Positions 1 to 64,000 of a stretch of 64,000 nucleotides of DNA are shown piece by piece (the first letter of the stretch is position 1; each line of letters opens with the position of its first letter). The stretch covers positions 9,069,805 through 9,133,804 of the forward strand of contig CM055266.1 of assembly GCA_029237695.1 (NCBI GenBank), given 5' to 3'. Origin of the DNA: Conchocele bisecta (Eukaryota; Mollusca; Bivalvia; Lucinida; Thyasiridae). The notes below the pieces were generated by a model, which was not told the DNA's origin, ran no database searches, and saw only the letters and a program-made list of their open reading frames with translations. The position numbers and the translations under genes were made by a program.

Positions 1-295
1 AATTTTTAAGGAACTGAATGCTGCGGTCGCTAACGCTCCCTCACATTCCTTAAAATCCAATATGTGAACAATAACTTATACATATAGCACATTCTGGAGA
101 GAACATTAGGTCTGAAAAGAAATGTGTAACGATAGACATCTGCATGATTAAAGTCTCTAAATTATCTTTTTTGATAATTCGGAGAATGGGATGGTATGCA
201 TCAATTCTTAAGGATTCGTTCCATAACGGTAAGTTATGCTCACTTAAGCTGAAGCCAAATTAACGTATTATACAATACTCTAGAATATATTTCTC
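1..295. other. Unassigned AT-rich sequence
   Basis: No exon, RNA gene or repeat that recurs elsewhere in the window is recognised here. It presumably lies in the BMP-like intron upstream of the first visible exon, because the 5' exons of that gene are not in the window. Confidence 0.4.
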
Positions 296-297
296 TA

Positions 298-831
298 CTG
301 TCTGTTTCACGAAAGCTGCCCAAATGTTACGGCCATATAAACAATTCAAAAACCATATATTTTTCGATAATATTAAATTAAAGGAAAATTTAAGAATGAG
401 CCTTCTTTTTATTTCGTGAAATTTGGTCAAATATTGATTTTATTGCGAAAACAAAATTTCCCCATGTTAAATCCTCATAGACATGGGATTTAACATGGGG
501 AAATATTTTAGAATTTCAGAAATACTGGACCGATTTTTAAAATTTAACTTTTGTTTTCTTAGATCATTTCCAAGCTATCTAGCTAGGTTTCGGAGTCAAT
601 TTCCAAAGTTTTTTTGACTCCTCCCACGCTTCCTTACCACTTTTTCCCCCCTGTTAAATTCCCATAGACAAATCAATTTTTCGTAATAAAACCAATATTT
701 GACCGAATTTCACGAAATAAAAAGAAGGCTCATTCTTAAATTTTCCTTTAATTTAATATTATCGAAAAAAATATTGTTTTTGAATTGTTTATATGGCCGT
801 AAAATTTGGGCAGCTTTCGTGAAACAGACAG
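298..831. mobile_element. MITE family A, copy 1 (TA-flanked)
   Basis: The terminal inverted repeats begin CTGTCTGTTTCACGAAAGC and end with the reverse complement, GAAACAGACAG. The element is flanked by TA on both sides (296-297 and 832-833). The inner halves are also complementary, so the whole 534-bp element can fold back on itself. No coding frame is seen. Further copies lie at 16747-17293 and 31834-32392, with a diverged one at 14673-15220. TA flanks and no coding capacity fit a non-autonomous Tc1/mariner-type element. Confidence 0.8.
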
Positions 832-904
832 TAGTATATTCTACTTTAGCATAGGAACAAGGTTGTACATGAATAAACACATGTGGCAATTGTTCTTAGT
901 TTAT

Positions 905-1293
905 CAGAGCTCCAGATAAGCTGCGTATTTGCGTAAATACCCAATTAAAATTGCCAGAAACCCAATTTAAGAAGTAGCGAGTATCAAAAAGCAATAACAA
1001 ATTTGAGGTACCTTTATCTTGCTACAGAAAACAATAAACATACCACAAATTTAGCATATTTTTCTTATTTTCCATGAAAACACATCTTAGTATTTCTTGT
1101 CTCCAAGGAGACAATTCTAGAAATGCCAAGACATGTTTTCATTTTGAAGCAAACTATTCAATAATTGCTGTCTGTTGATGTGTAAACAGTAGTGTGATTT
1201 TATTTTACCCAATTAAAATATTGAAATACCCAATTGCTTCAGATATGATGGAGTGACAATACTCAATTACTAATTCCTTATCTGGAGCTCTGG
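905..1293. mobile_element. Foldback element with AGAGCTCCAGATAAG ends
   Basis: The ends are inverted copies of GAGCTCCAGATAAG, and the interior carries complementary arms around 'acccaattaaaattg' and a short palindrome near 1105. No coding frame is seen. Relatives are at 32838-33112 (one side), 52843-53176 and, with a diverged interior, 63055-63260. Its class is unknown. Confidence 0.7.
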
Positions 1294-1706
1294 TTTGTTA
1301 TTTACATGTATCTATTTAGAATACCGGAATTATGTCAAATAACTCGCAGGTACTTGAATGTAGTTTTATATGAAGTGTGTAATAAATGTATTTATGGCAT
1401 AAAATGGCTTTCACAGTGTAATAACACAGTGTATTAAAATCATAATACACTAGTGTAATAAATATGCAAATGAGCCCTCTACAGAAAACATGTTAGGTAA
1501 TCAGTACAGCTTGAAATTATGATGATGTGCTTATGCAAATCAGTAGAATCTAACGTTTGTGTTAGATATACATGTATATTAAACTCGTTGACTGATAGAA
1601 TATGTTATTTATTCAACGTGTTAACTGATTTCATAAGAAATAGTCTCGTTTCTTATGCAATCAAGAAACTTGTTTAATAAATTATTAATATATTTTGTTC
1701 ATACAG
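1294..1706. other. Intron sequence before the first visible BMP-like exon
   Basis: It contains a short fragment (about 1385-1470, tandem 'cagtgtaataacacagtgta'-like motifs) that resembles 55510-55590. It ends in the acceptor TTCATACAG directly before the exon at 1707. Nothing else is recognised. Confidence 0.4.
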
Positions 1707-1901
1707 GGCGTATCATTGAGCCAGGGAGGTTTGGAATTGTGGGAAGGAAGGGCCCGGAGGAGCTGCAGGCGTTCATGGTTGGTTTCTTCCAGACTGGACG
1801 TAACCGGAACATCCGGCGGACACGCTCCGTCAAACAGAGGCAGAACTCCACTCCCAACGAGGCGGAAAATTACTACCACTGGGGCGCTGGCGAAAGCTAC
1901 T
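1707..1901 (+). CDS. BMP-like exon: prodomain end and furin site
   Basis: 195 nt. The acceptor is CATACAG and the donor is T|GTAAGT. It opens with two bases of a split codon and ends with one base. It encodes [18 protein letters not shown], then the cleavage site NIRRTR, then the N-terminal tail of the mature ligand, rich in Q, N and S. Confidence 0.93.
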
Positions 1902-4900
1902 GTAAGTATATTTTGGAGGGGGCATTTAATGTTTACTCGTTTCCGTCCATAGGCCCGTTGCAAGGTTAAAGTTTTTGTTTGACTTGTATCTTCAATAGTA
2001 TTAGGAGGCGTTGATGCGCTCCGCAAACCACACTGAAACAAATGACCTACATGTGACCTCGACCTAAATCGCCATATACAACCTTGTTCCAGTATAATAA
2101 ATGTACTAGAGTAAAATAAGGGAATTTGTTGGAACTTCATCTTCTTATTTGTCATCATCGATATTTTCATTCTATAGCCCACCCATGAGGCCCCTGTGCT
2201 CAAGGTCAAGGTCAAAGGACGTATTTTTGATGTCTTGTACTTCTGTGTACACTGTCTATCCTACGGAGCCCCGCAGGGGATGTAGAATTCTTTTTTTTTA
2301 TTTATTTGTTCCCACGAAATAACAATTTGTTCCTCAATTTAACAATTTGTTCCCATGAATTAACAATTCGTTCCCACGATATAACAATTCGTTCCCTCGA
2401 ATTAATAAACAAAATCCATGTTCCGTACTATCTGACCTTCCTGCCATTTCAATGTACATTCATATTGAAGACGGGAAGAATGTTCGTTTTGGGCTTTGTC
2501 GGCCTGAGGTCCAGTAACCTATTTCACCAACATTGCAAGGTATACTTTGAGGGAGAAATTTTCAATTTAAAGATTTATTAGTTTTGATTATACTGAATTT
2601 ATTACATTATCACAGCCATTTTGGCTGTGATAATGTAATAAATTCAGTATAATAATTCTGCACATTTTTAATCATCAAATATATGCAGTCGTTTAAGTTC
2701 TATATGAAATAATGCACTTCGGGAAAAATAAATGATTACTCCCTCAAAGTATACTTTGCTAGATAAGTATACTTTGCAATGTTGGTGAAATAGGCTACAG
2801 ATCACATGTGTTTGATTGCTGTTTGTTCATAACTGATGTAATGGTATTTCTGATGTAATTCTGATTCCATGTGCCGTCCTATCTGTTACAGCCATGGATA
2901 ACTACAGAAAACGGGCCTGTCAGAGACACACACTTTATGTGAACTTTATAAGCCTCGGATGGCAGGTAGGTACATCAATGAAACACCACAGGTGGAAGAC
3001 TCGGACCTAGGTCCCACCTATGTGCAAAACTTGCCCACAAGATACATAGATGTACACACATTTCAGAAATAGTGCATGATCAAAGTGGTATAATTGTGGT
3101 ATAATTGTGGTCCCTGATTTTACACAGCTGGGGTCCGTTTCACTAAACTTTGTACGACTAAAATGTTCATAAGCGTAAAATTATAATAGTCTGTGAATTT
3201 CACATTTAACAATGTTTTCTTATAAACAATTATTGGATTTACATTTATTGAGCATAGGCAATTGCAATTTCCAGACGATCCTAAATTTGCACAAACAAAC
3301 ATTTTAGTTGTACGAAGTTTAGTGAAACGGCCCCCAGGCTTGTTAAAGGTACATGCCCACTCGGTAATTGCCGTCTGCTGTTTTTCATTTTTTCTTTTAA
3401 TTCTTAACAAAAAACTGGTTTTGACAGCACATGAGAATCGTCTCCACTGGAGACGATTCTCATGTGCTGTCAAAACCAGGTTTTTGTCGAGAAATATTGA
3501 AAATAAAATATTTCCAGCAGACGACAACAATTAATTAAGCGCAGTAAGGGTTAAGAACATTACAATTTGTTCCTTCGTTTCTTCCCCGTGTAGAGACGAT
3601 CATTAAAGGTACACGCCCACTCAGTAGGCACAAACTGTTCTTTAAAGGAATTAAATAAGTGTATAATTGTGTCACAATTCCACCAGTTCTAAAATTACAG
3701 ATATAATCATTTAATAATATTTATTTTACTGATGATTTTCATATTTAAATAAGGCATGATAGTTTTTAATTATTTATACTAATTAAATGTGTCGCCTGAA
3801 AAAATAATATTTTCGACAGATTATAAAGTATGATCCTTGCACGTCCAAAAGTAAATACAGAGAATAAATTTTAATGTCCGTTAACATTTTAAGGAAACAC
3901 GGTTATCGCCCCTGATATCAGTGTGGAAATTTACGTCTGATATAAAATGTATAATAATGCCAATCAATATGTGGGGTAATGGTGAATGAATGTTTATTTT
4001 GCCAGAAAATGTCCCAGATGATGTCTCTGATGTAAAGAACAGTTTGTGCCTACTGAGTGGGCATGCACCTTTAATTGGTTGTACTTAGCTTAACCCGACG
4101 AGACGGTTCAAATGAGTGGTGACAACTTATTCTTCTGAGACGAAATTAGGAAAATAGGGATTTTTTACAAAATGTTTGTACTACTTTACTAGTCTATCGT
4201 CTGTAACGGGTTAAAATGCTTGCTTTGAATCTCGAGTTTACGGAGCCCCGCAGGGGTCATAGAATTATTTTTTTTATTAATTTGCTTCCACGAAATAACA
4301 ATTTGTTCCCTAAATTTAACAATTCGTTACCACAAATTAAGAATTTGTTCCCTCCATTTTATAATCGTTCCCACGAAATAACAATTCGTTCACAATTCGT
4401 TCCTACAAAATAACCGTTGGCAATTCGATCGTCCCGTGGGAACAAATTGTTATTTTGTTGGAACGAATTGTTAAATTGAGGGGACTAATTGTCATTTCGT
4501 GGAAATTAATTGTTAATTCGAGGGAACAAATTGTTAATTCGAGGGAACGAATTGTTAATTCGAGGGAACAAATTGTTAAATTGAGGGAACAAATTGTTAT
4601 TTCGTGGGAACGAATTAATAAAAAAAATCCATGTCCTCTGCGGGGCTCCGTACGAGTTAGACGTGCATGCTAAAACAATTACACTCACTGTGCCAGTTGA
4701 ATATTGGTGATCCATGTGATCAAGGTGCATGATCACGTGGTTACAACAACAACAATGTCGCCCACTCCAAAGTAAGTATTATTTGATATTTTCCTTAATA
4801 TGCAACTGATTTTGATGAAATATGGCGCAGCAAACGAGTCTTCATGAGATGCATTTGGTGGTCCAGGGAGTTTGGCACAGACTTATGTCGTTTTTGCAAA

Positions 4901-7316
4901 GAATCGATTTCGTGTCGGAGACACGGAACGACAGCAGTTTGGGCGAAAATACAGAGACCACAAAATGCAGCTTAACAAGACGCGTTTGATGCGCCATATT
5001 TCATCAAAATCCGTTACGTAATAAGGACAATATAAAAGAATACGTACTTTGAATCGGATGGATTCTGGAAGTTTCAGTACTTGTTGTTGTTGTTAGTACC
5101 ACGTGATTATACACCTTGGTCATGTTACTTATTTCCTTGTTTTCAAACACATAACAGTTCCATTATTTATAAAACGTAATTAATAGATTTGTATTAAAAG
5201 TTAAAGGTGCATGCCTACTCAGTAGGCACGAAATGTTCTGTATATCGGAGACATCATCTGATACATTTTCTAGCAAAATAAATATTCATTCACCATTAGC
5301 CCACGTATTGATCGACATTATTATGCATTTTATATCAGACGTAAAATTTACACACTGATATCAAGGGCGATAACCGTGTTTCCTTAAAATGTCAACGGAC
5401 ATTACTATTTATTCTCTGTATTTATTTTTATGCCACCAGGTTTCGAAGAAACGGGTGGCATATAGTGTTTGGACCGTCCGTCTGTCCGTCCGTCCGTGCG
5501 TCCGTCCGTCTGTCCGTCCGTCACACTTTTCGGTTAACCACTTTGTCACAGTTTCTCAAATATGCTGCAGGTGGCATCCGCGTTCGACAGACGCATTTCT
5601 TGTTTGATGTGCAATGATCATACTTTATAATCTGTCTATAATTTCATTTTTTCATGGGACGCATTTAATTAGTATAAATAACTAAAATATATCATGCCTC
5701 ATTTGCATATGAAAATAGACTGATACCACCGCGCGTCACACAGTAAAAAATATTATTATGCCACCGGGTTTCGAAGAAACGGGTGGCATATAGTGTTTGG
5801 ACCGTCCGTCTGTCCATCTGTCCGTCCGTCCGTCCGTCCGTCCGTCGTCCGTCACATTTTTCGGTTAACCACTTTACTTTGTCACAGTTTCTCAAATATG
5901 CTGCAGGTGGCATCTGCGTTCGACAGACGCATTTCTTGTTAAATGATTATATCTGTATAGCGGGCACTTGTAATTTTTATAGAACCGTTGGAATAGTGAC
6001 ACAATTATACACTTATTTAATTCCTATAAGGAACATTTTGTGCCTACTGAGTGGGTATGTACCTTTAACATTTAAACATCTCACGAAATGTAAACTCAAT
6101 TGATATTCTCCATTCACCAGATTGTTGTGCCCTCAGTCTCATTAGTACGGAGCTCCGCAGAAGACGTAGAATTCGTTTTTATTAATTCGTTCCCTCACTT
6201 TAACAATTCGTTCCCTCGATATAAAAAATTGTTCCCACGAATGAACAATTCATTCCCTCGTATTAACAATTCGTTCGCATAAAATTGTGGGAACGAATTG
6301 TTATTTTGCGGGAACGAATAATAAAAAAAGAATTCTACATCCTCTGCGGGGCTTTGTAATATAGTGTTTTGGTCCATGTGGCTGTGAATTAACCCTTAGA
6401 ATGCGGGAAACAAAAATTATTGTCTTCTGTTTTATATTTTGTCTTCTTTCTCTATAAAAACATAGTTTGACATAGCTTTAGAATCATTTAAAATGGAAAT
6501 GATTCTAAAGTTCTGTGAAACCATATGTTTATATGAGAACAATGGAAAATAAACAGCAGACGAGAAAATTTAATTCAGCATGATAAGGGTTAAGAAGTTT
6601 GCTGGAGTTTCTCTAATCTGTCACGGGACGAATTTGTGTGCCGAATTTTCTTTTTATATTCAAGAAATATTTAAATTAATTAATTTGTATAAATTCTTTA
6701 CACAATCTCCAAGGTGTATGATCAAACGCATCTTGTTAAGCCCCATTTGGTAGTCTCTGAACTTTGGCCCAGACTTCTGTCGTTTTTGCGAAGAATCGAT
6801 TTCCGTGTCGATAGACACGGAAATCGATTCTTCGCAAAAACGACAGAAGTCTGTGCCGAACTCCCTGGGCGACCAAATGCAGCTCATGAAGACGCGTTTG
6901 CTGCGCCATATTTCATATATATTAAGGAAAATATCAAATAATACTTACTTTGGAGTAGTCAAGATTTCAACACTTTCAGCCACTGTTGTTGTTGTTATAA
7001 CCACGTGATCATGCACCTTGAACTCTATCAACCTACGATTGATTTCTATTTCCAGGACTGGATCATTGCCCCAGAAGGCTACGCGGCATTCTACTGCGGT
7101 GGCGAGTGTACATTTCCGCTGGGAGCTCACATGAACGCTACAAACCACGCGATTGTCCAAACCCTAGTGCACCTCACAAAACCCTATGCGGTCCCGAAGC
7201 CCTGCTGTGCTCCCACAAAACTCTCAGCTATTCAAGTATTATATTTTGATGAAAAATCAAACGTCGTTCTCAAGCGATACAAACACATGGTTGTGAAGAC
7301 ATGCGGCTGTCATTGA
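1707..7316 (+). CDS. BMP5/6/7/8-type TGF-beta ligand, last three coding exons (5' partial)
   Basis: Join 1707-1901, 2892-2965 and 7056-7316. The introns are GT-AG and the phases fit. The product is a secreted dimeric morphogen that signals through type I/II serine kinase receptors and Smads. The first visible exon carries the end of the prodomain (motifs [17 protein letters not shown]) and a furin-type site, RRTR, before SVKQR. The mature domain has the seven cystine-knot cysteines: one in RACQR, two in FYCGGEC, two in KPCC and two in the terminal CGCH. It also has [14 protein letters not shown], a glycosylation sequon in [14 protein letters not shown], and a stop right after CGCH, as in the family. 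Similarity is closest to BMP5-8/60A rather than BMP2/4, judged by [14 protein letters not shown] and the [10 protein letters not shown] motif. The signal peptide and most of the prodomain are missing because they lie left of the window. The visible coding part gives 176 codons. Confidence 0.95.
1902..2261 (+). other. Start of BMP-like intron
   Basis: Intron sequence without a recognisable element. An open frame on the opposite strand (1685-2215) is only the reverse of the exon plus intron, and no gene is supported. Confidence 0.5.
2262..2427. mobile_element. TACGGAG foldback element with 21-bp iterons, copy 1
   Basis: It starts TACGGAGCCCCGCAGGGG and ends CCGTA. Between the ends are tandem copies of a roughly 21-bp motif around 'gttcccacgaaataac'. 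The flanks are ctatcc (2256-2261) and ctatct (2428-2433), a near-perfect 6-bp target duplication. Other members are at 4239-4652, 6145-6358, 8898-9266 and 14843-15030. Confidence 0.7.
2514..2798. mobile_element. Foldback element with GTAGCCTATTTCACC ends
   Basis: The outer arms read 'acctatttcaccaacattg' on the left and its complement on the right. Both carry 'caaagtatacttt' repeats next to the arms. A near-perfect palindrome at about 2580-2653 (ATACTGAATTTATTACATTA and its complement) forms the centre. Copies are at 48743-49290 and 16700-17338, both interrupted by other elements. Confidence 0.75.
2892..2965 (+). CDS. BMP-like exon: start of cystine-knot domain
   Basis: 74 nt. The acceptor is TGTTACAG and the donor is CAG|GTAGGT. 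It encodes [19 protein letters not shown] and ends after GWQ in phase 0. It contains the first knot cysteine (RACQR). Confidence 0.93.
3129..3337. mobile_element. Foldback family B (CCGTTTCACTAAACTTTGTA ends), partial copy
   Basis: The left end is 'ggggtccgtttcactaaac' and the right end is its complement, finishing 'agtgaaacggccccc'. The arms include 'gtacgactaaaatgttc' and 'atttacatttattgagcat'. The central palindrome is shortened compared with full copies (8565-8809, 24866-25106, 36822-37055, 63512-63761). Confidence 0.7.
3364..3554. mobile_element. TTAA/CCCTTA foldback family, diverged copy
   Basis: It has the 'gccgtctgctg' and 'cagcagacgacaa' arms of the family and ends in 'gtaagggttaag'. 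The centre is a strong palindrome at about 3411-3485 (GTTTTGACAGCACATGAGAA and its complement). The left TTAACCC end is not seen. Confidence 0.6.
3603..4074. mobile_element. MITE family C (TTAAAGGTACATGCCCACTC ends), intact copy
   Basis: The terminal inverted repeats are TTAAAGGTACAYGCCCACTC, continuing 'agtaggcacaaactgttctt' on each side. The copy is 472 bp with no inserted element, so it serves as the uninterrupted reference for the copies at 5201-6068, 10350-11418 and 13429-14556. No coding frame is seen. Confidence 0.75.
4239..4652. mobile_element. TACGGAG foldback element, copy 2, with perfect 6-bp target duplication
   Basis: The ends are TACGGAGCCCCGCAGGGG and its inverted copy CTCTGCGGGGCTCCGTA. 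Both arms are built from about 21-bp iterons ('gttcccacgaaataac' on the left, its complement on the right). The element is flanked by cgagtt at 4233-4238 and 4653-4658. Confidence 0.8.
4720..5119. mobile_element. Foldback family D (TCAAGGTGCATGATCACGTG ends)
   Basis: The left end is TCAAGGTGCATGATCACGTG followed by (CAA)n. The right end is the complement, GTTGTTGTTG then CACGTGATTATACACCTTGG. The centre includes 'gaatcgatttc' arms. Copies are at 6709-7020, 13093-14633 (interrupted) and 61157-61578. No coding frame is seen. Confidence 0.7.
5429..5604 (-). mobile_element. Short non-autonomous element with terminal hairpin and CCGTCC microsatellite, copy 1
   Basis: One end is a hairpin (TATGCCACC ... 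GGTGGCATA around 'tttcgaagaaac'). It is followed by tandem CCGT/CCGTCTGT units and a conserved tail ending 'gacgcatttcttgtt'. There are no inverted repeats between the two ends. A terminal hairpin, an inner microsatellite and no clear target duplication resemble non-autonomous Helitron/Helentron elements. This class is an inference. Confidence 0.55.
5757..5940 (-). mobile_element. Short hairpin/CCGTCC element, copy 2
   Basis: Same structure and orientation as 5429-5604, inserted at a different point of the same family C MITE. The hairpin loop and tail sequence are nearly the same in both. Confidence 0.55.
6145..6358. mobile_element. TACGGAG foldback element, copy 3
   Basis: It starts TACGGAGCTCCGCAG and ends 'cctctgcggggctttgta', with 21-bp iterons in both orientations. 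No convincing target duplication remains. Confidence 0.65.
6389..6593. mobile_element. TTAA/CCCTTA foldback MITE
   Basis: It starts TTAACCCTTAGAATGCGGG and ends TAAGGGTTAA, with long complementary arms and a central palindrome ('tagaatcatttaaaatggaa'). TTAA flanks and CCCTT ends fit piggyBac-type target choice, which is an inference. Other copies are at 7677-7911, 8084-8279, 26833-27014 and 57535-57935. Confidence 0.65.
6709..7020. mobile_element. Foldback family D, copy ending 35 bp before a BMP-like exon
   Basis: The ends match 4720-5119. The centre is a near-perfect hairpin at about 6772-6862 ('cgtttttgcgaagaatcg' and its complement). The right end stops just before the pyrimidine tract and acceptor (TATTTCCAG) of the exon at 7056. 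Confidence 0.75.
7056..7316 (+). CDS. BMP-like last exon: most of the cystine-knot domain and stop
   Basis: 87 codons including TGA. The acceptor is TATTTCCAG, phase 0. It encodes [51 protein letters not shown] and ends with MVVKTCGCH. It carries six of the seven knot cysteines. Confidence 0.95.
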
Positions 7317-7333
7317 GGAGTGTGTATGATCAA

Positions 7334-7339
7334 AATAAA
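7334..7339 (+). promoter_or_regulatory. Possible polyadenylation signal AATAAA
   Basis: AATAAA lies 18 bp after the BMP-like stop codon. A second candidate, CAATAAAG, is near 7613. If the first is used, the 3' UTR is very short and ends inside the repeat that follows. Confidence 0.4.
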
Positions 7340-7563
7340 TGTGACTGGAGAAATGGGGCTTGTGAGATTTGTGACCAGTGTAGTCTGATCAAATAGCATG
7401 CTCGTGTAGTGTGATAACGATTTATATTGCTTGTTCGAAACATACCCGGGTTTTATTGATGGAATGGCGACCAGTGCAGATACTGATCAGACTGTGCGGA
7501 TGCACAGGCTGATCTGTATCTACACTGGTCGCAAAACCTATAAGCCCTATTTCTCACAGCCAC
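7340..7563. repeat. Interspersed repeat family X (GTGACTGGAGAAATRGGGCTTA ends)
   Basis: The left end is 'gtgactggagaaatgggg' and the right end is 'aagccctatttctcacagcc', an imperfect complement. Inside are 'gaccagtgcagatactgatcag' type motifs in both orientations. Related copies or fragments are at 11818-12502, 30945-31470, 35580-35885, 54752-54820, 55190-55290 and 58116-58340. It is probably a non-autonomous foldback. Confidence 0.6.
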
Positions 7564-7676
7564 AAATGTGTCAAATCTGACAAAACCAGACTTCAGATTG
7601 CAAATTGCGAATCCAATAAAGAAATGAGTACATAGCACCATGTTTCTTTATATGATTCACAATCATTGAGTATACT

Positions 7677-7911
7677 TAAACCCTTAGAATGCAGGATAAT
7701 TGTCGTCTGCTGTTGTTTCATATATTGTCTTTTTTTCTCACGATAAAAACATGGTTTGGCAGCAATTTGGATTCTAAAGTTCTGATAAACTATGTTTTGT
7801 TGATAAAATTGGAAAATAAAAATTAATCAGCAGACGACAAAATTTATTTCAATGCACGTACAATACAATGTACAATACAACAAACTTTAATTCAGTATTG
7901 TAATGGTTAAT
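7677..7911. mobile_element. TTAA/CCCTTA foldback MITE
   Basis: It starts 'ttaaacccttagaatgcagg' and ends 'attgtaatggttaat', with the shared 'gtcgtctgctgttg' and 'cagcagacgacaa' arms. It contains a small extra repeat, 'gtacaatacaatgtacaata'. Confidence 0.55.
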
Positions 7912-8083
7912 CCAATAGAATGTCAAATATTAAATTATTATCTAAATCAAAAACATAACAATCAAAAGAGCGAGTCGAACCTCACAAAATGGGGCGTGTA
8001 GTATTGTGAAATTATTAGTTTGAAAATACATGTAGATAACCCAAATACATTTACTATGAAATTCCCATTCTACACAATGAGTA

Positions 8084-8279
8084 TTAACCCTTAGACTGCG
8101 GGAAACGTAAATTGTCATCTGCTGTTGTTTTATATTTTGTCTTTCTCAATAAGAACATGGTTTGACCATGCTTTAGAATCATTTCCAATTATAAAGTGTT
8201 TTCAATGCATGGTTGTGACGAGAAGACAATAAAACACAAACAGCAGACGACATCATTTAATTCTGCATTTATGGGTTAA
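8084..8279. mobile_element. TTAA/CCCTTA foldback MITE
   Basis: It starts TTAACCCTTAGACTGCGGG and ends 'tttatgggttaa', with the same internal arms as the other copies. Confidence 0.6.
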
Positions 8280-8334
8280 ATTATGTTTTGAGTTGTACAT
8301 ATGGTTTACTGTGTGACAGTGGAAGTCACATCTA

Positions 8335-8560
8335 TATATGAGGCAAGTCATGTGATTTTGTACTTGAGAACATGTGCAATATCTCATGAAAATAATTACA
8401 AAATTTTCAGTAAATAAGGTTGACAGTTGACGAAATGCTCGGAACACATGAATAGAATTCCGTATTTCGGTGACAATTTCGTCAACATTCGACGTAATTT
8501 ACAGAATATATGGCAGTTTCTGTATGTCCATTTCATGCAAATTCGCACATCTGCTTAAGG
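8335..8560. repeat. Foldback family E (GACAAGTCATGTGATTTTGTAC arm)
   Basis: The left arm has 'gtcatgtgattttgtac' and 'atctcatgaaaat'. The centre has complementary motifs around a palindrome ('gaatagaattccg'), and the right arm has 'acgtaatttacagaatata'. Relatives are at 9641-9825, 26238-26480, 33611-33835 and 59998-60240. Confidence 0.5.
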
Positions 8561-8564
8561 TACA

Positions 8565-8809
8565 GGGGGCCGTTTCACTAAAATTTATACGACTAAAATG
8601 TTCGTAAGTGCAAAATTATGATGTCTGTAAATATCACATTAACAATGTTTTCTTGTAAACAATTATTGGATTTACATTTATTGAGCATAGGCTGCATATA
8701 TGCAGCCTATGCTCAATAAATGTAAATCCATCAATTGAAATTTCCAGACAATCCTAAATTTTCACTCACGAACATTTTAGTCGTACGAAGTTTAGTGAAA
8801 CGGTCCCCA
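8565..8809. mobile_element. Foldback family B, near-complete copy
   Basis: It starts GGGGGCCGTTTCACTAAAAT and ends 'agtgaaacggtcccc'. The centre is the palindrome 'gcataggctgcatatatgca'. The two arms are complementary but differ at several sites. Confidence 0.75.
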
Positions 8810-8897
8810 GAATCACATGGCTGGTCTAATAGAGACAATTTGTACCTCACAGCCGGGTGTAAATAGTTACTAAAGATGTGTACATTTTTCTGTTCAC

Positions 8898-9266
8898 TAC
8901 ATAGCCCCGCAGGGGACGTGGAATTCTTTTTTATTAATTCGTTCCCACGAAATAACAATTTGTTCCCTCAATTTAACAATTAGTTCCCTCGAATTAACAA
9001 TTTTTCTTTCAATTTAACAATTTGTTCCCACAAATTAACAATTTGTTCCCTCAAATTGATAATTTGTTCCCACAAATTGTTAATTTGAGGGAACAAATTG
9101 TTAATTCGAGGGAACAAATTGTTACTTCGTGGGAACGAATTGTTAAATTGAGGGAACGAATTGTCATTTCGTGGGAACAAATTGTTAATTCGAGGAACGG
9201 AACAAATTGTTATTTCGTGGGAACGAATTAATAAAAAAGAATCCATGTCACCTGCGGGTCTCCATA
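8898..9266. mobile_element. TACGGAG foldback element, copy 4, with perfect 6-bp target duplication
   Basis: The ends are slightly mutated (TACATAGCCCCGCAGGGG and GCGGGTCTCCATA). The 21-bp iteron array switches orientation near 9070. The flanks are gttcac at 8892-8897 and 9267-9272. Confidence 0.75.
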
Positions 9267-9358
9267 GTTCACCAATGCATGCTAACATGTAATCGAGCGG
9301 AGACGTAGATCTGAGATGCTCCCAAGATCTGATTCAATTCATTTCATTTCATTTAGCC

Positions 9359-9640
9359 TGTTGTAGTTCGTTGTTTGTTGGGGTTGAACGGCTAAGGTTA
9401 TTTAATGCCAGGTCAATGGGTTTAGTTCTAAGACCCATATATTACCTGTATAAACGGGGGGAAAATCCCAAAATCAGAACTGAATACATATTTAAAAAAA
9501 CAAAATATATATATTCAGCCCTGAAATCAGAATAATCCTGATCTGATGCCAGGTCCTCGCCACACCAGAAATACTTGGCCCCCTCCCAAAAGCAGTAGGA
9601 CCAGTAATAATCTTGCTACTTTTATAATGTAAGATGTGTG
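9359..9640 (+). repeat. Interspersed repeat family F (TTAACGGCCTATCAACAGC type), diverged copy
   Basis: It shares 'ggttgaacggctaaggtta', 'ggggggaaaatcccaaaatc', 'tattcagccctgaaatcag' and 'gatgccaggtcctcgccac' with the other copies (17451, 22498, 30501, 36120, 37325). The roughly 400-bp family has a B-box-like GGTTCGATCCC in the 30501 copy, so a tRNA-derived SINE is possible but not shown. Confidence 0.55.
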
Positions 9641-9825
9641 ATATCTCATGAACAATTAAATGTATTACACAATTTATACTATCTGTAAATGATGTCAAAA
9701 GAATTTCACATTTTCTCCGACAATTTCCACGTCATTTACAGAAAATATCACAGTTTCTGTATATAGTTTTTTATGAAAATCACACATTTCATTTGGTATC
9801 AAATTACACGGCTTGTTACATAATA
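9641..9825. repeat. Foldback family E, fragment
   Basis: It has the 'atatctcatgaacaatta' and 'cgtcatttacagaaaatat' arms of the family, with no clear central palindrome. Confidence 0.45.
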
Positions 9826-9939
9826 TTTATGACCTTAGCTGTTGCTGGGATGTTAAAACTATTTTATCTTTCACCTGTTTGCAATGATGCATTAACCCTT
9901 TCAACATCACAGGCCTGTATAGTGGTATTGGCAAACATT

Positions 9940-10106
9940 GATTTTCTCAATCATCATCCAGAGGCAAATGTACGGTGGTGGTGCAAACCCATTACCACCC
10001 ATACGTTTTCTCTAGAAAAAGTAATTTATTCTAGAGAAAACGTATGGGTGGTAATGGGTTTGCACCATCATTGTACATTTGCCTCTGGATGATGATTGAG
10101 AAAATA
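9940..10106. repeat. Long near-perfect inverted repeat
   Basis: Two arms of about 70 bp (9940-10011 and 10034-10106) are complementary, for example 'atggatgatgattgagaaaa' on the right against its complement on the left, and 'tctagagaaaacgtatggg' near the loop. There is no coding frame. It is probably a young foldback element. Confidence 0.75.
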
Positions 10107-10372
10107 TGCAACTTTCAGTCGCTAGTTCCGCAAGTGATCAGTTTTTGTGGTGATAACATATTTCAGTACTTTCAGTACTTTGATTTAAGTGGGACTCGCG
10201 GCGCAATGTCAGCTGCCTTCCGACGTGCCTGTAACATGGAAGTATAATCATCAGACGTTCTATGTATATATTGCTGTTTGTCATATTTATTGTCATATTT
10301 ATGTTGACCTTTCAATCTAACCTTCATCTGAATAATTATGTTGACCATCTTAAAGGTACATGCCCACTCAGT

Positions 10373-10683
10373 ATCGAATACTCTGCATCTAGATACAAGT
10401 TTTAAATCCGTCTTTGTGAAGCACTTGGAAACTTGGAAAAGCCACTTTCGCAATTGGCGATAAAAATAAACAATTGGTGATAAAAAATTACAATTTTCGA
10501 AAAAAAAAAAATCTTTGTCAAAAATTGTAATTTTTTATCGCCAATTGTTTATTTTTATCCTATTGGTTATTATAGGAATGAATGGCCTTTTTGTGGAATT
10601 TATCAGGGTATAAACTTGGAAAAGTCGCGGGAATACTGGACGAAGGCCGGAAGGCCTCGTCCAGTATTCCCGCGACTTTTCCA
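10373..10683. repeat. Nested block of two hairpins
   Basis: One hairpin is at about 10452-10553 ('caattggtgataaaaaatta' and complement). A second is at about 10608-10684 ('ggaaaagtcgcgggaatact' and complement). The second recurs as a fragment at about 26028-26095. The block sits inside the family C MITE, between 'cactcagta' and 'gcacaaactg'. Confidence 0.6.
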
Positions 10684-11068
10684 AGCACAAACTGTTCTTT
10701 ATATCAGAGACATCATCTGAGACATATTCTGGCAAAACAAACATTCATTCACCATTACCCCACATATTGATTGGCAGTATTATACATTTTATATCAGATG
10801 TAAATTTCCACACTGATATCAGGGGCAATAACTGTGTTTCCTTAAAATGTTAACGGACATTACTATTTATTCTCTGTATTTATTTTTCGATGTGCAATGA
10901 TCATACTTTATAATCTGTCGAAAATATTATTTTTTCAAGTGACGCATTTAATTAGTATAAATAATTAAAAAAATATCATGCCTCATTTACATATGAAAAT
11001 AGCCTGATACCACCACGCGTCACTATCAGTAAAATAAATAGTACTAAATGATTATATCTGTATAGCGG

Positions 11069-11353
11069 GACTGGTTTGGCCCTCTCGTACGTCTTTGGCA
11101 TTTTGTATGTGACAGTTGAATCTGGTTATACCCCTTATGTGAGTATTACGATTATTCGTAATCCTATTTTAGGGGAAGGGGCCAAGTGACTTTGGTGTGG
11201 TATGGACCTGCCACCAGGTCAGGTTATTCTAATTTCAGGGCTGAATATATTGTTTCTCGATGTAAATATTCAGTTCTGATTTTGGAATTTTCCCCCCAAT
11301 GCAGCAGGTTAAAACGGGATCGAACCTGTTTGCCCGGCCTTACATGACCTTAG
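11069..11353 (-). repeat. Family F copy inserted in a family C MITE
   Basis: It reads as the complement of the other family F copies ('ggtttggccctctcgtac', 'gacctgccaccaggtcagg', 'gatcgaacctgtttgcccgg'). The uninterrupted sequence of the host MITE resumes on both sides. Confidence 0.6.
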
Positions 11354-11501
11354 CTTATACACTTATTTAATTCCTATAAAGAACATTTTGTGTCTACTGA
11401 GTGGGCATGTACCTTTAATACTGTGGTACAAAGTTTGGAGAAATGGTCCCCACGCCCGTTTTATATACATTACTCACTGGGATAACCATACAATTGTTTT
11501 T

Positions 11502-11800
11502 TATCCTGTCAACACGGTGCGTATGTGCCGTGAAACACGGTGCCATGAAACATTTTTGATATCCTGTCAATACGACCTAATCACTGCGTATGAATATGTG
11601 TGGTGGCTGGTGCATTTTAAAGCCATTTGTAGGTGTTGACGGGATAAATAAAATAGTAGGTTAGTGCCGTGAATGGGAAAAATATCTGGCGCGGCACGAA
11701 AACGGGATGTGCTTGGCAGAGTCTCGCCCATCCCGTTTCCTGAGCCTTGCCAGATATTTTTTCCCATTCATGGCACTAACCTACTATTCTCTATATTGTC
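11502..11800. mobile_element. Repeat family G (TATCCYGTCAACACRGTGCGTA end)
   Basis: It carries 'cctgtcaacacggtgcgtat', 'gtgccgtgaaacacggtgcc' and a strong hairpin at about 11656-11795 ('aggttagtgccgtgaatggg' and complement). Copies or parts are at 27469-27745, 53270-53700 and 58577-58795. Confidence 0.6.
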
Positions 11801-11817
11801 ATCCAATTATCTCATAT

Positions 11818-12502
11818 GTGGCTGTGACTGGAGAAATGTGGCTGATGTCATCTGTGACCAATCTACTGTATGTTCCACGTTTTTCTGCCGACAATCTGTT
11901 GGCTATTAAACACAAAAAATCTAAAAAATATTAAATTGTAAATACTTTTTCATCAATAACAAAAAAATCCCCCTCCCGAAATTTTTTATTTAACATGGGG
12001 GCTAAAATATATTTTTTTTAATATTTTTTTTGACATGTATTTTTGGACCGATTTTCAAAATATAACTCGTTTTCTTATTTATATCATTTCCGAGCTATCT
12101 CACCAGGTTTCTGAGTAAATCTTGGTCTCCCTCCTCCTCTTTTCACCATGTTAAATTCCAATAGGAAAGTAGTTTTTTTTCGCAATAAAATCAATATTTG
12201 CTGGAATTTCATCAAATAAAAACATTAAGGGAGGGTGAATTTTTTGTTATTAATGAAAAAGTACTTTTAATATTTTTTTAGATTTAATATGTTTACCGGC
12301 AATAGCCAAAAGTTTGCCGGCAGCAAAACGTGGAACAGACGGTAGTTTTGTATCATGCAGTCTGTTAAGGATCCATGCGGTTTGTTAGAAGCAGGGTAGG
12401 TGTTTCACTGACCATCAGTGAAGATCCTGATCAAACAGCGCAGGCTGATCAGGATTTACACTGGTCGCAGATGTCATAAGCTACATATCTCGTGTCACAG
12501 CC
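11818..12502. repeat. Family X copy interrupted by a MITE
   Basis: The left part, 'ggctgtgactggagaaatgt', and the right part, 'gatcaggatttacactggtc', belong to family X. The MITE at 11866-12342 separates them. Confidence 0.5.
11866..12342. mobile_element. MITE family H (CTGTCTGTTCCACGTTTTGC ends), copy 1
   Basis: It is flanked by TA (11864-11865 and 12343-12344). The ends are CTGTATGTTCCACGTTTTTC and the complement 'gcaaaacgtggaacagacgg'. Inner arms share 'tattaaacacaaaaaatc' type sequence and 'catgttaaattccaatagg'. The terminal CTGTCTGTT is close to family A, so the two may use the same transposase. Copies are at 49331-49751 and 62408-62915. Confidence 0.75.
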
Positions 12503-12631
12503 CTGTTTTCACCTGCATAACACAACTTACATGTGTCATTTTGTCTCACTAGTTTTTAAAGTTCTAATGTTGTTTGTTTCAGTTCGTGTTCTTGTACAAC
12601 GTTTATTCTGTCTTGCTAAATGACATTCACA

Positions 12632-13006
12632 TACAGTCGAACCTCCCCGAACGGCCGCCTCTCTACAACAACACCCTCTCTGTAACAGCCGCTATTTTAT
12701 ATCCCAAATGGATGATTTCGTCTATATCTAACCTTTAGACTGCTGAGCATGAAAATTTCTGTCTTCTTTGCTTTTGCCTTCTTTCTCAATAAAACATGTT
12801 TAGACAGCATTTTAGAATCATTTCCATTGGAAATGATTCTTAAATGCTGTCAAAACATGTATTTGATGACAATTATTGAAGGAAATAAATAGACAGCAGA
12901 CGACAAAATTTAATTCAGCATTAACCTCCCTACAACAGCCACATCTCTACAACAGCCAGTTTTGCGTCTTCCCATAGGTGGCTGTTGTACAAAGGTTGCA
13001 CTGTAC
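12632..13006. mobile_element. Composite element: family I (ACAGTCGAACCTCCCCGAAC) carrying a TTAA-type foldback
   Basis: The outer arms ('tacagtcgaacctccccgaa' and 'gttgcactgtac', with 'cctctctacaacagcc' motifs) surround a TTAA/CCCTTA-type foldback at about 12729-12924, which has its own perfect-looking palindrome ('tttagaatcatttccattgg'). The copy at 28085-28457 has the same inner element at the same place. Confidence 0.65.
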
Positions 13007-13428
13007 ATGTATTTGAATTGTCATTAAATGAATTCATGAAATTCATGTTTACTGACTTGTTTCTGCCCAATTTAATCAGTATTCCAACATATCCAAGGTG
13101 CTTGATCACGTGGTTACAACAACAACAATTACTGAAACATCCAGAACCACCTCCGATACATAAGGTACATATTCTTTTATATTTTTCTTATTATGTAATG
13201 GATTTTGATGAAATATGGTGCATCAAACGCGTCTTGTTAAACTGCATTTGGTGGTCTCAGTACTTTGGCCCGAACTTCTGTTGTTTTGCGATGAATCAAT
13301 TTCCGTGTTTACTGACAATTCTGACACCGAAAAACGATATAAGTATGTGGCATACCAAAGTCCCGAGACCACCAAATGCAGCTCATGAAGACGCGTTCGC
13401 TACACCATATTTCATCAAAATCCGTTGC

Positions 13429-14556
13429 AGGTACATGCCCACTCAATAAGCACAAACTGTTCTTTATAGGAATTAAATAAGTGTATAATTGTCTCACTAT
13501 TCCACCAGTTCTAAATATGACGAGTGGCCGCTATACAGATATAATCATTTAGTAATATTTATTTTACTGATAGTGACGCGCGTTGGTACCAGGCTATTTT
13601 CATATGCAAATGAGGCATGGTATTTTTTAATTATTTATACTAATTAAATGCGTCACATGAAAAAATAATATTTTCGACAGATTATAAAGTATGATAATTG
13701 CACATCGAAAAATAAATACAGAGTATAAATAGTAATCATGCAGAGCTGCCAACCCCATGTCGGTCACATGAGGAACATGGAGAGAAAAGGAGGCTATTTT
13801 CCGGAACACCACATATGTTTTCCGGAACACAAATGAGTACTCACTTATATGCATAAATTAACTTTTTTAGAGCCTTGGCCCTCGTTTCGGCCACCATGGC
13901 CAACCGAAAAATCACAATTACACTGCTTGCAAGACGCAAATTCATCACCGCGCTTTGACAGGACCAAATTGGGCCATGTCTCGCTGTAATCATTGATGAA
14001 CAGATTTGTTCTCCTAACTTCTTTCAATAAAAAATACCCAAATTCGTTGGCTGCACGCTTTGGAGCAGACATTTTATGAATTTACGTGATGAATAAATCT
14101 ATAGCTGAGCGCTTGAAACTACTATTACTACACAACAAGAATCGAAATGGTAAGCGCCTCGGCGAGTATGATTACGGGTAAATAAAAAAATAGGATTTAT
14201 TGGCAGAATTGTGAAACGAAATTATTATTTCCAGATATTCCCGCGCTGATTTTTTTAAAAATCGTACTTTTTAATTGTTATCCGTACTTCCGTATTTCTA
14301 ACGTATTTTCCGGAACAAATACGGAAAAATCGTAACAGTTGGCAGCTCTGAGTAATGGCCATTAACATTTTAAGGAAACACGGTTATCGCCTCTGATATC
14401 AATGTGGAAAGTTATTGTCTGACATAAAATGTATAATAATGCCAATCAATACGTGTGGTAATGATGAATGAATGTTTATTTTGCCATAAAATGTCTCAGA
14501 TGATGTATCTGATGTAAAGAACATTGTGTGCCTATTGAGTGGGTATGTACCTTTAA
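13429..14556. mobile_element. MITE family C inside the family D element
   Basis: It starts 'ggtacatgcccactcaataa' and ends 'cctattgagtgggtatgtac'. It aligns with the intact copy 3603-4074 except for the block 13741-14350. Confidence 0.7.
13741..14350 (-). mobile_element. hAT-like non-autonomous element with zinc-finger coding remnant
   Basis: The terminal inverted repeats are CAGAGCTGCCAAC and GTTGGCAGCTCTG. The flanks both carry agtaat (13731-13736 and 14351-14356), which uninterrupted family C copies have once. A minus-strand frame from 14072 to 13845 begins MSAPKRAANEFGYFL and includes CKQCNCDFSVGHGGRN. That last motif resembles the BED/C2-type finger at the N terminus of hAT-derived proteins, from memory of the family. 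The frame is only 75 codons, so no complete transposase is present. Confidence 0.65.
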
Positions 14557-14672
14557 GGAAGCTATCAAATAATACTTATTTTGGAGTGGGCAGCTTTCAA
14601 CACTTGTTCTAACCACGTGATCATGCACCTTGATATCCTAGTGGTCAAAGAATGTAAGATACCAACAGAATA

Positions 14673-15220
14673 CTGTCTTTTCATGAAACCTGCCCAAAAA
14701 ATACGGATATATCGATGTAAAAACAATATTTTTTTCGGTAATATAAAATAATAGAAAAATTTAAGATTTCAAAAATAGTGGATCGATTTTAAAAATTTAA
14801 CTCGTTTTCTTAGATCATTTACAAGCTATCTAGCCAGGTTTCTACGGAAGCGCAGAGGTGACATGCAAACTTTTTTTTTCTAGGCATGAGTTTTTTTTTT
14901 ATCTTGTGGGAACAAGATATTATTTTGAGGGAACAACATAATATATAACAAGATATTATCCTGTTCCCTCAAAATATTATCCTGTGCGAACAAGATATTA
15001 TGTTGTTCCCTCAAAATAATATCTTCCGTAGGTTTCGGAGTCAATTTCCAAAATCTTTTGTTTTTTTACTCCTCCCACAGCTCCACCTCCTTTTCCCCCA
15101 TGTTAAATTCCCATAGACAAACCCATTTTTCATAATAAAATAATATTGGACCAAAGAATTTATTATAAAAAAAATATTGTTTTTGCATTGTTTATATGGC
15201 AGTAAAATTTGAGCAGACAG
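14673..15220. mobile_element. MITE family A, diverged copy with an inserted element
   Basis: It is flanked by TA (14671-14672 and 15221-15222). The left end is CTGTCTTTTCATGAAACCTG and the right end is 'gagcagacag'. It shares 'aaaatttaactcgttttctt' and 'aaattcccatagacaaa' with the other copies. The block 14843-15030 is inserted in it. Confidence 0.65.
14843..15030. mobile_element. TACGGAAG foldback element (TACGGAG family relative) with perfect 6-bp target duplication
   Basis: It starts TACGGAAGCGCAG and ends CTTCCGTA, and is flanked by ggtttc at 14837-14842 and 15031-15036. Inside are inverted iterons of a different sequence, 'gggaacaagatattatttt'. The same layout (TAC ends, iteron arms, 6-bp duplication) links it to the TACGGAG copies. 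Confidence 0.75.
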
Positions 15221-15289
15221 TAGTGGTCACAGAATCTTAGCTACAAACAGACTAGTGGACAATCACAAATAGCATGCCAAAATATGGAT

Positions 15290-16235
15290 GTTCAACTTAG
15301 ATATGTTTCGCTGTTTCGATCATCTCGTCAATACCTCGTCGATTTGCTATTTGACATGACCATATTCGGTCAAAAATGAAATTTCACCCCACAGGCCACG
15401 CCCATTTTTGACCCCAGGGTCACGATTTTAACAACTTTGAAAGAGCATTGTACATCACTGATTCTGCCAAGTTTGGTTGAAATCCGTCCGGCGGTTCATG
15501 AGAAGATATTTACGAATTTGTGCTGTTTTTTGACTGCGGCCATTTTGGATTAACGAAGACCTCCATTTTAACAAATCTGAAAAGGCTTCACCCAAGGACC
15601 ACAATTGTGAAGTTTGGCTAGCAATGGCCAACCGGTTGTGTAGAAGACGTTTGAAATCTCAAATAAAAGGATGACCTTTTGACCTTCCGGCGGCCATCTT
15701 GGATGATGTAAGGATGATGTAATCATCCGATTTTGATGAAAACTGCAGCCGAACGATCGTCTCGTCGATATCTTCGATTTGATATATGATTTGACCATAT
15801 TCGGTAAGATGTTTGAAATCTCAAATAAAAGGATGACCTTTCGACGGCCATCTAGGATGATCGTCCTTTTGCGATGAAAACTGCTCCAGAGCGATCACCT
15901 CATCGATATATGATTTGATCATATTTGGTGAAATATTAAATTTGACCCCCATGGGCCACGCCCATTTTCGATTTTAACAACTTTGAAAGATCATTGATCA
16001 TTGTACATCGATCATTCCTGCAATTTGTGCTATTTTTAGATGGTGGCCATCTTGGAATGGCGACGACCTCCATTTTAACAAATATGTAATCCCCCTACAT
16101 GTAGCATGTGTGTAAAGTTTAACCAATATCGGCCCAGAGGTTCCGGAGAAGAAGACGTTTTAAATTGTGGACGGACGACGTCGTACGAAAAGCGGTAACA
16201 ATAGCTCACTTGAACCTTTGGCTCAGCTGAGCTAA
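15290..16235. repeat. Repeat family J (GGCCATCTTGGAT / AGCTCACTTGA end)
   Basis: It contains repeated 'ggcggccatcttggatgat', 'tcgatttgatatatgattt' and 'ccacgcccatttttgac' motifs and ends 'aatagctcacttgaac' followed by a small palindrome ('ttggctcagctgagcta'). It has the same layout as the tandem array at 22900-24710. No coding frame is seen. Confidence 0.6.
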
Positions 16236-16300
16236 AGATATATATGCAACCCTGAAACTATAATAACCTGACCTGGTGCCAAGTCGTCAGTGCACCAGAG

Positions 16301-16397
16301 GCCCGTTTCACTAAATATGTTAATGTACAATTTACACAAACTAATTTTGCACTTACAAACATTTTAGTCGTACAGCATTTACTGAAAAGGCCCCCAG
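16301..16397. repeat. Foldback family B, internally deleted copy
   Basis: Only the two ends remain: 'ggcccgtttcactaaatat' and 'tagtcgtacagcatttactg', followed by 'ggcccccagtg'. Confidence 0.55.
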
Positions 16398-16537
16398 TGA
16401 TTTTTGAATGAAGATATTGTCGAGGACTACAGTTATGTCACTGGACCATCCTTCCCTTCCACCAAAGGGCATCAACATAGAAATACCAGTTCTATTTTTA
16501 TTTTCATTTTATTAAAATAAAATTCATTATTTATTTA

Positions 16538-16680
16538 ATGGTGTTTTATGGCCTGTCAACAGTGGAGGTCATTTTAGGCTGGATTAATGTTGAATCCCAT
16601 GTTTTTCCTGTTGTGCTGGGTGGAAAATTCCAAAATTAGAACTGAATATTTACAGTAAAAATTGTACATCAAATAAATTC
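16538..16680. repeat. Family F, old fragment
   Basis: 'ttatggcctgtcaacagtgg' and 'gaaaattccaaaattagaac' correspond to the family F copies but are strongly diverged. Confidence 0.4.
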
Positions 16681-16699
16681 AGTAAAATAAAAATTACTA

Positions 16700-17338
16700 A
16701 ATTTATCCTAAAATTGAAAATTTCTCTCTCAAAGTATACTTTGCTATAGTCTGTTTCAGGAAAGCTGCCCAAATTTTACGGCCATATAAACAATTCAAAA
16801 ACCATACTTTTTTCGATAATATTAAATTAAAGGAAAATTTAAGAATGAGCCTTCTTTTTATTTCGTGAAAATTGGTCAAATATTGATTTTATTGCGAAAA
16901 CAAAATTTCCCCATGTTAGGAGTGAAGATGTCTATGGGGATTTAACATGGGGAAATTTTTTAGAATTTCAGAAATACTGGACCGATTTTTAAAATTTAAC
17001 TTTTGTTTTCTTAGTTAGACCATTTCCAAGCTATCTAGCTAGGTTTCGGAGTCAATTTCCAAAAAAAAAAGTTTTTTTGACTCCTCCCACCACTCTCCTA
17101 TCCTTTTTCCCCATGTTTAAATTCCCATAGACAAATCAATTTTTCGTAATAAAATCAATATTTGACCAAATTTCACGAAACTTAAGAAGGCTCATTCTTA
17201 AATTTTCCTTTAATTTAATATTATCGAAAAAAATATGGTTTTTGAATTGTTTATATGGCCGTAAAATTTGGGCAGCTTTCGTGAAACAGACTATAGATAA
17301 GTATACTTTGCAATTTGATGAAATCGCCTACTGGCCTC
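16700..17338. mobile_element. Foldback (GTAGCCTATTTCACC family) interrupted by a MITE
   Basis: The left part ends 'gtatactttgcta' and the right part starts 'tagataagtatactttgcaa'. The copies at 2514-2798 and 48743-49290 show this junction with no or different interruption. Confidence 0.65.
16747..17293. mobile_element. MITE family A, copy 2, with TA target duplication
   Basis: The element runs from TAGTCTGTTTCAGGAAAGC to 'gctttcgtgaaacagacta'. TA precedes (16745-16746) and follows (17294-17295). The related empty site at about 2757-2765 reads GCTAGATAAG, which shows a single TA before insertion. Confidence 0.85.
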
Positions 17339-17450
17339 CGGTCGGGATTCCAGTAAGGATGAATCCCGATTACCCATCGCATACTCAAACATAGATTATA
17401 ATACTTACATTGAAAACATGATTGTCAGAGAAAAATGACCAATATGAGTT

Positions 17451-17702
17451 TGTTTGTTTGTTGGGGTTTAACGGCCTATCAACAGCTAAGGTCATGTAAG
17501 GCCGGGCAAATGGGTTTGATCCCGTTTTAACCTGCTGCATTGGGGGGAAAATCCCAAAATCAGAATGGAATATTTACATCGAGAAACGATACATTCAGCC
17601 CTGAAATTAGAACAATAATTCCGCGGAATCAAATGTCTCGCCTTGTCCCGCCGCCTTGACTTCGAGCCTGGGCCAGAAAGCAATTGTCACTGGCCCGAAC
17701 AT
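17451..17702 (+). repeat. Family F copy
   Basis: It has 'ggggtttaacggcctatcaa', 'gggtttgatcccgttttaac' (B-box-like) and 'tattcagccctgaaattaga'. The end changes to a different 3' segment ('attccgcggaatcaaatgtc') that also occurs at about 19867-19950 and 48945-49020. Confidence 0.6.
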
Positions 17703-18110
17703 ATTATACAACTAGAAATGGACGCTTGACGACAAGCGCATGTGTATCCCCCTCCCCAGATACACAAGTAGTTTGAAAAAAGGGTGTTCGAGTTATGCTC
17801 CGGAGACAAAATCAGTGACGGAAAAACAAAGGGAGATAACTAAAGAATTAGTGATGCAAGAGTTCTCATTCTTGCGGGACACACCTTTAGGGTCGTGGTC
17901 TATGCATGTGTGAAGTTTCATGAAAATATTCCAAAGGGTGTTCGAGTTATGCTCGCTCCAGACACGAAATCAGTGCACGAAACAACAAAGGGAGATAACT
18001 AAGAAATTAACGACGCAAGAGTTGTCATTCTTACGTGCGACACACCTTTGGTCGTCTTCTATGCATGTGTGAAGTTTAATAAACTAGAAAATGTGTTCAT
18101 AGAACACGGA
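17703..18110. repeat. Tandem repeat, two copies (GGGAGATAACTAA type)
   Basis: Two units contain 'aagggagataactaaagaat', 'gtgtgaagtttcatgaaaat' and 'gggtgttcgagttatgctc'. The end (about 18084-18110) has 'aaatgtgttcatagaacacg', which recurs at 25696 and 59546. Confidence 0.6.
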
Positions 18111-18164
18111 TGTCCCACATATCGCTTTGATAATAAATGAGGCCAAATTGCAAGTCAAAATTTT

Positions 18165-19480
18165 CTTTTACCTGAGCGTTAAAGTTTTTGAAGCACCAAG
18201 TATGTGACCTTCACCCTGGGCTTGGCGGGGGGCAGGACAAACGTGGATTTGGCACAGGGCGGTAGAGGACCATTAGAGCAATGCATATATGAAATATGAA
18301 GCTGATCCGTGAAAGAAAACAGAAATTATAAGATATTTACCTGAGCGTTAAAGTTTTTGAAGCACTAAGTATAATGATGTTAACCCTGGGCTTGGCGGCG
18401 GGACGAACGTGGATTTGGCACAGGGCGGTAGAGGACCATTAGAGCAACGCATATATGAAATATGAAGTTGATCCGTGAATGGAAAGAAAAATTATAAGAT
18501 ATTTACCTGGAGCATTAAAGTTTTTGAAGCACCAAGTATGTGACCTTGACCCTGGGTTTGGCGGGGGCAGGACGAATGTGGATTTGGCACAGGGCGGTAG
18601 AGGACCATTAGTAGCAATGCGTATATGAAATATGAAGATGATCCATGAAAGAAAACAGAAATTATAAGATATTTACCCGAGCGTTAAAGTTTTTGAAGCA
18701 CTAAGTATGTGAACCTTGACCCTGGGCTTGGCAGGGCAGGACGAACGTGGATTTGGCACAGGGCGGTAGACGACCATTAGAGCAACGCGTATATGAAATA
18801 TGAAGTTGATCCTGAATGGAAAGAAAAATTATAAGATATTTTACCGAGCGTAAAGTTTTTGAAGCACCAAGTATGTGACCTTGACCCTGGTTGGTGGGGC
18901 AGGAGAACGTGGATTTGGCACAGGGCGGTAGAGGACCATTAGAGCAACGTATATGAAAAAAATGAAGATGATCCATGATCCATGAAAGAAAACAGAAAGT
19001 ATAAGATTATTTACCCAAGCGTTAATGTTTTTGAAGCACTAAGTATGTGACCTTGACCCTGGGCTTGGAGGGGCAGGACGAACGTGGATTTGGCACAGGG
19101 CGGTAGACGCCATTAGAGCAACGCGTATATAAATATGAAGTTGATCCGTGGAATGGAAAGAAAAATTATAAGATATTTCATGAGCGTTAAAGTTTTTGAA
19201 GCACAAGTATGTGACCTTGACCCTGATTGGTGGGCAGACGAACGTGGATTTGGCACAGGGCGGTAGAGGACCATTGAGGCAATGCGTATATGAAATAATG
19301 AAGATATCCATGATCCATGAAAGAAAACAGAAAGTATAAGATATTTACCCAAGCGTTAATGTTTTTGAAGCACTAGTATGTGACCTTGACCCAGGGCTTG
19401 ACTGGGGGCACGAACGTAACGGGGTGATTTGGCACAGGCGGTAGAGGGAGGTGTGATGATGAGTGAATAGGGTTTAACGT
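18165..19480. repeat. Tandem array of about eight units of about 165 bp
   Basis: Each unit has 'gcgttaaagtttttgaagca', 'gtgaccttgaccctgggct', 'cgtggatttggcacagggcg' and 'gtagaggaccattagagcaa'. Units start near 18169, 18341, 18505, 18674, 18843, 19012, 19180 and 19345. Open frames on the minus strand here are repetitive and not genes. Confidence 0.75.
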
Positions 19481-19957
19481 GTTTTTCTGACTGAGGTACA
19501 AGCCTCAGGGAGTCTCACGCAGACGGGTCAACGGGGTCGAGTCCCGTATCCACCTGTCCAAGGGGGGTAAATCCCAACTTCAGAAACTCAAAATATTTAC
19601 AATCAAAATATATATTCAGGTTCCTGAAAATTAGAACAACCTGATCTGGTGCCAGGCCCTCGACCACACCAGCATCATTTATCCCATCCCCTAAAAGTTA
19701 ATAGGATTAGCGCTAATCTTACTTTTATATATGGGGCATAGCCGGACTCAACTCTCACATACAAGAAGGGCGGTAGAGGACCATTAGAGCAATGCGTATA
19801 TGCGTGTTCGAGTTATGCTTTGGATACAAAATCAGAGCACAAAACAACAAAGGGAGATAAGTAAACAAGAATTCCGCGGAATCAGATGCCTCGCCTTGTC
19901 CCGCCTTGACCTCGAGCCTGGGCCCGAAAGCAATTTTCACTGGCCCGAACATATTAT
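19466..19957. repeat. Family F variant and fragments of neighbouring repeats
   Basis: 'gggtcgagtcccgtatccac' and 'gatctggtgccaggccctcg' belong to a family F variant. It is followed by short pieces of the 165-bp and GGGAGATAAC repeats and by the 'attccgcggaatcagatgc' segment. Confidence 0.5.
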
Positions 19958-20030
19958 ACAATTATTGACTAGTGAACCATAGAATATCAGATTATATTCT
20001 ATGGCTCACTAGTCAATAATTGTTTTATTA
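19958..20030. repeat. Palindrome, copy 1
   Basis: 'attgactagtgaaccatagaa' is followed by its complement around 'tatcagattata'. A second copy is at about 21611-21680, where the same flanking block begins again. Confidence 0.65.
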
Positions 20031-20544
20031 TAGGATAATTAGTCCCTGTATAAATAGCACTTACGACCATTATGCTACTAGACAAAAATTGGATTGAAAA
20101 AGAATTTTGCAAAAAAAAAAATGAAAAAAAAAAATGGAAAAAAAGTTTAAAAATTAAAAATAATAATGCTTGCTACTGGAGCCCAGAATTTTTTTTTAAT
20201 AGTCCTATATTTATCTACATATATCTGCACAGGTCCACATAATGCCACAATATTTTCAACACAGTTTACGGAAATGTAATATAATCATTTACCTGTATAA
20301 ATTATCTGTAAGTGGTCAGTGGTCAGTTGCACATGCTAGCACATGTACAGGTGAATAGTCTGTATATAGCACTTACGACCTTCTGCTACTGGACAAAAAT
20401 TGAAAAATAATTTGAAAAAAAAAATGAAAACAAAAAAAATGGAAAAAAAAAGTTTAAAAATAATAATGCTTGCTACTGGAGCCCAGATTTTTTTTCCAGT
20501 CAAATTAAAAAATAATTTGAAAAAAAAAATGAAAAAAAATAATG

Positions 20545-20581
<37 letters not shown>

Positions 20582-20919
20582 CAAAAAAAAGTTTAAAAAT
20601 AATAATGCTTGCTATTGGAGACCAGATTTTTTTTTAATAGTCCTATATTTATCTACATATATCTGCAGAGGTCCACATAATGCCACAATATTTCAACACA
20701 GTACCCAATGTAGTGATTTACCTGTATAAATTACCTGGTCAGCAGTGGTCAAGCAGTGGTCAAGCAGTGGACATCTGCACATGCTAGCCCATGCTTAGCA
20801 CATGGTTCTCCCAGTTTTCTATTGTTCTCTCTACAGGTAAGGTGTACAGAGCACACGAGAAAAGGTATACAGAGCAGACGAGAAAACAGGTCTTCATGCA
20901 TTATTGTCCAGTTTGTAGA
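20031..20919. repeat. A-rich duplicated block
   Basis: Repeated blocks contain 'gcacttacgacc', 'ctactggacaaaaattg', long A runs and 'taataatgcttgctactgga'. The longest A run is at about 20547-20579. Open frames here are low-complexity. The block recurs once more at 21681-22110. Confidence 0.6.
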
Positions 20920-21560
20920 GTGCGCAAAACAAAAAAGGGAGATAACTGAAAAATTAGCTACGCAAGAGTTGTCATTCTTGTGCGCGACACACCTCCGGGT
21001 CGTGGTCTATTGTATGTGTGAAGTTTCATGAAAATGATTCCAAAGGGTGGTTGAGTTATGCTCCGGATAGGAAATCAGTGAGCGCAAAACAAAAAAGGGA
21101 GATAACTCAAAAATTAGCTATGCAAGAGTTGTCATTCTTGTGCACGACACACCTTCGGTTCGTGGTCTAATTGAATGTGTTAAGTTTCATGAAAATATTC
21201 CAAAGGGTGGTCGAGTTATGGTCAATCAGTGCGCGAAAACAAAAAAAGGGTAGATAACTAAAAAATTAGCTATGCAAGAGTTGTCATTCTTGTGCGCGAC
21301 ACACCTTCGGGTCGTGGTCTATGCATGTGTGAAGTTTCATGAAAATATTCGAAAGGGTGGTGGAGTTATGCTCCGGACACGAAATCAGTGCGAGAAACAA
21401 AAAAGGGAGATAACTAAAAAATTAGCTATGCAAGAGTTGTCATTCTTGTGCGCGACACACCTTCGGGTCGTGGTCTATGCATGTGTGAAGTTTCATGAAA
21501 ATATTCCAAAGGGTGTTCGAGTTATGCTCCGGACAAGAAGTGTCTGCGGCGGACGCGGAC
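20920..21560. repeat. Tandem array of about four units of about 155 bp
   Basis: Units carry 'aaaaaagggagataactcaa', 'tgcaagagttgtcattcttg' and 'cgacacaccttcgggtcgtgg'. They are related to the two copies at 17703-18110. Confidence 0.7.
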
Positions 21561-21599
21561 GCGGCGCGCTGTCAAATCCATAGTATCCCCCGACGGTAG

Positions 21600-22165
21600 T
21601 CTGGGGGATACAATTATTTACTAGTGAGCCATAGAATATCAGATTATATTCTATGGCTCACTAGTCAATAATTGTTTTATTATATGATAATAGTCCATAT
21701 ATAGCAATTACGACCTTATGCTACTAGACAAAAAAAATTAAAAAAAATGGAAGTTTAAAAATTAACAAAAATAATGCTAGCTACTGGAGCCCAGAATTTT
21801 TTTTAATAGTCTTATATATATATATCTACATATCATATCTGCACAGGTCCACATATTGCCACAATATTGTCAACACAGTTTACGGAAATGTAATTTACCT
21901 GTATAAATTACCTGTAAAAAGTTAGTGGTCAGTTAGTGGTCAGTCTGGACATTTGCACATGCTAGCACATGCACAGGTGAATGGTTCTCCCAGTCACTAT
22001 TGTTCAACCGGAGAAGGCTATTGTTCTCTCTACAGGTAAGGTGTACAGAGCACACGAGAAAACAGGTCTTCATGCATTAATGTTCAGTTAGTAGCATAGA
22101 AAGAAACAGAGTTTGACCTTGACCCTGGAGACCGGAATTTTTTTTAATAGTCCTATATTCATCTA
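21600..22165. repeat. Second copy of the palindrome plus A-rich block
   Basis: It repeats the order seen at 19958-20900: palindrome, 'cgaccttatgctactagaca', A-rich stretch, 'cacaggtccacatattgcca', and 'ctacaggtaaggtgtacaga'. Confidence 0.6.
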
Positions 22166-22860
22166 CATATCATAGTAAAGGTATGTATACAATTTGATGA
22201 CTGTAGCTGATGAGGTGTTGAAGTAATGACCGTAACACGAAAAACATTGAATGATGACGCCACCGACGCGGACTCCGGAAAAGCAAAACCAATGTCTCGC
22301 TTTCCGCTTCGCGGGCGAGACAATAACCTGACCTGGTGCCAGGTCCATACCACACCAAAGTCACTTGGCCCCTTCATCTAAAATAGGATTACGAATGATC
22401 GTAATACTCACATAAAGGGTATAACCAGATTCAACTGTCACATACAAAATGCCAAAGAAGTATGTGAGGGCCAAACCAGGTCTCCAGTCGGAATTCCGGT
22501 AAGTTTGTTTGTTTATTAGTGTTTAACGGCCTATCAACAGCTAAGGTCATGTAAGGTCGGGCAAACAAGTTTGATCCCATTTTAACCTGCTGCATTGGGG
22601 GGAAAATCCCAAAATCAGAACGGAATATTTACATCGAGAAAAAATATATTCAGCCCTGAAATTAGAATAACCTGACCTGGTACCAGGTCCATACCACATC
22701 AAGTCACTTGGCCCCTTCTCCTAAAATAGGATTACGAATATCGTAACAGTCACATAAGGGGTATATCCAAATTCAACTGTCGCATACAAAATGCCAAAGA
22801 CGTATGTAAGGGCCAAACCAGGGAATTCCGGTAAGGCTGAACCCCGAACGTTAAATTACA
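22166..22860. repeat. Interspersed repeats: GATGACTGTAGCTGATGAGG segment and family F
   Basis: 22166-22323 ('tttgatgactgtagctgatg' to 'gctttccgcttcgcgggcg') has a copy at about 49040-49208. 22320-22497 is the 3' half of family F, and 22498-22860 is a fuller family F copy with 'taacggcctatcaacagct'. Confidence 0.6.
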
Positions 22861-22899
22861 CATCGCGTGCTGCCACCCACTAAACAAGAGGGCCATGAT

Positions 22900-24710
22900 G
22901 GCCCTAATTTGCTCACCTGACTCCATGAACACCAGAGGAGAATGTGACATCGAGTTCATGTGTTTTAAAAAAATTGTGCTATTTTTAGATGGCGGTCATC
23001 TTGGATTAAGCGATGACCAAACCTGAAAATGCTTCACTCAAGGATCTTAACTTACTATGAAGTTTGGCCAGCATCGGCCATGTGGTTCCTGAGAAAAAGA
23101 CGTTCAAAATCTTGAATAAATGGACATTTGGCGGCCATCATGGATGACATATCATCCGATTCCGACAAATCATCCGATTCCGACAAATATTGCACCAGAG
23201 CAATCGCCTCATCGATACCTTCAATTTGATATATGACATGAGCATATTCGGTCAAAAATAAAATTTGACCCCAATTTGACCCCACGGGCCACGCCCATTT
23301 TTGACCCCGGGGTCACCATTTTAACACCTTTGAAAGAGCATCTACATCGATCATTCCTACCAAGTTTCGTCGAAATCCGGCTGGCGGTTCATGAGAAGAA
23401 GATCTTTTAAGAATTTGTGCTATTTTTAGACGGCGGCCATCTTGGATTAGCAACGACCCCCGTTTTAACAAATCTGAAAAGGCTTCACCCATGGACCATA
23501 ACTGTGAAGTTTGGCCACCATGGGCCAAGCAGTTCGTGTGAAGAAGAATTTTGAAATCTCTAATAAAAGAATGACCTTTTAACCTTTCGGCGGCCATCTT
23601 GGATGATATGACCATCCAATTTCGACAAAACATGTACCAGAGCGATCGCCTCTTTGATACCTTCGATTTGATATAGACAGGACCATATTCGGTCCAAAAT
23701 AAAATTTGACCCCAATTTGACCCCACGGGCCACGCCCATTTTTGACCCCGGGGTCACCATTTTAACAACTTTGAAAGAGCATTGTACATCGATCATTCCT
23801 ACCAAGTTTCGTCGAAATCCGGCTAGCGGTTAATGAGAAGATTTTTTAAGAATTTATGCTATTTTTAGACGGCGGCCATCTTGGATTAGCGATGACCTCC
23901 ATTTTAACAAATCTGAAAAGGCTTCATCCATGGACCATAACTTGTAAGTTTTGCTACCATGGGCCAAGCGGTTCATGTGAAGAAGAATTTTGAAATCTCT
24001 AATAAAAGAACGACCTTTTGACCTTTCGGCGGCCATCTTGGATGACGTAACCATCCGATTTCGACAAAAATGCACCAGAGTGATGGCCTCGTTGATACCT
24101 TCGATTTGATATATAACATGACCATATTCGGTCAAAAATAAAATTTGACCCCACGGACCACGCCCATTTTTGACCCCGGGGTCACCATTTTAACAATTTG
24201 AAAGAGCATTGTACATCGATCATTCCTACCAAGTTTTGTCGAAATCCGGTTGGCGGTTCTTGAGAAGAAGATTTTTGAAGAATTTGTGCTATTTTTAGAC
24301 GGCGGCCATCTTGGATTACGTATTGACGTCATTTTAACAATTTTGTAATCCCCCTACCTAAGGACCATGACCATGAAGTTTGGTGACTATAGGCCCAATG
24401 GTTACCGAGGAGAAGACGTTTGAAAATGTTCACGGACGGACGGACGGACGGACTTCAAACATTTGGGAGTTATGAGCTTTTTGTTCTTTAAAAGATCAAA
24501 GGATTAGCTCCTAAAGATCAATGGAATTAGGAGCTTACCGACTATAACAAAGGAATCCATTGTTACTAACCCTTACCCTAAGCTCCTAAACCCCCGATGT
24601 TGGCCCGGACGGACGGACGGACGGACGGAGACGGACGGACGGACGGACGGACGGACGGACACATTGCGGTAACAATAGCTCACATGAGCTTCGCTCAGGT
24701 GAGCTAAAAA
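22900..24710. repeat. Repeat family J, tandem array of about four units of about 440 bp
   Basis: Units repeat 'ggcggccatcttggattag', 'ctgaaaaggcttcacccatg', 'ccacgcccatttttgacccc' and 'tcgatttgatatatgaca'. The array ends in two GACG microsatellites (about 24430-24453 and 24608-24660), then 'aatagctcacatgagcttcg'. Minus-strand open frames are repetitive and not genes. Confidence 0.7.
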
Positions 24711-24865
24711 CTGATATGAGAAAAATGTGTGCTAAGAATTTACATGTAATGGTAAAAATATATATATCACAGTCATAACAGTAAAAATATGTTGTAAAAC
24801 ATTTGTAAAGTATTGATTCTCATAACAATAGTAAAATACCTTTAAAATAAAATAGTAAACATCTG

Positions 24866-25106
24866 GGGGCCATTTCACTAAACTTTGTACGACTAAAATG
24901 TTTGTAAGTGCAAAATTATGATAGTCTGTAAATTTCACATTAACAATGTGTTCTTGTAAACAATTATTGGATTTACATTTATTGAGAATAGGCTGCATAT
25001 GCAGCCTATGCTCAATAAATGTAAATCCATCAATTGAAATTTATATACTATTCTAAATCTGCACTTATGAATATTTTAGTCGTACGAAGTTTAGTGAAAC
25101 GGCTCC
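24866..25106. mobile_element. Foldback family B, near-complete copy
   Basis: It starts GGGGGCCATTTCACTAAACT and ends 'gtttagtgaaacggctcccc'. The central palindrome is 'ataggctgcatatgcagcct'. Confidence 0.75.
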
Positions 25107-25134
25107 CCGTACACAAAATACAATGTACATGCAT

Positions 25135-25500
25135 AATTATAGGTTATTTGATTTGTATGTAGATATATGCACGAGTTCCGAAGCGTGCGATATTGCGCGA
25201 CTTTAGGAGTGCAATATCGTTGCGCAGCGAAACGAGTGGCAAATATCCACATACAAATCAAATAACCTTTTTATTATTTACGTAAATCACTCTAAAATGC
25301 GACTAAAAATTATACAAAATGTAAAATAAAATAATCAAATAAGTGGTGATTTAGAAGGAACTATTTCACGAGGTGAAACGTAGTTCCGGCACTGACCAAT
25401 ATGAACTCGTGCGACGTCAATATGGGAAAGAAATTGACGTCTTACGTTCCATTGTGTTTCAATGGGAAACGTACGTATATAATAATAAGAATTATAAAAG
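25135..25500. repeat. Inverted repeat with CG-bearing interior
   Basis: 'ggttatttgatttgtatgt' at about 25142 is complementary to the sequence ending near 25268. The interior has 'cgatattgcgcgac' and 'gtgcaatatcgttgcgca'. Then 'gaactatttcacgaggtgaa' follows, with its own small inverted repeat. No gene is seen. Confidence 0.5.
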
Positions 25501-26237
25501 CCTTAAATATTTCTAAGTGCTAGCTCAGGATCCACATCTGTGGTATACTAGGATACTAGGATACATGTACTATAAAAGTAAATAGTGGATCTTACAAATA
25601 ACAATAATGTGTTTACTGTTTTCTATGTCCCATATTGCAATGTCCGAGTCAAAAAATAAACAGGGATATACATGAAGTTTTCACCGACATAAGGCCCATC
25701 TAGAAAATGTGTTCATAGAACACGGTTGCCCCACTAACGGCTTTGTTAGTAAACGAGGCACAATTGCAAAATTACAAAAATACAAGCTCAAACAAAACAA
25801 TTTACCCAAGGGATATAACTATATAATTCCAGCAAAATAATATTTACACAATTCCCTAACATTTGATTGGTCCGTAGCAAGTCTCTGTCCAAAATTTATA
25901 TCCCAGTAAACTCCCACGCTAAACTACTTTTCGTAATCGTGAGGCGCAGTTAAAATAATTCTTAATAAAACGGAAAATAAACACATTTACTTGATGAATT
26001 TATTTCAAATGCTGGAATTATAAGGAATGAATGGCCTTTTTGTTGAATTTATCGGGGATATAAACTTGGAAAAGTCACGGGATACTGGACGAGGCTTTCC
26101 CACACCACAAGATTTTTTTTTTACCCAAGTCACCTAGGCACACGACTAATTACAAGTTGTAAACTTTAACAATATTTTGATTATAAGCTAATCTCCCATG
26201 GCAGCAACAGTAAACATAATATCCATAAATGAAACAC
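25501..26237. other. Unassigned sequence with repeat fragments
   Basis: It contains an 'aaatgtgttcatagaacacg' fragment near 25696 and a fragment of the 10608-10684 hairpin near 26028. Nothing else is recognised. Confidence 0.4.
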
Positions 26238-26480
26238 GTCATGTGATTTTGTACCTTTGGACATCTGCGTAATTTCATGAAATACGATTACAAAACTTTA
26301 CGTAAACGGTGTCAAAAGTTGACAGAATTTTCAGAGTACATGCGGAATTATATTCCGCATGTACTCTGATAATTCTGTCAACTTTCGACTTTATTTACGA
26401 AAAATATTGTAAATTTAGTAAACATATTTAATGATGTCCGAAGGTACAGAATCACATGGCGTGTCTCATATGAAAATGTA
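26238..26480. repeat. Foldback family E, good copy
   Basis: 'gtcatgtgattttgtacctt' on the left pairs with 'ggtacagaatcacatggcg' on the right. The centre is the palindrome 'gcggaattatattccgca'. Confidence 0.6.
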
Positions 26481-26599
26481 CGTGTACATTCCATATCTGG
26501 ATGAATGATGCACAGACACAATGAATTGATCCATTTCATGCCGAACATTCACCATTTTTCTGATGAAAATATAAATAGTTTCTTCATTTCTACTAAAAA

Positions 26600-27110
26600 A
26601 TATATGTTACACTCATTTGAACTGTCTTGCCGAGCATGGAGACCATTTCTGTGCTGTCCTCATCATCTATATCAGATATGTAGGTGTGAAAGCGTTAATG
26701 AAGTTTTGATTATTAATCTTACTCTTCTTCGCCAACTTTTTTTGTGATGGCTTTCAGCATTGTGACCATTTCTCTGCTATCCTCACCATACACGTGTATG
26801 GAATAATCAGCTATTCCGGTGTGAAAGCGTTAATTAACCCTTAAATTTTGTTGTATAATGTTTATTTTCTATTTTCCATTTTTTTATCATCAAAAACATC
26901 ATTTGGAAATGATTCAAAAGTGCTGTCAAACAAACCATGTTTTTATTGAGACAGAAGGCAAAATATAAAGCAACAGTAGACGACAATGTTTGTGTCCATA
27001 ATTCTAAAGGTTAAGTTTTGATTGCTAATCATCCTGTTCTACACCAATTTTATTCTTTTAGCATGGTAACCATTTCCGTGATATCATCCAATTGCATGGA
27101 ATAATCTTTA
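26600..27110 (-). repeat. Degenerate tandem copies of the TRPA1-like terminal exon end
   Basis: Going downstream of the stop codon at 27148, three further segments resemble the end of the coding exon. One near 27042-27085 reads EMVTMLKE then stop. One near 26717-26775 reads SREMVTMLKAI then TKKVGEEE and a stop. One near 26600-26665 reads STEMVSMLGK. Between them the spacer 'aatcaaaacttcattaacg' also repeats. The units therefore cover the last codons, the stop and the start of the 3' UTR. They may be 3' UTR, or alternative last exons; no acceptor could be fixed. Confidence 0.65.
26833..27014. mobile_element. TTAA/CCCTTA foldback inserted among the terminal-exon copies
   Basis: It starts TTAACCCTTAAATTTTG and ends 'tctaaaggttaa', with the family's arms ('gcaacagtagacgacaa'). 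It separates the second and third terminal-exon-like units. Confidence 0.6.
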
Positions 27111-27147
27111 TCCGATAGGTTTGAAAGCATTAAATAAGTTTTGATTA

Positions 27148-27303
27148 CTAATCATCCTCTTCAACACCAATTTTATTCATGATAGCCTTGAGCATGGTGA
27201 CCATTTCCGAGCTCTGGTTCTCGAGCTGTTTGATCCGCTGTCCCATCTTCTCACCTTGCTTCTTCATCGCTTCCTGCTCTTCCTTCACTCGTCGGATATC
27301 CGT
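27148..27303 (-). CDS. TRPA1-like last exon: C-terminal coiled coil and stop
   Basis: 51 codons plus TAG. The acceptor is TTTTTAG, phase 0. It encodes TDIRRVKEEQEAMKKQGEKM, then QRIKQLENQSSEMVTMLKAI and ends IGVEEDD. The heptad-like charged sequence predicts a short coiled coil, at the place where TRPA1 has its tetramer-forming coiled coil. Partial copies of its end follow downstream. Confidence 0.9.
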   Translation of the reverse strand, partial: TDIRRVKEEQEAMKKQGEKMGQRIKQLENQSSEMVTMLKAIMNKIGVEEDD

Positions 27304-29698
27304 CTAAAAATGACACCGTAGAGGGTAATGTAAATTTATAGCATATAGAATACATATTTAGGAAAACACTGGTCGAAGCAGGTTTATTTGTTTTGATGAA
27401 ATAGGTGTTTCCGATATTAACAAATTGTATCCAAATTCAGTGATACACGTATTTTGTTTTATGTATGTGTATGTGCCGTGAAACATGGTGCCGTGAAACC
27501 TTTTTGATCTCCTGTCAATACGACCCTAATCACTGCGTATGAATATGGGTGGCTGGGGTTATTTTTTTTGCATTTTAAAGCCATTTGTAGGTGTTGACGG
27601 GATAAATAGAATAGTAGGTTAGTGCCGTGAATGGGAAAAAATATCTGGCAAGGCTTCGGAAACGGGATGGGCGAGGCTCTAGTGCCGTGAATGGGAAAAA
27701 ATATCTGGCAAGGCTTCGGAAACGAGATGGCTGCGGCCCGCAAGTCGCGACCGTACGTACGTCAATGTGCCGACTATATTGCAAGCGGCCGCGATAAAAA
27801 TGCAGTACAATTGCGAATGGACAGCACAGACCTACCATTTCTGGATTGAGTGCACCAGCTATTTTCTCGCGGGTAATTCCGTATGACTCGAGTCCGAACT
27901 TCTTGTGTAGTTTGAACGGCAGTTTGACAACGTGGAGGTTGACTGGGTCCGGATACTCGAAGATGGATCGTTTCCGGATCGCTTCAGGCACCACACTCTC
28001 CAACTCCAGGATCAACTCAACCTGTACAATGGATCGATTGATTGATGGTTTTAACCCAGGGAATTAGTAAAAACTATGTAAGTACAGTCGAACCTCCCCG
28101 AACGGCCACCTCTCTACAACAGCCACCTCTCTGTAACAGCCGCTATTTTATATCCCAAATGGATGATTTCATCTATATCTAACCCTTACACTGCTGAGCA
28201 TGAACATTGTCGTTTGATGTTGATTTTGCCTTCTTTCTCAATAAAAACATGTTTTGACAGCATTTTAGAATCATTTCCATTGGAAATGATTCTAAAATGC
28301 TGTCAAAACATGTTTTTATTGAGAATTATTGAACAAAATAAATAAACATCAGATGATAAAATTGTATTCAGCATTAACCTCCCTACAACAGCCACCTCTC
28401 TATAACAGCCAATTTTGCCTCTTCCCATGGGTGGCTGTCGTAGAGAGGTTGCACTGTAGTTGGGTATTAACATTGATTGGAGTTTTACGTTCGTTCATCA
28501 GCAATGTCATATATAGAGAAGGCATAAACTATTTATTTATACCGCAACCATTGCTCAATGTAGCATAATAAAGGGGGTTGAATAAATGCTATTTATATAT
28601 GAAGTAACCTAATATACCTGAAGTAGCCTAATATACATGAGGTGCCGTTTTTTCATCTTTGACCCTTAATTGTGGCCTCTGATTGGTCAGTCTCAACAGC
28701 AAATTCAAGATGGCGGCAAATTTTAAAATCGAAATAGCTGTCGCTCGAGCTGAATATTGTCCATTTTTACAGTATATGCGACGTAACCAACAGCATGGAT
28801 ATGTCCATTACGATTGCAATGTTTATTATGACAACTGTGTAGTCTAAAACCAGCCAATATTGAAGCTCATCGTAAATAAATCGGAGATTTAATCAAATAC
28901 AATACCGAATTTACCTTGCGTGGACGCCGCCATTTTTCTTTGAATGACGTCGTTACATTTGTGACGTATGGCGAGGGAATGACGTCAAAACATGACGTCA
29001 CGCACTTTCAACAATTAAGTTTAGTATGCGGTATAAATTAAATACATGATTAGTGTCGTCAAAATATAAAATATATTTGGTTTCGCCCAGACAACTGCTG
29101 TCTAAGGCTCAACCGAATATATTTTATATTCGAAGGCACTAACCATGTATTTATTATTTCTTAAATTTCAGCCAATAGTTTATTTACATAAATATATCGC
29201 TACTTGGTTCTGTAGAACAGCATTCATTTATTGGAGTTTTACGTTCGTTCAACAGCAATGTCATATATAGAGAAGGCATAAACTATTTATTTATACTGCA
29301 ACCATTGCTCCATGTAGCATAATAAAGGGGGTTGAATAAATGTTGTTTATATCTGAAGTAACATAATATACCTGAAGTAGCCTAATATACATGAAGTAGC
29401 CTGAAGTAGCCTAATATACATGAAGTGCTGTTTTTGCCTTTATTTTTTTATTTGACCCCTAATCGTGGCCTCTGATTGGTCAGTGTCAACAGCAAATTCA
29501 AGATGGCGGCGAATTTTAAAATCAAAATCGCTGTCGGTTCAGGTGAATTTTGTCCATGTGTCCATGGCCAAATGTTCGTCGGCAGCAAAACGTGGAACAG
29601 ACAGTAGTGGTCCTTTACCTGCATCCTTAGGCGGGTGAGGGCGGCCTTGTCCTGCACTTCTTTGATGTTGTCTACAGCCAGTCCAACCTGTAAGGGGA

Positions 29699-29744
<46 letters not shown>

Positions 29745-32700
29745 AAGTGCAAATTTAGGATTGTCTGGAAATTTCAATTGATGGATTTACATTTAATTGG
29801 CATATGCAGCCTGTGCTCCATAAATGTAAATCCAATAATTATATACAAGAAAACATTGTTAATGTGAAATTTACAGACTATCATAATTATGCACTTACAA
29901 ACATTTTGGTCGTACAAAGTTTAGAGAAATGGGCCCAAGATGAGATTGCATGTGTCTGGGGGAGCAATGTACATTTATGTTCAGCACTACAAGTACAACA
30001 AAAACTTTCAACGCTGAAATACAATGTTCTGATCCGATGCCAGGCACTCTTACTACTATTGCATCACCTAGTCATGACTTTACTAGTTCAATAAGTGATT
30101 ATGTAAGAACTCTATGTTGAAATGACACATAATTTATGCATTTAACGTCCAATATATTGCATTTAAGAGTGGCAGTCTTCACGTTTGAACTTTTTGAAGG
30201 CCCCTCGTACACCACTGACAAAATCTTACAGTTTAACCTTACTAAGATTGAGACCATCGTAGCCCTAGATTAGCCAATGCATCCATACTGTTCGCCATTC
30301 CATCACATAGATAAATCTTACTGCCATCAACCAAACAGATTAGATCCGAATCGGACAAAACTGAATAACAACCACATGCGTTTCCGAAATATTGCGAGAT
30401 CCGGTAAAGGTGTTGTTACCGGGACCTGCCCATCGTCACCTCGTGAATTGACGGAATCAGCATTAATCTATGATGTGCCGACAGGTAGGTTCTGGTAATG
30501 TTTTGTTTATTAATGTTTAACGGCCTATCAACAGCTAAGGTCATGTAAAGCCGGGCAAACGGGTTCGATCCCATTTTAACCTGCTGCATCGGGGGGAAAA
30601 TCCCAAAATCAGAACGGAATATTTACATCGAGAACAAATATATTCAGCCCTGAAATTAGAATAACCTGACCTGGTGCCAGGTCCATACCACACCAAGTCA
30701 CTTGGCCCCTTCCCCTATAATAGGATTACGAATATCATACTACTCACATAAGGGGTATAACCAGATTCAACTGTCACATACAAAATGCCAAAGACATGTG
30801 AGGGCCAAACCAGGTCTACAGTCGGATTTCTGGTAAGGATGAACCCCGATCGTTAAATTACCCATCGCATGCTCCCACCTGCCACCCACGGTTCCGGTAA
30901 TGATCACATTACTGTAATGTCCCATTTAAGACCCCACATATGGCTGTGACTGGAGAAATGAGACTTACATAGTTGCGATTAGTGTAGCTCCTGATCAAAG
31001 CGCACACTCCTGTAGCCTGACAACGATCTTTCTAATGCACTCTATAAATATCACGCAATCTGATTGGCTGATGGTCATACATTACAGCTATATCATTGTT
31101 GATGAACGGTCGCAAATTATTTCAATATGTATTCCTACGCCAGTAGTAAAGGAGTGCATTAGAAATAGGTTAACCACATTGTAATTTTGAAATTTGTGGC
31201 GTATATCAGAAAATGATAGGTCGGAAAACATGATTAATGGCGTTAGCGTGTCGCCATTAAACAGATTTTCTGACCTATCATTTTCTGATATATGCCGCAA
31301 ATTTCAAAATTACAATACAGTTAACCATATAATATTCCCTGTTAGAAGCATGACGGCTGATTCATTACTGGCCGTATTTCATTGCTGGAATGGCGAACAG
31401 TGCAGATCCTGTTCAGACTGCGGATGTGGATAATGCAGATCCTGATCAGACTGCAGTGCGGATACTACAAATATACTTACGAGTAAATTCATGACAATGA
31501 TGGTCATCATAATGGAGAAAGCAGAGAAGAGGATATACGACGACAATTCGTGCTTCACGTCTCCCATCACAAAATCATCGCCGAAGTCAAACTCCCCGGT
31601 CATCATAACCGACGTTTTCACAAGGGCAAGGCTGATGTACTCAAATGCTGGCTGTTAAATATAAAAGGAGCATTATGTATGGCTCACAATGGGGGATCAT
31701 ATCTAGTTATTTCCCTTTGAATTTATTCATAGAAATCTGGTCAAAATTGTATATGTTAGGGTCTTATTGCTTGTAGAAGTGTGAATGTCAGATGATTTGT
31801 TGTGAAAATGAGTCAATATAGTGATTTTGACTACTGTCTGTTTCACGAAAGCTGCCCAAATGTTACGGCTATATAAACAAATCAAAAACAAGATATTTTT
31901 TGATAATATTAAATTAAAGGAAAAATTAAGAATGAGCCTTCTTTTTATTTCGTGAAATTTGGTCAAATATTGATTTTATTGCGAAAAAACTATTTCCCCA
32001 TGTTAAATCCCCATAGAGTGAAGATGTCTATGGACATTTAACATGGGGACATTTTTTGGATTTCAGAAATACTGGACCGATTTTCAAAATTTAACTTTTG
32101 TTTTCTTAGTTAGATCATTTCCAAGCTATCTAGCCAGGTCTTGGAGTAAATTTCCAACATTTTTCATTTTCGGACTCCTCCCATAGCTTCTCTACCTCCT
32201 TTTCCCCCCATGTTAAATTCTCATAGACAAATAAATTTTTCGTAATAAAATCAATATTTGACCAATTTTCACGAAATAAAAAGAAGGCTCATTCTTATAT
32301 TTTCTTTTAATTTAATATTTACATCGAATAAATATTGTTTTTGAATTGTTTATATAGCTGTAAAATTTGGGCAGGTTTTGTGAAACAGACAGTAGTGTTA
32401 ATCCAGGTCATCCTATATAGCTGTACAATCTCATCCGGTTGCATCCGGGCAATACTAATTTTATTGTTAACAGTGTAGACTCAGATCAGACTGCACCTAT
32501 GTGTAGTCTGATCTTGGTCTATTCTGTTCGCAAAACTATTTTTTTTGTGTGTTTTTCGGTAAGAAATAAATGCTGAAATACAGCATAGGACTAGATTAGC
32601 AAAGGGAGTTAACTAGCTACGTTCTCCCATTAAAACGACTAAATCATCAAGCTGAAAGAAATAAACAATAACGTCAGCAAAATATGAATTCAAAACTGAT

Positions 32701-35700
32701 AAGCCACCCGACAGTCATGCATGACAAAGCACCGTCAGAAAAAAACCCAACTATAATGCAAATTCTAAGCAATTTGACATTCACATTGAGCATGCCAACT
32801 GCATAGGTGGGCTATAGTATGAAAATATGAATGATCAGGCTCCAGATAAGGAATTAGTAATTGAGTATTTTCACTATCATTTCTGAAGCAAATGGGTATT
32901 TCAAAATTTTAATTGGGTAAAATAAAATCACACTACTTTTTACACATCAACAAACAGCAATTATTGAATAGTTTGCTTCGAAATGAAAACATGTCTTGGC
33001 ATTTCAGTAGAATTGTCTCCTTGTTATTGCTTTTTGGTACTCGCTACTTCTGATTTTAATTGTTTTTTCTTGCAATTTTAATTGGGTATTTAAGAAAATA
33101 CGCACTGAATGATGATATATAAGCATATCCATGAAGTCAAACCGACTTATAGTCGCGGAGATACATGTACGAGGTATCTAAAAGGTACAACACAGGTTTC
33201 GGACACATGGACAGACACGCGGATGCATAGTTGCGAACGATAACTCTTGCAATCTACTCCCGTACCGTCCGTAGCCAGCAGAGAAGGCCTATGAGTGGAA
33301 TCGTAACTCTGGCTACGGACGGTACAGGAGTAGATTGCAAGAGTTACCATTCGCAACTAGCGGATGCACAGACATCATCTGCAATGTGTGTGTTCACTAT
33401 GTGAAGATGATTTCCACAATTTGAAGGTCTTAGGCTGTATGGATACAGAAACCATTGGTACTTAAATCCTTGGTAATAGAGAGCTAATGGGTTGGCTACA
33501 GAATGAAAATATGGATGATGACAAATAAACATATAAAGCTCCAAGAAAATCCGAAACTCAGATTTTCTTGGAGCTTTATATGTTTATTTGTTATCATCCA
33601 TTTCTGCAGAAATGTAAACTGCATATGAGACAAGCCATGTGCGATGTGAAATTTTCTGTAAATGACGTCGAAAATTGTCAGAGAAAATGCAGAATTCTAT
33701 TCCGCATTTGCTCTGAACATTTCGTAAATTTTCAACATCATTTGCGGAAAATATCCTAATTAAGTTCTGTAAATATCTTTCATGAGATACAGCACATCTT
33801 CTTAGGTACAAAGTCACACGACTTGTTTGACATTCTGTATAGTTTGATCAGTGATACACTGGTCTTGCAAGCTTCCCACAAATAAAATTGATCCTCATCA
33901 GACTGGAATAACCAAACTTATCAGGAGCTAGACTGGCCACAAATGGTATACTCCACATGCTCTAACATGCATTGTAGGCTCATAATCAGAGAGGGGGGTC
34001 ACTACGGTCGAACGACACCCGAGTACCACCTTGAAATCCACTTTTTCATACACGGTATCAGAAATATTGTAGTTATATTGTCATTGTAAAATATTCATGC
34101 AAGAACGAGAGTCATATTATGTGCTCAGTCTTTGTTGAGAATACAGGAAATTGTGTTTCAGACCACCTGAATTTCAAACTTTTCTCGTGGAGAATGCCCC
34201 GGACCCCCTCGCTGCCTCAGGCCCTGGACCCCTTCAGGCCCTGGAATAGTTGTGGGCAGTAACTCTGCAAAACTCCCGTGCCGCCCGCAGCATACGGTAC
34301 GGGAGTTTTGCAGAGCAGGGTTTGCACTCATTTGGGAAGATCAAATTCCATGACTTTCAAGGACCTGTTTTCGAAATTCAAGGACCCATGTTTGCATGGA
34401 TGATGCTGATGAAACGGTGTTTTACGGCTTATCGACTCATAACTTGAGCTATTTCGAGCCTGGAATACACCTGTGTTGGGGAGAGAAGTAGTAATTCAGT
34501 TCTGACTTTACAAAATCCCGATTTGGTGCCAGGTGCCCTTACCACATCAAATTGTTTGGCTAGAAATCACGAAATTGCACTGAACTTTCCTCAACAACAC
34601 CAATAATTGGACTGGAATACAAATTTCATGACTTTCAATGACCTTTTCAGAAAAAGAGACAAATTCCATGACTTTCCAGGCCAGGAATCCATTTTTCCAA
34701 ATTCCATGACTTTCCAGGAATTTAAGGACCTGGCAGAGTTACTGCCCGCAACTAGCCATCAAAAAGACCCGCCGCTTCAAATAGTCTGGTTATGGGTCTA
34801 CATTTGTATACATACATACATCATACTCACCATATTTCTCAGTTCCGAATAGAATGCCAAGGCGAATGCTATGATGAACAACGCATACACAACAAAGAAT
34901 TCTATAAAAGTGTTTAGGATATCCTTGAACATCACCACATATATTCCAAATGTGGGAAACCGCTGTGCAAACAGCACTAAATTGATCCACGCAAAAAATA
35001 GTGCCGCTGCTCCGATTGACCACTGCCAATCCTGAAAATAGAAAATATTAAGTAAGAACCCTAACTATTCAGACACAATTACAATACAAAGAGTGTCCAA
35101 ATGTATAGGGTTAGTATGGTTGTACTGGTTTATCACAATACCAATATATTTGGATACAATTTGTTTTGGGAAACCCATATTTTATTCCACAAACAAATGG
35201 TGTCAGAATATTTAGGGTTAGTACGGATTTGGGATACAATCTGTTTCAACTCTGGTTTTAATTATTGTTCCAAAGCAATCTTCATTACCAGTTAACCATT
35301 TCATTATTAAGTAACTGTCTTGGATTCTTCCCGGTTTTATTTTCAGATCATTCCATTCAGAAGACTAGACATTATTTTTGTAAAACATGGACATGCCCAA
35401 CGGCATATTGGGGCCCGTGTCACTAAACTTTGTACGACTAAAATGTTCGTAAGTGCAAATTTAGGATCGTCTGGAAATTTCAATTGATGGAAAAACATTT
35501 ATTGAGCATAAGCTGCAAATGCAGTAAGGGTTAATATGGGAATACAGTTGTGAACAAACTCTGAAAGACCCAACACACTTATGATAATTGTGGCTGCGAC
35601 TGGAGAAATATGGTTTCTGGGATTTGTGACCAGTGTAGCTCCTGACCAAACAGCATGCGGATAACAATCTATATTGCTTGCAATAAGCATGTCGTGTTTT

Positions 35701-38700
35701 TCACTGATGGAATGGCGACCAGTGCAGCTCCTGATCAGACTGTGCGAATGCACAGGCTGATCTGGATCTACACTGATCGTATATCCCATTAGCCCTATTT
35801 ATCCCGATTCTGCATATGCACAGGCTGACCTGGATCAACACTGGTCACATAAGCCATAAGCCCCATATCTCCAGTCACAGCCACACAATGGGTTTGACAA
35901 CTTACCAATCGGAATCCTGTGGAAAACTGGCAGGGGTCGAAGTCGATGACGAGGATGATAGAAAACACAAAGATGATCCACTCGAGCAGGTTCTCAATGG
36001 TGATGTAGTTCTTCCTTGCTTGGAAAAACTGGCAAAGCTGAAAACAATGTTTTATACATGTACCATGGTTGTCCATTTGACCTTATTACATGCATAATTT
36101 TCATAACTGGGCCTGTGGGTGGTGGTCGGGCGAACGAGACGGTGTAAATTAATGGTAGGGGTTCCTCCTTATAGGAATCACGGTTTGCCTGGTTTGACCC
36201 TCAGGTACGTTTTTATCTTTGGCTCTTTTGTTATCTGGGAGTTGAATTGGGTTATTGCCCATTATAAAAGCAGTAAGATTATTACTGATCCTACTGCTTT
36301 TGGGAGGGGCCAAGTGATTCTGGTGTGGCGAGGACCTGGCATCGGATCAGGATAATTCTGATTTCAGGGCTGAATATATAGTTTTGTTATTGTAAATATT
36401 CAGTTCTGATTTTGGGATTCCCCCCCCCCCATTTGTAAATGTACTTGAACATGTACATGTACTTGTACAGGTAATATATGGGATTTAGTCCTAAACCCAT
36501 TGACCCGGCCTTAAATGACCTTAGCTGTTGATAGGCCGTTAAACCCCAACAAACAAACAAACATAACTGGGCCTGTGGCTGTGAAACTTGGGCTTATGGG
36601 CATTGGCTGCGCTTGTTGACCAGACCCATGATCACGGTCATCACCGCTGCTACTAATTCAGTTTTTTTTATCTACCTGAACAATTGATCCATATTTGACA
36701 GTCACAGTCACAGTTTCAGGTTGTTCTTGTTTGTTGACTAGTTTTCAATTCATTATAATCAAAGTATTTGTCTCTTGTGGACCCATAAATGGAAATAAAA
36801 ATCTTGTATCTCGTATACATTACAGGGGGCACTAAAATTTGTACGACTAAAAGTGCAAAATTATGATAATCCGTATATATCACATTAAACTGTTTTCTTG
36901 CAAACAATTATTGGAGTTACATTTATTGAGCATAGGCTGCATATGCAGCCTATGCTCAATAAATGTAAATCCATCAATTGAAATTTCCAGACGATCCTAA
37001 GTTTGCACTTACAAACATTTTATTCGTACAAAGTTTAGTGAAACGAGCCCCTGGTGAAGATAAAGTCATTCTGAAGTAAGAGCTGACACAAAATTTTAAC
37101 ACTCATAGATTTTGTTGTCTGCTTTTTATTTTATATTTTCAATTTCTCTAAGCAAAAACATGCTTTGACAGCACTTCAGAATCATTTCCATTGGAGTGCT
37201 GTCAGATAATGTTTTATTGTGAAACTAATGCCCCCGCTGGCAGCCAAAGAAAACGAGGCACATTTGAAAACACAGAGGGAAATGTGGATTTGTCACAGCA
37301 TGAAAGCAGACCATCAGAGCAGTTTTGTTTGTTGGGGTTTAACGGCCTATCAACAGCTTTGGTCATTTAAGGCCGGGTCAATGGGTTTTAGTACTAAATC
37401 CCATATATTACCTGTACAAGTACATGTACATGTTCAAGTACATATACAAATGGGGGGAAAATCCCAAAATCAGAAATGAATTTTTACAATAACAAAACTA
37501 TATATTCAGCCCTGAAATCAGAATAATCCTGATCTGATGCCAGGTCCTCGCCACACCAGAATCATTTGGCCCCTCCCAAAAGCAGCAGGATCAGTAATAA
37601 TCTTACTACTTTTATAATGGGCAATAACCCAATTCAACTCCCAGGTAACAAAAGAGCCAAAGATAAAAACGTACCCGAGGGCCAAACCAGGCAAATCGTG
37701 ATTCCTATAAGGAGGAACCCCTACCATTAATTTATGCCGTCTCATTTGCCCGACCACCACCCACTCAATGCGTGTGTGAAATATCAATCAGATCCATGCA
37801 AGGAAACAACATTACAGCAATATATATGCTATGAATGGTTGAGAGAGAAAGTTAAAAGTGAAAGTTTAATGTCCCAGCAACAAATAAGGTCATATAGAGA
37901 CAGAAATAAATTCTCATCCGACAGACCAGTGGGATGGAAATACTATGCAAGTCATTTTTCATGACTAGGGATTGAACTCACAACCTCCAGTATTGAAATC
38001 CAATGCCATATACCCTAGGCCATGGCCAATCTATCAGGTTAAAAGAGAGAACGGTGAAGAAAGTTTACCTCCATAATGATGAGTGTGACGGCAAGAACGA
38101 TGATGAAGTATTTGCAGACCTGCTGGAAGGTGGACTGCCGGTACCCGCTCGCGTCCACCTTGTCACACAGAGAGTTCCCCACGCTGCCCAGAACTGTGGC
38201 CGAGTCACTGGAATTAATCGCTGGTTGTATTATCATGGTACATGTATTATATGCATCTGGCAACTTGGGAAAAAATCAGAGACGAGCATCTCATACAAAA
38301 AAAATAAATATATATATTAAACAAATCCGCTGCACATTCCGCAAACCCTGTGTCTGAGAACCTAAGTACTTATTTTTTATGGCCTAATATTGGGCTTGAA
38401 GTCCACTTCATCCCACTATATAACAGACCTGCGATAATGTGACTTACTGTGAGTATGTGGGTTCTGTGGTCACCATACAACAGACCTGTGAGAATGTGAC
38501 TCATAGTGAGTATGGGGGTTCTGTGGTCGCCATACAACAGACCTGGGAGAATGTGACTTACAATGGGTATGGGGGTTTGGTCGCCATACAACAGACCTGG
38601 GAGAATGTAACTTACAACGAGTATGGGGGTTTGGTCGCCATACAACAGACCTGGGAGAATGTAACTTACAGTGAGTATGGGGGTTCTATGGTCACCATAC

Positions 38701-41700
38701 AACAGACCTGTGAGAATGTGACTTACAATGAGTATGGGGGTTCTCTGGTCGCCATACAACATAACTGGGAGAATGTGACTTACAATGAGCATGGGGGTTC
38801 TGTGGTCACCATACAACCGACCTGCGAGAATGTGACTCACAGTGAGTATGGGGGTTCTGTGGTCATCATACAACAGACCTGGGAGAATGTGACTCACAGT
38901 GAGTATGGGGGTTCTGTGGTCACCATACAACAGACCTGGGAGAATGTGACTCACAGTGAGTATTGGGGTTCTGTGGTCACCATACAACCGACCTGTGAGA
39001 ATGTGACTTACAATGAGTATGGGGGTTCTGTGGTCACCATACAACCGACCTGTGAGAATGTGACTCACAGTGAGTATGGGCGTTCTGTGGTCACCATACA
39101 ACAGACCTGGGAGAATGTGACGTACAACGAGTATGGGGGTTCTGTGGTTGCCATACAACATACCTGGGAGAATGTGACTTACAATGGGTATGGGGGTTTG
39201 GTCACCATACAACAGACCTGGGAGAATGTGACTTACAATGAGTATGGGGGTTCTGTGGTCACCATGCAACAGACCTGCGAGAATGTGACTTACAATGAGT
39301 ATGGGTGTTCTGTGGTCGCCATACAACAGACCTGGGAGAATGTAACTCACAGTGAGTATTGGGGTTCTGTGGTCACCATACAACCGACCTGCGAGAATGT
39401 GACTTGCAGTGAGTATGGAGGTTCTGTGGTCACCATACAACAGACCTGCGAGAATGTGACTTACAATGAGTATGGGGGTTCTGCGGTCACCATACAACAG
39501 ACCTGCGAGAATGTGACTTACAATGAGTATGGGGGTTCTGTGGTCGCCATACAACAGACCTGGGAGAATGTGACTTACAATGGGTATGGGGGTTTGGTCG
39601 CCATACAACAGACCTGCGAGAATGTGACTTACAATGAGTATAGGGGTTCTGTGGTCGCCATACAACAGACCTGTGAGAATGTGACTTACAATGAGTATGG
39701 GGGTTCTGTGGTCACCATACAACAGACCTGCGAGAATGTGTCTTACAATGAGTATGGGGGTTCTGTGGTCGCCATACAACAGACCTGGGAGAATGTGACT
39801 TACAATGGGTATGGGGGTTTGGTCGCCATACAACAGACCTGCGAGAATGTGACTTACAATGAGTATGGGGGTTCTGTGGTCGCCATACAACAGACCTGTG
39901 AGAATGTGACTTACAGTGAGTATGGGGGTTCTGTGGTCACCATACAACCGACCTGCAAGAATGTGACTTACAGTGAGTATGGGGGTTCTGTGGTCGCCAT
40001 ACAACAGACCTGCGAGACTGTGACTTACAATGAGTATGGGGGTTCTGTGGTCGCCATACAACAGACCTGGGAGAATGTGACTTACAATGAGTATGGGGGT
40101 TTGGTGGTCACCATATAACAGACCTGCGAGAATGTGACTTACAGTGAGTATGGGGGTTCTGTGGTCACCATACAACAGACCTGCGAGAATGTGACTTACA
40201 ATGAGTATGGGGGTTCTGTGGTCGCCATACAACAGACCTGCGAGAATGTGACTTACAGTGAGTATGGGGGTTCTGTTGTCACCATACAACAGACCTGCGA
40301 GAATGTGACTTAGTGAGTATGGGGGTTCTGTGGTCACCATACAACAGACCTGCGAGAATGTGACTTACAATGGGTATGGGGGTTTGGTCACCATACAACA
40401 GACCTGCGAGAATGTGACTTACAATGAGTATGGGGGTTCTGTGGTCACCATACAACAGACCAGCGAGAATGTGACTTACAATGAGTATGGGGGTTTGGTC
40501 GCCATACAACAGACCTGCGAGAATGTGACTTACAATGAGTATGGGGGTTTGGTCGCCATACAACAGACCTGCGAGAATGTGACTTACAATGAGTATGGGG
40601 GTTTGGTGGTCACCATACAACAGACCTGCGAGAATGTGATTTACAGTGAGTATGGGGGTTCTGTGGTCACCATACAACAGACCTGCGAGAATGTGACTTA
40701 CAGTGAGTATGGGGGTTCTGTGGTCACCATACAACAGACCTGCAAGAATGTGACTTACAATGGGTATGGGGGTTTGGTCACCATACAACAGACCTGCGAG
40801 AATGTGACTTACAATGAGTACGGGGGTTCTGTGGTCGCCTTACAACAGACCTGCGAGAATGTGACTTACAGTGAGTATGGGGGTTCTGTGGTCACCATAC
40901 AACAGACCTGCGAGAATGTGACTTACAATGGGTATGGGGGTTTGGTCACCATACAACAGACCTGCGAGAATGTGACTTACAATGAGTATGGGGGTTCTGT
41001 GGTCACCATACAACAGACCTGCGAGAAAAATGTGACTTACAATGAGTATGGGGGTTTGGTCGCCATACAACAGACCTGCGAGAATGTGATTTACAATGAG
41101 AATGGGGGTTCTGTGGTCACCATACAACAGACCTGCGATAATGTGATTTACAGTGAGTATGGGGGTTCTGTGGTCGCCATACAACAGACCTGCGAGAATG
41201 TGACTTACAATGAGTATGGGGGTTCTGTGGTCACCATACAACAGACCTGCGAGAATGTGACTTACAATGAGTATGGGGGTTTGGTGGTCACCATACAACA
41301 GACCTGCGATAATGTGATTTACAGTGAGTATGGGGGTTCTGTGGTCACTATACAACAGACCTGCGAGAATGTGACTTACAATGAGTATGGGGGTTTGGTG
41401 GTCATCATACAACAGACCTGCGAGAATGTGACTTACAATGAGTATGGGGGTTTGGTGGTCACCATACAACAGACCTGCGATAATGTGATTTACAGTGAGT
41501 ATGGGGGTTCTGTGGTCGCCATACAACAGACCTATGAGAATGTGACTTACAATGAGTATGGCGTTCTGTGGTCACCATACAACAGACCTGCGAGAATGTG
41601 ACTTACAATGAGTATGGGGGTTCTATGGTCGCCATATAACAGACCTGCGAGAATGTGGCTTACAATGGGTATGGGGGTTTGATCACCATACAACAGACCT

Positions 41701-44700
41701 GCGAGAATGTGACTTACAATGAGTATGGGGGTTCTGTGGTCACCATACAACAGACCTGCGAGAATGTGACTCACAGTGAGTATGGGGGTTCTATGGTCGC
41801 CATATAACAGACCTGTGAGAATGTGGCTTACAATGGGTATGGGGGTTTGATCACCATACAACAGACCTGCGAGAATGTGACTTACAATGAGTATGGGGGT
41901 TCTGTGGTCACCATACAACAGACCTGCAAGAATGTGACTTACAGTGAGTATGGGGGTTCTATGGTCGCCATATAACAGACCTGTGAGAATGTGGCTTACA
42001 ATGGGTATGGAGGTTTGATCACCATAACAACAAGACCTGCGAGAATGTGACTTACAATGAGTAATTGGGGTATCTGTGGTCACCATTACAATCAGACCTG
42101 CAAGAATGTGACCTTACAGGGGGTTTGGAGTATGGGGGTTTCCCTATGGGTCCGCCATATAACAAGACCTGTGAGAATGTGGCCTTTCAACAATGTTCTG
42201 GAGTTTTGGAATCACCATACTACAGACCAGCGAGAATGTGACTTACAATGAGTTATGGGGGTTTTGGTCGCCATACAACAAGACCCTTGCGAGAAATGTG
42301 ACTTACAATGAGTATGGGGGTTTTAGGTCTCCATACAACAGGACCTGCGGAGAATTGATCCTTACAATGAAGTATGGGGGTTTGGTGGTCAACCATACAA
42401 CAGACCTGCGAGAATGTGATTTACAGTGAGTATGGGGTTGGTTCTGTGGTCACCATACAACAGTACCCTGCGAGAATGTGACTTACAGTGAGTATGGGGG
42501 TTTTCGTGGGTCACCATACAACAGACCCTGCTGTGAATGTGAACTTACAATGGGTATGGGGGTTTGGGTCCACCATCAACAGGGACCTGCGAAGAATGGG
42601 GATTTGGACTACAATGAGTATGGGGGTTCCTGTGGTCGCCTTTACAACAGACCTGCGAAAGTGACTTAACAGTGAGTATGGGGTTCCTGTGGTCACCAAC
42701 AACAGACCTGCGAGATGTGAACTTACAAATTTATGGGGGTTTTGGTCACCAACAACAGACCTGCGAGGGGAATTGTGACTTACAATGAGGTATGGGGGTT
42801 CGGTGGTCCACCATACAACAGGCCTGCCGAGGAATGTGACTTACAATGAGTAATGGTGGTTTAGGTCGCTTCATACAACAGACCTCGAGAAAGTGACTTA
42901 CAATGGGGAGAATTTGGGGTTCTGTGGTCACCATACAACAGACCTGCGATAATGTGAATTTACAGTGAATATGGGGGTTTCCTTGGTCGCCATACAACAG
43001 ACCCTGCGAGAAATGTGACTTACAATGGGGGAGTTTATGGGGGTTTTCTGTGTTCCACCATACAACAGACCTGCGAGAATGTGACTTACAATGAGTATGG
43101 GGGTTTGGGGTGGGCACCATAAAATAAAAAAAAACAAAAAAAAAAAAAAAACAACAGGGGGACCTTGCGATAATGGGTTTGATTTACCCCCCCCCAGTGA
43201 GTATGGGGGTTCCTTTGGTCACTATACAACAGATACCTGCGAGAATGTGACTTACAATGAGGTATGGGGGTTTGGTTTGGTGGTCATCAAACAACAGACC
43301 TGCGAGAATGTGAACTTAACCAATGAGATGGGGGATATGGTGTCCCCATTACAACAGACTGCGATAATGGAATTTACAGTGAGTATGGGGGTCTGTGGTC
43401 GCCCATACAACAGACCTATGAAAGAATGGGGTTGACTTACAATGAGTATGGCGTTCTGTGGTCACCATACCAACAAGACCTGCGAGAATGTGAACTTACA
43501 TGATATGGGGGTTCTATTTGGTCGCCAATAACAGACCTGCGAGAATGTGCTTACAATGGGGGTTAATGGGGGTTTTTTGATCACCATACAACAGACCTCG
43601 GAGAATGTTACTACAATGAGTATGGGGTGTTCCTGTGGTCACCATACCAACAGAACCTCTGCGAGAATGGACTCACAGTGAGTATGGGGGTCTTAAGGTT
43701 CGCCATTATAACAGACCTGTGAGAATGGGGGTTGGCTTACAAGGGTATGGGGGTGGGATCCCCACCATACAACATCCTGCGAAGAATGTGACATACAATG
43801 AGTATGGGGGTTTCTGTGGTCACCCATACAACAGACCTTGAGGAATGTGACCTTTCACCAAGTGAGTAAGGGGGTTCTATGGGGGTTTCCCGCCATATAA
43901 CAGGACCATGCGGAATGGAACCTTACAGTGAGTATGGTGGTTCTAATGGTCGCCATATAACAGACCCTGTGAGAATGTGACTTACATGAGCATCGGGGGT
44001 TCTGTGGTCAACCATACAACAGACCTGCGAGGAATTTTGTGACTCACAGTAGTATAGGGGTTCTGTGGTCACCATACAACAGACCTGCTAGGGGGAATTA
44101 GACTTACAATGGGTATGGGGGTTTGGTCCACCAAATCACAACAACCAGCGAGAATGTGACTTAACAATGAGTAATGGGGTTCTGTGGTCAACCAACAACA
44201 GACTGCGAAAAAAAAGAACCCTGTGACTTACAATGATTATGGGGGGTCTGTGGTCGCCATACAACAACCTTTTGGGGGAAATTTGGTGGACTCACAGTGA
44301 GTATGGGGGTTCAAGTTGGTCACCAATACAACAGACCTGCGAGAACTGTCGACTTACAATGAGTATAGGGGGGTTTGGTGGACACCAAACAACAGACCTG
44401 TGAGATTATACTTACAATGGGTATGGGGGTTTGGTCACCATACAACATACCTGCGAGTGTGACCATTACAAAGATTATGGGGGGTTTGGTGGTCACACAT
44501 ACAACAACCTGCGATAATTTGATTTACAGTGAGTAATGGGGGTTCAGTGGTCGCCATACAACAGACCTGCGAGACGCTTTACTTACAATGGTATGTGGGT
44601 TTGAATCACCATACAACAGACCTGCGAGAATGTGACTTTACAATGAGTATGTGGTTTTCTGTTGGTCACCCATACAACAGACCTGGCGAGAATGTGACCT

Positions 44701-47700
44701 TACAATCGATATGGGGTTTGGTGGTCAATCCTAACCAACAACATGCGAGAAATGTGACTTCACAATGAGTAATGGGGGTTTGGTGGTCACCAACAACAGA
44801 CCTGCGATTTTTAATGGGATTTAACAGTGAGAATGGGGTTCCTGTGGTCGCCATACAACAGAGTAAACAGAAGAAAAATAAAAAGAAGGAGAAAATAGAG
44901 AAAAAAGAAGAACCGAACATCAGAGAAGAAAGAAAAAATAAACTAAAAAAACCACTATGAGGAATGTGGACCCATACAAAGAGTATGGGCGTTCTGTGGT
45001 CACCTAAACAACAGGGGGACCTTTGCGAAGAAGTGACTTCAATGATTATGGGGTCCTATGGTCGCCATATAACAAGACCTGCGAAAGAAAGGTGGCCTTA
45101 ACCAATGGGTATGGGGTTTGAATCACCAACAACAACCTCGATAATGTGAACATACAAAGAGTATGGGGTTCGCTGGTCACCATTACAACAGACCTGCGAA
45201 GAATGTGACACACAGGGGGTTTGAGTATGGGGTTCTTATGGTCGCCATATAACCAGAACCTTGAGAATGTGGCCTTTAAACAATGGTATGGGTTTGATCC
45301 ACCATACAACAAACTGCGAGGAATGTGACGTCCAACAATGAGTAATGGGGTTCTGTGGTCCCCATACACAGACCTGCCGAGAATGAAGACTCACAGTGAG
45401 AATGGGGGGATCTAATGGTCGCCATATATAACAGACCTGGCGAGAATGTGACTTACAGTGAGTAATGGGGGTTCTATGGTCCCATATAACAGACTGCGAG
45501 AATGTGACTTACAAGTGAGTATGGGGGGTTTTTTCTGTGGTCGCCATATAACGAACCTGAGAATGTGACTACAGGGGGTAGGTAATGGTTGGTCTGTGGT
45601 CACCATACAACAAGACCTCGCCGAGAATGTGACTCACAGTCTGAAGTATGGGGGTTCTGTGGTCACCATACAACAGACCTGCCGAGAAATGACTTACATG
45701 GGTATGGGGGTTTGGTCACCATACAACAAGCCTGCGAGAATGTGACTTACAATGAGTATGGGGTTCTGTTGGTCACCTACAACAGACCTGCTAGACTGTG
45801 ACTTCAAAGATTATGGGGGTTTCTGTGGTCGCCATACAAAAGACCTGTGAGAAAGTGACTCACATGAGTATGGGGGTTCTGTGGGTCACCATACAAACAG
45901 ACCTCGAGACTGTGACTTACAATGATATGGGGGTTTGTGGCACCATACAAACAAGACCTGTGAGAAATGACTTAACAATTGGTAAGGGGTTTGGTCACCA
46001 CAACAGAACCTGCGAGATGTGACTTACAATGAGTATGGGGGTTTGGTGGTCAACCATACAACAGACCTGCGATAATGTGATTTACCGTGATAGGGGGTTT
46101 TCGTGGGTTCGCCTACAACAACCTGCGAGACTGTGGACTTAACAATGGGTATGGGGGTTTGATCACCATACAACAGAACCTGCGAGAATGGGGACTTACC
46201 AATGAGTATGGGGGGTTCTGTGGTCACCATACAACAGACCTGCGAGAATGTGACTACAATGTAAGTATGGGGGTTTGGTGGTCAATCCTACAAAGAACCT
46301 GCAGAATGTGACTTACAATGATAAAGGGGTTTTGGTGGTCACCAACCAACAAACCTGCGATAATGATTTACAGTGATATGGGTTCTGTGGTCCGCCATAC
46401 AACACCTATGAGAATGTGACTTCAAATGAGTATGCGTTACTGTTGGTCACCATACAACAACCTGCTAGAATGTGACTACAATTATAATTTGGGGGGTTTC
46501 AGGTCGCCATATAACAAGTGCGATGTGGCTACAATGTGGGGGTCGGGGGATTCCACCATACAACAGACCTGCGAGAATGTTGCTTTACAATGATATGGGG
46601 GTTCTGGTTGGTCACCCAAACAAAGACCTGCAGAAGTGACTCACAGTGATATGGGGGTTCTATGGTCGCCATATTAACAGACCTGTGAGAATGTGGCTTA
46701 CAATGGGTATGGGGGTTTTGAATCACCATACACAGACCTGCGAGAATGTGACTTACAATGATATGGGGGTTTCTGTTGGTCACCATACAACAGACCTGCG
46801 AGAATACTCCTGTGAGGTATTGGGGGGTTCTATGGTCGCCATATAACAGACCCTCGAGAATGTGACTTTACAGTGAGTAATGGGGGTTCTATGGTCCGCC
46901 ATAATAACAGACCCTGTGAGAATGTGACTTACAGTGAGCATGGGGGTTTTTCTGTGGTCACCAAACAACAGACCTGCAGAATGTGACTCCACATGAGTAT
47001 GGGGGTTTCTGTGGTCCACCTTACAACAGACCTGCTAGAATTGTGACTTACAATGGGTATGGGGAATTGGTCACCATACAACAGACCTGGCGAGAATGTG
47101 ACTTTACAATGTTATGGGGGTTCTGTGGTCACCATACCAACAGACCTGCGAGACGTGATTACAATGATTATGGGGTTCTTTGGTCCGCCAACAACAGAAC
47201 CAGAGAAATGTTACGCACAGTGGATATGGGGGTTTCTGTGGACACCATACAACATACCCTGCGAGAAGTTGACTTACAAATGAGTATGGGGGTTCCAGTT
47301 GGTACAACCATACAACAGACCCTGCGAGAATGAAGGACTCACAGGGGTTTGGATATGGGTGTTCAAAGGTCCGCCATATAACAAGACCTGCGAGAATGTG
47401 ACCCTTACAGTGAAAAGTATGGGGGGATCAATTGGTCGCCATATAACAGGGACCTGTGAAGAATGGGGTTTGGACTTACAGTGCCAGCATGGGGCTGTGG
47501 TCACCAAACAACAGACCTGCGAGAATGTTGACTCCCCAGTGAGTATGTGGGTTCCCTGTGGTCAACCATTACAACGACCTGCGATAAATGTTACTTACAA
47601 TGGGGGATTTGGGGGTTTTTTGGTCACCATACAACAAGACCTGCGAGAATGTAACCATACAATGATTATGGGGTTTCTGTGTGCACCATAAACAACAGAC

Positions 47701-50700
47701 CTGTGAGACCTTTTGTGACTTACAATGATTATGGGGGTTCTGTGGTCGCCCATACAACAGACCTGTGAGACTGGGGGTTGACCTCACAGTGGAGTATTGG
47801 GGTTTCAGTGGTCAAACCAATACAACAGACCTGCGAGACAGTGACTTTACAAAGAGTATGGGGGTATTGGTGGTCACCAAACAACAACCTTGTGACAAAT
47901 ATGACTTACAAAGGGTATGGGGGGTTTGGTGGTCACCATACAACAGACCTGCGGAAGAGGAGACTTACAATTAGTATGGGGGTTTGGTGGTCCACATACA
48001 ACAGACCTGCGATAATTGAAGATTTACAGTGAGTATGTGGGGGTTCTTGTGGTCGCCATACAACAGACCTGGGGCGAGACTGTGACTACAATGGGGGAGT
48101 TTCTGGGGGTTTTGTGGTCCCATACAACAGACCTGCGAATGTGTGATTTTACAAGTGAGTATTGGGGGTTTCTGTGGTCGCCATTACAACACCTGCGAAT
48201 AATGTGATTTACCAGGAGTATGGGTCGGTGTCCCATACTTAACAAGACCTGCAGACGTGAATACAATATAAATGGGGTTTGGTGGTCAAATATACAACAG
48301 GACCTGTTGAGAATGTGACTTACAATGGGAATGGGGGTTTGGTCACCATACAACAGACCTGCGAGAATGTGACTTACAATGAGTATGGGGGTTCTGTGGT
48401 CGCCATACAACAGACCTGGGAGAATGTGACTTACAATGAGTATGGGGGTTTGGTGGTCACCATGTAAGAGGTGAGGAACGCGAGGAAGACAGCGTAGATG
48501 CCCAGGGTAAAGTAGAACAACCAGACGGCGAGACCGCTCCATTTACGCCGCAGTAGACCGGATATCAGGGGATGTGCCAAAAGCTCCAGGCGCTGAGACA
48601 ATACCTGCAAAATTATCAATTATCATTAATCTAGTGAACATTTACTCCATATCAATTTGTTAATATAATATAATAAATATTAATATAAATTTTGTGAAAA
48701 TTTATGAAAAAATAAGGGAGGCTACATGTAACTACACACCTGTAGCCGATTTCATCAAAATTGCAAAGTATACTTATCTAGCAAAGTATACTTTGAGGGA
48801 GTAATCATTTATTTCCCCAAAATGCATTATTTCATATAGAACTAACCACTGCACATATTTGATGATTAAAAGTATGCAGAATTATTATACTGAATTTATT
48901 ACATTATCACAGCCTGTGATAATGTAATAAATTCAGTATAATAACAAGAATTCCGCGGAATCAAATGTCTGGCCTTGTTCTGCCTTGTTCTGCCTTGACC
49001 CTGGGGCCTTGACCTTGGGGCCCCGAGAATAGTCCTATGTTCATGTACATATCATAGTAAAGGTATGTATAAAGTTTGATGACTGTAGCTGATAAGGTGT
49101 TGAAGTAATGACCGTAACACGAAAACTTAACATTGAATGATGACGCCGCCGCTAACGCCGCCGCCGACTCCGGAAAAGCAAAACCGACGTCTCGCTTTCC
49201 GCTTTCGTGGAAATTGAAAATTTCTCCCTCAAAGTATACTTTGCTAGATCAGTATACTTTGCAATGTTGGTGAAATAGGCTACAGCACAATTTATTTATT
49301 AATTTTGTTTTTAGCAATGTTGATAGACTACTGTCTGTTCCACGTTTTGCTGTCAACAAACATTTGGCTATTAAACACATTAAATCTAGAAAATATTTAA
49401 TTGTAAGTACTTTTTCATCAATAACAAAAAAGTCACATTCCCTCCAAAAAATTATTTGATGAAATTATATTAAATATTGATTTCATTGCGAAAAAACGAT
49501 TTTCCTATGGGAATTTAACATGGGGGCTAAACAAATATTTATTTTAATATTTTTTTTATTTGTGGACCGATTTTCAAAATATAACTTATGTTTTCTTAAA
49601 TTTGCATCATTTCCAAGCTATCTAACCAGGTTTCTGAGACAATTTCCAAATGTTTTTGTTTTTTGATCCTCCTGGTCCTCCTCCTCTTTTTGCAATAAAA
49701 TTAATATTTGATAGAATTTATCAAATAAAATGCAAAACGCGGAACAGACAGTAGCATTGGCAATCAGCCTCGTCTTATGTTACTGTTAACATATGCCTTT
49801 TATTATATAACTTTCCAAGTACTCAGTACTCATAGTTACCTAAAATCAGGACATTTGATTGGTAATCAGACTGGTTAATTTCAAATAGAAATTCAGAGAA
49901 TGTTCTCGGAAAGTTTTATTACGGTATGTTTTATAATTATGGACCCTAACAACATTTATTCAGTTATTCGCATTTTGCATACCCTATCCAAGCGAAATTT
50001 GCGTGTACGAAAGAATCTCACACAGAATAGCGCTCATCTACCTAGCAAGGAATCTGCTATAAATAGAATGCCTAAATCTGGCAGAGTAGGACAAACATTC
50101 AGTCTTACACACTTTAGCCTGCATTAAATGCAGTTTGCATTGTTCTGGACTTACACTGACCATTATGAAAGTTTACTGATGCATGTATTTGTCCTACTAT
50201 TGGGAACACACAAATCAATGACCGTATGTGCAGATGAGCGCTATTGGAGGCCGTCGGGTGTGGATTATCGGTCATATTTGGCATAATTTGACTAATGTCG
50301 TGCACCATGACCATATACATTAGAAACTCCAACCATACAAAGTTCGTCCAATTGTGATCGTTCATCGATCTCAAAAACACCTTTTTTCTAATTCCATTGC
50401 CTTTCATTCATGATTCGCGTACTATCAGATTATGTCTTCCGGAATCCCGAAATCGGTTGAATGACATCATCACAGTTTAGATTTAGCCAATCGGAGATGT
50501 TCTTACATACGCTTCAGTGGTTGTATTATGGAAGATGGTGCATTGACCCGGTTCCAGATAATGAATAAAATTAGACAAAAAAGTGAATGATCACAATTGG
50601 ACGAACTTTGTATGGTTGGAGTTTCTAATGTATATGGTCATGGTGCACGACATTAGTTTGTGCTGGCGATCAGCTATCGGCCAAATATGACCGATAATCC

Positions 50701-53700
50701 ACGCCGGACGGCCTCTGATTCTGTGTGAGATTCTTTCGTACATGCAAATTTTGCTTTGGATGGGGAATGCAAAATGCGAATAACTGAATAAATGATGGAA
50801 ATTACAGCGATTTGAAGCGAGTATATTCACACACCTAATACCTTTTTCGATTGCCAGAGACAGAAGTCATACATTTAATCGATGTTTATTGTGTTTATGC
50901 GAGTCGGAAAAGAGTGGGCTCTTTCTATAATAGCCATATTGTTGATCACCTTTCTATATAGAAGATGGTACTGTACGAGACGAAGTGGGTGGGGTAATGG
51001 GATTTTTTTAATAGGCATTTTTTTGGTGTCATAGGTCCAAGACTTCCACCTGTGTATCTAGCAAGTGTTTAGGTCTATATTTTACAAATGTTCAGGTTTT
51101 TGTTTAGCAAGTCTTCAGGTCTATATTTAGAATGTGTTCATGTCTATATAATACTTACAATAACCATTAGTATGTGATTTTTCTTGTAGCCACCAATAGC
51201 TTCATATTCCTGTCTGGTATTTTCTGCAAAGATAAGATTGGCTGAGTTGACAATCGAATCACATTAACCCTTTGCATGATGGGAAACATTTGGGCTATTA
51301 ATAGTTAAACTAGATGGCCGCAGCCCGCATGTCGCACCCGCTGAGGCTTTGATAGTATACCGAAAAACTTTAACCAAATACTTTAATAACCAAAAACTTT
51401 AACCCAGATGCATGTATGACACAACTGTAATGAAATTTCATGACATATTTATGATATTTCCAGGGAGATGTGAAAGAAAATGAATTGCCGTCTGCTGTCG
51501 GTACCGACTCTATCACACTGTCCACAAGCGGGTGCGACAAAAATAGCAGACGGCAATTCATTTTCTTTCACATCCCCCTGTAAATATCATAAATATGTCT
51601 TGGAATTTCATTACAGTTGAGTGCGGAGGACACAACTCTAATGAAATGCCATGACATATTTACAGAGAACAAGAGTGCCGAAGGTCACAATATACGCCTG
51701 TCGAGGCAAGGCCAGTCAACAAGGGGAGATAAGTCACTGAAAACCAATAGGGTTCTTCATCTTGAATTGATAAACATGTATACTGAATTTGGTTACGATC
51801 CGTCAAGTAGAACTTGAATTATTGCGTGAATAAGAATACACAAAATTAAAAATGGACGCATAAAACCAACATATTTCATTTAACTCTTTGTATGCTGGGA
51901 AACTTGTAGGATATAAATAGTTCAAAAATAGCAGACGGCAATTCATTTTCTTTCACATCTCCCTGTAAATATCATAAATATGTCTTGGAATTTCATTACA
52001 GTTGAGTCCGGAGGACACAACTCTAATGAAATGCCATGACATAATTACAGAGAAACATAAGAGTATTTTACTCCTTATTTGTTGGCTGTTATTTTCACCG
52101 CTCGCATGCAAAGAGAGGTGAAGTGTGAATGATGCATTGAATGAGAAACTCACAATATGTAACCTGCTATAACAACTAGATAAAGTGAGCAGGGGCTCAT
52201 GTATACCCCGGCCGCTGCCTGGACCGACAAATAAACTTTAACGAAAATTTAAAAAAAATATGTAACACAAATTTCTACGTCATTTGACCTTGGCCTTGGA
52301 TATGAAGGGTGTGATATGGAATGAAAATATGGATGATGATAAGGAAGTATATGAAGTTTGAAGTCAATCAGACTTACCGTTACAGAGATAACGAGTACCC
52401 AAAAACTTTAACGTGTGACGGACAGATGGACGGACGAACAGACGGACGGGCGGAATTATGAAAACTATATACCACATCGACATACTTTGTATGCCGGGGG
52501 TAATAAACAGGGGGTTATCAATTTTGTGACAAGATTACCTGATAATCAAAGAGCTACCATTTGTGTCTAAGCAATCAGGACTGGTATGCTTCTGCAACCC
52601 AAAATAAAACAGTATAGGCCTCGATCAGACTGAATTTATATCCATATTAAATGAAAGAATATTGCAAATTCCATGCCTTATGCTAATATGGCTATTTCTT
52701 TTGTAAATTTACAACCCAAGAAAGCTTGAACATAAATTGTAAGGACTGTTACTAGGATGAAAGTCAATAGAGAAAGATTAGATCTGTTAGCCGGCAGCCC
52801 ACAAGGACTGCATGATTGAAGTGACAGTCTACATTTGTCAGTGCTCCTGATAAGCTGCATATTTGCTTAAATACCCAATTAAAATTGCCAAAAAACCCAA
52901 TTGAAATCAGAATTAGCGAGTATCAAAAAGCAATAAAAAATTTGTGGTACCTTTACCATGCTGTAGAAAACAATACAAATACAGCATATTTTTTCTTATT
53001 AAACACATCTTGGTATTTCATTAGAATTATCTCCAAGGAGACAATTTTAATGAAATGCCAAGACATGTTTTCATTTCGAAGCAAACCATTCAATAATTGC
53101 TGTCTGTTGATGTGTAAGCAGTAGTGTGATTTTATTTTACCCAATTAGAATTTTGAAATACTCGATTGTTTCAGAAATCAATTGCCTGAAACAAAACAAA
53201 AATAAAATATATTAAAAAAAATTCGCCCTCCTGCTTCACAATTCACAAACCCAGTGTCTGAGAACCAAAGTACATAGAGAATAGTAGGTTAGTGCCGTGA
53301 ATGGGAAAAACTATCCGGCAAGGCTCAAGAATTTCTTTATTTCTCATCGGAAGTATATGTTGTGACCACTCATTTGAACCGTCTCGCCGAGACGGTTCAA
53401 ATGAGTGGTCACAACATATACTTTGGTTCAGAAATAAGGAAAATAGATAGAGAATAGTAGGTTAGTGCCGTGAATGGGGAAAAATATATGGCAAGGCTCA
53501 GGAAACGGGATGGGCGAGGCTCTGCCGAGCACATCCTGTTTCTGTGCCGCGCCAGATATTTTTTCCCATTCACGGCACTAACCTACTGTTCTATTTATCC
53601 CGTCAACACTGTTAAATGCAAAAATTGTATTGACTGGATATCAAAAATGTTTCACGGCACCATGTTTCACGGCACATACGCACTGTGTTGACGGGATAAA

Positions 53701-56700
53701 AAGCAAAACTTGAGGTAATATGAATGGGATTCAGAAGAAAGCAAATTGCTGATGCGAATCTGTCTCCCGGCATACACAATATTGTATTATCTACCTGTAT
53801 TTTTAATTCGCTCTGGCTTCCCCCATTTCCGGAGTCTGTACATGTCGTCAACAAACTTGTAGTCGAACTGAACAATGTCGTTCTCGATCTGCAAACACCG
53901 AGTGAACACGACCTCCGCCAGGTCTGGAAATCAATGAAAGAATTTATTTATTTAATCAATCCAAGGAACATATGGAAATACTGAACTGTGACTGAGTGAC
54001 GTACATACATGGACTAATCTATTGGCGAGGGGATAATAAGCCTCATTTTTCATGGTCGATTCACATTTCTAACTTGGCATATGTCGAATCAGCTTTCCAA
54101 AGTGCAATTTACATTTCTTAGGTGTCACAGGAAATTCTCCCCCCTGGAAATCTTCCCCCACCCCCCCCCCCCCCCCCCTACGGGGGAAGATTTCCAGGGT
54201 TGGGAAGATTTCCTGTTACACCGGTATGTCGAATCAGCTTTCCAACAAGCAATTTACATTTCTTACTTGGCATATGTCAAATCAATTTTCTAATGGGAAT
54301 TTCACATTTCTTACTTGGCATGTCGAATCACCTTTCTAACGGGCGTTTAACATTTCTTACTTGGCAAATACCAAATCACCTTTCTAATGGGCGTTTCACA
54401 TTCCTTAATTGGCACTTTCTAACCGTGTTACACATTTCTTACTTGGCATGTCAAATCAGCTTTCTAACAGGCGTTTCACATTTCTTACTTGCCATATGTC
54501 GAATCACCCTTCCAACAGGTTTTACACATTTCTTACTTGGCATGTAGTCACCTTCTAACGGCCGTTTCACATTACTTACTTGGCATATGTCGAATCAGTT
54601 TTCTAACGGGCGTTTCACATCGACCCGTGCAGTTCTGTAAAGCATCTTCCCAGCAGCGTGATTCGACGATAATTCTAGCTACATCTCTGAAATAAAAGTA
54701 TTCCAGTGAGGAGAAAGGGGCCGTCTACTGAGAAAAGGTACTTAATTACATTTGCAACCAGCGTAACCCCAGATCAGCCTGCGCAGTCTGACCAGGGTCT
54801 ACACTGTTCGTTATATGCTGTCACTAAAGTATGCTTACTGTCATCACCAACATAATGGCAGGGGTATAATACTAGAAGGCCGCGGCCAGCATGATGTGCC
54901 CGCCGAGGCTTTAATAGTATACCGAAAAACTTCAACCAAAAACTTTAACACAGATGCACAGATGGACAGCGGACGTACGCCAATGTGCAGACTATATCGC
55001 GCTGTCCGCAAGCGGGCACGACAAAAACCATCTCTAGTTGACTTTATTGGGGTTTGCAAAACATTTGGTCAGTTTATAGATTACATATGTTTAACAGACC
55101 AACTTGTTTACGTTACACAATAAAAGCAACAGAGAATGGGCTTTGTATATTAGGCAATAACTTGTTTAACGTATAACAAGTGTTTCACTGACTGAATGGC
55201 GAACAGTACAGACCCTAATCAGACTGCGCGTTTGGGTCTACACTGGTCGCATTGGCCGTCAGCCCCATTTTTCCAGACAGCCATAAATGAGTTGAATTCA
55301 TTGTAAACGTTTCTACAACTCCAAACAGCTGCATCTTACTCGTTGAGGTTGGTGATTGCGATGTCGAGGCAGTTGTTCCCGTCCTCGTCCAGATGTCCGA
55401 GCCGGGAGCCGGCAGAGATGAGATAGTCGACCACGTGGACATGACCAGCCTGGCATGCCAACTGTAGGGGCGTCCGCTGGAAACAGCGACACGAGATGTT
55501 GGAGATTTATTTATTTATTGCATAAATGAGCTTTCACAGTTTAATAACAAACTGTATTAACAATTATAATACACCATCGTGTGTTACCAACGTATGTACA
55601 CATGTACGTGCATGGACTAACACTATATCCCCTCTTGCCTAATGTCATCTCAGGTTGGGTTAACAGGGTCAAATTGTGTATTACACTTGCATGGACAGGA
55701 GGCAAATCGTAAAATCTGAACTGAATATTTACATAAAATTTTATATATTCAGCCCTGAAGTTAAAATAACCTGATCTGGTGCCAGTTCTTCACCACACCG
55801 GAGCCACTTAGTCCCACTCCCTAAAAGTAATAGGATAGTACTAATTTTACTACTCTTATAATGGGTATAACCAGGTTCCGCTTTCCTGAACAGATAGAAG
55901 TGAACTTGTAGTTGGGGGGTGGGGGAGTACCATACATTCAGCTCTGAAAGTACAATAAGCACCTTTACACAGGATCTCTTGACACCAGGTGTGAATGTCA
56001 GGTTTACCATTAACATTTGATTATCTGACGCCACCTCCACTAGAATTTACCTCTTTCCTGTCTAGGTGATGAATATCTGACCCCGCCTCCATTAGGGTTT
56101 GCCTTGTTCTGTCTGCATGATGAATATCTGACTCCCACCTCCACTAGGATTTACATTTTTCCTATCTAGATGATGATTATCTGTCCCCGCCTCACTAGGA
56201 TAACCCTTTTCCTGTTTAGGTGATGAATATCTGGCCCCGCCTCCACTAGGATTTACCTTCTTCCTGTCTAGATAATGAATATCTGACCCTGCCTCCACTA
56301 GGATTTACCTTTGTTCTGTCCAGATGATGAATATCTTACCCGCCTCCACTAGGATTTACATTTTTCCGGTCTAGGTGATGAATATTTGACCCCGCCTACA
56401 CTAGGATTTGCCTTGTTCTGTCTGCATGATGAATATCTGACCCCACCTCCACTATGATTTACATTTTTCCTGTCTAGATAATGATTATCTGTCCCCGCCT
56501 CCACTAGGATAACCCTTTTCCTGTCTAGGTGATGAATATCTGACCCCAGCTCCACTAGAATTTACCTTTTTCCTGTCAAGATGATGAATATCTGACCCCG
56601 CCTCCACTAGAATTTACCTTTTTCCTGTCAAGATGATGAATTTCTGGCCCCGCCTCCACGAGGATTTACCTTTTTCCTGTCTAGGTGATGAATATCTGAC

Positions 56701-59700
56701 CCCGTCTCCACTAGGATTTTACACGTCTTTATCCAGCCAGCATCAGCAGCACAGGATAGCGGTGTCATCTGTAAACTGTTCCTGTAATTAAATGCGGCTA
56801 ACATTTAGAGAATACCAGGGCCCAGTTGCTCGAAAATTCTGTTAGCATAACGGACTGTTAAATCCTAAACTAAGTTAACAGACGTTTTGAGCAACCGTGC
56901 CCTAACAAACTGTTACATCCTTAACAGTGTTAAGGATTTAACAGATTTAACAGCCTGATAGTGCAGTGGCGGATCCAGGATTTCACCAAGGAGGGGGGGG
57001 GTGGACCCACATGGAACTTGAACGAGGTTGTTGGCTAGGGGGTTCCGGAATTTTTTTGAATTGAGGAAGCCATTTCCTGCATTCTACTGCATTTTTTTCA
57101 TAGCACTTGCTCAATATTTCTGGCCCCCCACCCCCCTGAATCCGCCTCTGTAGTGTTAATCTAACAGATGTTTTCAGAAACCGGGCAGTAACAGTTTTAA
57201 GGATTTAAACAGTCTGTTAAGCTATCAGAGGTTTTGGGCCCAGGCTATTGTTTGCCATCTATTTGTAACTGGAGAAAGTGGCTGGGTAACCTTTCTGGCG
57301 AGTCAAGTTCCTGAATTTATGGTATCTGCTACTGTACTCAGCATTGGCAAATGGAACCTGATTTCAAAGATGAGATATATGCCTGTACGGAGAAAAGTGT
57401 TCTAGAAGCACGGCCCCTCCTCCACCACACTCTTGCATATTTGAATACCATAATAACCCTAAATATTAGGAACCAATTCTGGGAAATACATGTTAATATA
57501 TGGTTTACCACAACAAAGAGTGTTCTAAATATTAACCCTTACACCGCTATCTTAATTTTTTGTCGTCTGCTGTTCATTTTCTATTTTACATTTTTATCAT
57601 CAACCAGATGTCGAGCCAGCCGAGGCATTTGATGGTATTTTTAAAAACTTTAACGCATATTTCGACGTACGGATGGACGCACGCACACACAAACACATGG
57701 ACGGACACCCTGACGTCATTGTGATCACCATGTCTCGCTTTCCACAAGCGGGCTCGACAAAAACATGATTTGACATCACGTTAGAATAATTTACAACATG
57801 GTTTGACAGCACTTCAGAATCATTTCCTTTGGAAATGATTCTGAAGTGCTGTCAAACCATGTTTTTATTGAGAAATAAGGCAAGATATAAAAGCAACAGC
57901 AGATGACAATGTTGTGAGTAGTGGTCTAAGGGTTAAGGTTAATATGGTTGCACTGGTGTATCACAACAACAAACTGTTTGGATAGAATTGGTTTTAGGAA
58001 ACGCCTATTAAATTGTGCCCGACTATTGAGGATTATTAAGGTACATACTCGGAAATTTTGTATAATCACATAAACTTGTTAGATGCTTTCTTCCATGTCA
58101 CATGGTTTACTAAATGTGGCTGTAACTGGAGAAATGGGGCTTATGGCATTTTCGACAAGTGTAGGTCCATTGACAGTATATACATACGTACAGTCTGATC
58201 TGTTTGCCAGTCTATCAATGAAACACTCGTCATGCTTCTAACAAGCAAGATAGAACGTTATCGGACTACATGAGTGTGCTATTTGATCAGGATCTACATT
58301 AGCCACAAAACCCATAAGCCCGATTTCTCCCGTCACAACCACAAACTTTCTAACTGAAGCTCAAAACTGACAAACGTGCTAAACTTACTTAATGAAACAA
58401 ATTTCTAGCTACTTTTTGATAGACCCTCATGGAAAGAATTAATGAAAAGTGCGTCCTCTCATGGGAAGATTCAAAGCTGGCTGTTGTAGAGAGGTGGCTG
58501 TTATATGGAGGTTAAATATAAATGAATTTACCCAATTGTGAATTAAAATAGTGGCTGCTAGTGTTTATATAGAGGTGGCTGTTTTATCCCGTCAACACAG
58601 TGCGTATGTGTCGTGAAACATGGTGCCGTGAAACATTTTTAATATTCTGTCAATACGACCTAATCACTGTGAATGAATTTGTGCGGTGGCTGGGGTTATA
58701 TTTTTGCATTTTACAGCCATTTTGTAGGTGTTGACGGGATAAATAGAATAGATATTTTTTACCCATTCACGGCACTAACCTACTATTCTCTATTTAAAGA
58801 GGTGGCCGTTCATGGATGTTTGACTATACTCACTCTTTGGACACACTGGCACCTTCTCGCAGCAACAGTTGTGCTATCTGGTAGTGACCGTATATGGCCG
58901 CAATGTGGAGAGCCGTGTTTAACTTGTCGTCATGGTCGTAAATCGTCCCCGGGTATGGCAATAAGACCTTGACAATACTGAAAATTGACATACACTGGTT
59001 GATTGATTGGTTGGTTGGTTGGTTGATTGGGTGGTTGATCGATTGATTGATTGGGTGGTTGGTTGATTGATTGATTGGTTGATTAATTGATTGATTGTGT
59101 AGTTGATTGTGTAGTTGATTGATTGTGTGGGTGGTTGATTGATTGTGTGGGTGGTTGATTGATTGGGTGGTTGACTGATTGATTGAGTGGTTGATTGATT
59201 GGGTGGTTGACTGATTGATTGGGTGGTTGATTGATTGGGTGGTTGACTGATTGATTGGGTGGTTGATTGATTGGGTGGTTGACTGATTGATTGGGTGGTT
59301 GATTTATTGATTGGGTGGTTGATTGATTGATTGATTTGTGGTTGATTGATTGATTGGGTGGGTGGTTGATTGATTGGGTGGTTGACTGATTGATTGGGTG
59401 GTTGATATTGGGTGGTTGATTGATTGGGTAGTTGATTGATTGGGTGGTTGATGATTGATTGGGTGGTTGATTTATTGATTGGGTGGTTGATTGATTGATT
59501 TGTGGTTGATTTATTGATTGGGGATTTTTTTACATCCGTAAAGAACTAGAAAATGTGTTCATAGAACACGGATGCCCAACATACCACTTTGATAATAAAC
59601 GAGGCAAAGTCCATGACCTGGGAGTCGAATCAAAAATCGAAATAAATTTTGTGCATCTACTCATCATAATGAAGCTACATACCAAGTTTCAGGTCTGTAG

Positions 59701-62354
59701 CTGGTACTGTTTTATGACTTACAAGGTTGGTGACGGACGGACGGACGTTCAAACATTTGGGAGTTATGAGCTATTTGTTCTTTAAAAGATCAAAGGAATA
59801 GCTCCTAAATTTCAATAGAATTACGAGCTAACTGAATAATACAATGGAATCTTTTGTTCCTAACCCCGCCCCTAAGCTCCTAAACCCCCGATGTTGACCC
59901 GGACGGACGGACCGGACGGGGACGGACGGACGTACGGAACGGACAGACGAGGTTAACACTAAATGACTATTGTGGTGGGTCATAAAAAACAGCAAGGTCA
60001 TATGAGATAAGCCATGTGATTTAGTACCTAAGAACTTGTGAAATATCTTATGAACAATACTTACAATATTTTCTGTAAATGAAGTCGAAAGTTGACAAAA
60101 TGTTCATAGCAAATCTATTCCGCATTTGAAAAGAAAATTGCGTCATCTTCCGATGTCATTAACAGAAAATGTCAGTTTTGTAAATACATATGGACGGACG
60201 TCAGGAACCTCAAGAGCAACACAATATGCCCCCCTTGCTATCGCATAGGGGGCATAATTATATGTATAGAATAAGAACATCAAACACTGAAGCTGTACTG
60301 ACCAACTAACATGTTGTCTGTAGTGGTCTCAATGGTATATTTACTACACCAGTGTATTATCATAGTTAACACAATATTATTACATAGTGAAATGCTATTT
60401 ATGTACCGACTTACTTTAAATGGCCAAACTTCGTTGCAAGATGCAATGGAGTTTTCCCGCCATAATGGGCACACCGAACCTCGGCCTTCTGATGCAGTAA
60501 GTACTGGAAAATGACATAAAATGAAGCGACATGCATGCCAGTAAACCTTTCTAACTGTCTAATTTCCAAACCATGCATATTATCTGGTTAAACACTTCCC
60601 ATGACAAATTTGTTCATTTGTGTTATCAGCTTGGAACAAAAAAGTTATTTGATTGCCCTAGTATGTTCAATTTTGGATGGACAAACTGATTGGCAAATAG
60701 TGTAGATCCAGATGAGCCGGCTCGTGATGAGCCGTCTCATCAGGATCTGCACTTTTCCAAGTAATTTTCATATTTTTGAGAACAAAAACGCCCCATTTTC
60801 ATAAATGATACATGGACTACCGGTAGTCTAAAAATTATTTTGGGATGATTGGATTGGTTTCAAAATTAACATATCAAAATCCATTCTAGTTACTTATGGG
60901 TGCAAGGGTTAAAGATGACACAACCCTACCTTTAAGCCGTTGAGGTGGCCATTGAGAGCGGCGATGTGTAGTGGGGTCATTCCTTTCTCATTGCCATCCT
61001 CCAACATGGGCTGCAGGTTGATTCGTCTCTTCTCATCCAATAATGCCTATATCATAACAACAATGCACAAATTTGGCTCTGGTGAAATAGGGCTTATGGT
61101 ATTTGTGGCGAGTCTGACTCCTGCTGTGCTAGCATGCTAATGCAGACTGACATTATCAAGGTGCATGATCATGTGGTTACAACAACAACAACAATGACTG
61201 ACAGTGTTGAAATCTTGCCCACTCCAAAGTAAGTATTATTTGATATTTTCCTTAATATGCAACAGATTTTTATGCAATATGGCACAGCAAACGCGTATTC
61301 ATGGGCTGCATTTGGTCGTCCCAGGAGTTCGGCACAAACTTCCGATTTCCGTGTCTACCGACATGGAAATTGATTCTTCGCAAAAAAGACAATGCACAAA
61401 TGCACAAGTACAGAGACCACCAAATGCAGCTTAATGCGTTTGATGTGCCAGATTTCATCAAAATCTGTTACATAATAAAGACAAAATAAAAGAATATGTT
61501 CTTTGAATCGGAGGGCTTCTGGAAGTTTAAGTATTTGTTGTTGTTGTTGTAACCACATGATCATACATGTACACCTTGATTATATGGTTTATTAAAAGCA
61601 TGATGGGTGTTTCAGAGGAGTTGTGTACACAAACTATGCAGTTTTTCTGTCCGCCCACCCGCCGCCCGCCCCGCGGTAAAACATAATACATACTGTTTTT
61701 TTAAAACGGTCGTATAAAAAATCAATGTTATCTAAAGTTTATCTACTAAAAAAGGCGGGGTCAGATATTCATCATCCACCGCTTCATATATACAATTACA
61801 ATTGATATTGAATGTCGGTCTATACTACGCTGCACGAGTTTCATTGGTCAAACAACAATAAGCCCCTCCCTTTTCTCATGACGGGTCACACATAGGCACA
61901 ATATCAACATGTATGGTGAACAAAAACAAAATATCAAGCAAAAACTCAGACATGTGCTTTTAAGCATGCACATGAATGGTTTAACGTCCCCACAACCTAA
62001 AGTCTTATCCGAAAGACATGTGGGATGGAAATACTATGAAAGTGTTTTGTAATACCTAGGGCGGGATTGAACCCCCAACCTCAGGTATTGAAGTCCAATG
62101 TAGTAACCGCTAGACCACAATCCATTCCTCCGTTCAGCATGAACCATACCTCCATGCTTTTGCAATGGTTGTATTCTGCAGCCAGGTATAGCGCTGTGCG
62201 GCCATGTTCGTCCACGGCGGAGATATCCACCCGGTCGTGTTGCAAGACCAGATCACACACCGCACTGTGGCCGTTTTGGCTCGCAACCATCAAAGGAGTG
62301 CACCCTTGTCTGTCTCTCGCATTTATATTGGCCCGCTTATCTCTCTTGTCACCA
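27148..62354 (-). CDS. TRPA1-like ankyrin TRP cation channel, 17 coding exons (5' partial)
   Basis: Join, in transcript order: 62354-62150, 61046-60930, 60503-60415, 58977-58834, 56781-56670, 55476-55340, 54686-54580, 53923-53795, 51223-51159, 48604-48435, 38207-38069, 36037-35906, 35031-34831, 31651-31481, 29687-29619, 28021-27836, 27303-27148. All junctions are GT-AG and the phases agree, giving 775 codons plus TAG. In window numbering: eight ankyrin repeats at about 12-275 (TPLHIAALNGH, TPLHLATKFGH, TALHIAAIYGH and others), a linker with C291 and C313, S1 at about 393-415, S2 at 455-471, S3 at 487-503, S4-S5 at 520-575, pore MMTGEFDF at 598-605, S6 ending VMNLL at 635-639, then VGLAVDNIKEVQDKA, and a charged coiled coil at about 725-770. 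TRPA1 is a plasma-membrane channel for irritants, temperature or touch. The N-terminal ankyrin exons are missing because they lie beyond the window. An orthologue of TRPA1 or a molluscan TRPA paralogue are both possible. Confidence 0.95.
27469..27745. repeat. Family G copy with a small internal duplication
   Basis: 'gtgccgtgaaacatggtgcc' and 'ggttagtgccgtgaatggga' match family G. The segment 'gtgccgtgaatgggaaaaaa' through 'cttcggaaacg' occurs twice in tandem. A short piece of another repeat ('gctgcggcccgcaagtcgcg') follows to about 27797. Confidence 0.55.
27836..28021 (-). CDS. TRPA1-like exon: post-TRP region
   Basis: 62 codons. The acceptor is TTGTACAG, the donor is ATG|GTAGGT, phase 0 to 0. 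It encodes VELILELESVVPEAIRKRS, EYPDPVNLHV, KLPFKLHKKFG and EKIAGALNPEM. The opening VEL follows RMQ as in TRPA1. Confidence 0.93.
28085..28457. mobile_element. Composite family I element, second copy
   Basis: It matches 12632-13006, including the TTAA-type foldback at the same inner position (about 28181-28376, with the palindrome 'tttagaatcatttccattgg'). Confidence 0.65.
28478..29565. repeat. Direct duplication of about 290 bp around a CRE-like cluster
   Basis: 28478-28768 and 29232-29565 are near-identical blocks ('ggagttttacgttcgttc', 'cataataaagggggttgaat', 'caaattcaagatggcggc'). Between them lie TGACGTCG, GTGACGTA, TGACGTCA and TGACGTCA at about 28943-29000, and an inverted repeat at about 29040-29155 ('ataaaatatatttggtttcg' and complement). 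It sits in a TRPA1-like intron. Confidence 0.6.
29567..29607. repeat. Solo end of a family H MITE beside a splice donor
   Basis: 'cggcagcaaaacgtggaac' and 'agacagtag' are the right end of family H. It stops 11 bp from the donor of the exon 29619-29687. Confidence 0.6.
29619..29687 (-). CDS. TRPA1-like exon: end of S6 and TRP-like helix
   Basis: 23 codons. The acceptor is CCTTACAG, the donor is CAG|GTAAAG, phase 0 to 0. It encodes VGLAVDNIKEVQDKAALTRL then RMQ, which follows VMNLL of the previous exon. This is the most TRPA1-typical segment of the gene. Confidence 0.95.
29697..29743. repeat. (ATTG)n microsatellite
   Basis: About eleven ATTG units lie 10 bp upstream of the acceptor side of the exon 29619-29687. 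Confidence 0.85.
29744..29940. repeat. Foldback family B, partial copy
   Basis: 'gtgcaaatttaggattgtc' on the left and 'cgtacaaagtttagagaaat' on the right belong to family B. The left end is cut off by the ATTG repeat. Confidence 0.6.
30501..30905 (+). repeat. Family F, good copy
   Basis: It begins near 'ttgtttattaatgtttaacgg' and includes 'gggttcgatcccattttaac' (B-box-like), 'tattcagccctgaaattaga', 'ctggtgccaggtccatacca' and 'aaggatgaaccccgatcgtt'. It is about 400 bp with no coding frame. Confidence 0.65.
30945..31470. repeat. Family X copy with an inner long hairpin
   Basis: The ends 'gctgtgactggagaaatga' and 'gatcctgatcagactgcag' are family X. Inside, about 31163-31325 is a long hairpin ('ttaaccacattgtaattttg' on the left, complement on the right). 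The right part runs to within about 10 bp of the donor of the exon at 31481. Confidence 0.55.
31481..31651 (-). CDS. TRPA1-like exon: pore loop and S6
   Basis: 57 codons. The acceptor is TTTAACAG, the donor is CTC|GTAAGT, phase 0 to 0. It encodes PAFEYISLALVKTSVMMTGE, then FDFGDDF and S6 (SAFSIMMTIIVMNLL). The pore glutamate of MMTGEFDF stands where human TRPA1 has an aspartate (MLGDINY), from memory. Confidence 0.95.
31834..32392. mobile_element. MITE family A, copy 3
   Basis: It is flanked by TA (31832-31833 and 32393-32394). It starts CTGTCTGTTTCACGAAAGC and ends 'ttttgtgaaacagacag', 559 bp. A fragment of family X follows at about 32460-32545. Confidence 0.8.
32838..33112. mobile_element. 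Foldback with GAGCTCCAGATAAG end, one intact side
   Basis: 'ggctccagataaggaattag' and 'caattattgaatagtttgct' correspond to 905-1293 read from the other end. The far end ('gggtatttaagaaaatacgc') lacks the terminal motif. Confidence 0.6.
33228..33359. mobile_element. 132-bp hairpin MITE with perfect 9-bp target duplication
   Basis: It starts TAGTTGCGAACGATAACTC and ends with the complement, 'gagttaccattcgcaacta'. The arms stay complementary for more than 50 bp. The flanks are gcggatgca at 33219-33227 and 33360-33368. A 9-bp duplication is typical of Mutator-like elements; the class is an inference. Confidence 0.8.
33484..33835. repeat. Hairpin followed by foldback family E copy
   Basis: 33484-33605 is a hairpin ('gaaaatatggatgatgacaa' and 'ttggagctttatatgttta' pairing). 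33611-33835 is family E, with the palindrome 'gcagaattctattccgc' at its centre. Confidence 0.6.
34247..34754. mobile_element. Larger relative of the 132-bp MITE
   Basis: The ends TAGTTGTGGGCAGTAACTC and 'gagttactgcccgcaacta' are complementary. A hairpin at about 34258-34315 lies next to the left end ('ctctgcaaaactcccgt' and complement). The interior repeats 'ccatgactttcaaggacc' several times. No target duplication is seen. Confidence 0.6.
34831..35031 (-). CDS. TRPA1-like exon: S4 and S5
   Basis: 67 codons. The acceptor is TATTTTCAG, the donor is ATG|GTGAGT, phase 0 to 0. It encodes DWQWSIGAAALFFAWINLVL, AQRFPTFGIYVVMF and the S5 segment with FFVVYALFIIAFALAFYSEL. 'LQRF..CGIFIVM' in human TRPA1 is the matching stretch, from memory. 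Confidence 0.95.
35409..35885. repeat. Family B left half and family X copies
   Basis: 35409-35530 is the left half of foldback family B ('ggggcccgtgtcactaaact'). 35580-35885 holds family X motifs twice ('ggaatggcgaccagtgcagc' and 'aggctgacctggatcaacac'), ending just before the donor of the exon 35906-36037. Confidence 0.55.
35906..36037 (-). CDS. TRPA1-like exon: S2-S3 linker and S3
   Basis: 44 codons. The acceptor is GTTTTCAG, the donor is TTG|GTAAGT, phase 0 to 0. It encodes LCQFFQARKNYITIENLLEW then IIFVFSIILVIDF. FFQARKNY..ENLLEWII matches the TRPA1 pattern IFQQKRNY..SNVLEWII, from memory. Confidence 0.95.
36120..36565 (-). repeat. Family F copy, reverse orientation
   Basis: It reads as the complement of the copy at 37325-37755, with 'gaatcacggtttgcctggtt' at one end and 'ttgataggccgttaaacccc' at the other. 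It contains a small tandem 'catgtacatgtacttgtac'. Confidence 0.65.
36822..37055. mobile_element. Foldback family B copy
   Basis: Left 'acagggggcactaaaatttg', centre 'ataggctgcatatgcagcct', right 'agtttagtgaaacgagcccc'. The left end is shortened. Confidence 0.65.
37085..37235. repeat. TTAA-type foldback, one-sided fragment
   Basis: 'gttgtctgctttttatttta' and 'gaatcatttccattggagt' belong to the family. The right arm is mostly missing. Confidence 0.5.
37325..37755 (+). repeat. Family F, good copy
   Basis: It begins 'ttgtttgttggggtttaacgg' and ends with 'ggaacccctaccattaattt'. Together with 36120-36565 it forms a pair in opposite orientations about 760 bp apart in one intron. Confidence 0.65.
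37855..38035 (-). mobile_element. tRNA-derived SINE, copy 1
   Basis: Read on the minus strand, 38035-37965 begins 'gattggccatggcctagggt' (A-box-like) and continues to 'ggttgtgagttcaatcccta' (B-box-like). The body follows, with 'catagtatttccatcccact'. The copy at 61965-62125 has the same head and body. Confidence 0.6.
38069..38207 (-). CDS. TRPA1-like exon: S1-S2 loop and S2
   Basis: 139 nt. The acceptor is AATTCCAG, the donor is GAG|GTAAAC. It opens with one base that completes the codon split at the end of the 48435 exon. It encodes DSATVLGSVGNSLCDKVD, then QQVCKYFIIVLAVTLIIME. Confidence 0.93.
38416..48434. repeat. 57-bp minisatellite, about 10 kb, seeded from an exon end and its splice donor
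   Basis: Units are 57 bp, with a 54-bp variant lacking three bases. Read on the minus strand each unit holds 'tatggtgaccacc', 'cccccatactcatt', then GTAAGTCACATTCTCGCAG. The last 29 nt of the exon 48435-48604 plus the first 28 nt of the intron make exactly one such unit, so the array continues directly from the exon. It fills nearly all of the 10.2-kb intron, about 175 units by length. 38.4-42.05 kb and the last about 150 bp are clean, while 42.05-48.3 kb is rich in 1-base indels. Long open frames on both strands result from the unit length being 3 x 19. Confidence 0.95.
44862..44965. other. A-rich non-unit block inside the 57-bp array
   Basis: About 100 bp of 'gaagaaaaataaaaagaagg' type sequence interrupts the array. 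A shorter A-run is at about 43121-43155. Both lie in the error-rich part, so they may be sequencing artefacts. Confidence 0.45.
48435..48604 (-). CDS. TRPA1-like exon: pre-S1 and S1, ending in the first 57-bp unit
   Basis: 170 nt. The acceptor is ATTTTGCAG, phase 0. The donor is TT|GTAAGT, phase 2. It encodes VLSQRLELLAHPLISGLLRR, KWSGLAVWLFYFTLGIYAVF and ends TSYMVTTKPPYS. The phase-2 donor joins to the next exon and gives PPYSFDSATV. The alternative donor ATG|GTGACC would break the frame. The last 29 nt belong to the minisatellite unit. Confidence 0.9.
48743..49290. mobile_element. Foldback (GTAGCCTATTTCACC family) with an inserted segment
   Basis: The left arm starts 'gtagccgatttcatcaaaat'. 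The palindrome at about 48885-48942 and the right arm to 'gttggtgaaataggctac' match 2514-2798. The block about 48943-49208 ('attccgcggaatcaaatgtc', 'gatgactgtagctgataagg') is inserted after the palindrome and occurs separately near 17620, 19867 and 22166. Confidence 0.6.
49331..49751. mobile_element. MITE family H, copy 2
   Basis: It is flanked by TA (49329-49330 and 49752-49753). It starts CTGTCTGTTCCACGTTTTGC and ends 'aaaacgcggaacagacag'. 421 bp, no coding frame. Confidence 0.75.
49950..50860. repeat. Long spaced inverted repeat
   Basis: The left arm at about 49950-50370 and the right arm at about 50583-50800 are complementary in blocks: 'accatatacattagaaactc' pairs with 'gagtttctaatgtatatggt', and 'tacgaaagaatctcacacag' pairs with 'ctgtgtgagattctttcgta'. 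About 210 bp lie between the arms. No coding frame is seen. Confidence 0.65.
51062..51158 (-). repeat. Short tandem repeat directly after a splice donor
   Basis: About four units of about 24 bp ('gttcaggtctatatttag' type) start next to the donor of the exon 51159-51223. Unlike the three larger arrays, no exon sequence is included in the unit. Confidence 0.5.
51159..51223 (-). CDS. TRPA1-like exon: pre-S1 linker
   Basis: 65 nt. The acceptor is CTTTGCAG, the donor is ATT|GTAAGT. The first codon is completed by the previous exon (E). It encodes ENTRQEYEAIGGYKKNHILM then VI. Confidence 0.9.
51310..52060. repeat. Repeats with GAATTGCCGTCTGCTGT palindromes
   Basis: 51310-51545 is a short repeat ('ggccgcagcccgcatgtcgc' to 'aagcgggtgcgacaaaaa', also at 54870-55025 and 57603-57770) split by a foldback at about 51416-51635 ('ttcatgacatatttatgata' and complement). 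The right half of that foldback occurs again at about 51915-52060. Confidence 0.5.
52240..52510. repeat. Interspersed repeat with GACGGAC microsatellite
   Basis: It contains 'ttgaccttggccttggatat', 'aatatggatgatgataagga', a GACGGAC run at about 52418-52452 and 'ccacatcgacatactttgta'. No gene is seen. Confidence 0.4.
52843..53176. mobile_element. Foldback with CTCCAGATAAG-type ends, diverged copy
   Basis: It starts 'gctcctgataagctgcatat' and ends around 'tactcgattgtttcagaaat'. The inner palindrome 'attatctccaaggagacaat' is shared with 905-1293. Confidence 0.6.
53270..53700. repeat. Family G copy with an inner hairpin insertion
   Basis: 'agtaggttagtgccgtgaat' occurs twice (53284 and 53456), separated by a hairpin at about 53330-53440 ('tttgaaccgtctcgccgaga'). 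The right side is 'acggcacatacgcactgtgt'. Confidence 0.55.
53795..53923 (-). CDS. TRPA1-like exon: linker after the ankyrin repeats
   Basis: 129 nt. The acceptor is TTTCCAG, the donor is G|GTAGAT. It encodes LAEVVFTRCLQIENDIVQF, DYKFVDDMYRLRKWGKPERI then KNT. The cysteine of FTRC (window C313) lies ten residues after the proline of MPN, the same spacing as human TRPA1 C641 after its LPE proline, from memory. Confidence 0.93.
54062..54579. repeat. 48-bp minisatellite seeded from an exon end and its splice donor
   Basis: About nine units follow the donor of the exon 54580-54686. On the minus strand each unit reads 'gtgaaacgcccgttagaaag', 'ctgattcgacatatgcca' and 'agtaagaaat'. The unit equals the last 41 nt of the exon plus the first 7 nt of the intron. 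A 102-bp foldback (54121-54222) is inserted in the distal part. Some units lack 'ata' or carry base changes. Confidence 0.92.
54121..54222. mobile_element. 102-bp foldback with a C-run, inserted in the 48-bp array
   Basis: It starts GGTGTCACAGGAAATTCTCC and ends with 'gatttcctgttacacc'. Both arms hold 'ctggaaatcttcccc', and a run of Cs forms the loop. Confidence 0.7.
54580..54686 (-). CDS. TRPA1-like exon: linker with candidate electrophile-sensing cysteine
   Basis: 107 nt. The acceptor is ATTTCAG, the donor is A|GTAAGT, phases 2 to 1. It encodes EDVARIIVESRCWEDALQNC, TGRCETPVRKLIRHMP and one base of the next codon. The CETPVRKLIRHMP stretch matches the human CPITEMIEYLP stretch that begins with C621 (from memory, with a two-residue gap). 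Cutting the exon earlier would remove this conserved piece. The last 41 nt are the 48-bp repeat unit. Confidence 0.9.
54752..55290. repeat. Family X fragments and the CCGCGGCCAGC repeat
   Basis: 54752-54820 and 55190-55290 are family X fragments ('gaccagggtctacactgttc', 'gtctacactggtcgcattgg'). 54870-55025 matches the repeat at 51310 and 57603 ('aagcgggcacgacaaaaacc'). Confidence 0.5.
55340..55476 (-). CDS. TRPA1-like exon: ankyrin repeats 7 and 8
   Basis: 137 nt. The acceptor is GTTTCCAG, the donor is GA|GTAAGA. It encodes RTPLQLACQAGHVHVVDYLI, SAGSRLGHLDEDGNNCLDI and AITNLN. It has the TPLxLA and GH hallmarks of ankyrin helices. Confidence 0.95.
55500..55900. repeat. Family F variant
   Basis: 'ctgaactgaatatttacata', 'tattcagccctgaagttaaa' and 'tgatctggtgccagttcttc' mark a diverged family F copy. 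The left part (55510-55590) resembles 1385-1470. 55901-56033 holds nothing recognised. Confidence 0.45.
56034..56669. repeat. 52-bp minisatellite seeded from an exon end and its splice donor
   Basis: About twelve units lie directly downstream of the exon 56670-56781. On the minus strand each unit holds 'aaatcctagtggaggcgggg', 'tcagatattcatcacctag' and 'acaggaaaaaggt'. It equals the last 50 nt of the exon plus GT of the intron, so nearly every unit keeps a donor-like AAAAAGGTAAATCC. Units are diverged, and some carry 'attatctgtccc' or 'tctgcatgatgaata'. Confidence 0.93.
56670..56781 (-). CDS. TRPA1-like exon: ankyrin repeat 6, ending in the first 52-bp unit
   Basis: 112 nt. The acceptor is AATTACAG, the donor is AAG|GTAAAT. 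It encodes NSLQMTPLSCAADAGWIKTC, KILVETGSDIHHLDRKK and joins in phase to RTPLQLA. Because the exon end is repeated downstream, other units also look like a donor. This one is chosen because it is the first and keeps the frame. Confidence 0.88.
56820..57240. repeat. Foldback with GTTAACAG motifs and an inserted MITE
   Basis: 'ccagttgctcgaaaattctg' and 'cagaaaccgggcagtaacag' type motifs occur in both orientations. 56963-57153 is a MITE with ends CAGTGGCGGATCCAGGATTT and 'ctgaatccgcctctg' and G/C runs near both ends. CAG ends fit hAT-type elements, which is an inference. Confidence 0.5.
57535..57935. mobile_element. TTAA/CCCTTA foldback interrupted by the GTCGAGCC repeat
   Basis: It starts TTAACCCTTACACCGCT and ends 'ggtctaagggttaa', with the palindrome 'cagaatcatttcctttgga'. 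The block about 57603-57770 ('atgtcgagccagccgaggca' to 'aagcgggctcgacaaaaaca') is inserted in its left arm. Confidence 0.6.
58116..58340. repeat. Family X, near-complete copy
   Basis: The ends are 'gtggctgtaactggagaaat' and 'tttctcccgtcacaaccaca', with 'gatctgtttgccagtctatc' inside. Confidence 0.6.
58441..58828. mobile_element. Family I element, reverse, ending 5 bp from a splice donor
   Basis: 'gctggctgttgtagagaggt' and 'gaggtggccgttcatggatg' are the complement of family I. A family G piece (about 58577-58795) is inserted. Its outer end stops just before the donor GTGAGT of the exon 58834-58977. Confidence 0.55.
58834..58977 (-). CDS. TRPA1-like exon: ankyrin repeat 5
   Basis: 144 nt. The acceptor is ATTTTCAG, the donor is GA|GTGAGT. 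It encodes IVKVLLPYPGTIYDHDDKLN then TALHIAAIYGHYQIAQLLLR and EGASVSK. It joins in phase to the ENSLQM exon. Confidence 0.95.
58990..59525. repeat. TGATTGATTGGGTGGT-type simple repeat beside an acceptor
   Basis: About 535 bp consist of TTGATTGA and TTGGGTGG blocks. The complement, rich in CAATCAAC, forms the intron end 13 bp before the acceptor of the exon 58834-58977. Confidence 0.9.
59546..60240. repeat. GTTCATAGAACACGG repeat, GACGGAC microsatellites and a family E copy
   Basis: 59546-59960 has 'aaatgtgttcatagaacacg', 'gggagttatgagctatttgt' and two GACGGAC runs, sharing its end with 24460-24660. 59998-60240 is foldback family E ('gataagccatgtgatttagt'). Confidence 0.55.
60415..60503 (-). 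CDS. TRPA1-like exon: ankyrin repeat 4
   Basis: 89 nt. The acceptor is TTTTCCAG, phase 0. The donor is AA|GTAAGT, phase 2. It encodes YLLHQKAEVRCAHYGGKTPL then HLATKFGHL. Confidence 0.93.
60930..61046 (-). CDS. TRPA1-like exon: ankyrin repeat 3
   Basis: 39 codons. The acceptor is GATATAG, the donor is AAG|GTAGGG, phase 0 to 0. It encodes ALLDEKRRINLQPMLEDGNE, KGMTPLHIAALNGHLNGLK. Confidence 0.93.
61157..61578. mobile_element. Foldback family D copy
   Basis: It starts 'tcaaggtgcatgatcatgtg' and ends 'acatgatcatacatgtacac' and 'cttgatt'. It has the (CAA)n and (GTT)n next to the ends, as in the other copies. Confidence 0.65.
61753..61778 (+). repeat. Stray copy of the 52-bp exon-end repeat core
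   Basis: 'ggcggggtcagatattcatc' is the core of the 56034-56669 unit (coding GSDIHH in the exon) but lies 5 kb upstream in another intron and in the opposite orientation. Around it no second unit is seen. Confidence 0.6.
61965..62125 (-). mobile_element. tRNA-derived SINE, copy 2
   Basis: On the minus strand the head reads 'tgtggtctagcggttactac' (A-box-like) and then 'ggttgggggttcaatcccgc' (B-box-like). The body has 'catagtatttccatcccaca'. The head ends 25 bp from the donor of the exon 62150-62354. Confidence 0.65.
62150..62354 (-). CDS. TRPA1-like exon: ankyrin repeats 1 and 2 of the visible part
   Basis: 205 nt. The acceptor is CATTGCAG, the donor is GAG|GTATGG. It opens with one base of a split codon, so at least one more exon lies upstream. 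It encodes ANINARDRQGCTPLMVASQN, then HDRVDISAVDEHGRTALYLA and EYNHCKSME. Confidence 0.93.
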
Positions 62355-62407
62355 CTGCAATGTTTTATCATTTATTTCATTCAGAGCAAAGAAGCAAGAA
62401 TAAACTA

Positions 62408-62915
62408 CTGTCTGTTCCACGTTTTGTTGCCGACAAACTTTTGGCTATTAAAGACATTCAATCTCAGAAATATCTAAATTTAAGTAGTTTTTCATCAATA
62501 ATAAAAAAGTCACCCACCCCAAAAAAAATTATTTGACGAAATTTCATTAAATATTGATTTTAGTGAGAAAAAACGATTTTACTATATGGGAATTTAACAT
62601 GGGGACTAAAAATATACAATTTTTTAATTGTGGACCGATTTTCAAAATCTAACTTGTTTTCTTAGTTACATCATTTCCAAACTATCTAGCCAGATTTCTG
62701 AGTCAATTTCCAAAAATGTTCAACCCCTCCTTGTCTCTCTTTACCTCCTTTTTGCCCCATATTAAATTCCTATAGGAAAATCGATTTTTCGCAATAAAAT
62801 CAGTATGATGGAATTTTATCAAATAATTTTTTTTAGGGAGGGTGACTTTTTTGTTATTGATGAAAAAGTACTTAACCTTTAGATATTTCTGACATTTAAT
62901 GTGTTTAATAGCCAA
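62408..62915. mobile_element. MITE family H, copy 3, right end missing
   Basis: TA at 62406-62407 precedes CTGTCTGTTCCACGTTTTG. The inner arms match the other copies, but the element stops near 'aatagccaaaacatgtgc' without its right inverted repeat. Confidence 0.65.
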
Positions 62916-63054
62916 AACATGTGCAAACGTTAAAGTAATCCCTACAGTTATATCAAAGTTATGGCATGATGGAGAAACTCTTACAAACATTTTGATATAA
63001 ACAACCACGGATGGACGCATTATGGACGGACTACAGAACCTCAACAGCCTAGAG

Positions 63055-63260
63055 CAGAGCTCCAGTTAAGGTGCGTAATTTGTATCAACTTTGGGGGGAA
63101 TATTGTTACTTCTTCACCAAAAATGGCAAGTTGGGAGTGCTTTAGAATCGTCTCATTGAGACGATTCTAAAGAACTCCCAACTTACCATTTTTGGTAAAG
63201 AACTAAGAAAAATACCTCGAATATTTGGTCAAATTACGCATCTTACCTGGAGCTCTGATA
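63055..63260. mobile_element. Foldback with GAGCTCCAG ends, diverged interior
   Basis: It starts 'cagagctccagttaaggtgc' and ends 'gcatcttacctggagctctg'. The interior arms ('aaaatggcaagttgggagtg' and complement) form a long hairpin. Confidence 0.7.
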
Positions 63261-63511
63261 GAGGGCATAAAAATATATCTATAAGAAATTTTAAAGTTAG
63301 TGAATGATGACGTCATTATAAACAGATGTTTATTCAAACACATGACATATGTTTCTGTGACTAGAGAATTGCGACCAGTCTGATCAGGATATGCACTGTT
63401 TGCCATTGTATAGAAAGGAAATGAAAATGTGGATGATAATAAACATGCACACAAAGTGAATAGTTCATACGGTAAAATAGTATAACACATTGAATCTGCT
63501 GATACGAACAT

Positions 63512-63761
63512 GGGAGCCGTTGCACTAAACTTTGTACATGTACGACTAAAATGTTCGCAAGTTCAAATTTAGGATCGTCTGGAAATTTAAATTGATGGAT
63601 TTACATTTATTGAGCATAGGCTGCATATGCAGCCTATGCTCAATAAATGTAAATCCAATAATTGTTTACAAGAAAACATTGTTAATGTGAAATTTTCAGA
63701 CTATCATACTTCTGCACTTACAAACATTTTAGTCGTACAAAGTTTAGTGAAACGGCCCCCA
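63512..63761. mobile_element. Foldback family B, complete-looking copy
   Basis: It starts GGGAGCCGTTGCACTAAACT and ends 'agtttagtgaaacggccccc', with 'ataggctgcatatgcagcct' at the centre. It is the most symmetrical copy in the window. Confidence 0.75.
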
Positions 63762-64000
63762 GAAATTTAAAATCTACAGAATGGGTAATTTCAATGTGAT
63801 TTGTCCTGGACCTTTGGGGACAGGGGGAGAACGGTTCGGGCGGTGAATGAAAATATGGATGATGACAAACATGCACATGAAGTTTCAAATTAATTGCTCA
63901 CAAGGTAAAGCAATTATAGTAGGATGAATCTACTGAACCGAAATTTAAAATCTCCTGATTCTGAACCAAAATTTCAAAGTTACTTCACCTTAACCTTGGA
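63762..64000. other. Unassigned end of window
   Basis: A fragment 'gaaaatatggatgatgacaa' is shared with 33484 and 52325. No exon is recognised between 62355 and 64000. Confidence 0.4.

Follow-up and report, generated by a model that had tools for sequence, protein, structure and literature searches.

Why should several introns of one gene begin with tandem copies of the exon end just upstream? The question is raised by a TRPA1-like gene in a 64,000-nucleotide stretch of the Conchocele bisecta genome (the window), and we asked whether the position of these arrays calls for a process acting at splice donors or whether ordinary minisatellite birth suffices.

Fourteen exons of the gene were placed on the minus strand of the window from AG/GT borders and frame continuity; this splice-signal and frame model yielded no exons between ankF and S1 and no 5' exons. 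The joined protein from S1 to the end is 407 amino acids long, and its residues 3-308 match TRPA1 structures best (E = 9.7e-43). TRPV channels trail as matches at ~1e-7, and the gene is therefore called TRPA1-like. Its exons, with the outcome of the repeat tests described below, are:

62150..62354, minus strand: exon ankA (ankyrin repeats), with AG/GT borders and an open frame; no array, donor test negative
58834..58977, minus strand: exon ankB, from the exon model; donor array absent, donor test negative
56670..56781, minus strand: exon ankC, from the exon model; last 50 nt inside the first 52-bp unit
55340..55476, minus strand: exon ankD, from the exon model; array absent, donor test negative
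54580..54686, minus strand: exon ankE, from the exon model; last 41 nt inside the first 48-bp unit
53795..53923, minus strand: exon ankF, donor end set by eye; short edge test run one base off
48435..48604, minus strand: exon S1, encoding the first transmembrane helix; last 29 nt inside the first 57-bp unit
38069..38207, minus strand: exon S2, from the exon model; array absent, donor test negative
35906..36037, minus strand: exon S3, from the exon model; array absent, donor test negative
34831..35031, minus strand: exon S4-S5, from the exon model; array absent, donor test negative
31481..31651, minus strand: exon S6, from the exon model; array absent, donor test negative
29619..29687, minus strand: exon with the TRP box; array absent, donor test negative, two paralogues with a 39-bp donor array at the equivalent boundary
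27836..28021, minus strand: exon after the TRP box, from the exon model; array absent, short edge test negative
27148..27303, minus strand: last exon, with the stop codon, from the exon model

Repeats lie at four of the exon 3' ends:

38414..48463, minus strand: 57-bp minisatellite, ~173 copies (TRF), filling nearly all of the S1-S2 intron
56018..56719, minus strand: 52-bp minisatellite, 13.6 copies (TRF)
54225..54620, minus strand: 48-bp minisatellite, ~8 copies (TRF)
26662..27078, minus strand: two further degenerate copies of the last-exon tail and its 3' flank, at 27078-27012 and 26772-26662

The three long arrays consist of head-to-tail units in the minisatellite size class of 10-100 bp (TRF), and a splice donor is present in every consensus unit. 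On the minus strand, exon S1 ends in ...CATACTCATT followed by GTAAGT, and the 57-bp unit repeats its final 29 nt together with this donor and the start of the intron. The end of ankC reads ...GACAGGAAAAAG before GTAAAT, and its final 50 nt recur with the donor in the 52-bp array. Likewise, ankE ends in ...CATATGCCAA before GTAAGT, with its final 41 nt and GTAAG(T) repeated in the 48-bp array.

Two tests measured how far these repeats stand out. When 11 donor regions were each aligned locally with the 1.5 kb that follow them, the scores were 78 for S1 (shuffle maximum 26), 110 for ankC (24) and 81 for ankE (27), and self-alignment over the same distance was at chance level for the other 8 of 11 donors. 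The last-exon tail scored 87 against a shuffle maximum of 33; identical bases number 62 of 67 aligned in its copy at 27078-27012 and 86 of 107 in that at 26772-26662. In a short edge test, comparing the 80 nt about an edge with the adjoining 195 nt, 4 of 14 exon 3' ends of the gene were positive (S1, ankC, ankE and the last exon), as were 25 of 508 positions in its own introns outside the three arrays and none of its 14 acceptors. TRF and the alignments thus agree with the initial annotation, made from this sequence alone, that three introns open with exon-end-plus-donor minisatellites of 57, 52 and 48 bp and that the end of the last exon has degenerate copies too. It had also stated that the arrays share no sequence with each other; this held for the 52-bp unit: when two such units were searched against the genome, their own array was the sole match, a result that does not prove rarity.

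The 57-bp array is uneven in sequence quality. Insertions amount to 0-0.6% per 500-base bin at 38.4-42.0 kb and to 4-10% per bin at ~42.0-48.3 kb; the latter stretch is probably unpolished long-read consensus, and the copy number of this array is therefore approximate. Such an indel-rich tract is what one would cite in favor of the arrays being assembly artefacts, yet the array is clean at both ends and comparable arrays occur in other genes, which leaves an artefact highly improbable. Long open frames within the array are expected of a stop-free 57-nt unit (19 codons) in some frames and are not evidence of coding.

Are the inner donors used? That the consensus unit of every array contains a donor invites comparison with human IFI6, in which repeat units serve as donors (PMC4526556). 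Similarly, the arrays could be functional here, with repeated donors, or inner units as cryptic exons, regulating splicing of the channel. However, in all three arrays translation beyond the first donor runs into a stop before reaching the second (after one codon in the 57-bp array, after two in the 48-bp array, and at the fourteenth codon in the 52-bp array), such that any inner donor would bring in a stop codon. Within the unit, the copied donor ranks 44th of 57 in conservation in the clean part of the 57-bp array (~63 units) and 37th of 52 in the 52-bp array, and in neither is it conserved above the rest of the unit. Among the ~8 units of the 48-bp array it ranks 3rd of 46, which puts it with the best conserved parts of the unit. 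Paralogues, moreover, do without these arrays in their S1 and ankE introns. We consider a splicing function quite unlikely; the stops, together with unremarkable donor conservation in two arrays, would fit tolerance of the copies rather than their use.

Paralogues also bear on the age of the introns. At least five further TRPA1-like loci were found in the 1.89-Gb genome, with 65 of 268 candidates scored. The S1 exons of four loci (L035, L036, L038 and L150) end at the same residue as S1 in the window, and S2 lies on a separate exon (for L035, in L149). None of these four S1 introns carries the 57-bp array as judged by TRF, and the ankE-equivalent exon of L151 ends alike without the 48-bp array. 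Therefore, the S1 and ankE introns are older than the arrays. From these sequence comparisons, the arrays at both positions appear as later births in old introns.

It could be argued that the introns themselves were born by tandem duplication of exon sequence. A potato intron arose through duplication across an exon boundary, as described in the available text of PMC4974935, and some edge repeats elsewhere in the C. bisecta genome contain AG/GT in their unit (L097 and L131). Against such intron gain, the S1 and ankE introns occupy the same residues in paralogues that do not have these arrays, and all three arrays stop within the intron, short of the next exon. Repeat overlap with the start of that exon, expected of intron gain, was absent in all three. 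Hence, we rejected intron gain for S1 (four paralogue loci) and ankE (one locus), where introns are present without these arrays, and hold it to be hardly credible for the gene.

Some paralogues have donor repeats of their own. In L027 and L030, one 39-bp unit is arrayed at the end of the exon holding S6 and the TRP box (L027, positions 1709-2167, 11.6 copies; L030, positions 713-1514, 20.6 copies). The two loci lie ~0.4 Mb apart and have this donor-array unit in common at different copy numbers, and their arrays are probably one event. In L035, a 292-bp duplication of ~2 copies spans the S1 donor, which we read as an early stage of array birth. The edge test was applied to 22 of 26 paralogue exons, leaving out four near a locus end. 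Positive 3' ends numbered 2 of the 21 testable with the short target and 3 of 21 within 500 bp, as compared with none of 22 acceptor sides. Another paralogue, L025, may be a pseudogene, as its S4-S5 exon is interrupted by an in-frame stop.

The initial annotation had attributed the arrays to a repeated mechanism with donor position as the common factor. On this account, splice-donor regions are hotspots, where tandem duplications would be caused at exon 3' ends by some aspect of transcription, splicing or repair. Several observations favor it: all three long arrays of the gene, plus the last-exon repeat, begin at exon 3' ends; L027/L030 and L035 have donor duplications; and the rate in the gene's own introns outside the arrays is just 25 of 508. 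We compared these with control exons from other genes of the same genome, hand-picked as 110 of 278 listed matches (50 of 71 myosin, 40 of 93 SNF-transporter and 20 of 114 ion-channel matches). Loci L001-L008 (ion-channel) and L024, L031-L034 and L037 (ankyrin), mostly long single-frame matches, were left out. Control exon ends are ends of profile matches rather than RNA-proven borders. Flanks measured 1.5 kb for 30 myosin exons and ~220 bp for the other 20 myosin, 40 SNF-transporter and 20 ion-channel exons, so longer lags were missed at 80 of the 110 loci.

In the short edge test, 6 of 110 control donor sides and 9 of 110 acceptor sides were positive. At the 30 long myosin loci, 179 of 1770 positions in the flanks were positive (10.1%, bootstrap 5.8-15.2%), a rate taken in the downstream direction only at positions 40 nt apart that are hence not independent. 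L062 alone supplies 27 of these 179, and omitting the edge-array positions of L041 leaves 166 of 1756. Control exon edges together (15 of 220) fall slightly under the flank rate (one-sided p = 0.06). Counted positives may include duplicated exons (L044, L050, L088), a 12-bp simple repeat (L075) and a dispersed element (L129); L068 and L077 pass with a longer downstream stretch only and are outside the 6 of 110. Exon edges are not enriched in straddling duplications over the sampled flanks.

For TRF, we defined an edge array by a period of at least 25 and an overlap with the exon edge of at least 10 nt. One control donor had such an array (L041, myosin, 68 bp x 10.8, with a unit of exon end plus GTAATA), and so did three acceptors, belonging to one ion-channel exon and two transporter exons (L097, 79 bp; L108, 89 bp; L131, 44 bp x 8.4). 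These four exclude rows of L067, L073 and L075 with a period below 25 or an overlap below 10 nt. Arrays starting at most 15 nt past the match end (L064, L112, L124) were counted as flank, as was one entering the match of L073 by 8 nt from the acceptor side. Edge arrays number 4 in 25.65 kb of exon (0.16 per kb, or 0.23 if a T-rich row inside the L105 match is added). The 126 kb of flank hold 24 flank-only arrays (0.38 boundaries per kb).

Two control loci merit separate description. Myosin loci L044 and L050 have copies of both exon ends nearby and are perhaps relics of duplicated alternative exons. The L131 acceptor array occupies positions 1-370 of the minus strand, with 44-bp copies ~98% alike and TTACAG/GTATTGG within the unit, and precedes an ion-channel exon that we take to be of the voltage-gated calcium channel type.

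Other repeats were noticed along the way. Tetranucleotide CAAT/CAAC tracts lie just 5' of acceptors in sense orientation at 58996-59521 and 29699-29743 of the window (2 of 14 exons of the TRPA1-like gene), and near acceptors also in L044, L049, L060, L067, L068, L085, L112 and L146. Within the 100 nt before the control match start, they occurred at 8 of 110 loci in sense and 1 of 110 in antisense, as compared with none of 110 over the 100 nt past the match end and 10 of 690 other flank windows; the acceptor excess has p = 0.0013 for a pattern picked after examples had been seen. Small arrays, in both orientations, are made up of a dispersed 21-bp repeat of the AATTCGTTCCC...AATTAAC type:

Window 2304-2405, 4279-4616, 6184-6276 and 8936-9229, and also L070 and L073: 21-bp repeat arrays

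How unusual, then, is the TRPA1-like gene? Counting TRF arrays only, 3 of its 13 donors carry one against 1 of 110 control donors (p = 0.0035). By the short edge test, its 4 of 14 positive 3' ends exceed the control donors (p = 0.015), and for 3 of 13 the value is p = 0.054. Set against the control flank rate, the same fractions give p = 0.046 and p = 0.14, respectively. Against the gene's own introns they give p = 0.004 and p = 0.024, a comparison that leaves out the arrays and so tilts toward the initial annotation's idea. The gene was chosen for showing the pattern, and all its p values therefore overstate the case. It is an outlier relative to control exons, though one picked for the feature.

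The excess at exon ends over chance for which the initial annotation had proposed a genome-wide scan was sought in the 110-exon sample, and none was found, which is the outcome it had itself named as speaking against its idea. When all TRF edge cases are taken as independent, 6 fall at donors (3 in the window, 2 in paralogues, 1 in the control) against 3 at acceptors (p = 0.51). Thus, tandem duplication followed by expansion fits the proposed mechanism, but donor position as the common factor finds no support in the control counts at donors, acceptors and flanks. A donor hotspot was rejected on the 110-exon control, which shows no donor excess, and we judge it unlikely as an account of the arrays. 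We leave slightly more room, as a tentative idea with a small chance of being right, for some feature of TRPA1-like genes in this genome, such as germline transcription, that may favor duplication at donors, since 3' ends exceed 5' ends both in the window gene (4 of 14 vs. 0 of 14) and in paralogues (3 of 21 within 500 bp vs. 0 of 22).

Our preferred reading, which we consider likely, is that the arrays are ordinary minisatellites in a repeat-rich genome. No process aimed at donors is needed because acceptor-spanning and intronic duplications also occur in this genome, and edge duplications found at both exon ends, not above the flank rate, point to ordinary repeat birth. A short tandem duplication would by chance take in both the end of an exon and the donor beside it. 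The outer, exon-attached copy would retain the coding sequence, the frame and a working donor, and the inner copy would drop into the intron, where it could expand freely. Provided that splicing keeps to the first donor, expansion would be cheap, which may be how the arrays are tolerated. We read the presence of three arrays and a duplicated last-exon tail in one gene as clustering noticed through selection of the gene.

In the accepted model, minisatellites arise by slippage or by unequal exchange between short direct repeats, and either process may have started these arrays. The start and the end of the 57-bp array nearly match over 6 nt (ATGGTG/ATAGTG), a weak hint of birth between short repeats, and a weak near-match, CACAAGTKGA, precedes both copies in L035. 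Short direct repeats were absent at the ends of the 52-, 48-, 68- and 39-bp arrays. As they are barely hinted at for the 57-bp array, and weakly for L035, we infer the mechanism of birth and go no further.

Minisatellites carrying donors have precedents. That of human IFI6 (6-16), with its splice donors, was reportedly described by Turri et al. in 1995 (NAR 23:1854). The available account of IFI6 (6-16, G1P3) describes a minisatellite supplying several splice donors (PMC4526556), and we infer that it is placed at an exon end. The arrays in C. bisecta likewise carry donors, in units spanning the exon end and the donor. They differ in that IFI6 mRNA, by that account, uses downstream units as donors whereas an inner donor here would add a stop, and in that three arrays of different units occur in one TRPA1-like gene. 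Duplicated human genes are known to have variable internal tandem repeats where exons meet introns, and minisatellites there similarly alter gene structure; those cases came from comparing near-identical paralogues, and donor and acceptor cases are not told apart in the text available (PMC2812944). The potato case shares tandem duplication over an exon-intron boundary, but that duplication made a new intron, whereas the arrays in C. bisecta are longer, end within their introns and, at two of three positions, sit in introns that are old (PMC4974935). In Sparus aurata, intron 1 of MSTN-2 carries at its 5' end a 150-bp repeat present in one copy or two depending on the allele, a block at an intron start as here; unlike our arrays, it is not described as including exon or donor in the portion available (PMC3045353). 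The initial annotation's remark that it knew of no named class is too strong given the IFI6, PMC2812944 and PMC4974935 precedents, although a limited search of the literature turned up no gene described as carrying several donor arrays.

Straddling duplications were detected at 15 of the 220 exon edges sampled, a base rate that claims of a hotspot must exceed. More broadly, an intron can gain kilobases from exon sequence, as in the S1-S2 intron that is almost wholly array, and exon edges in a genome rich in repeats can give rise to long intronic arrays with the protein left undamaged.
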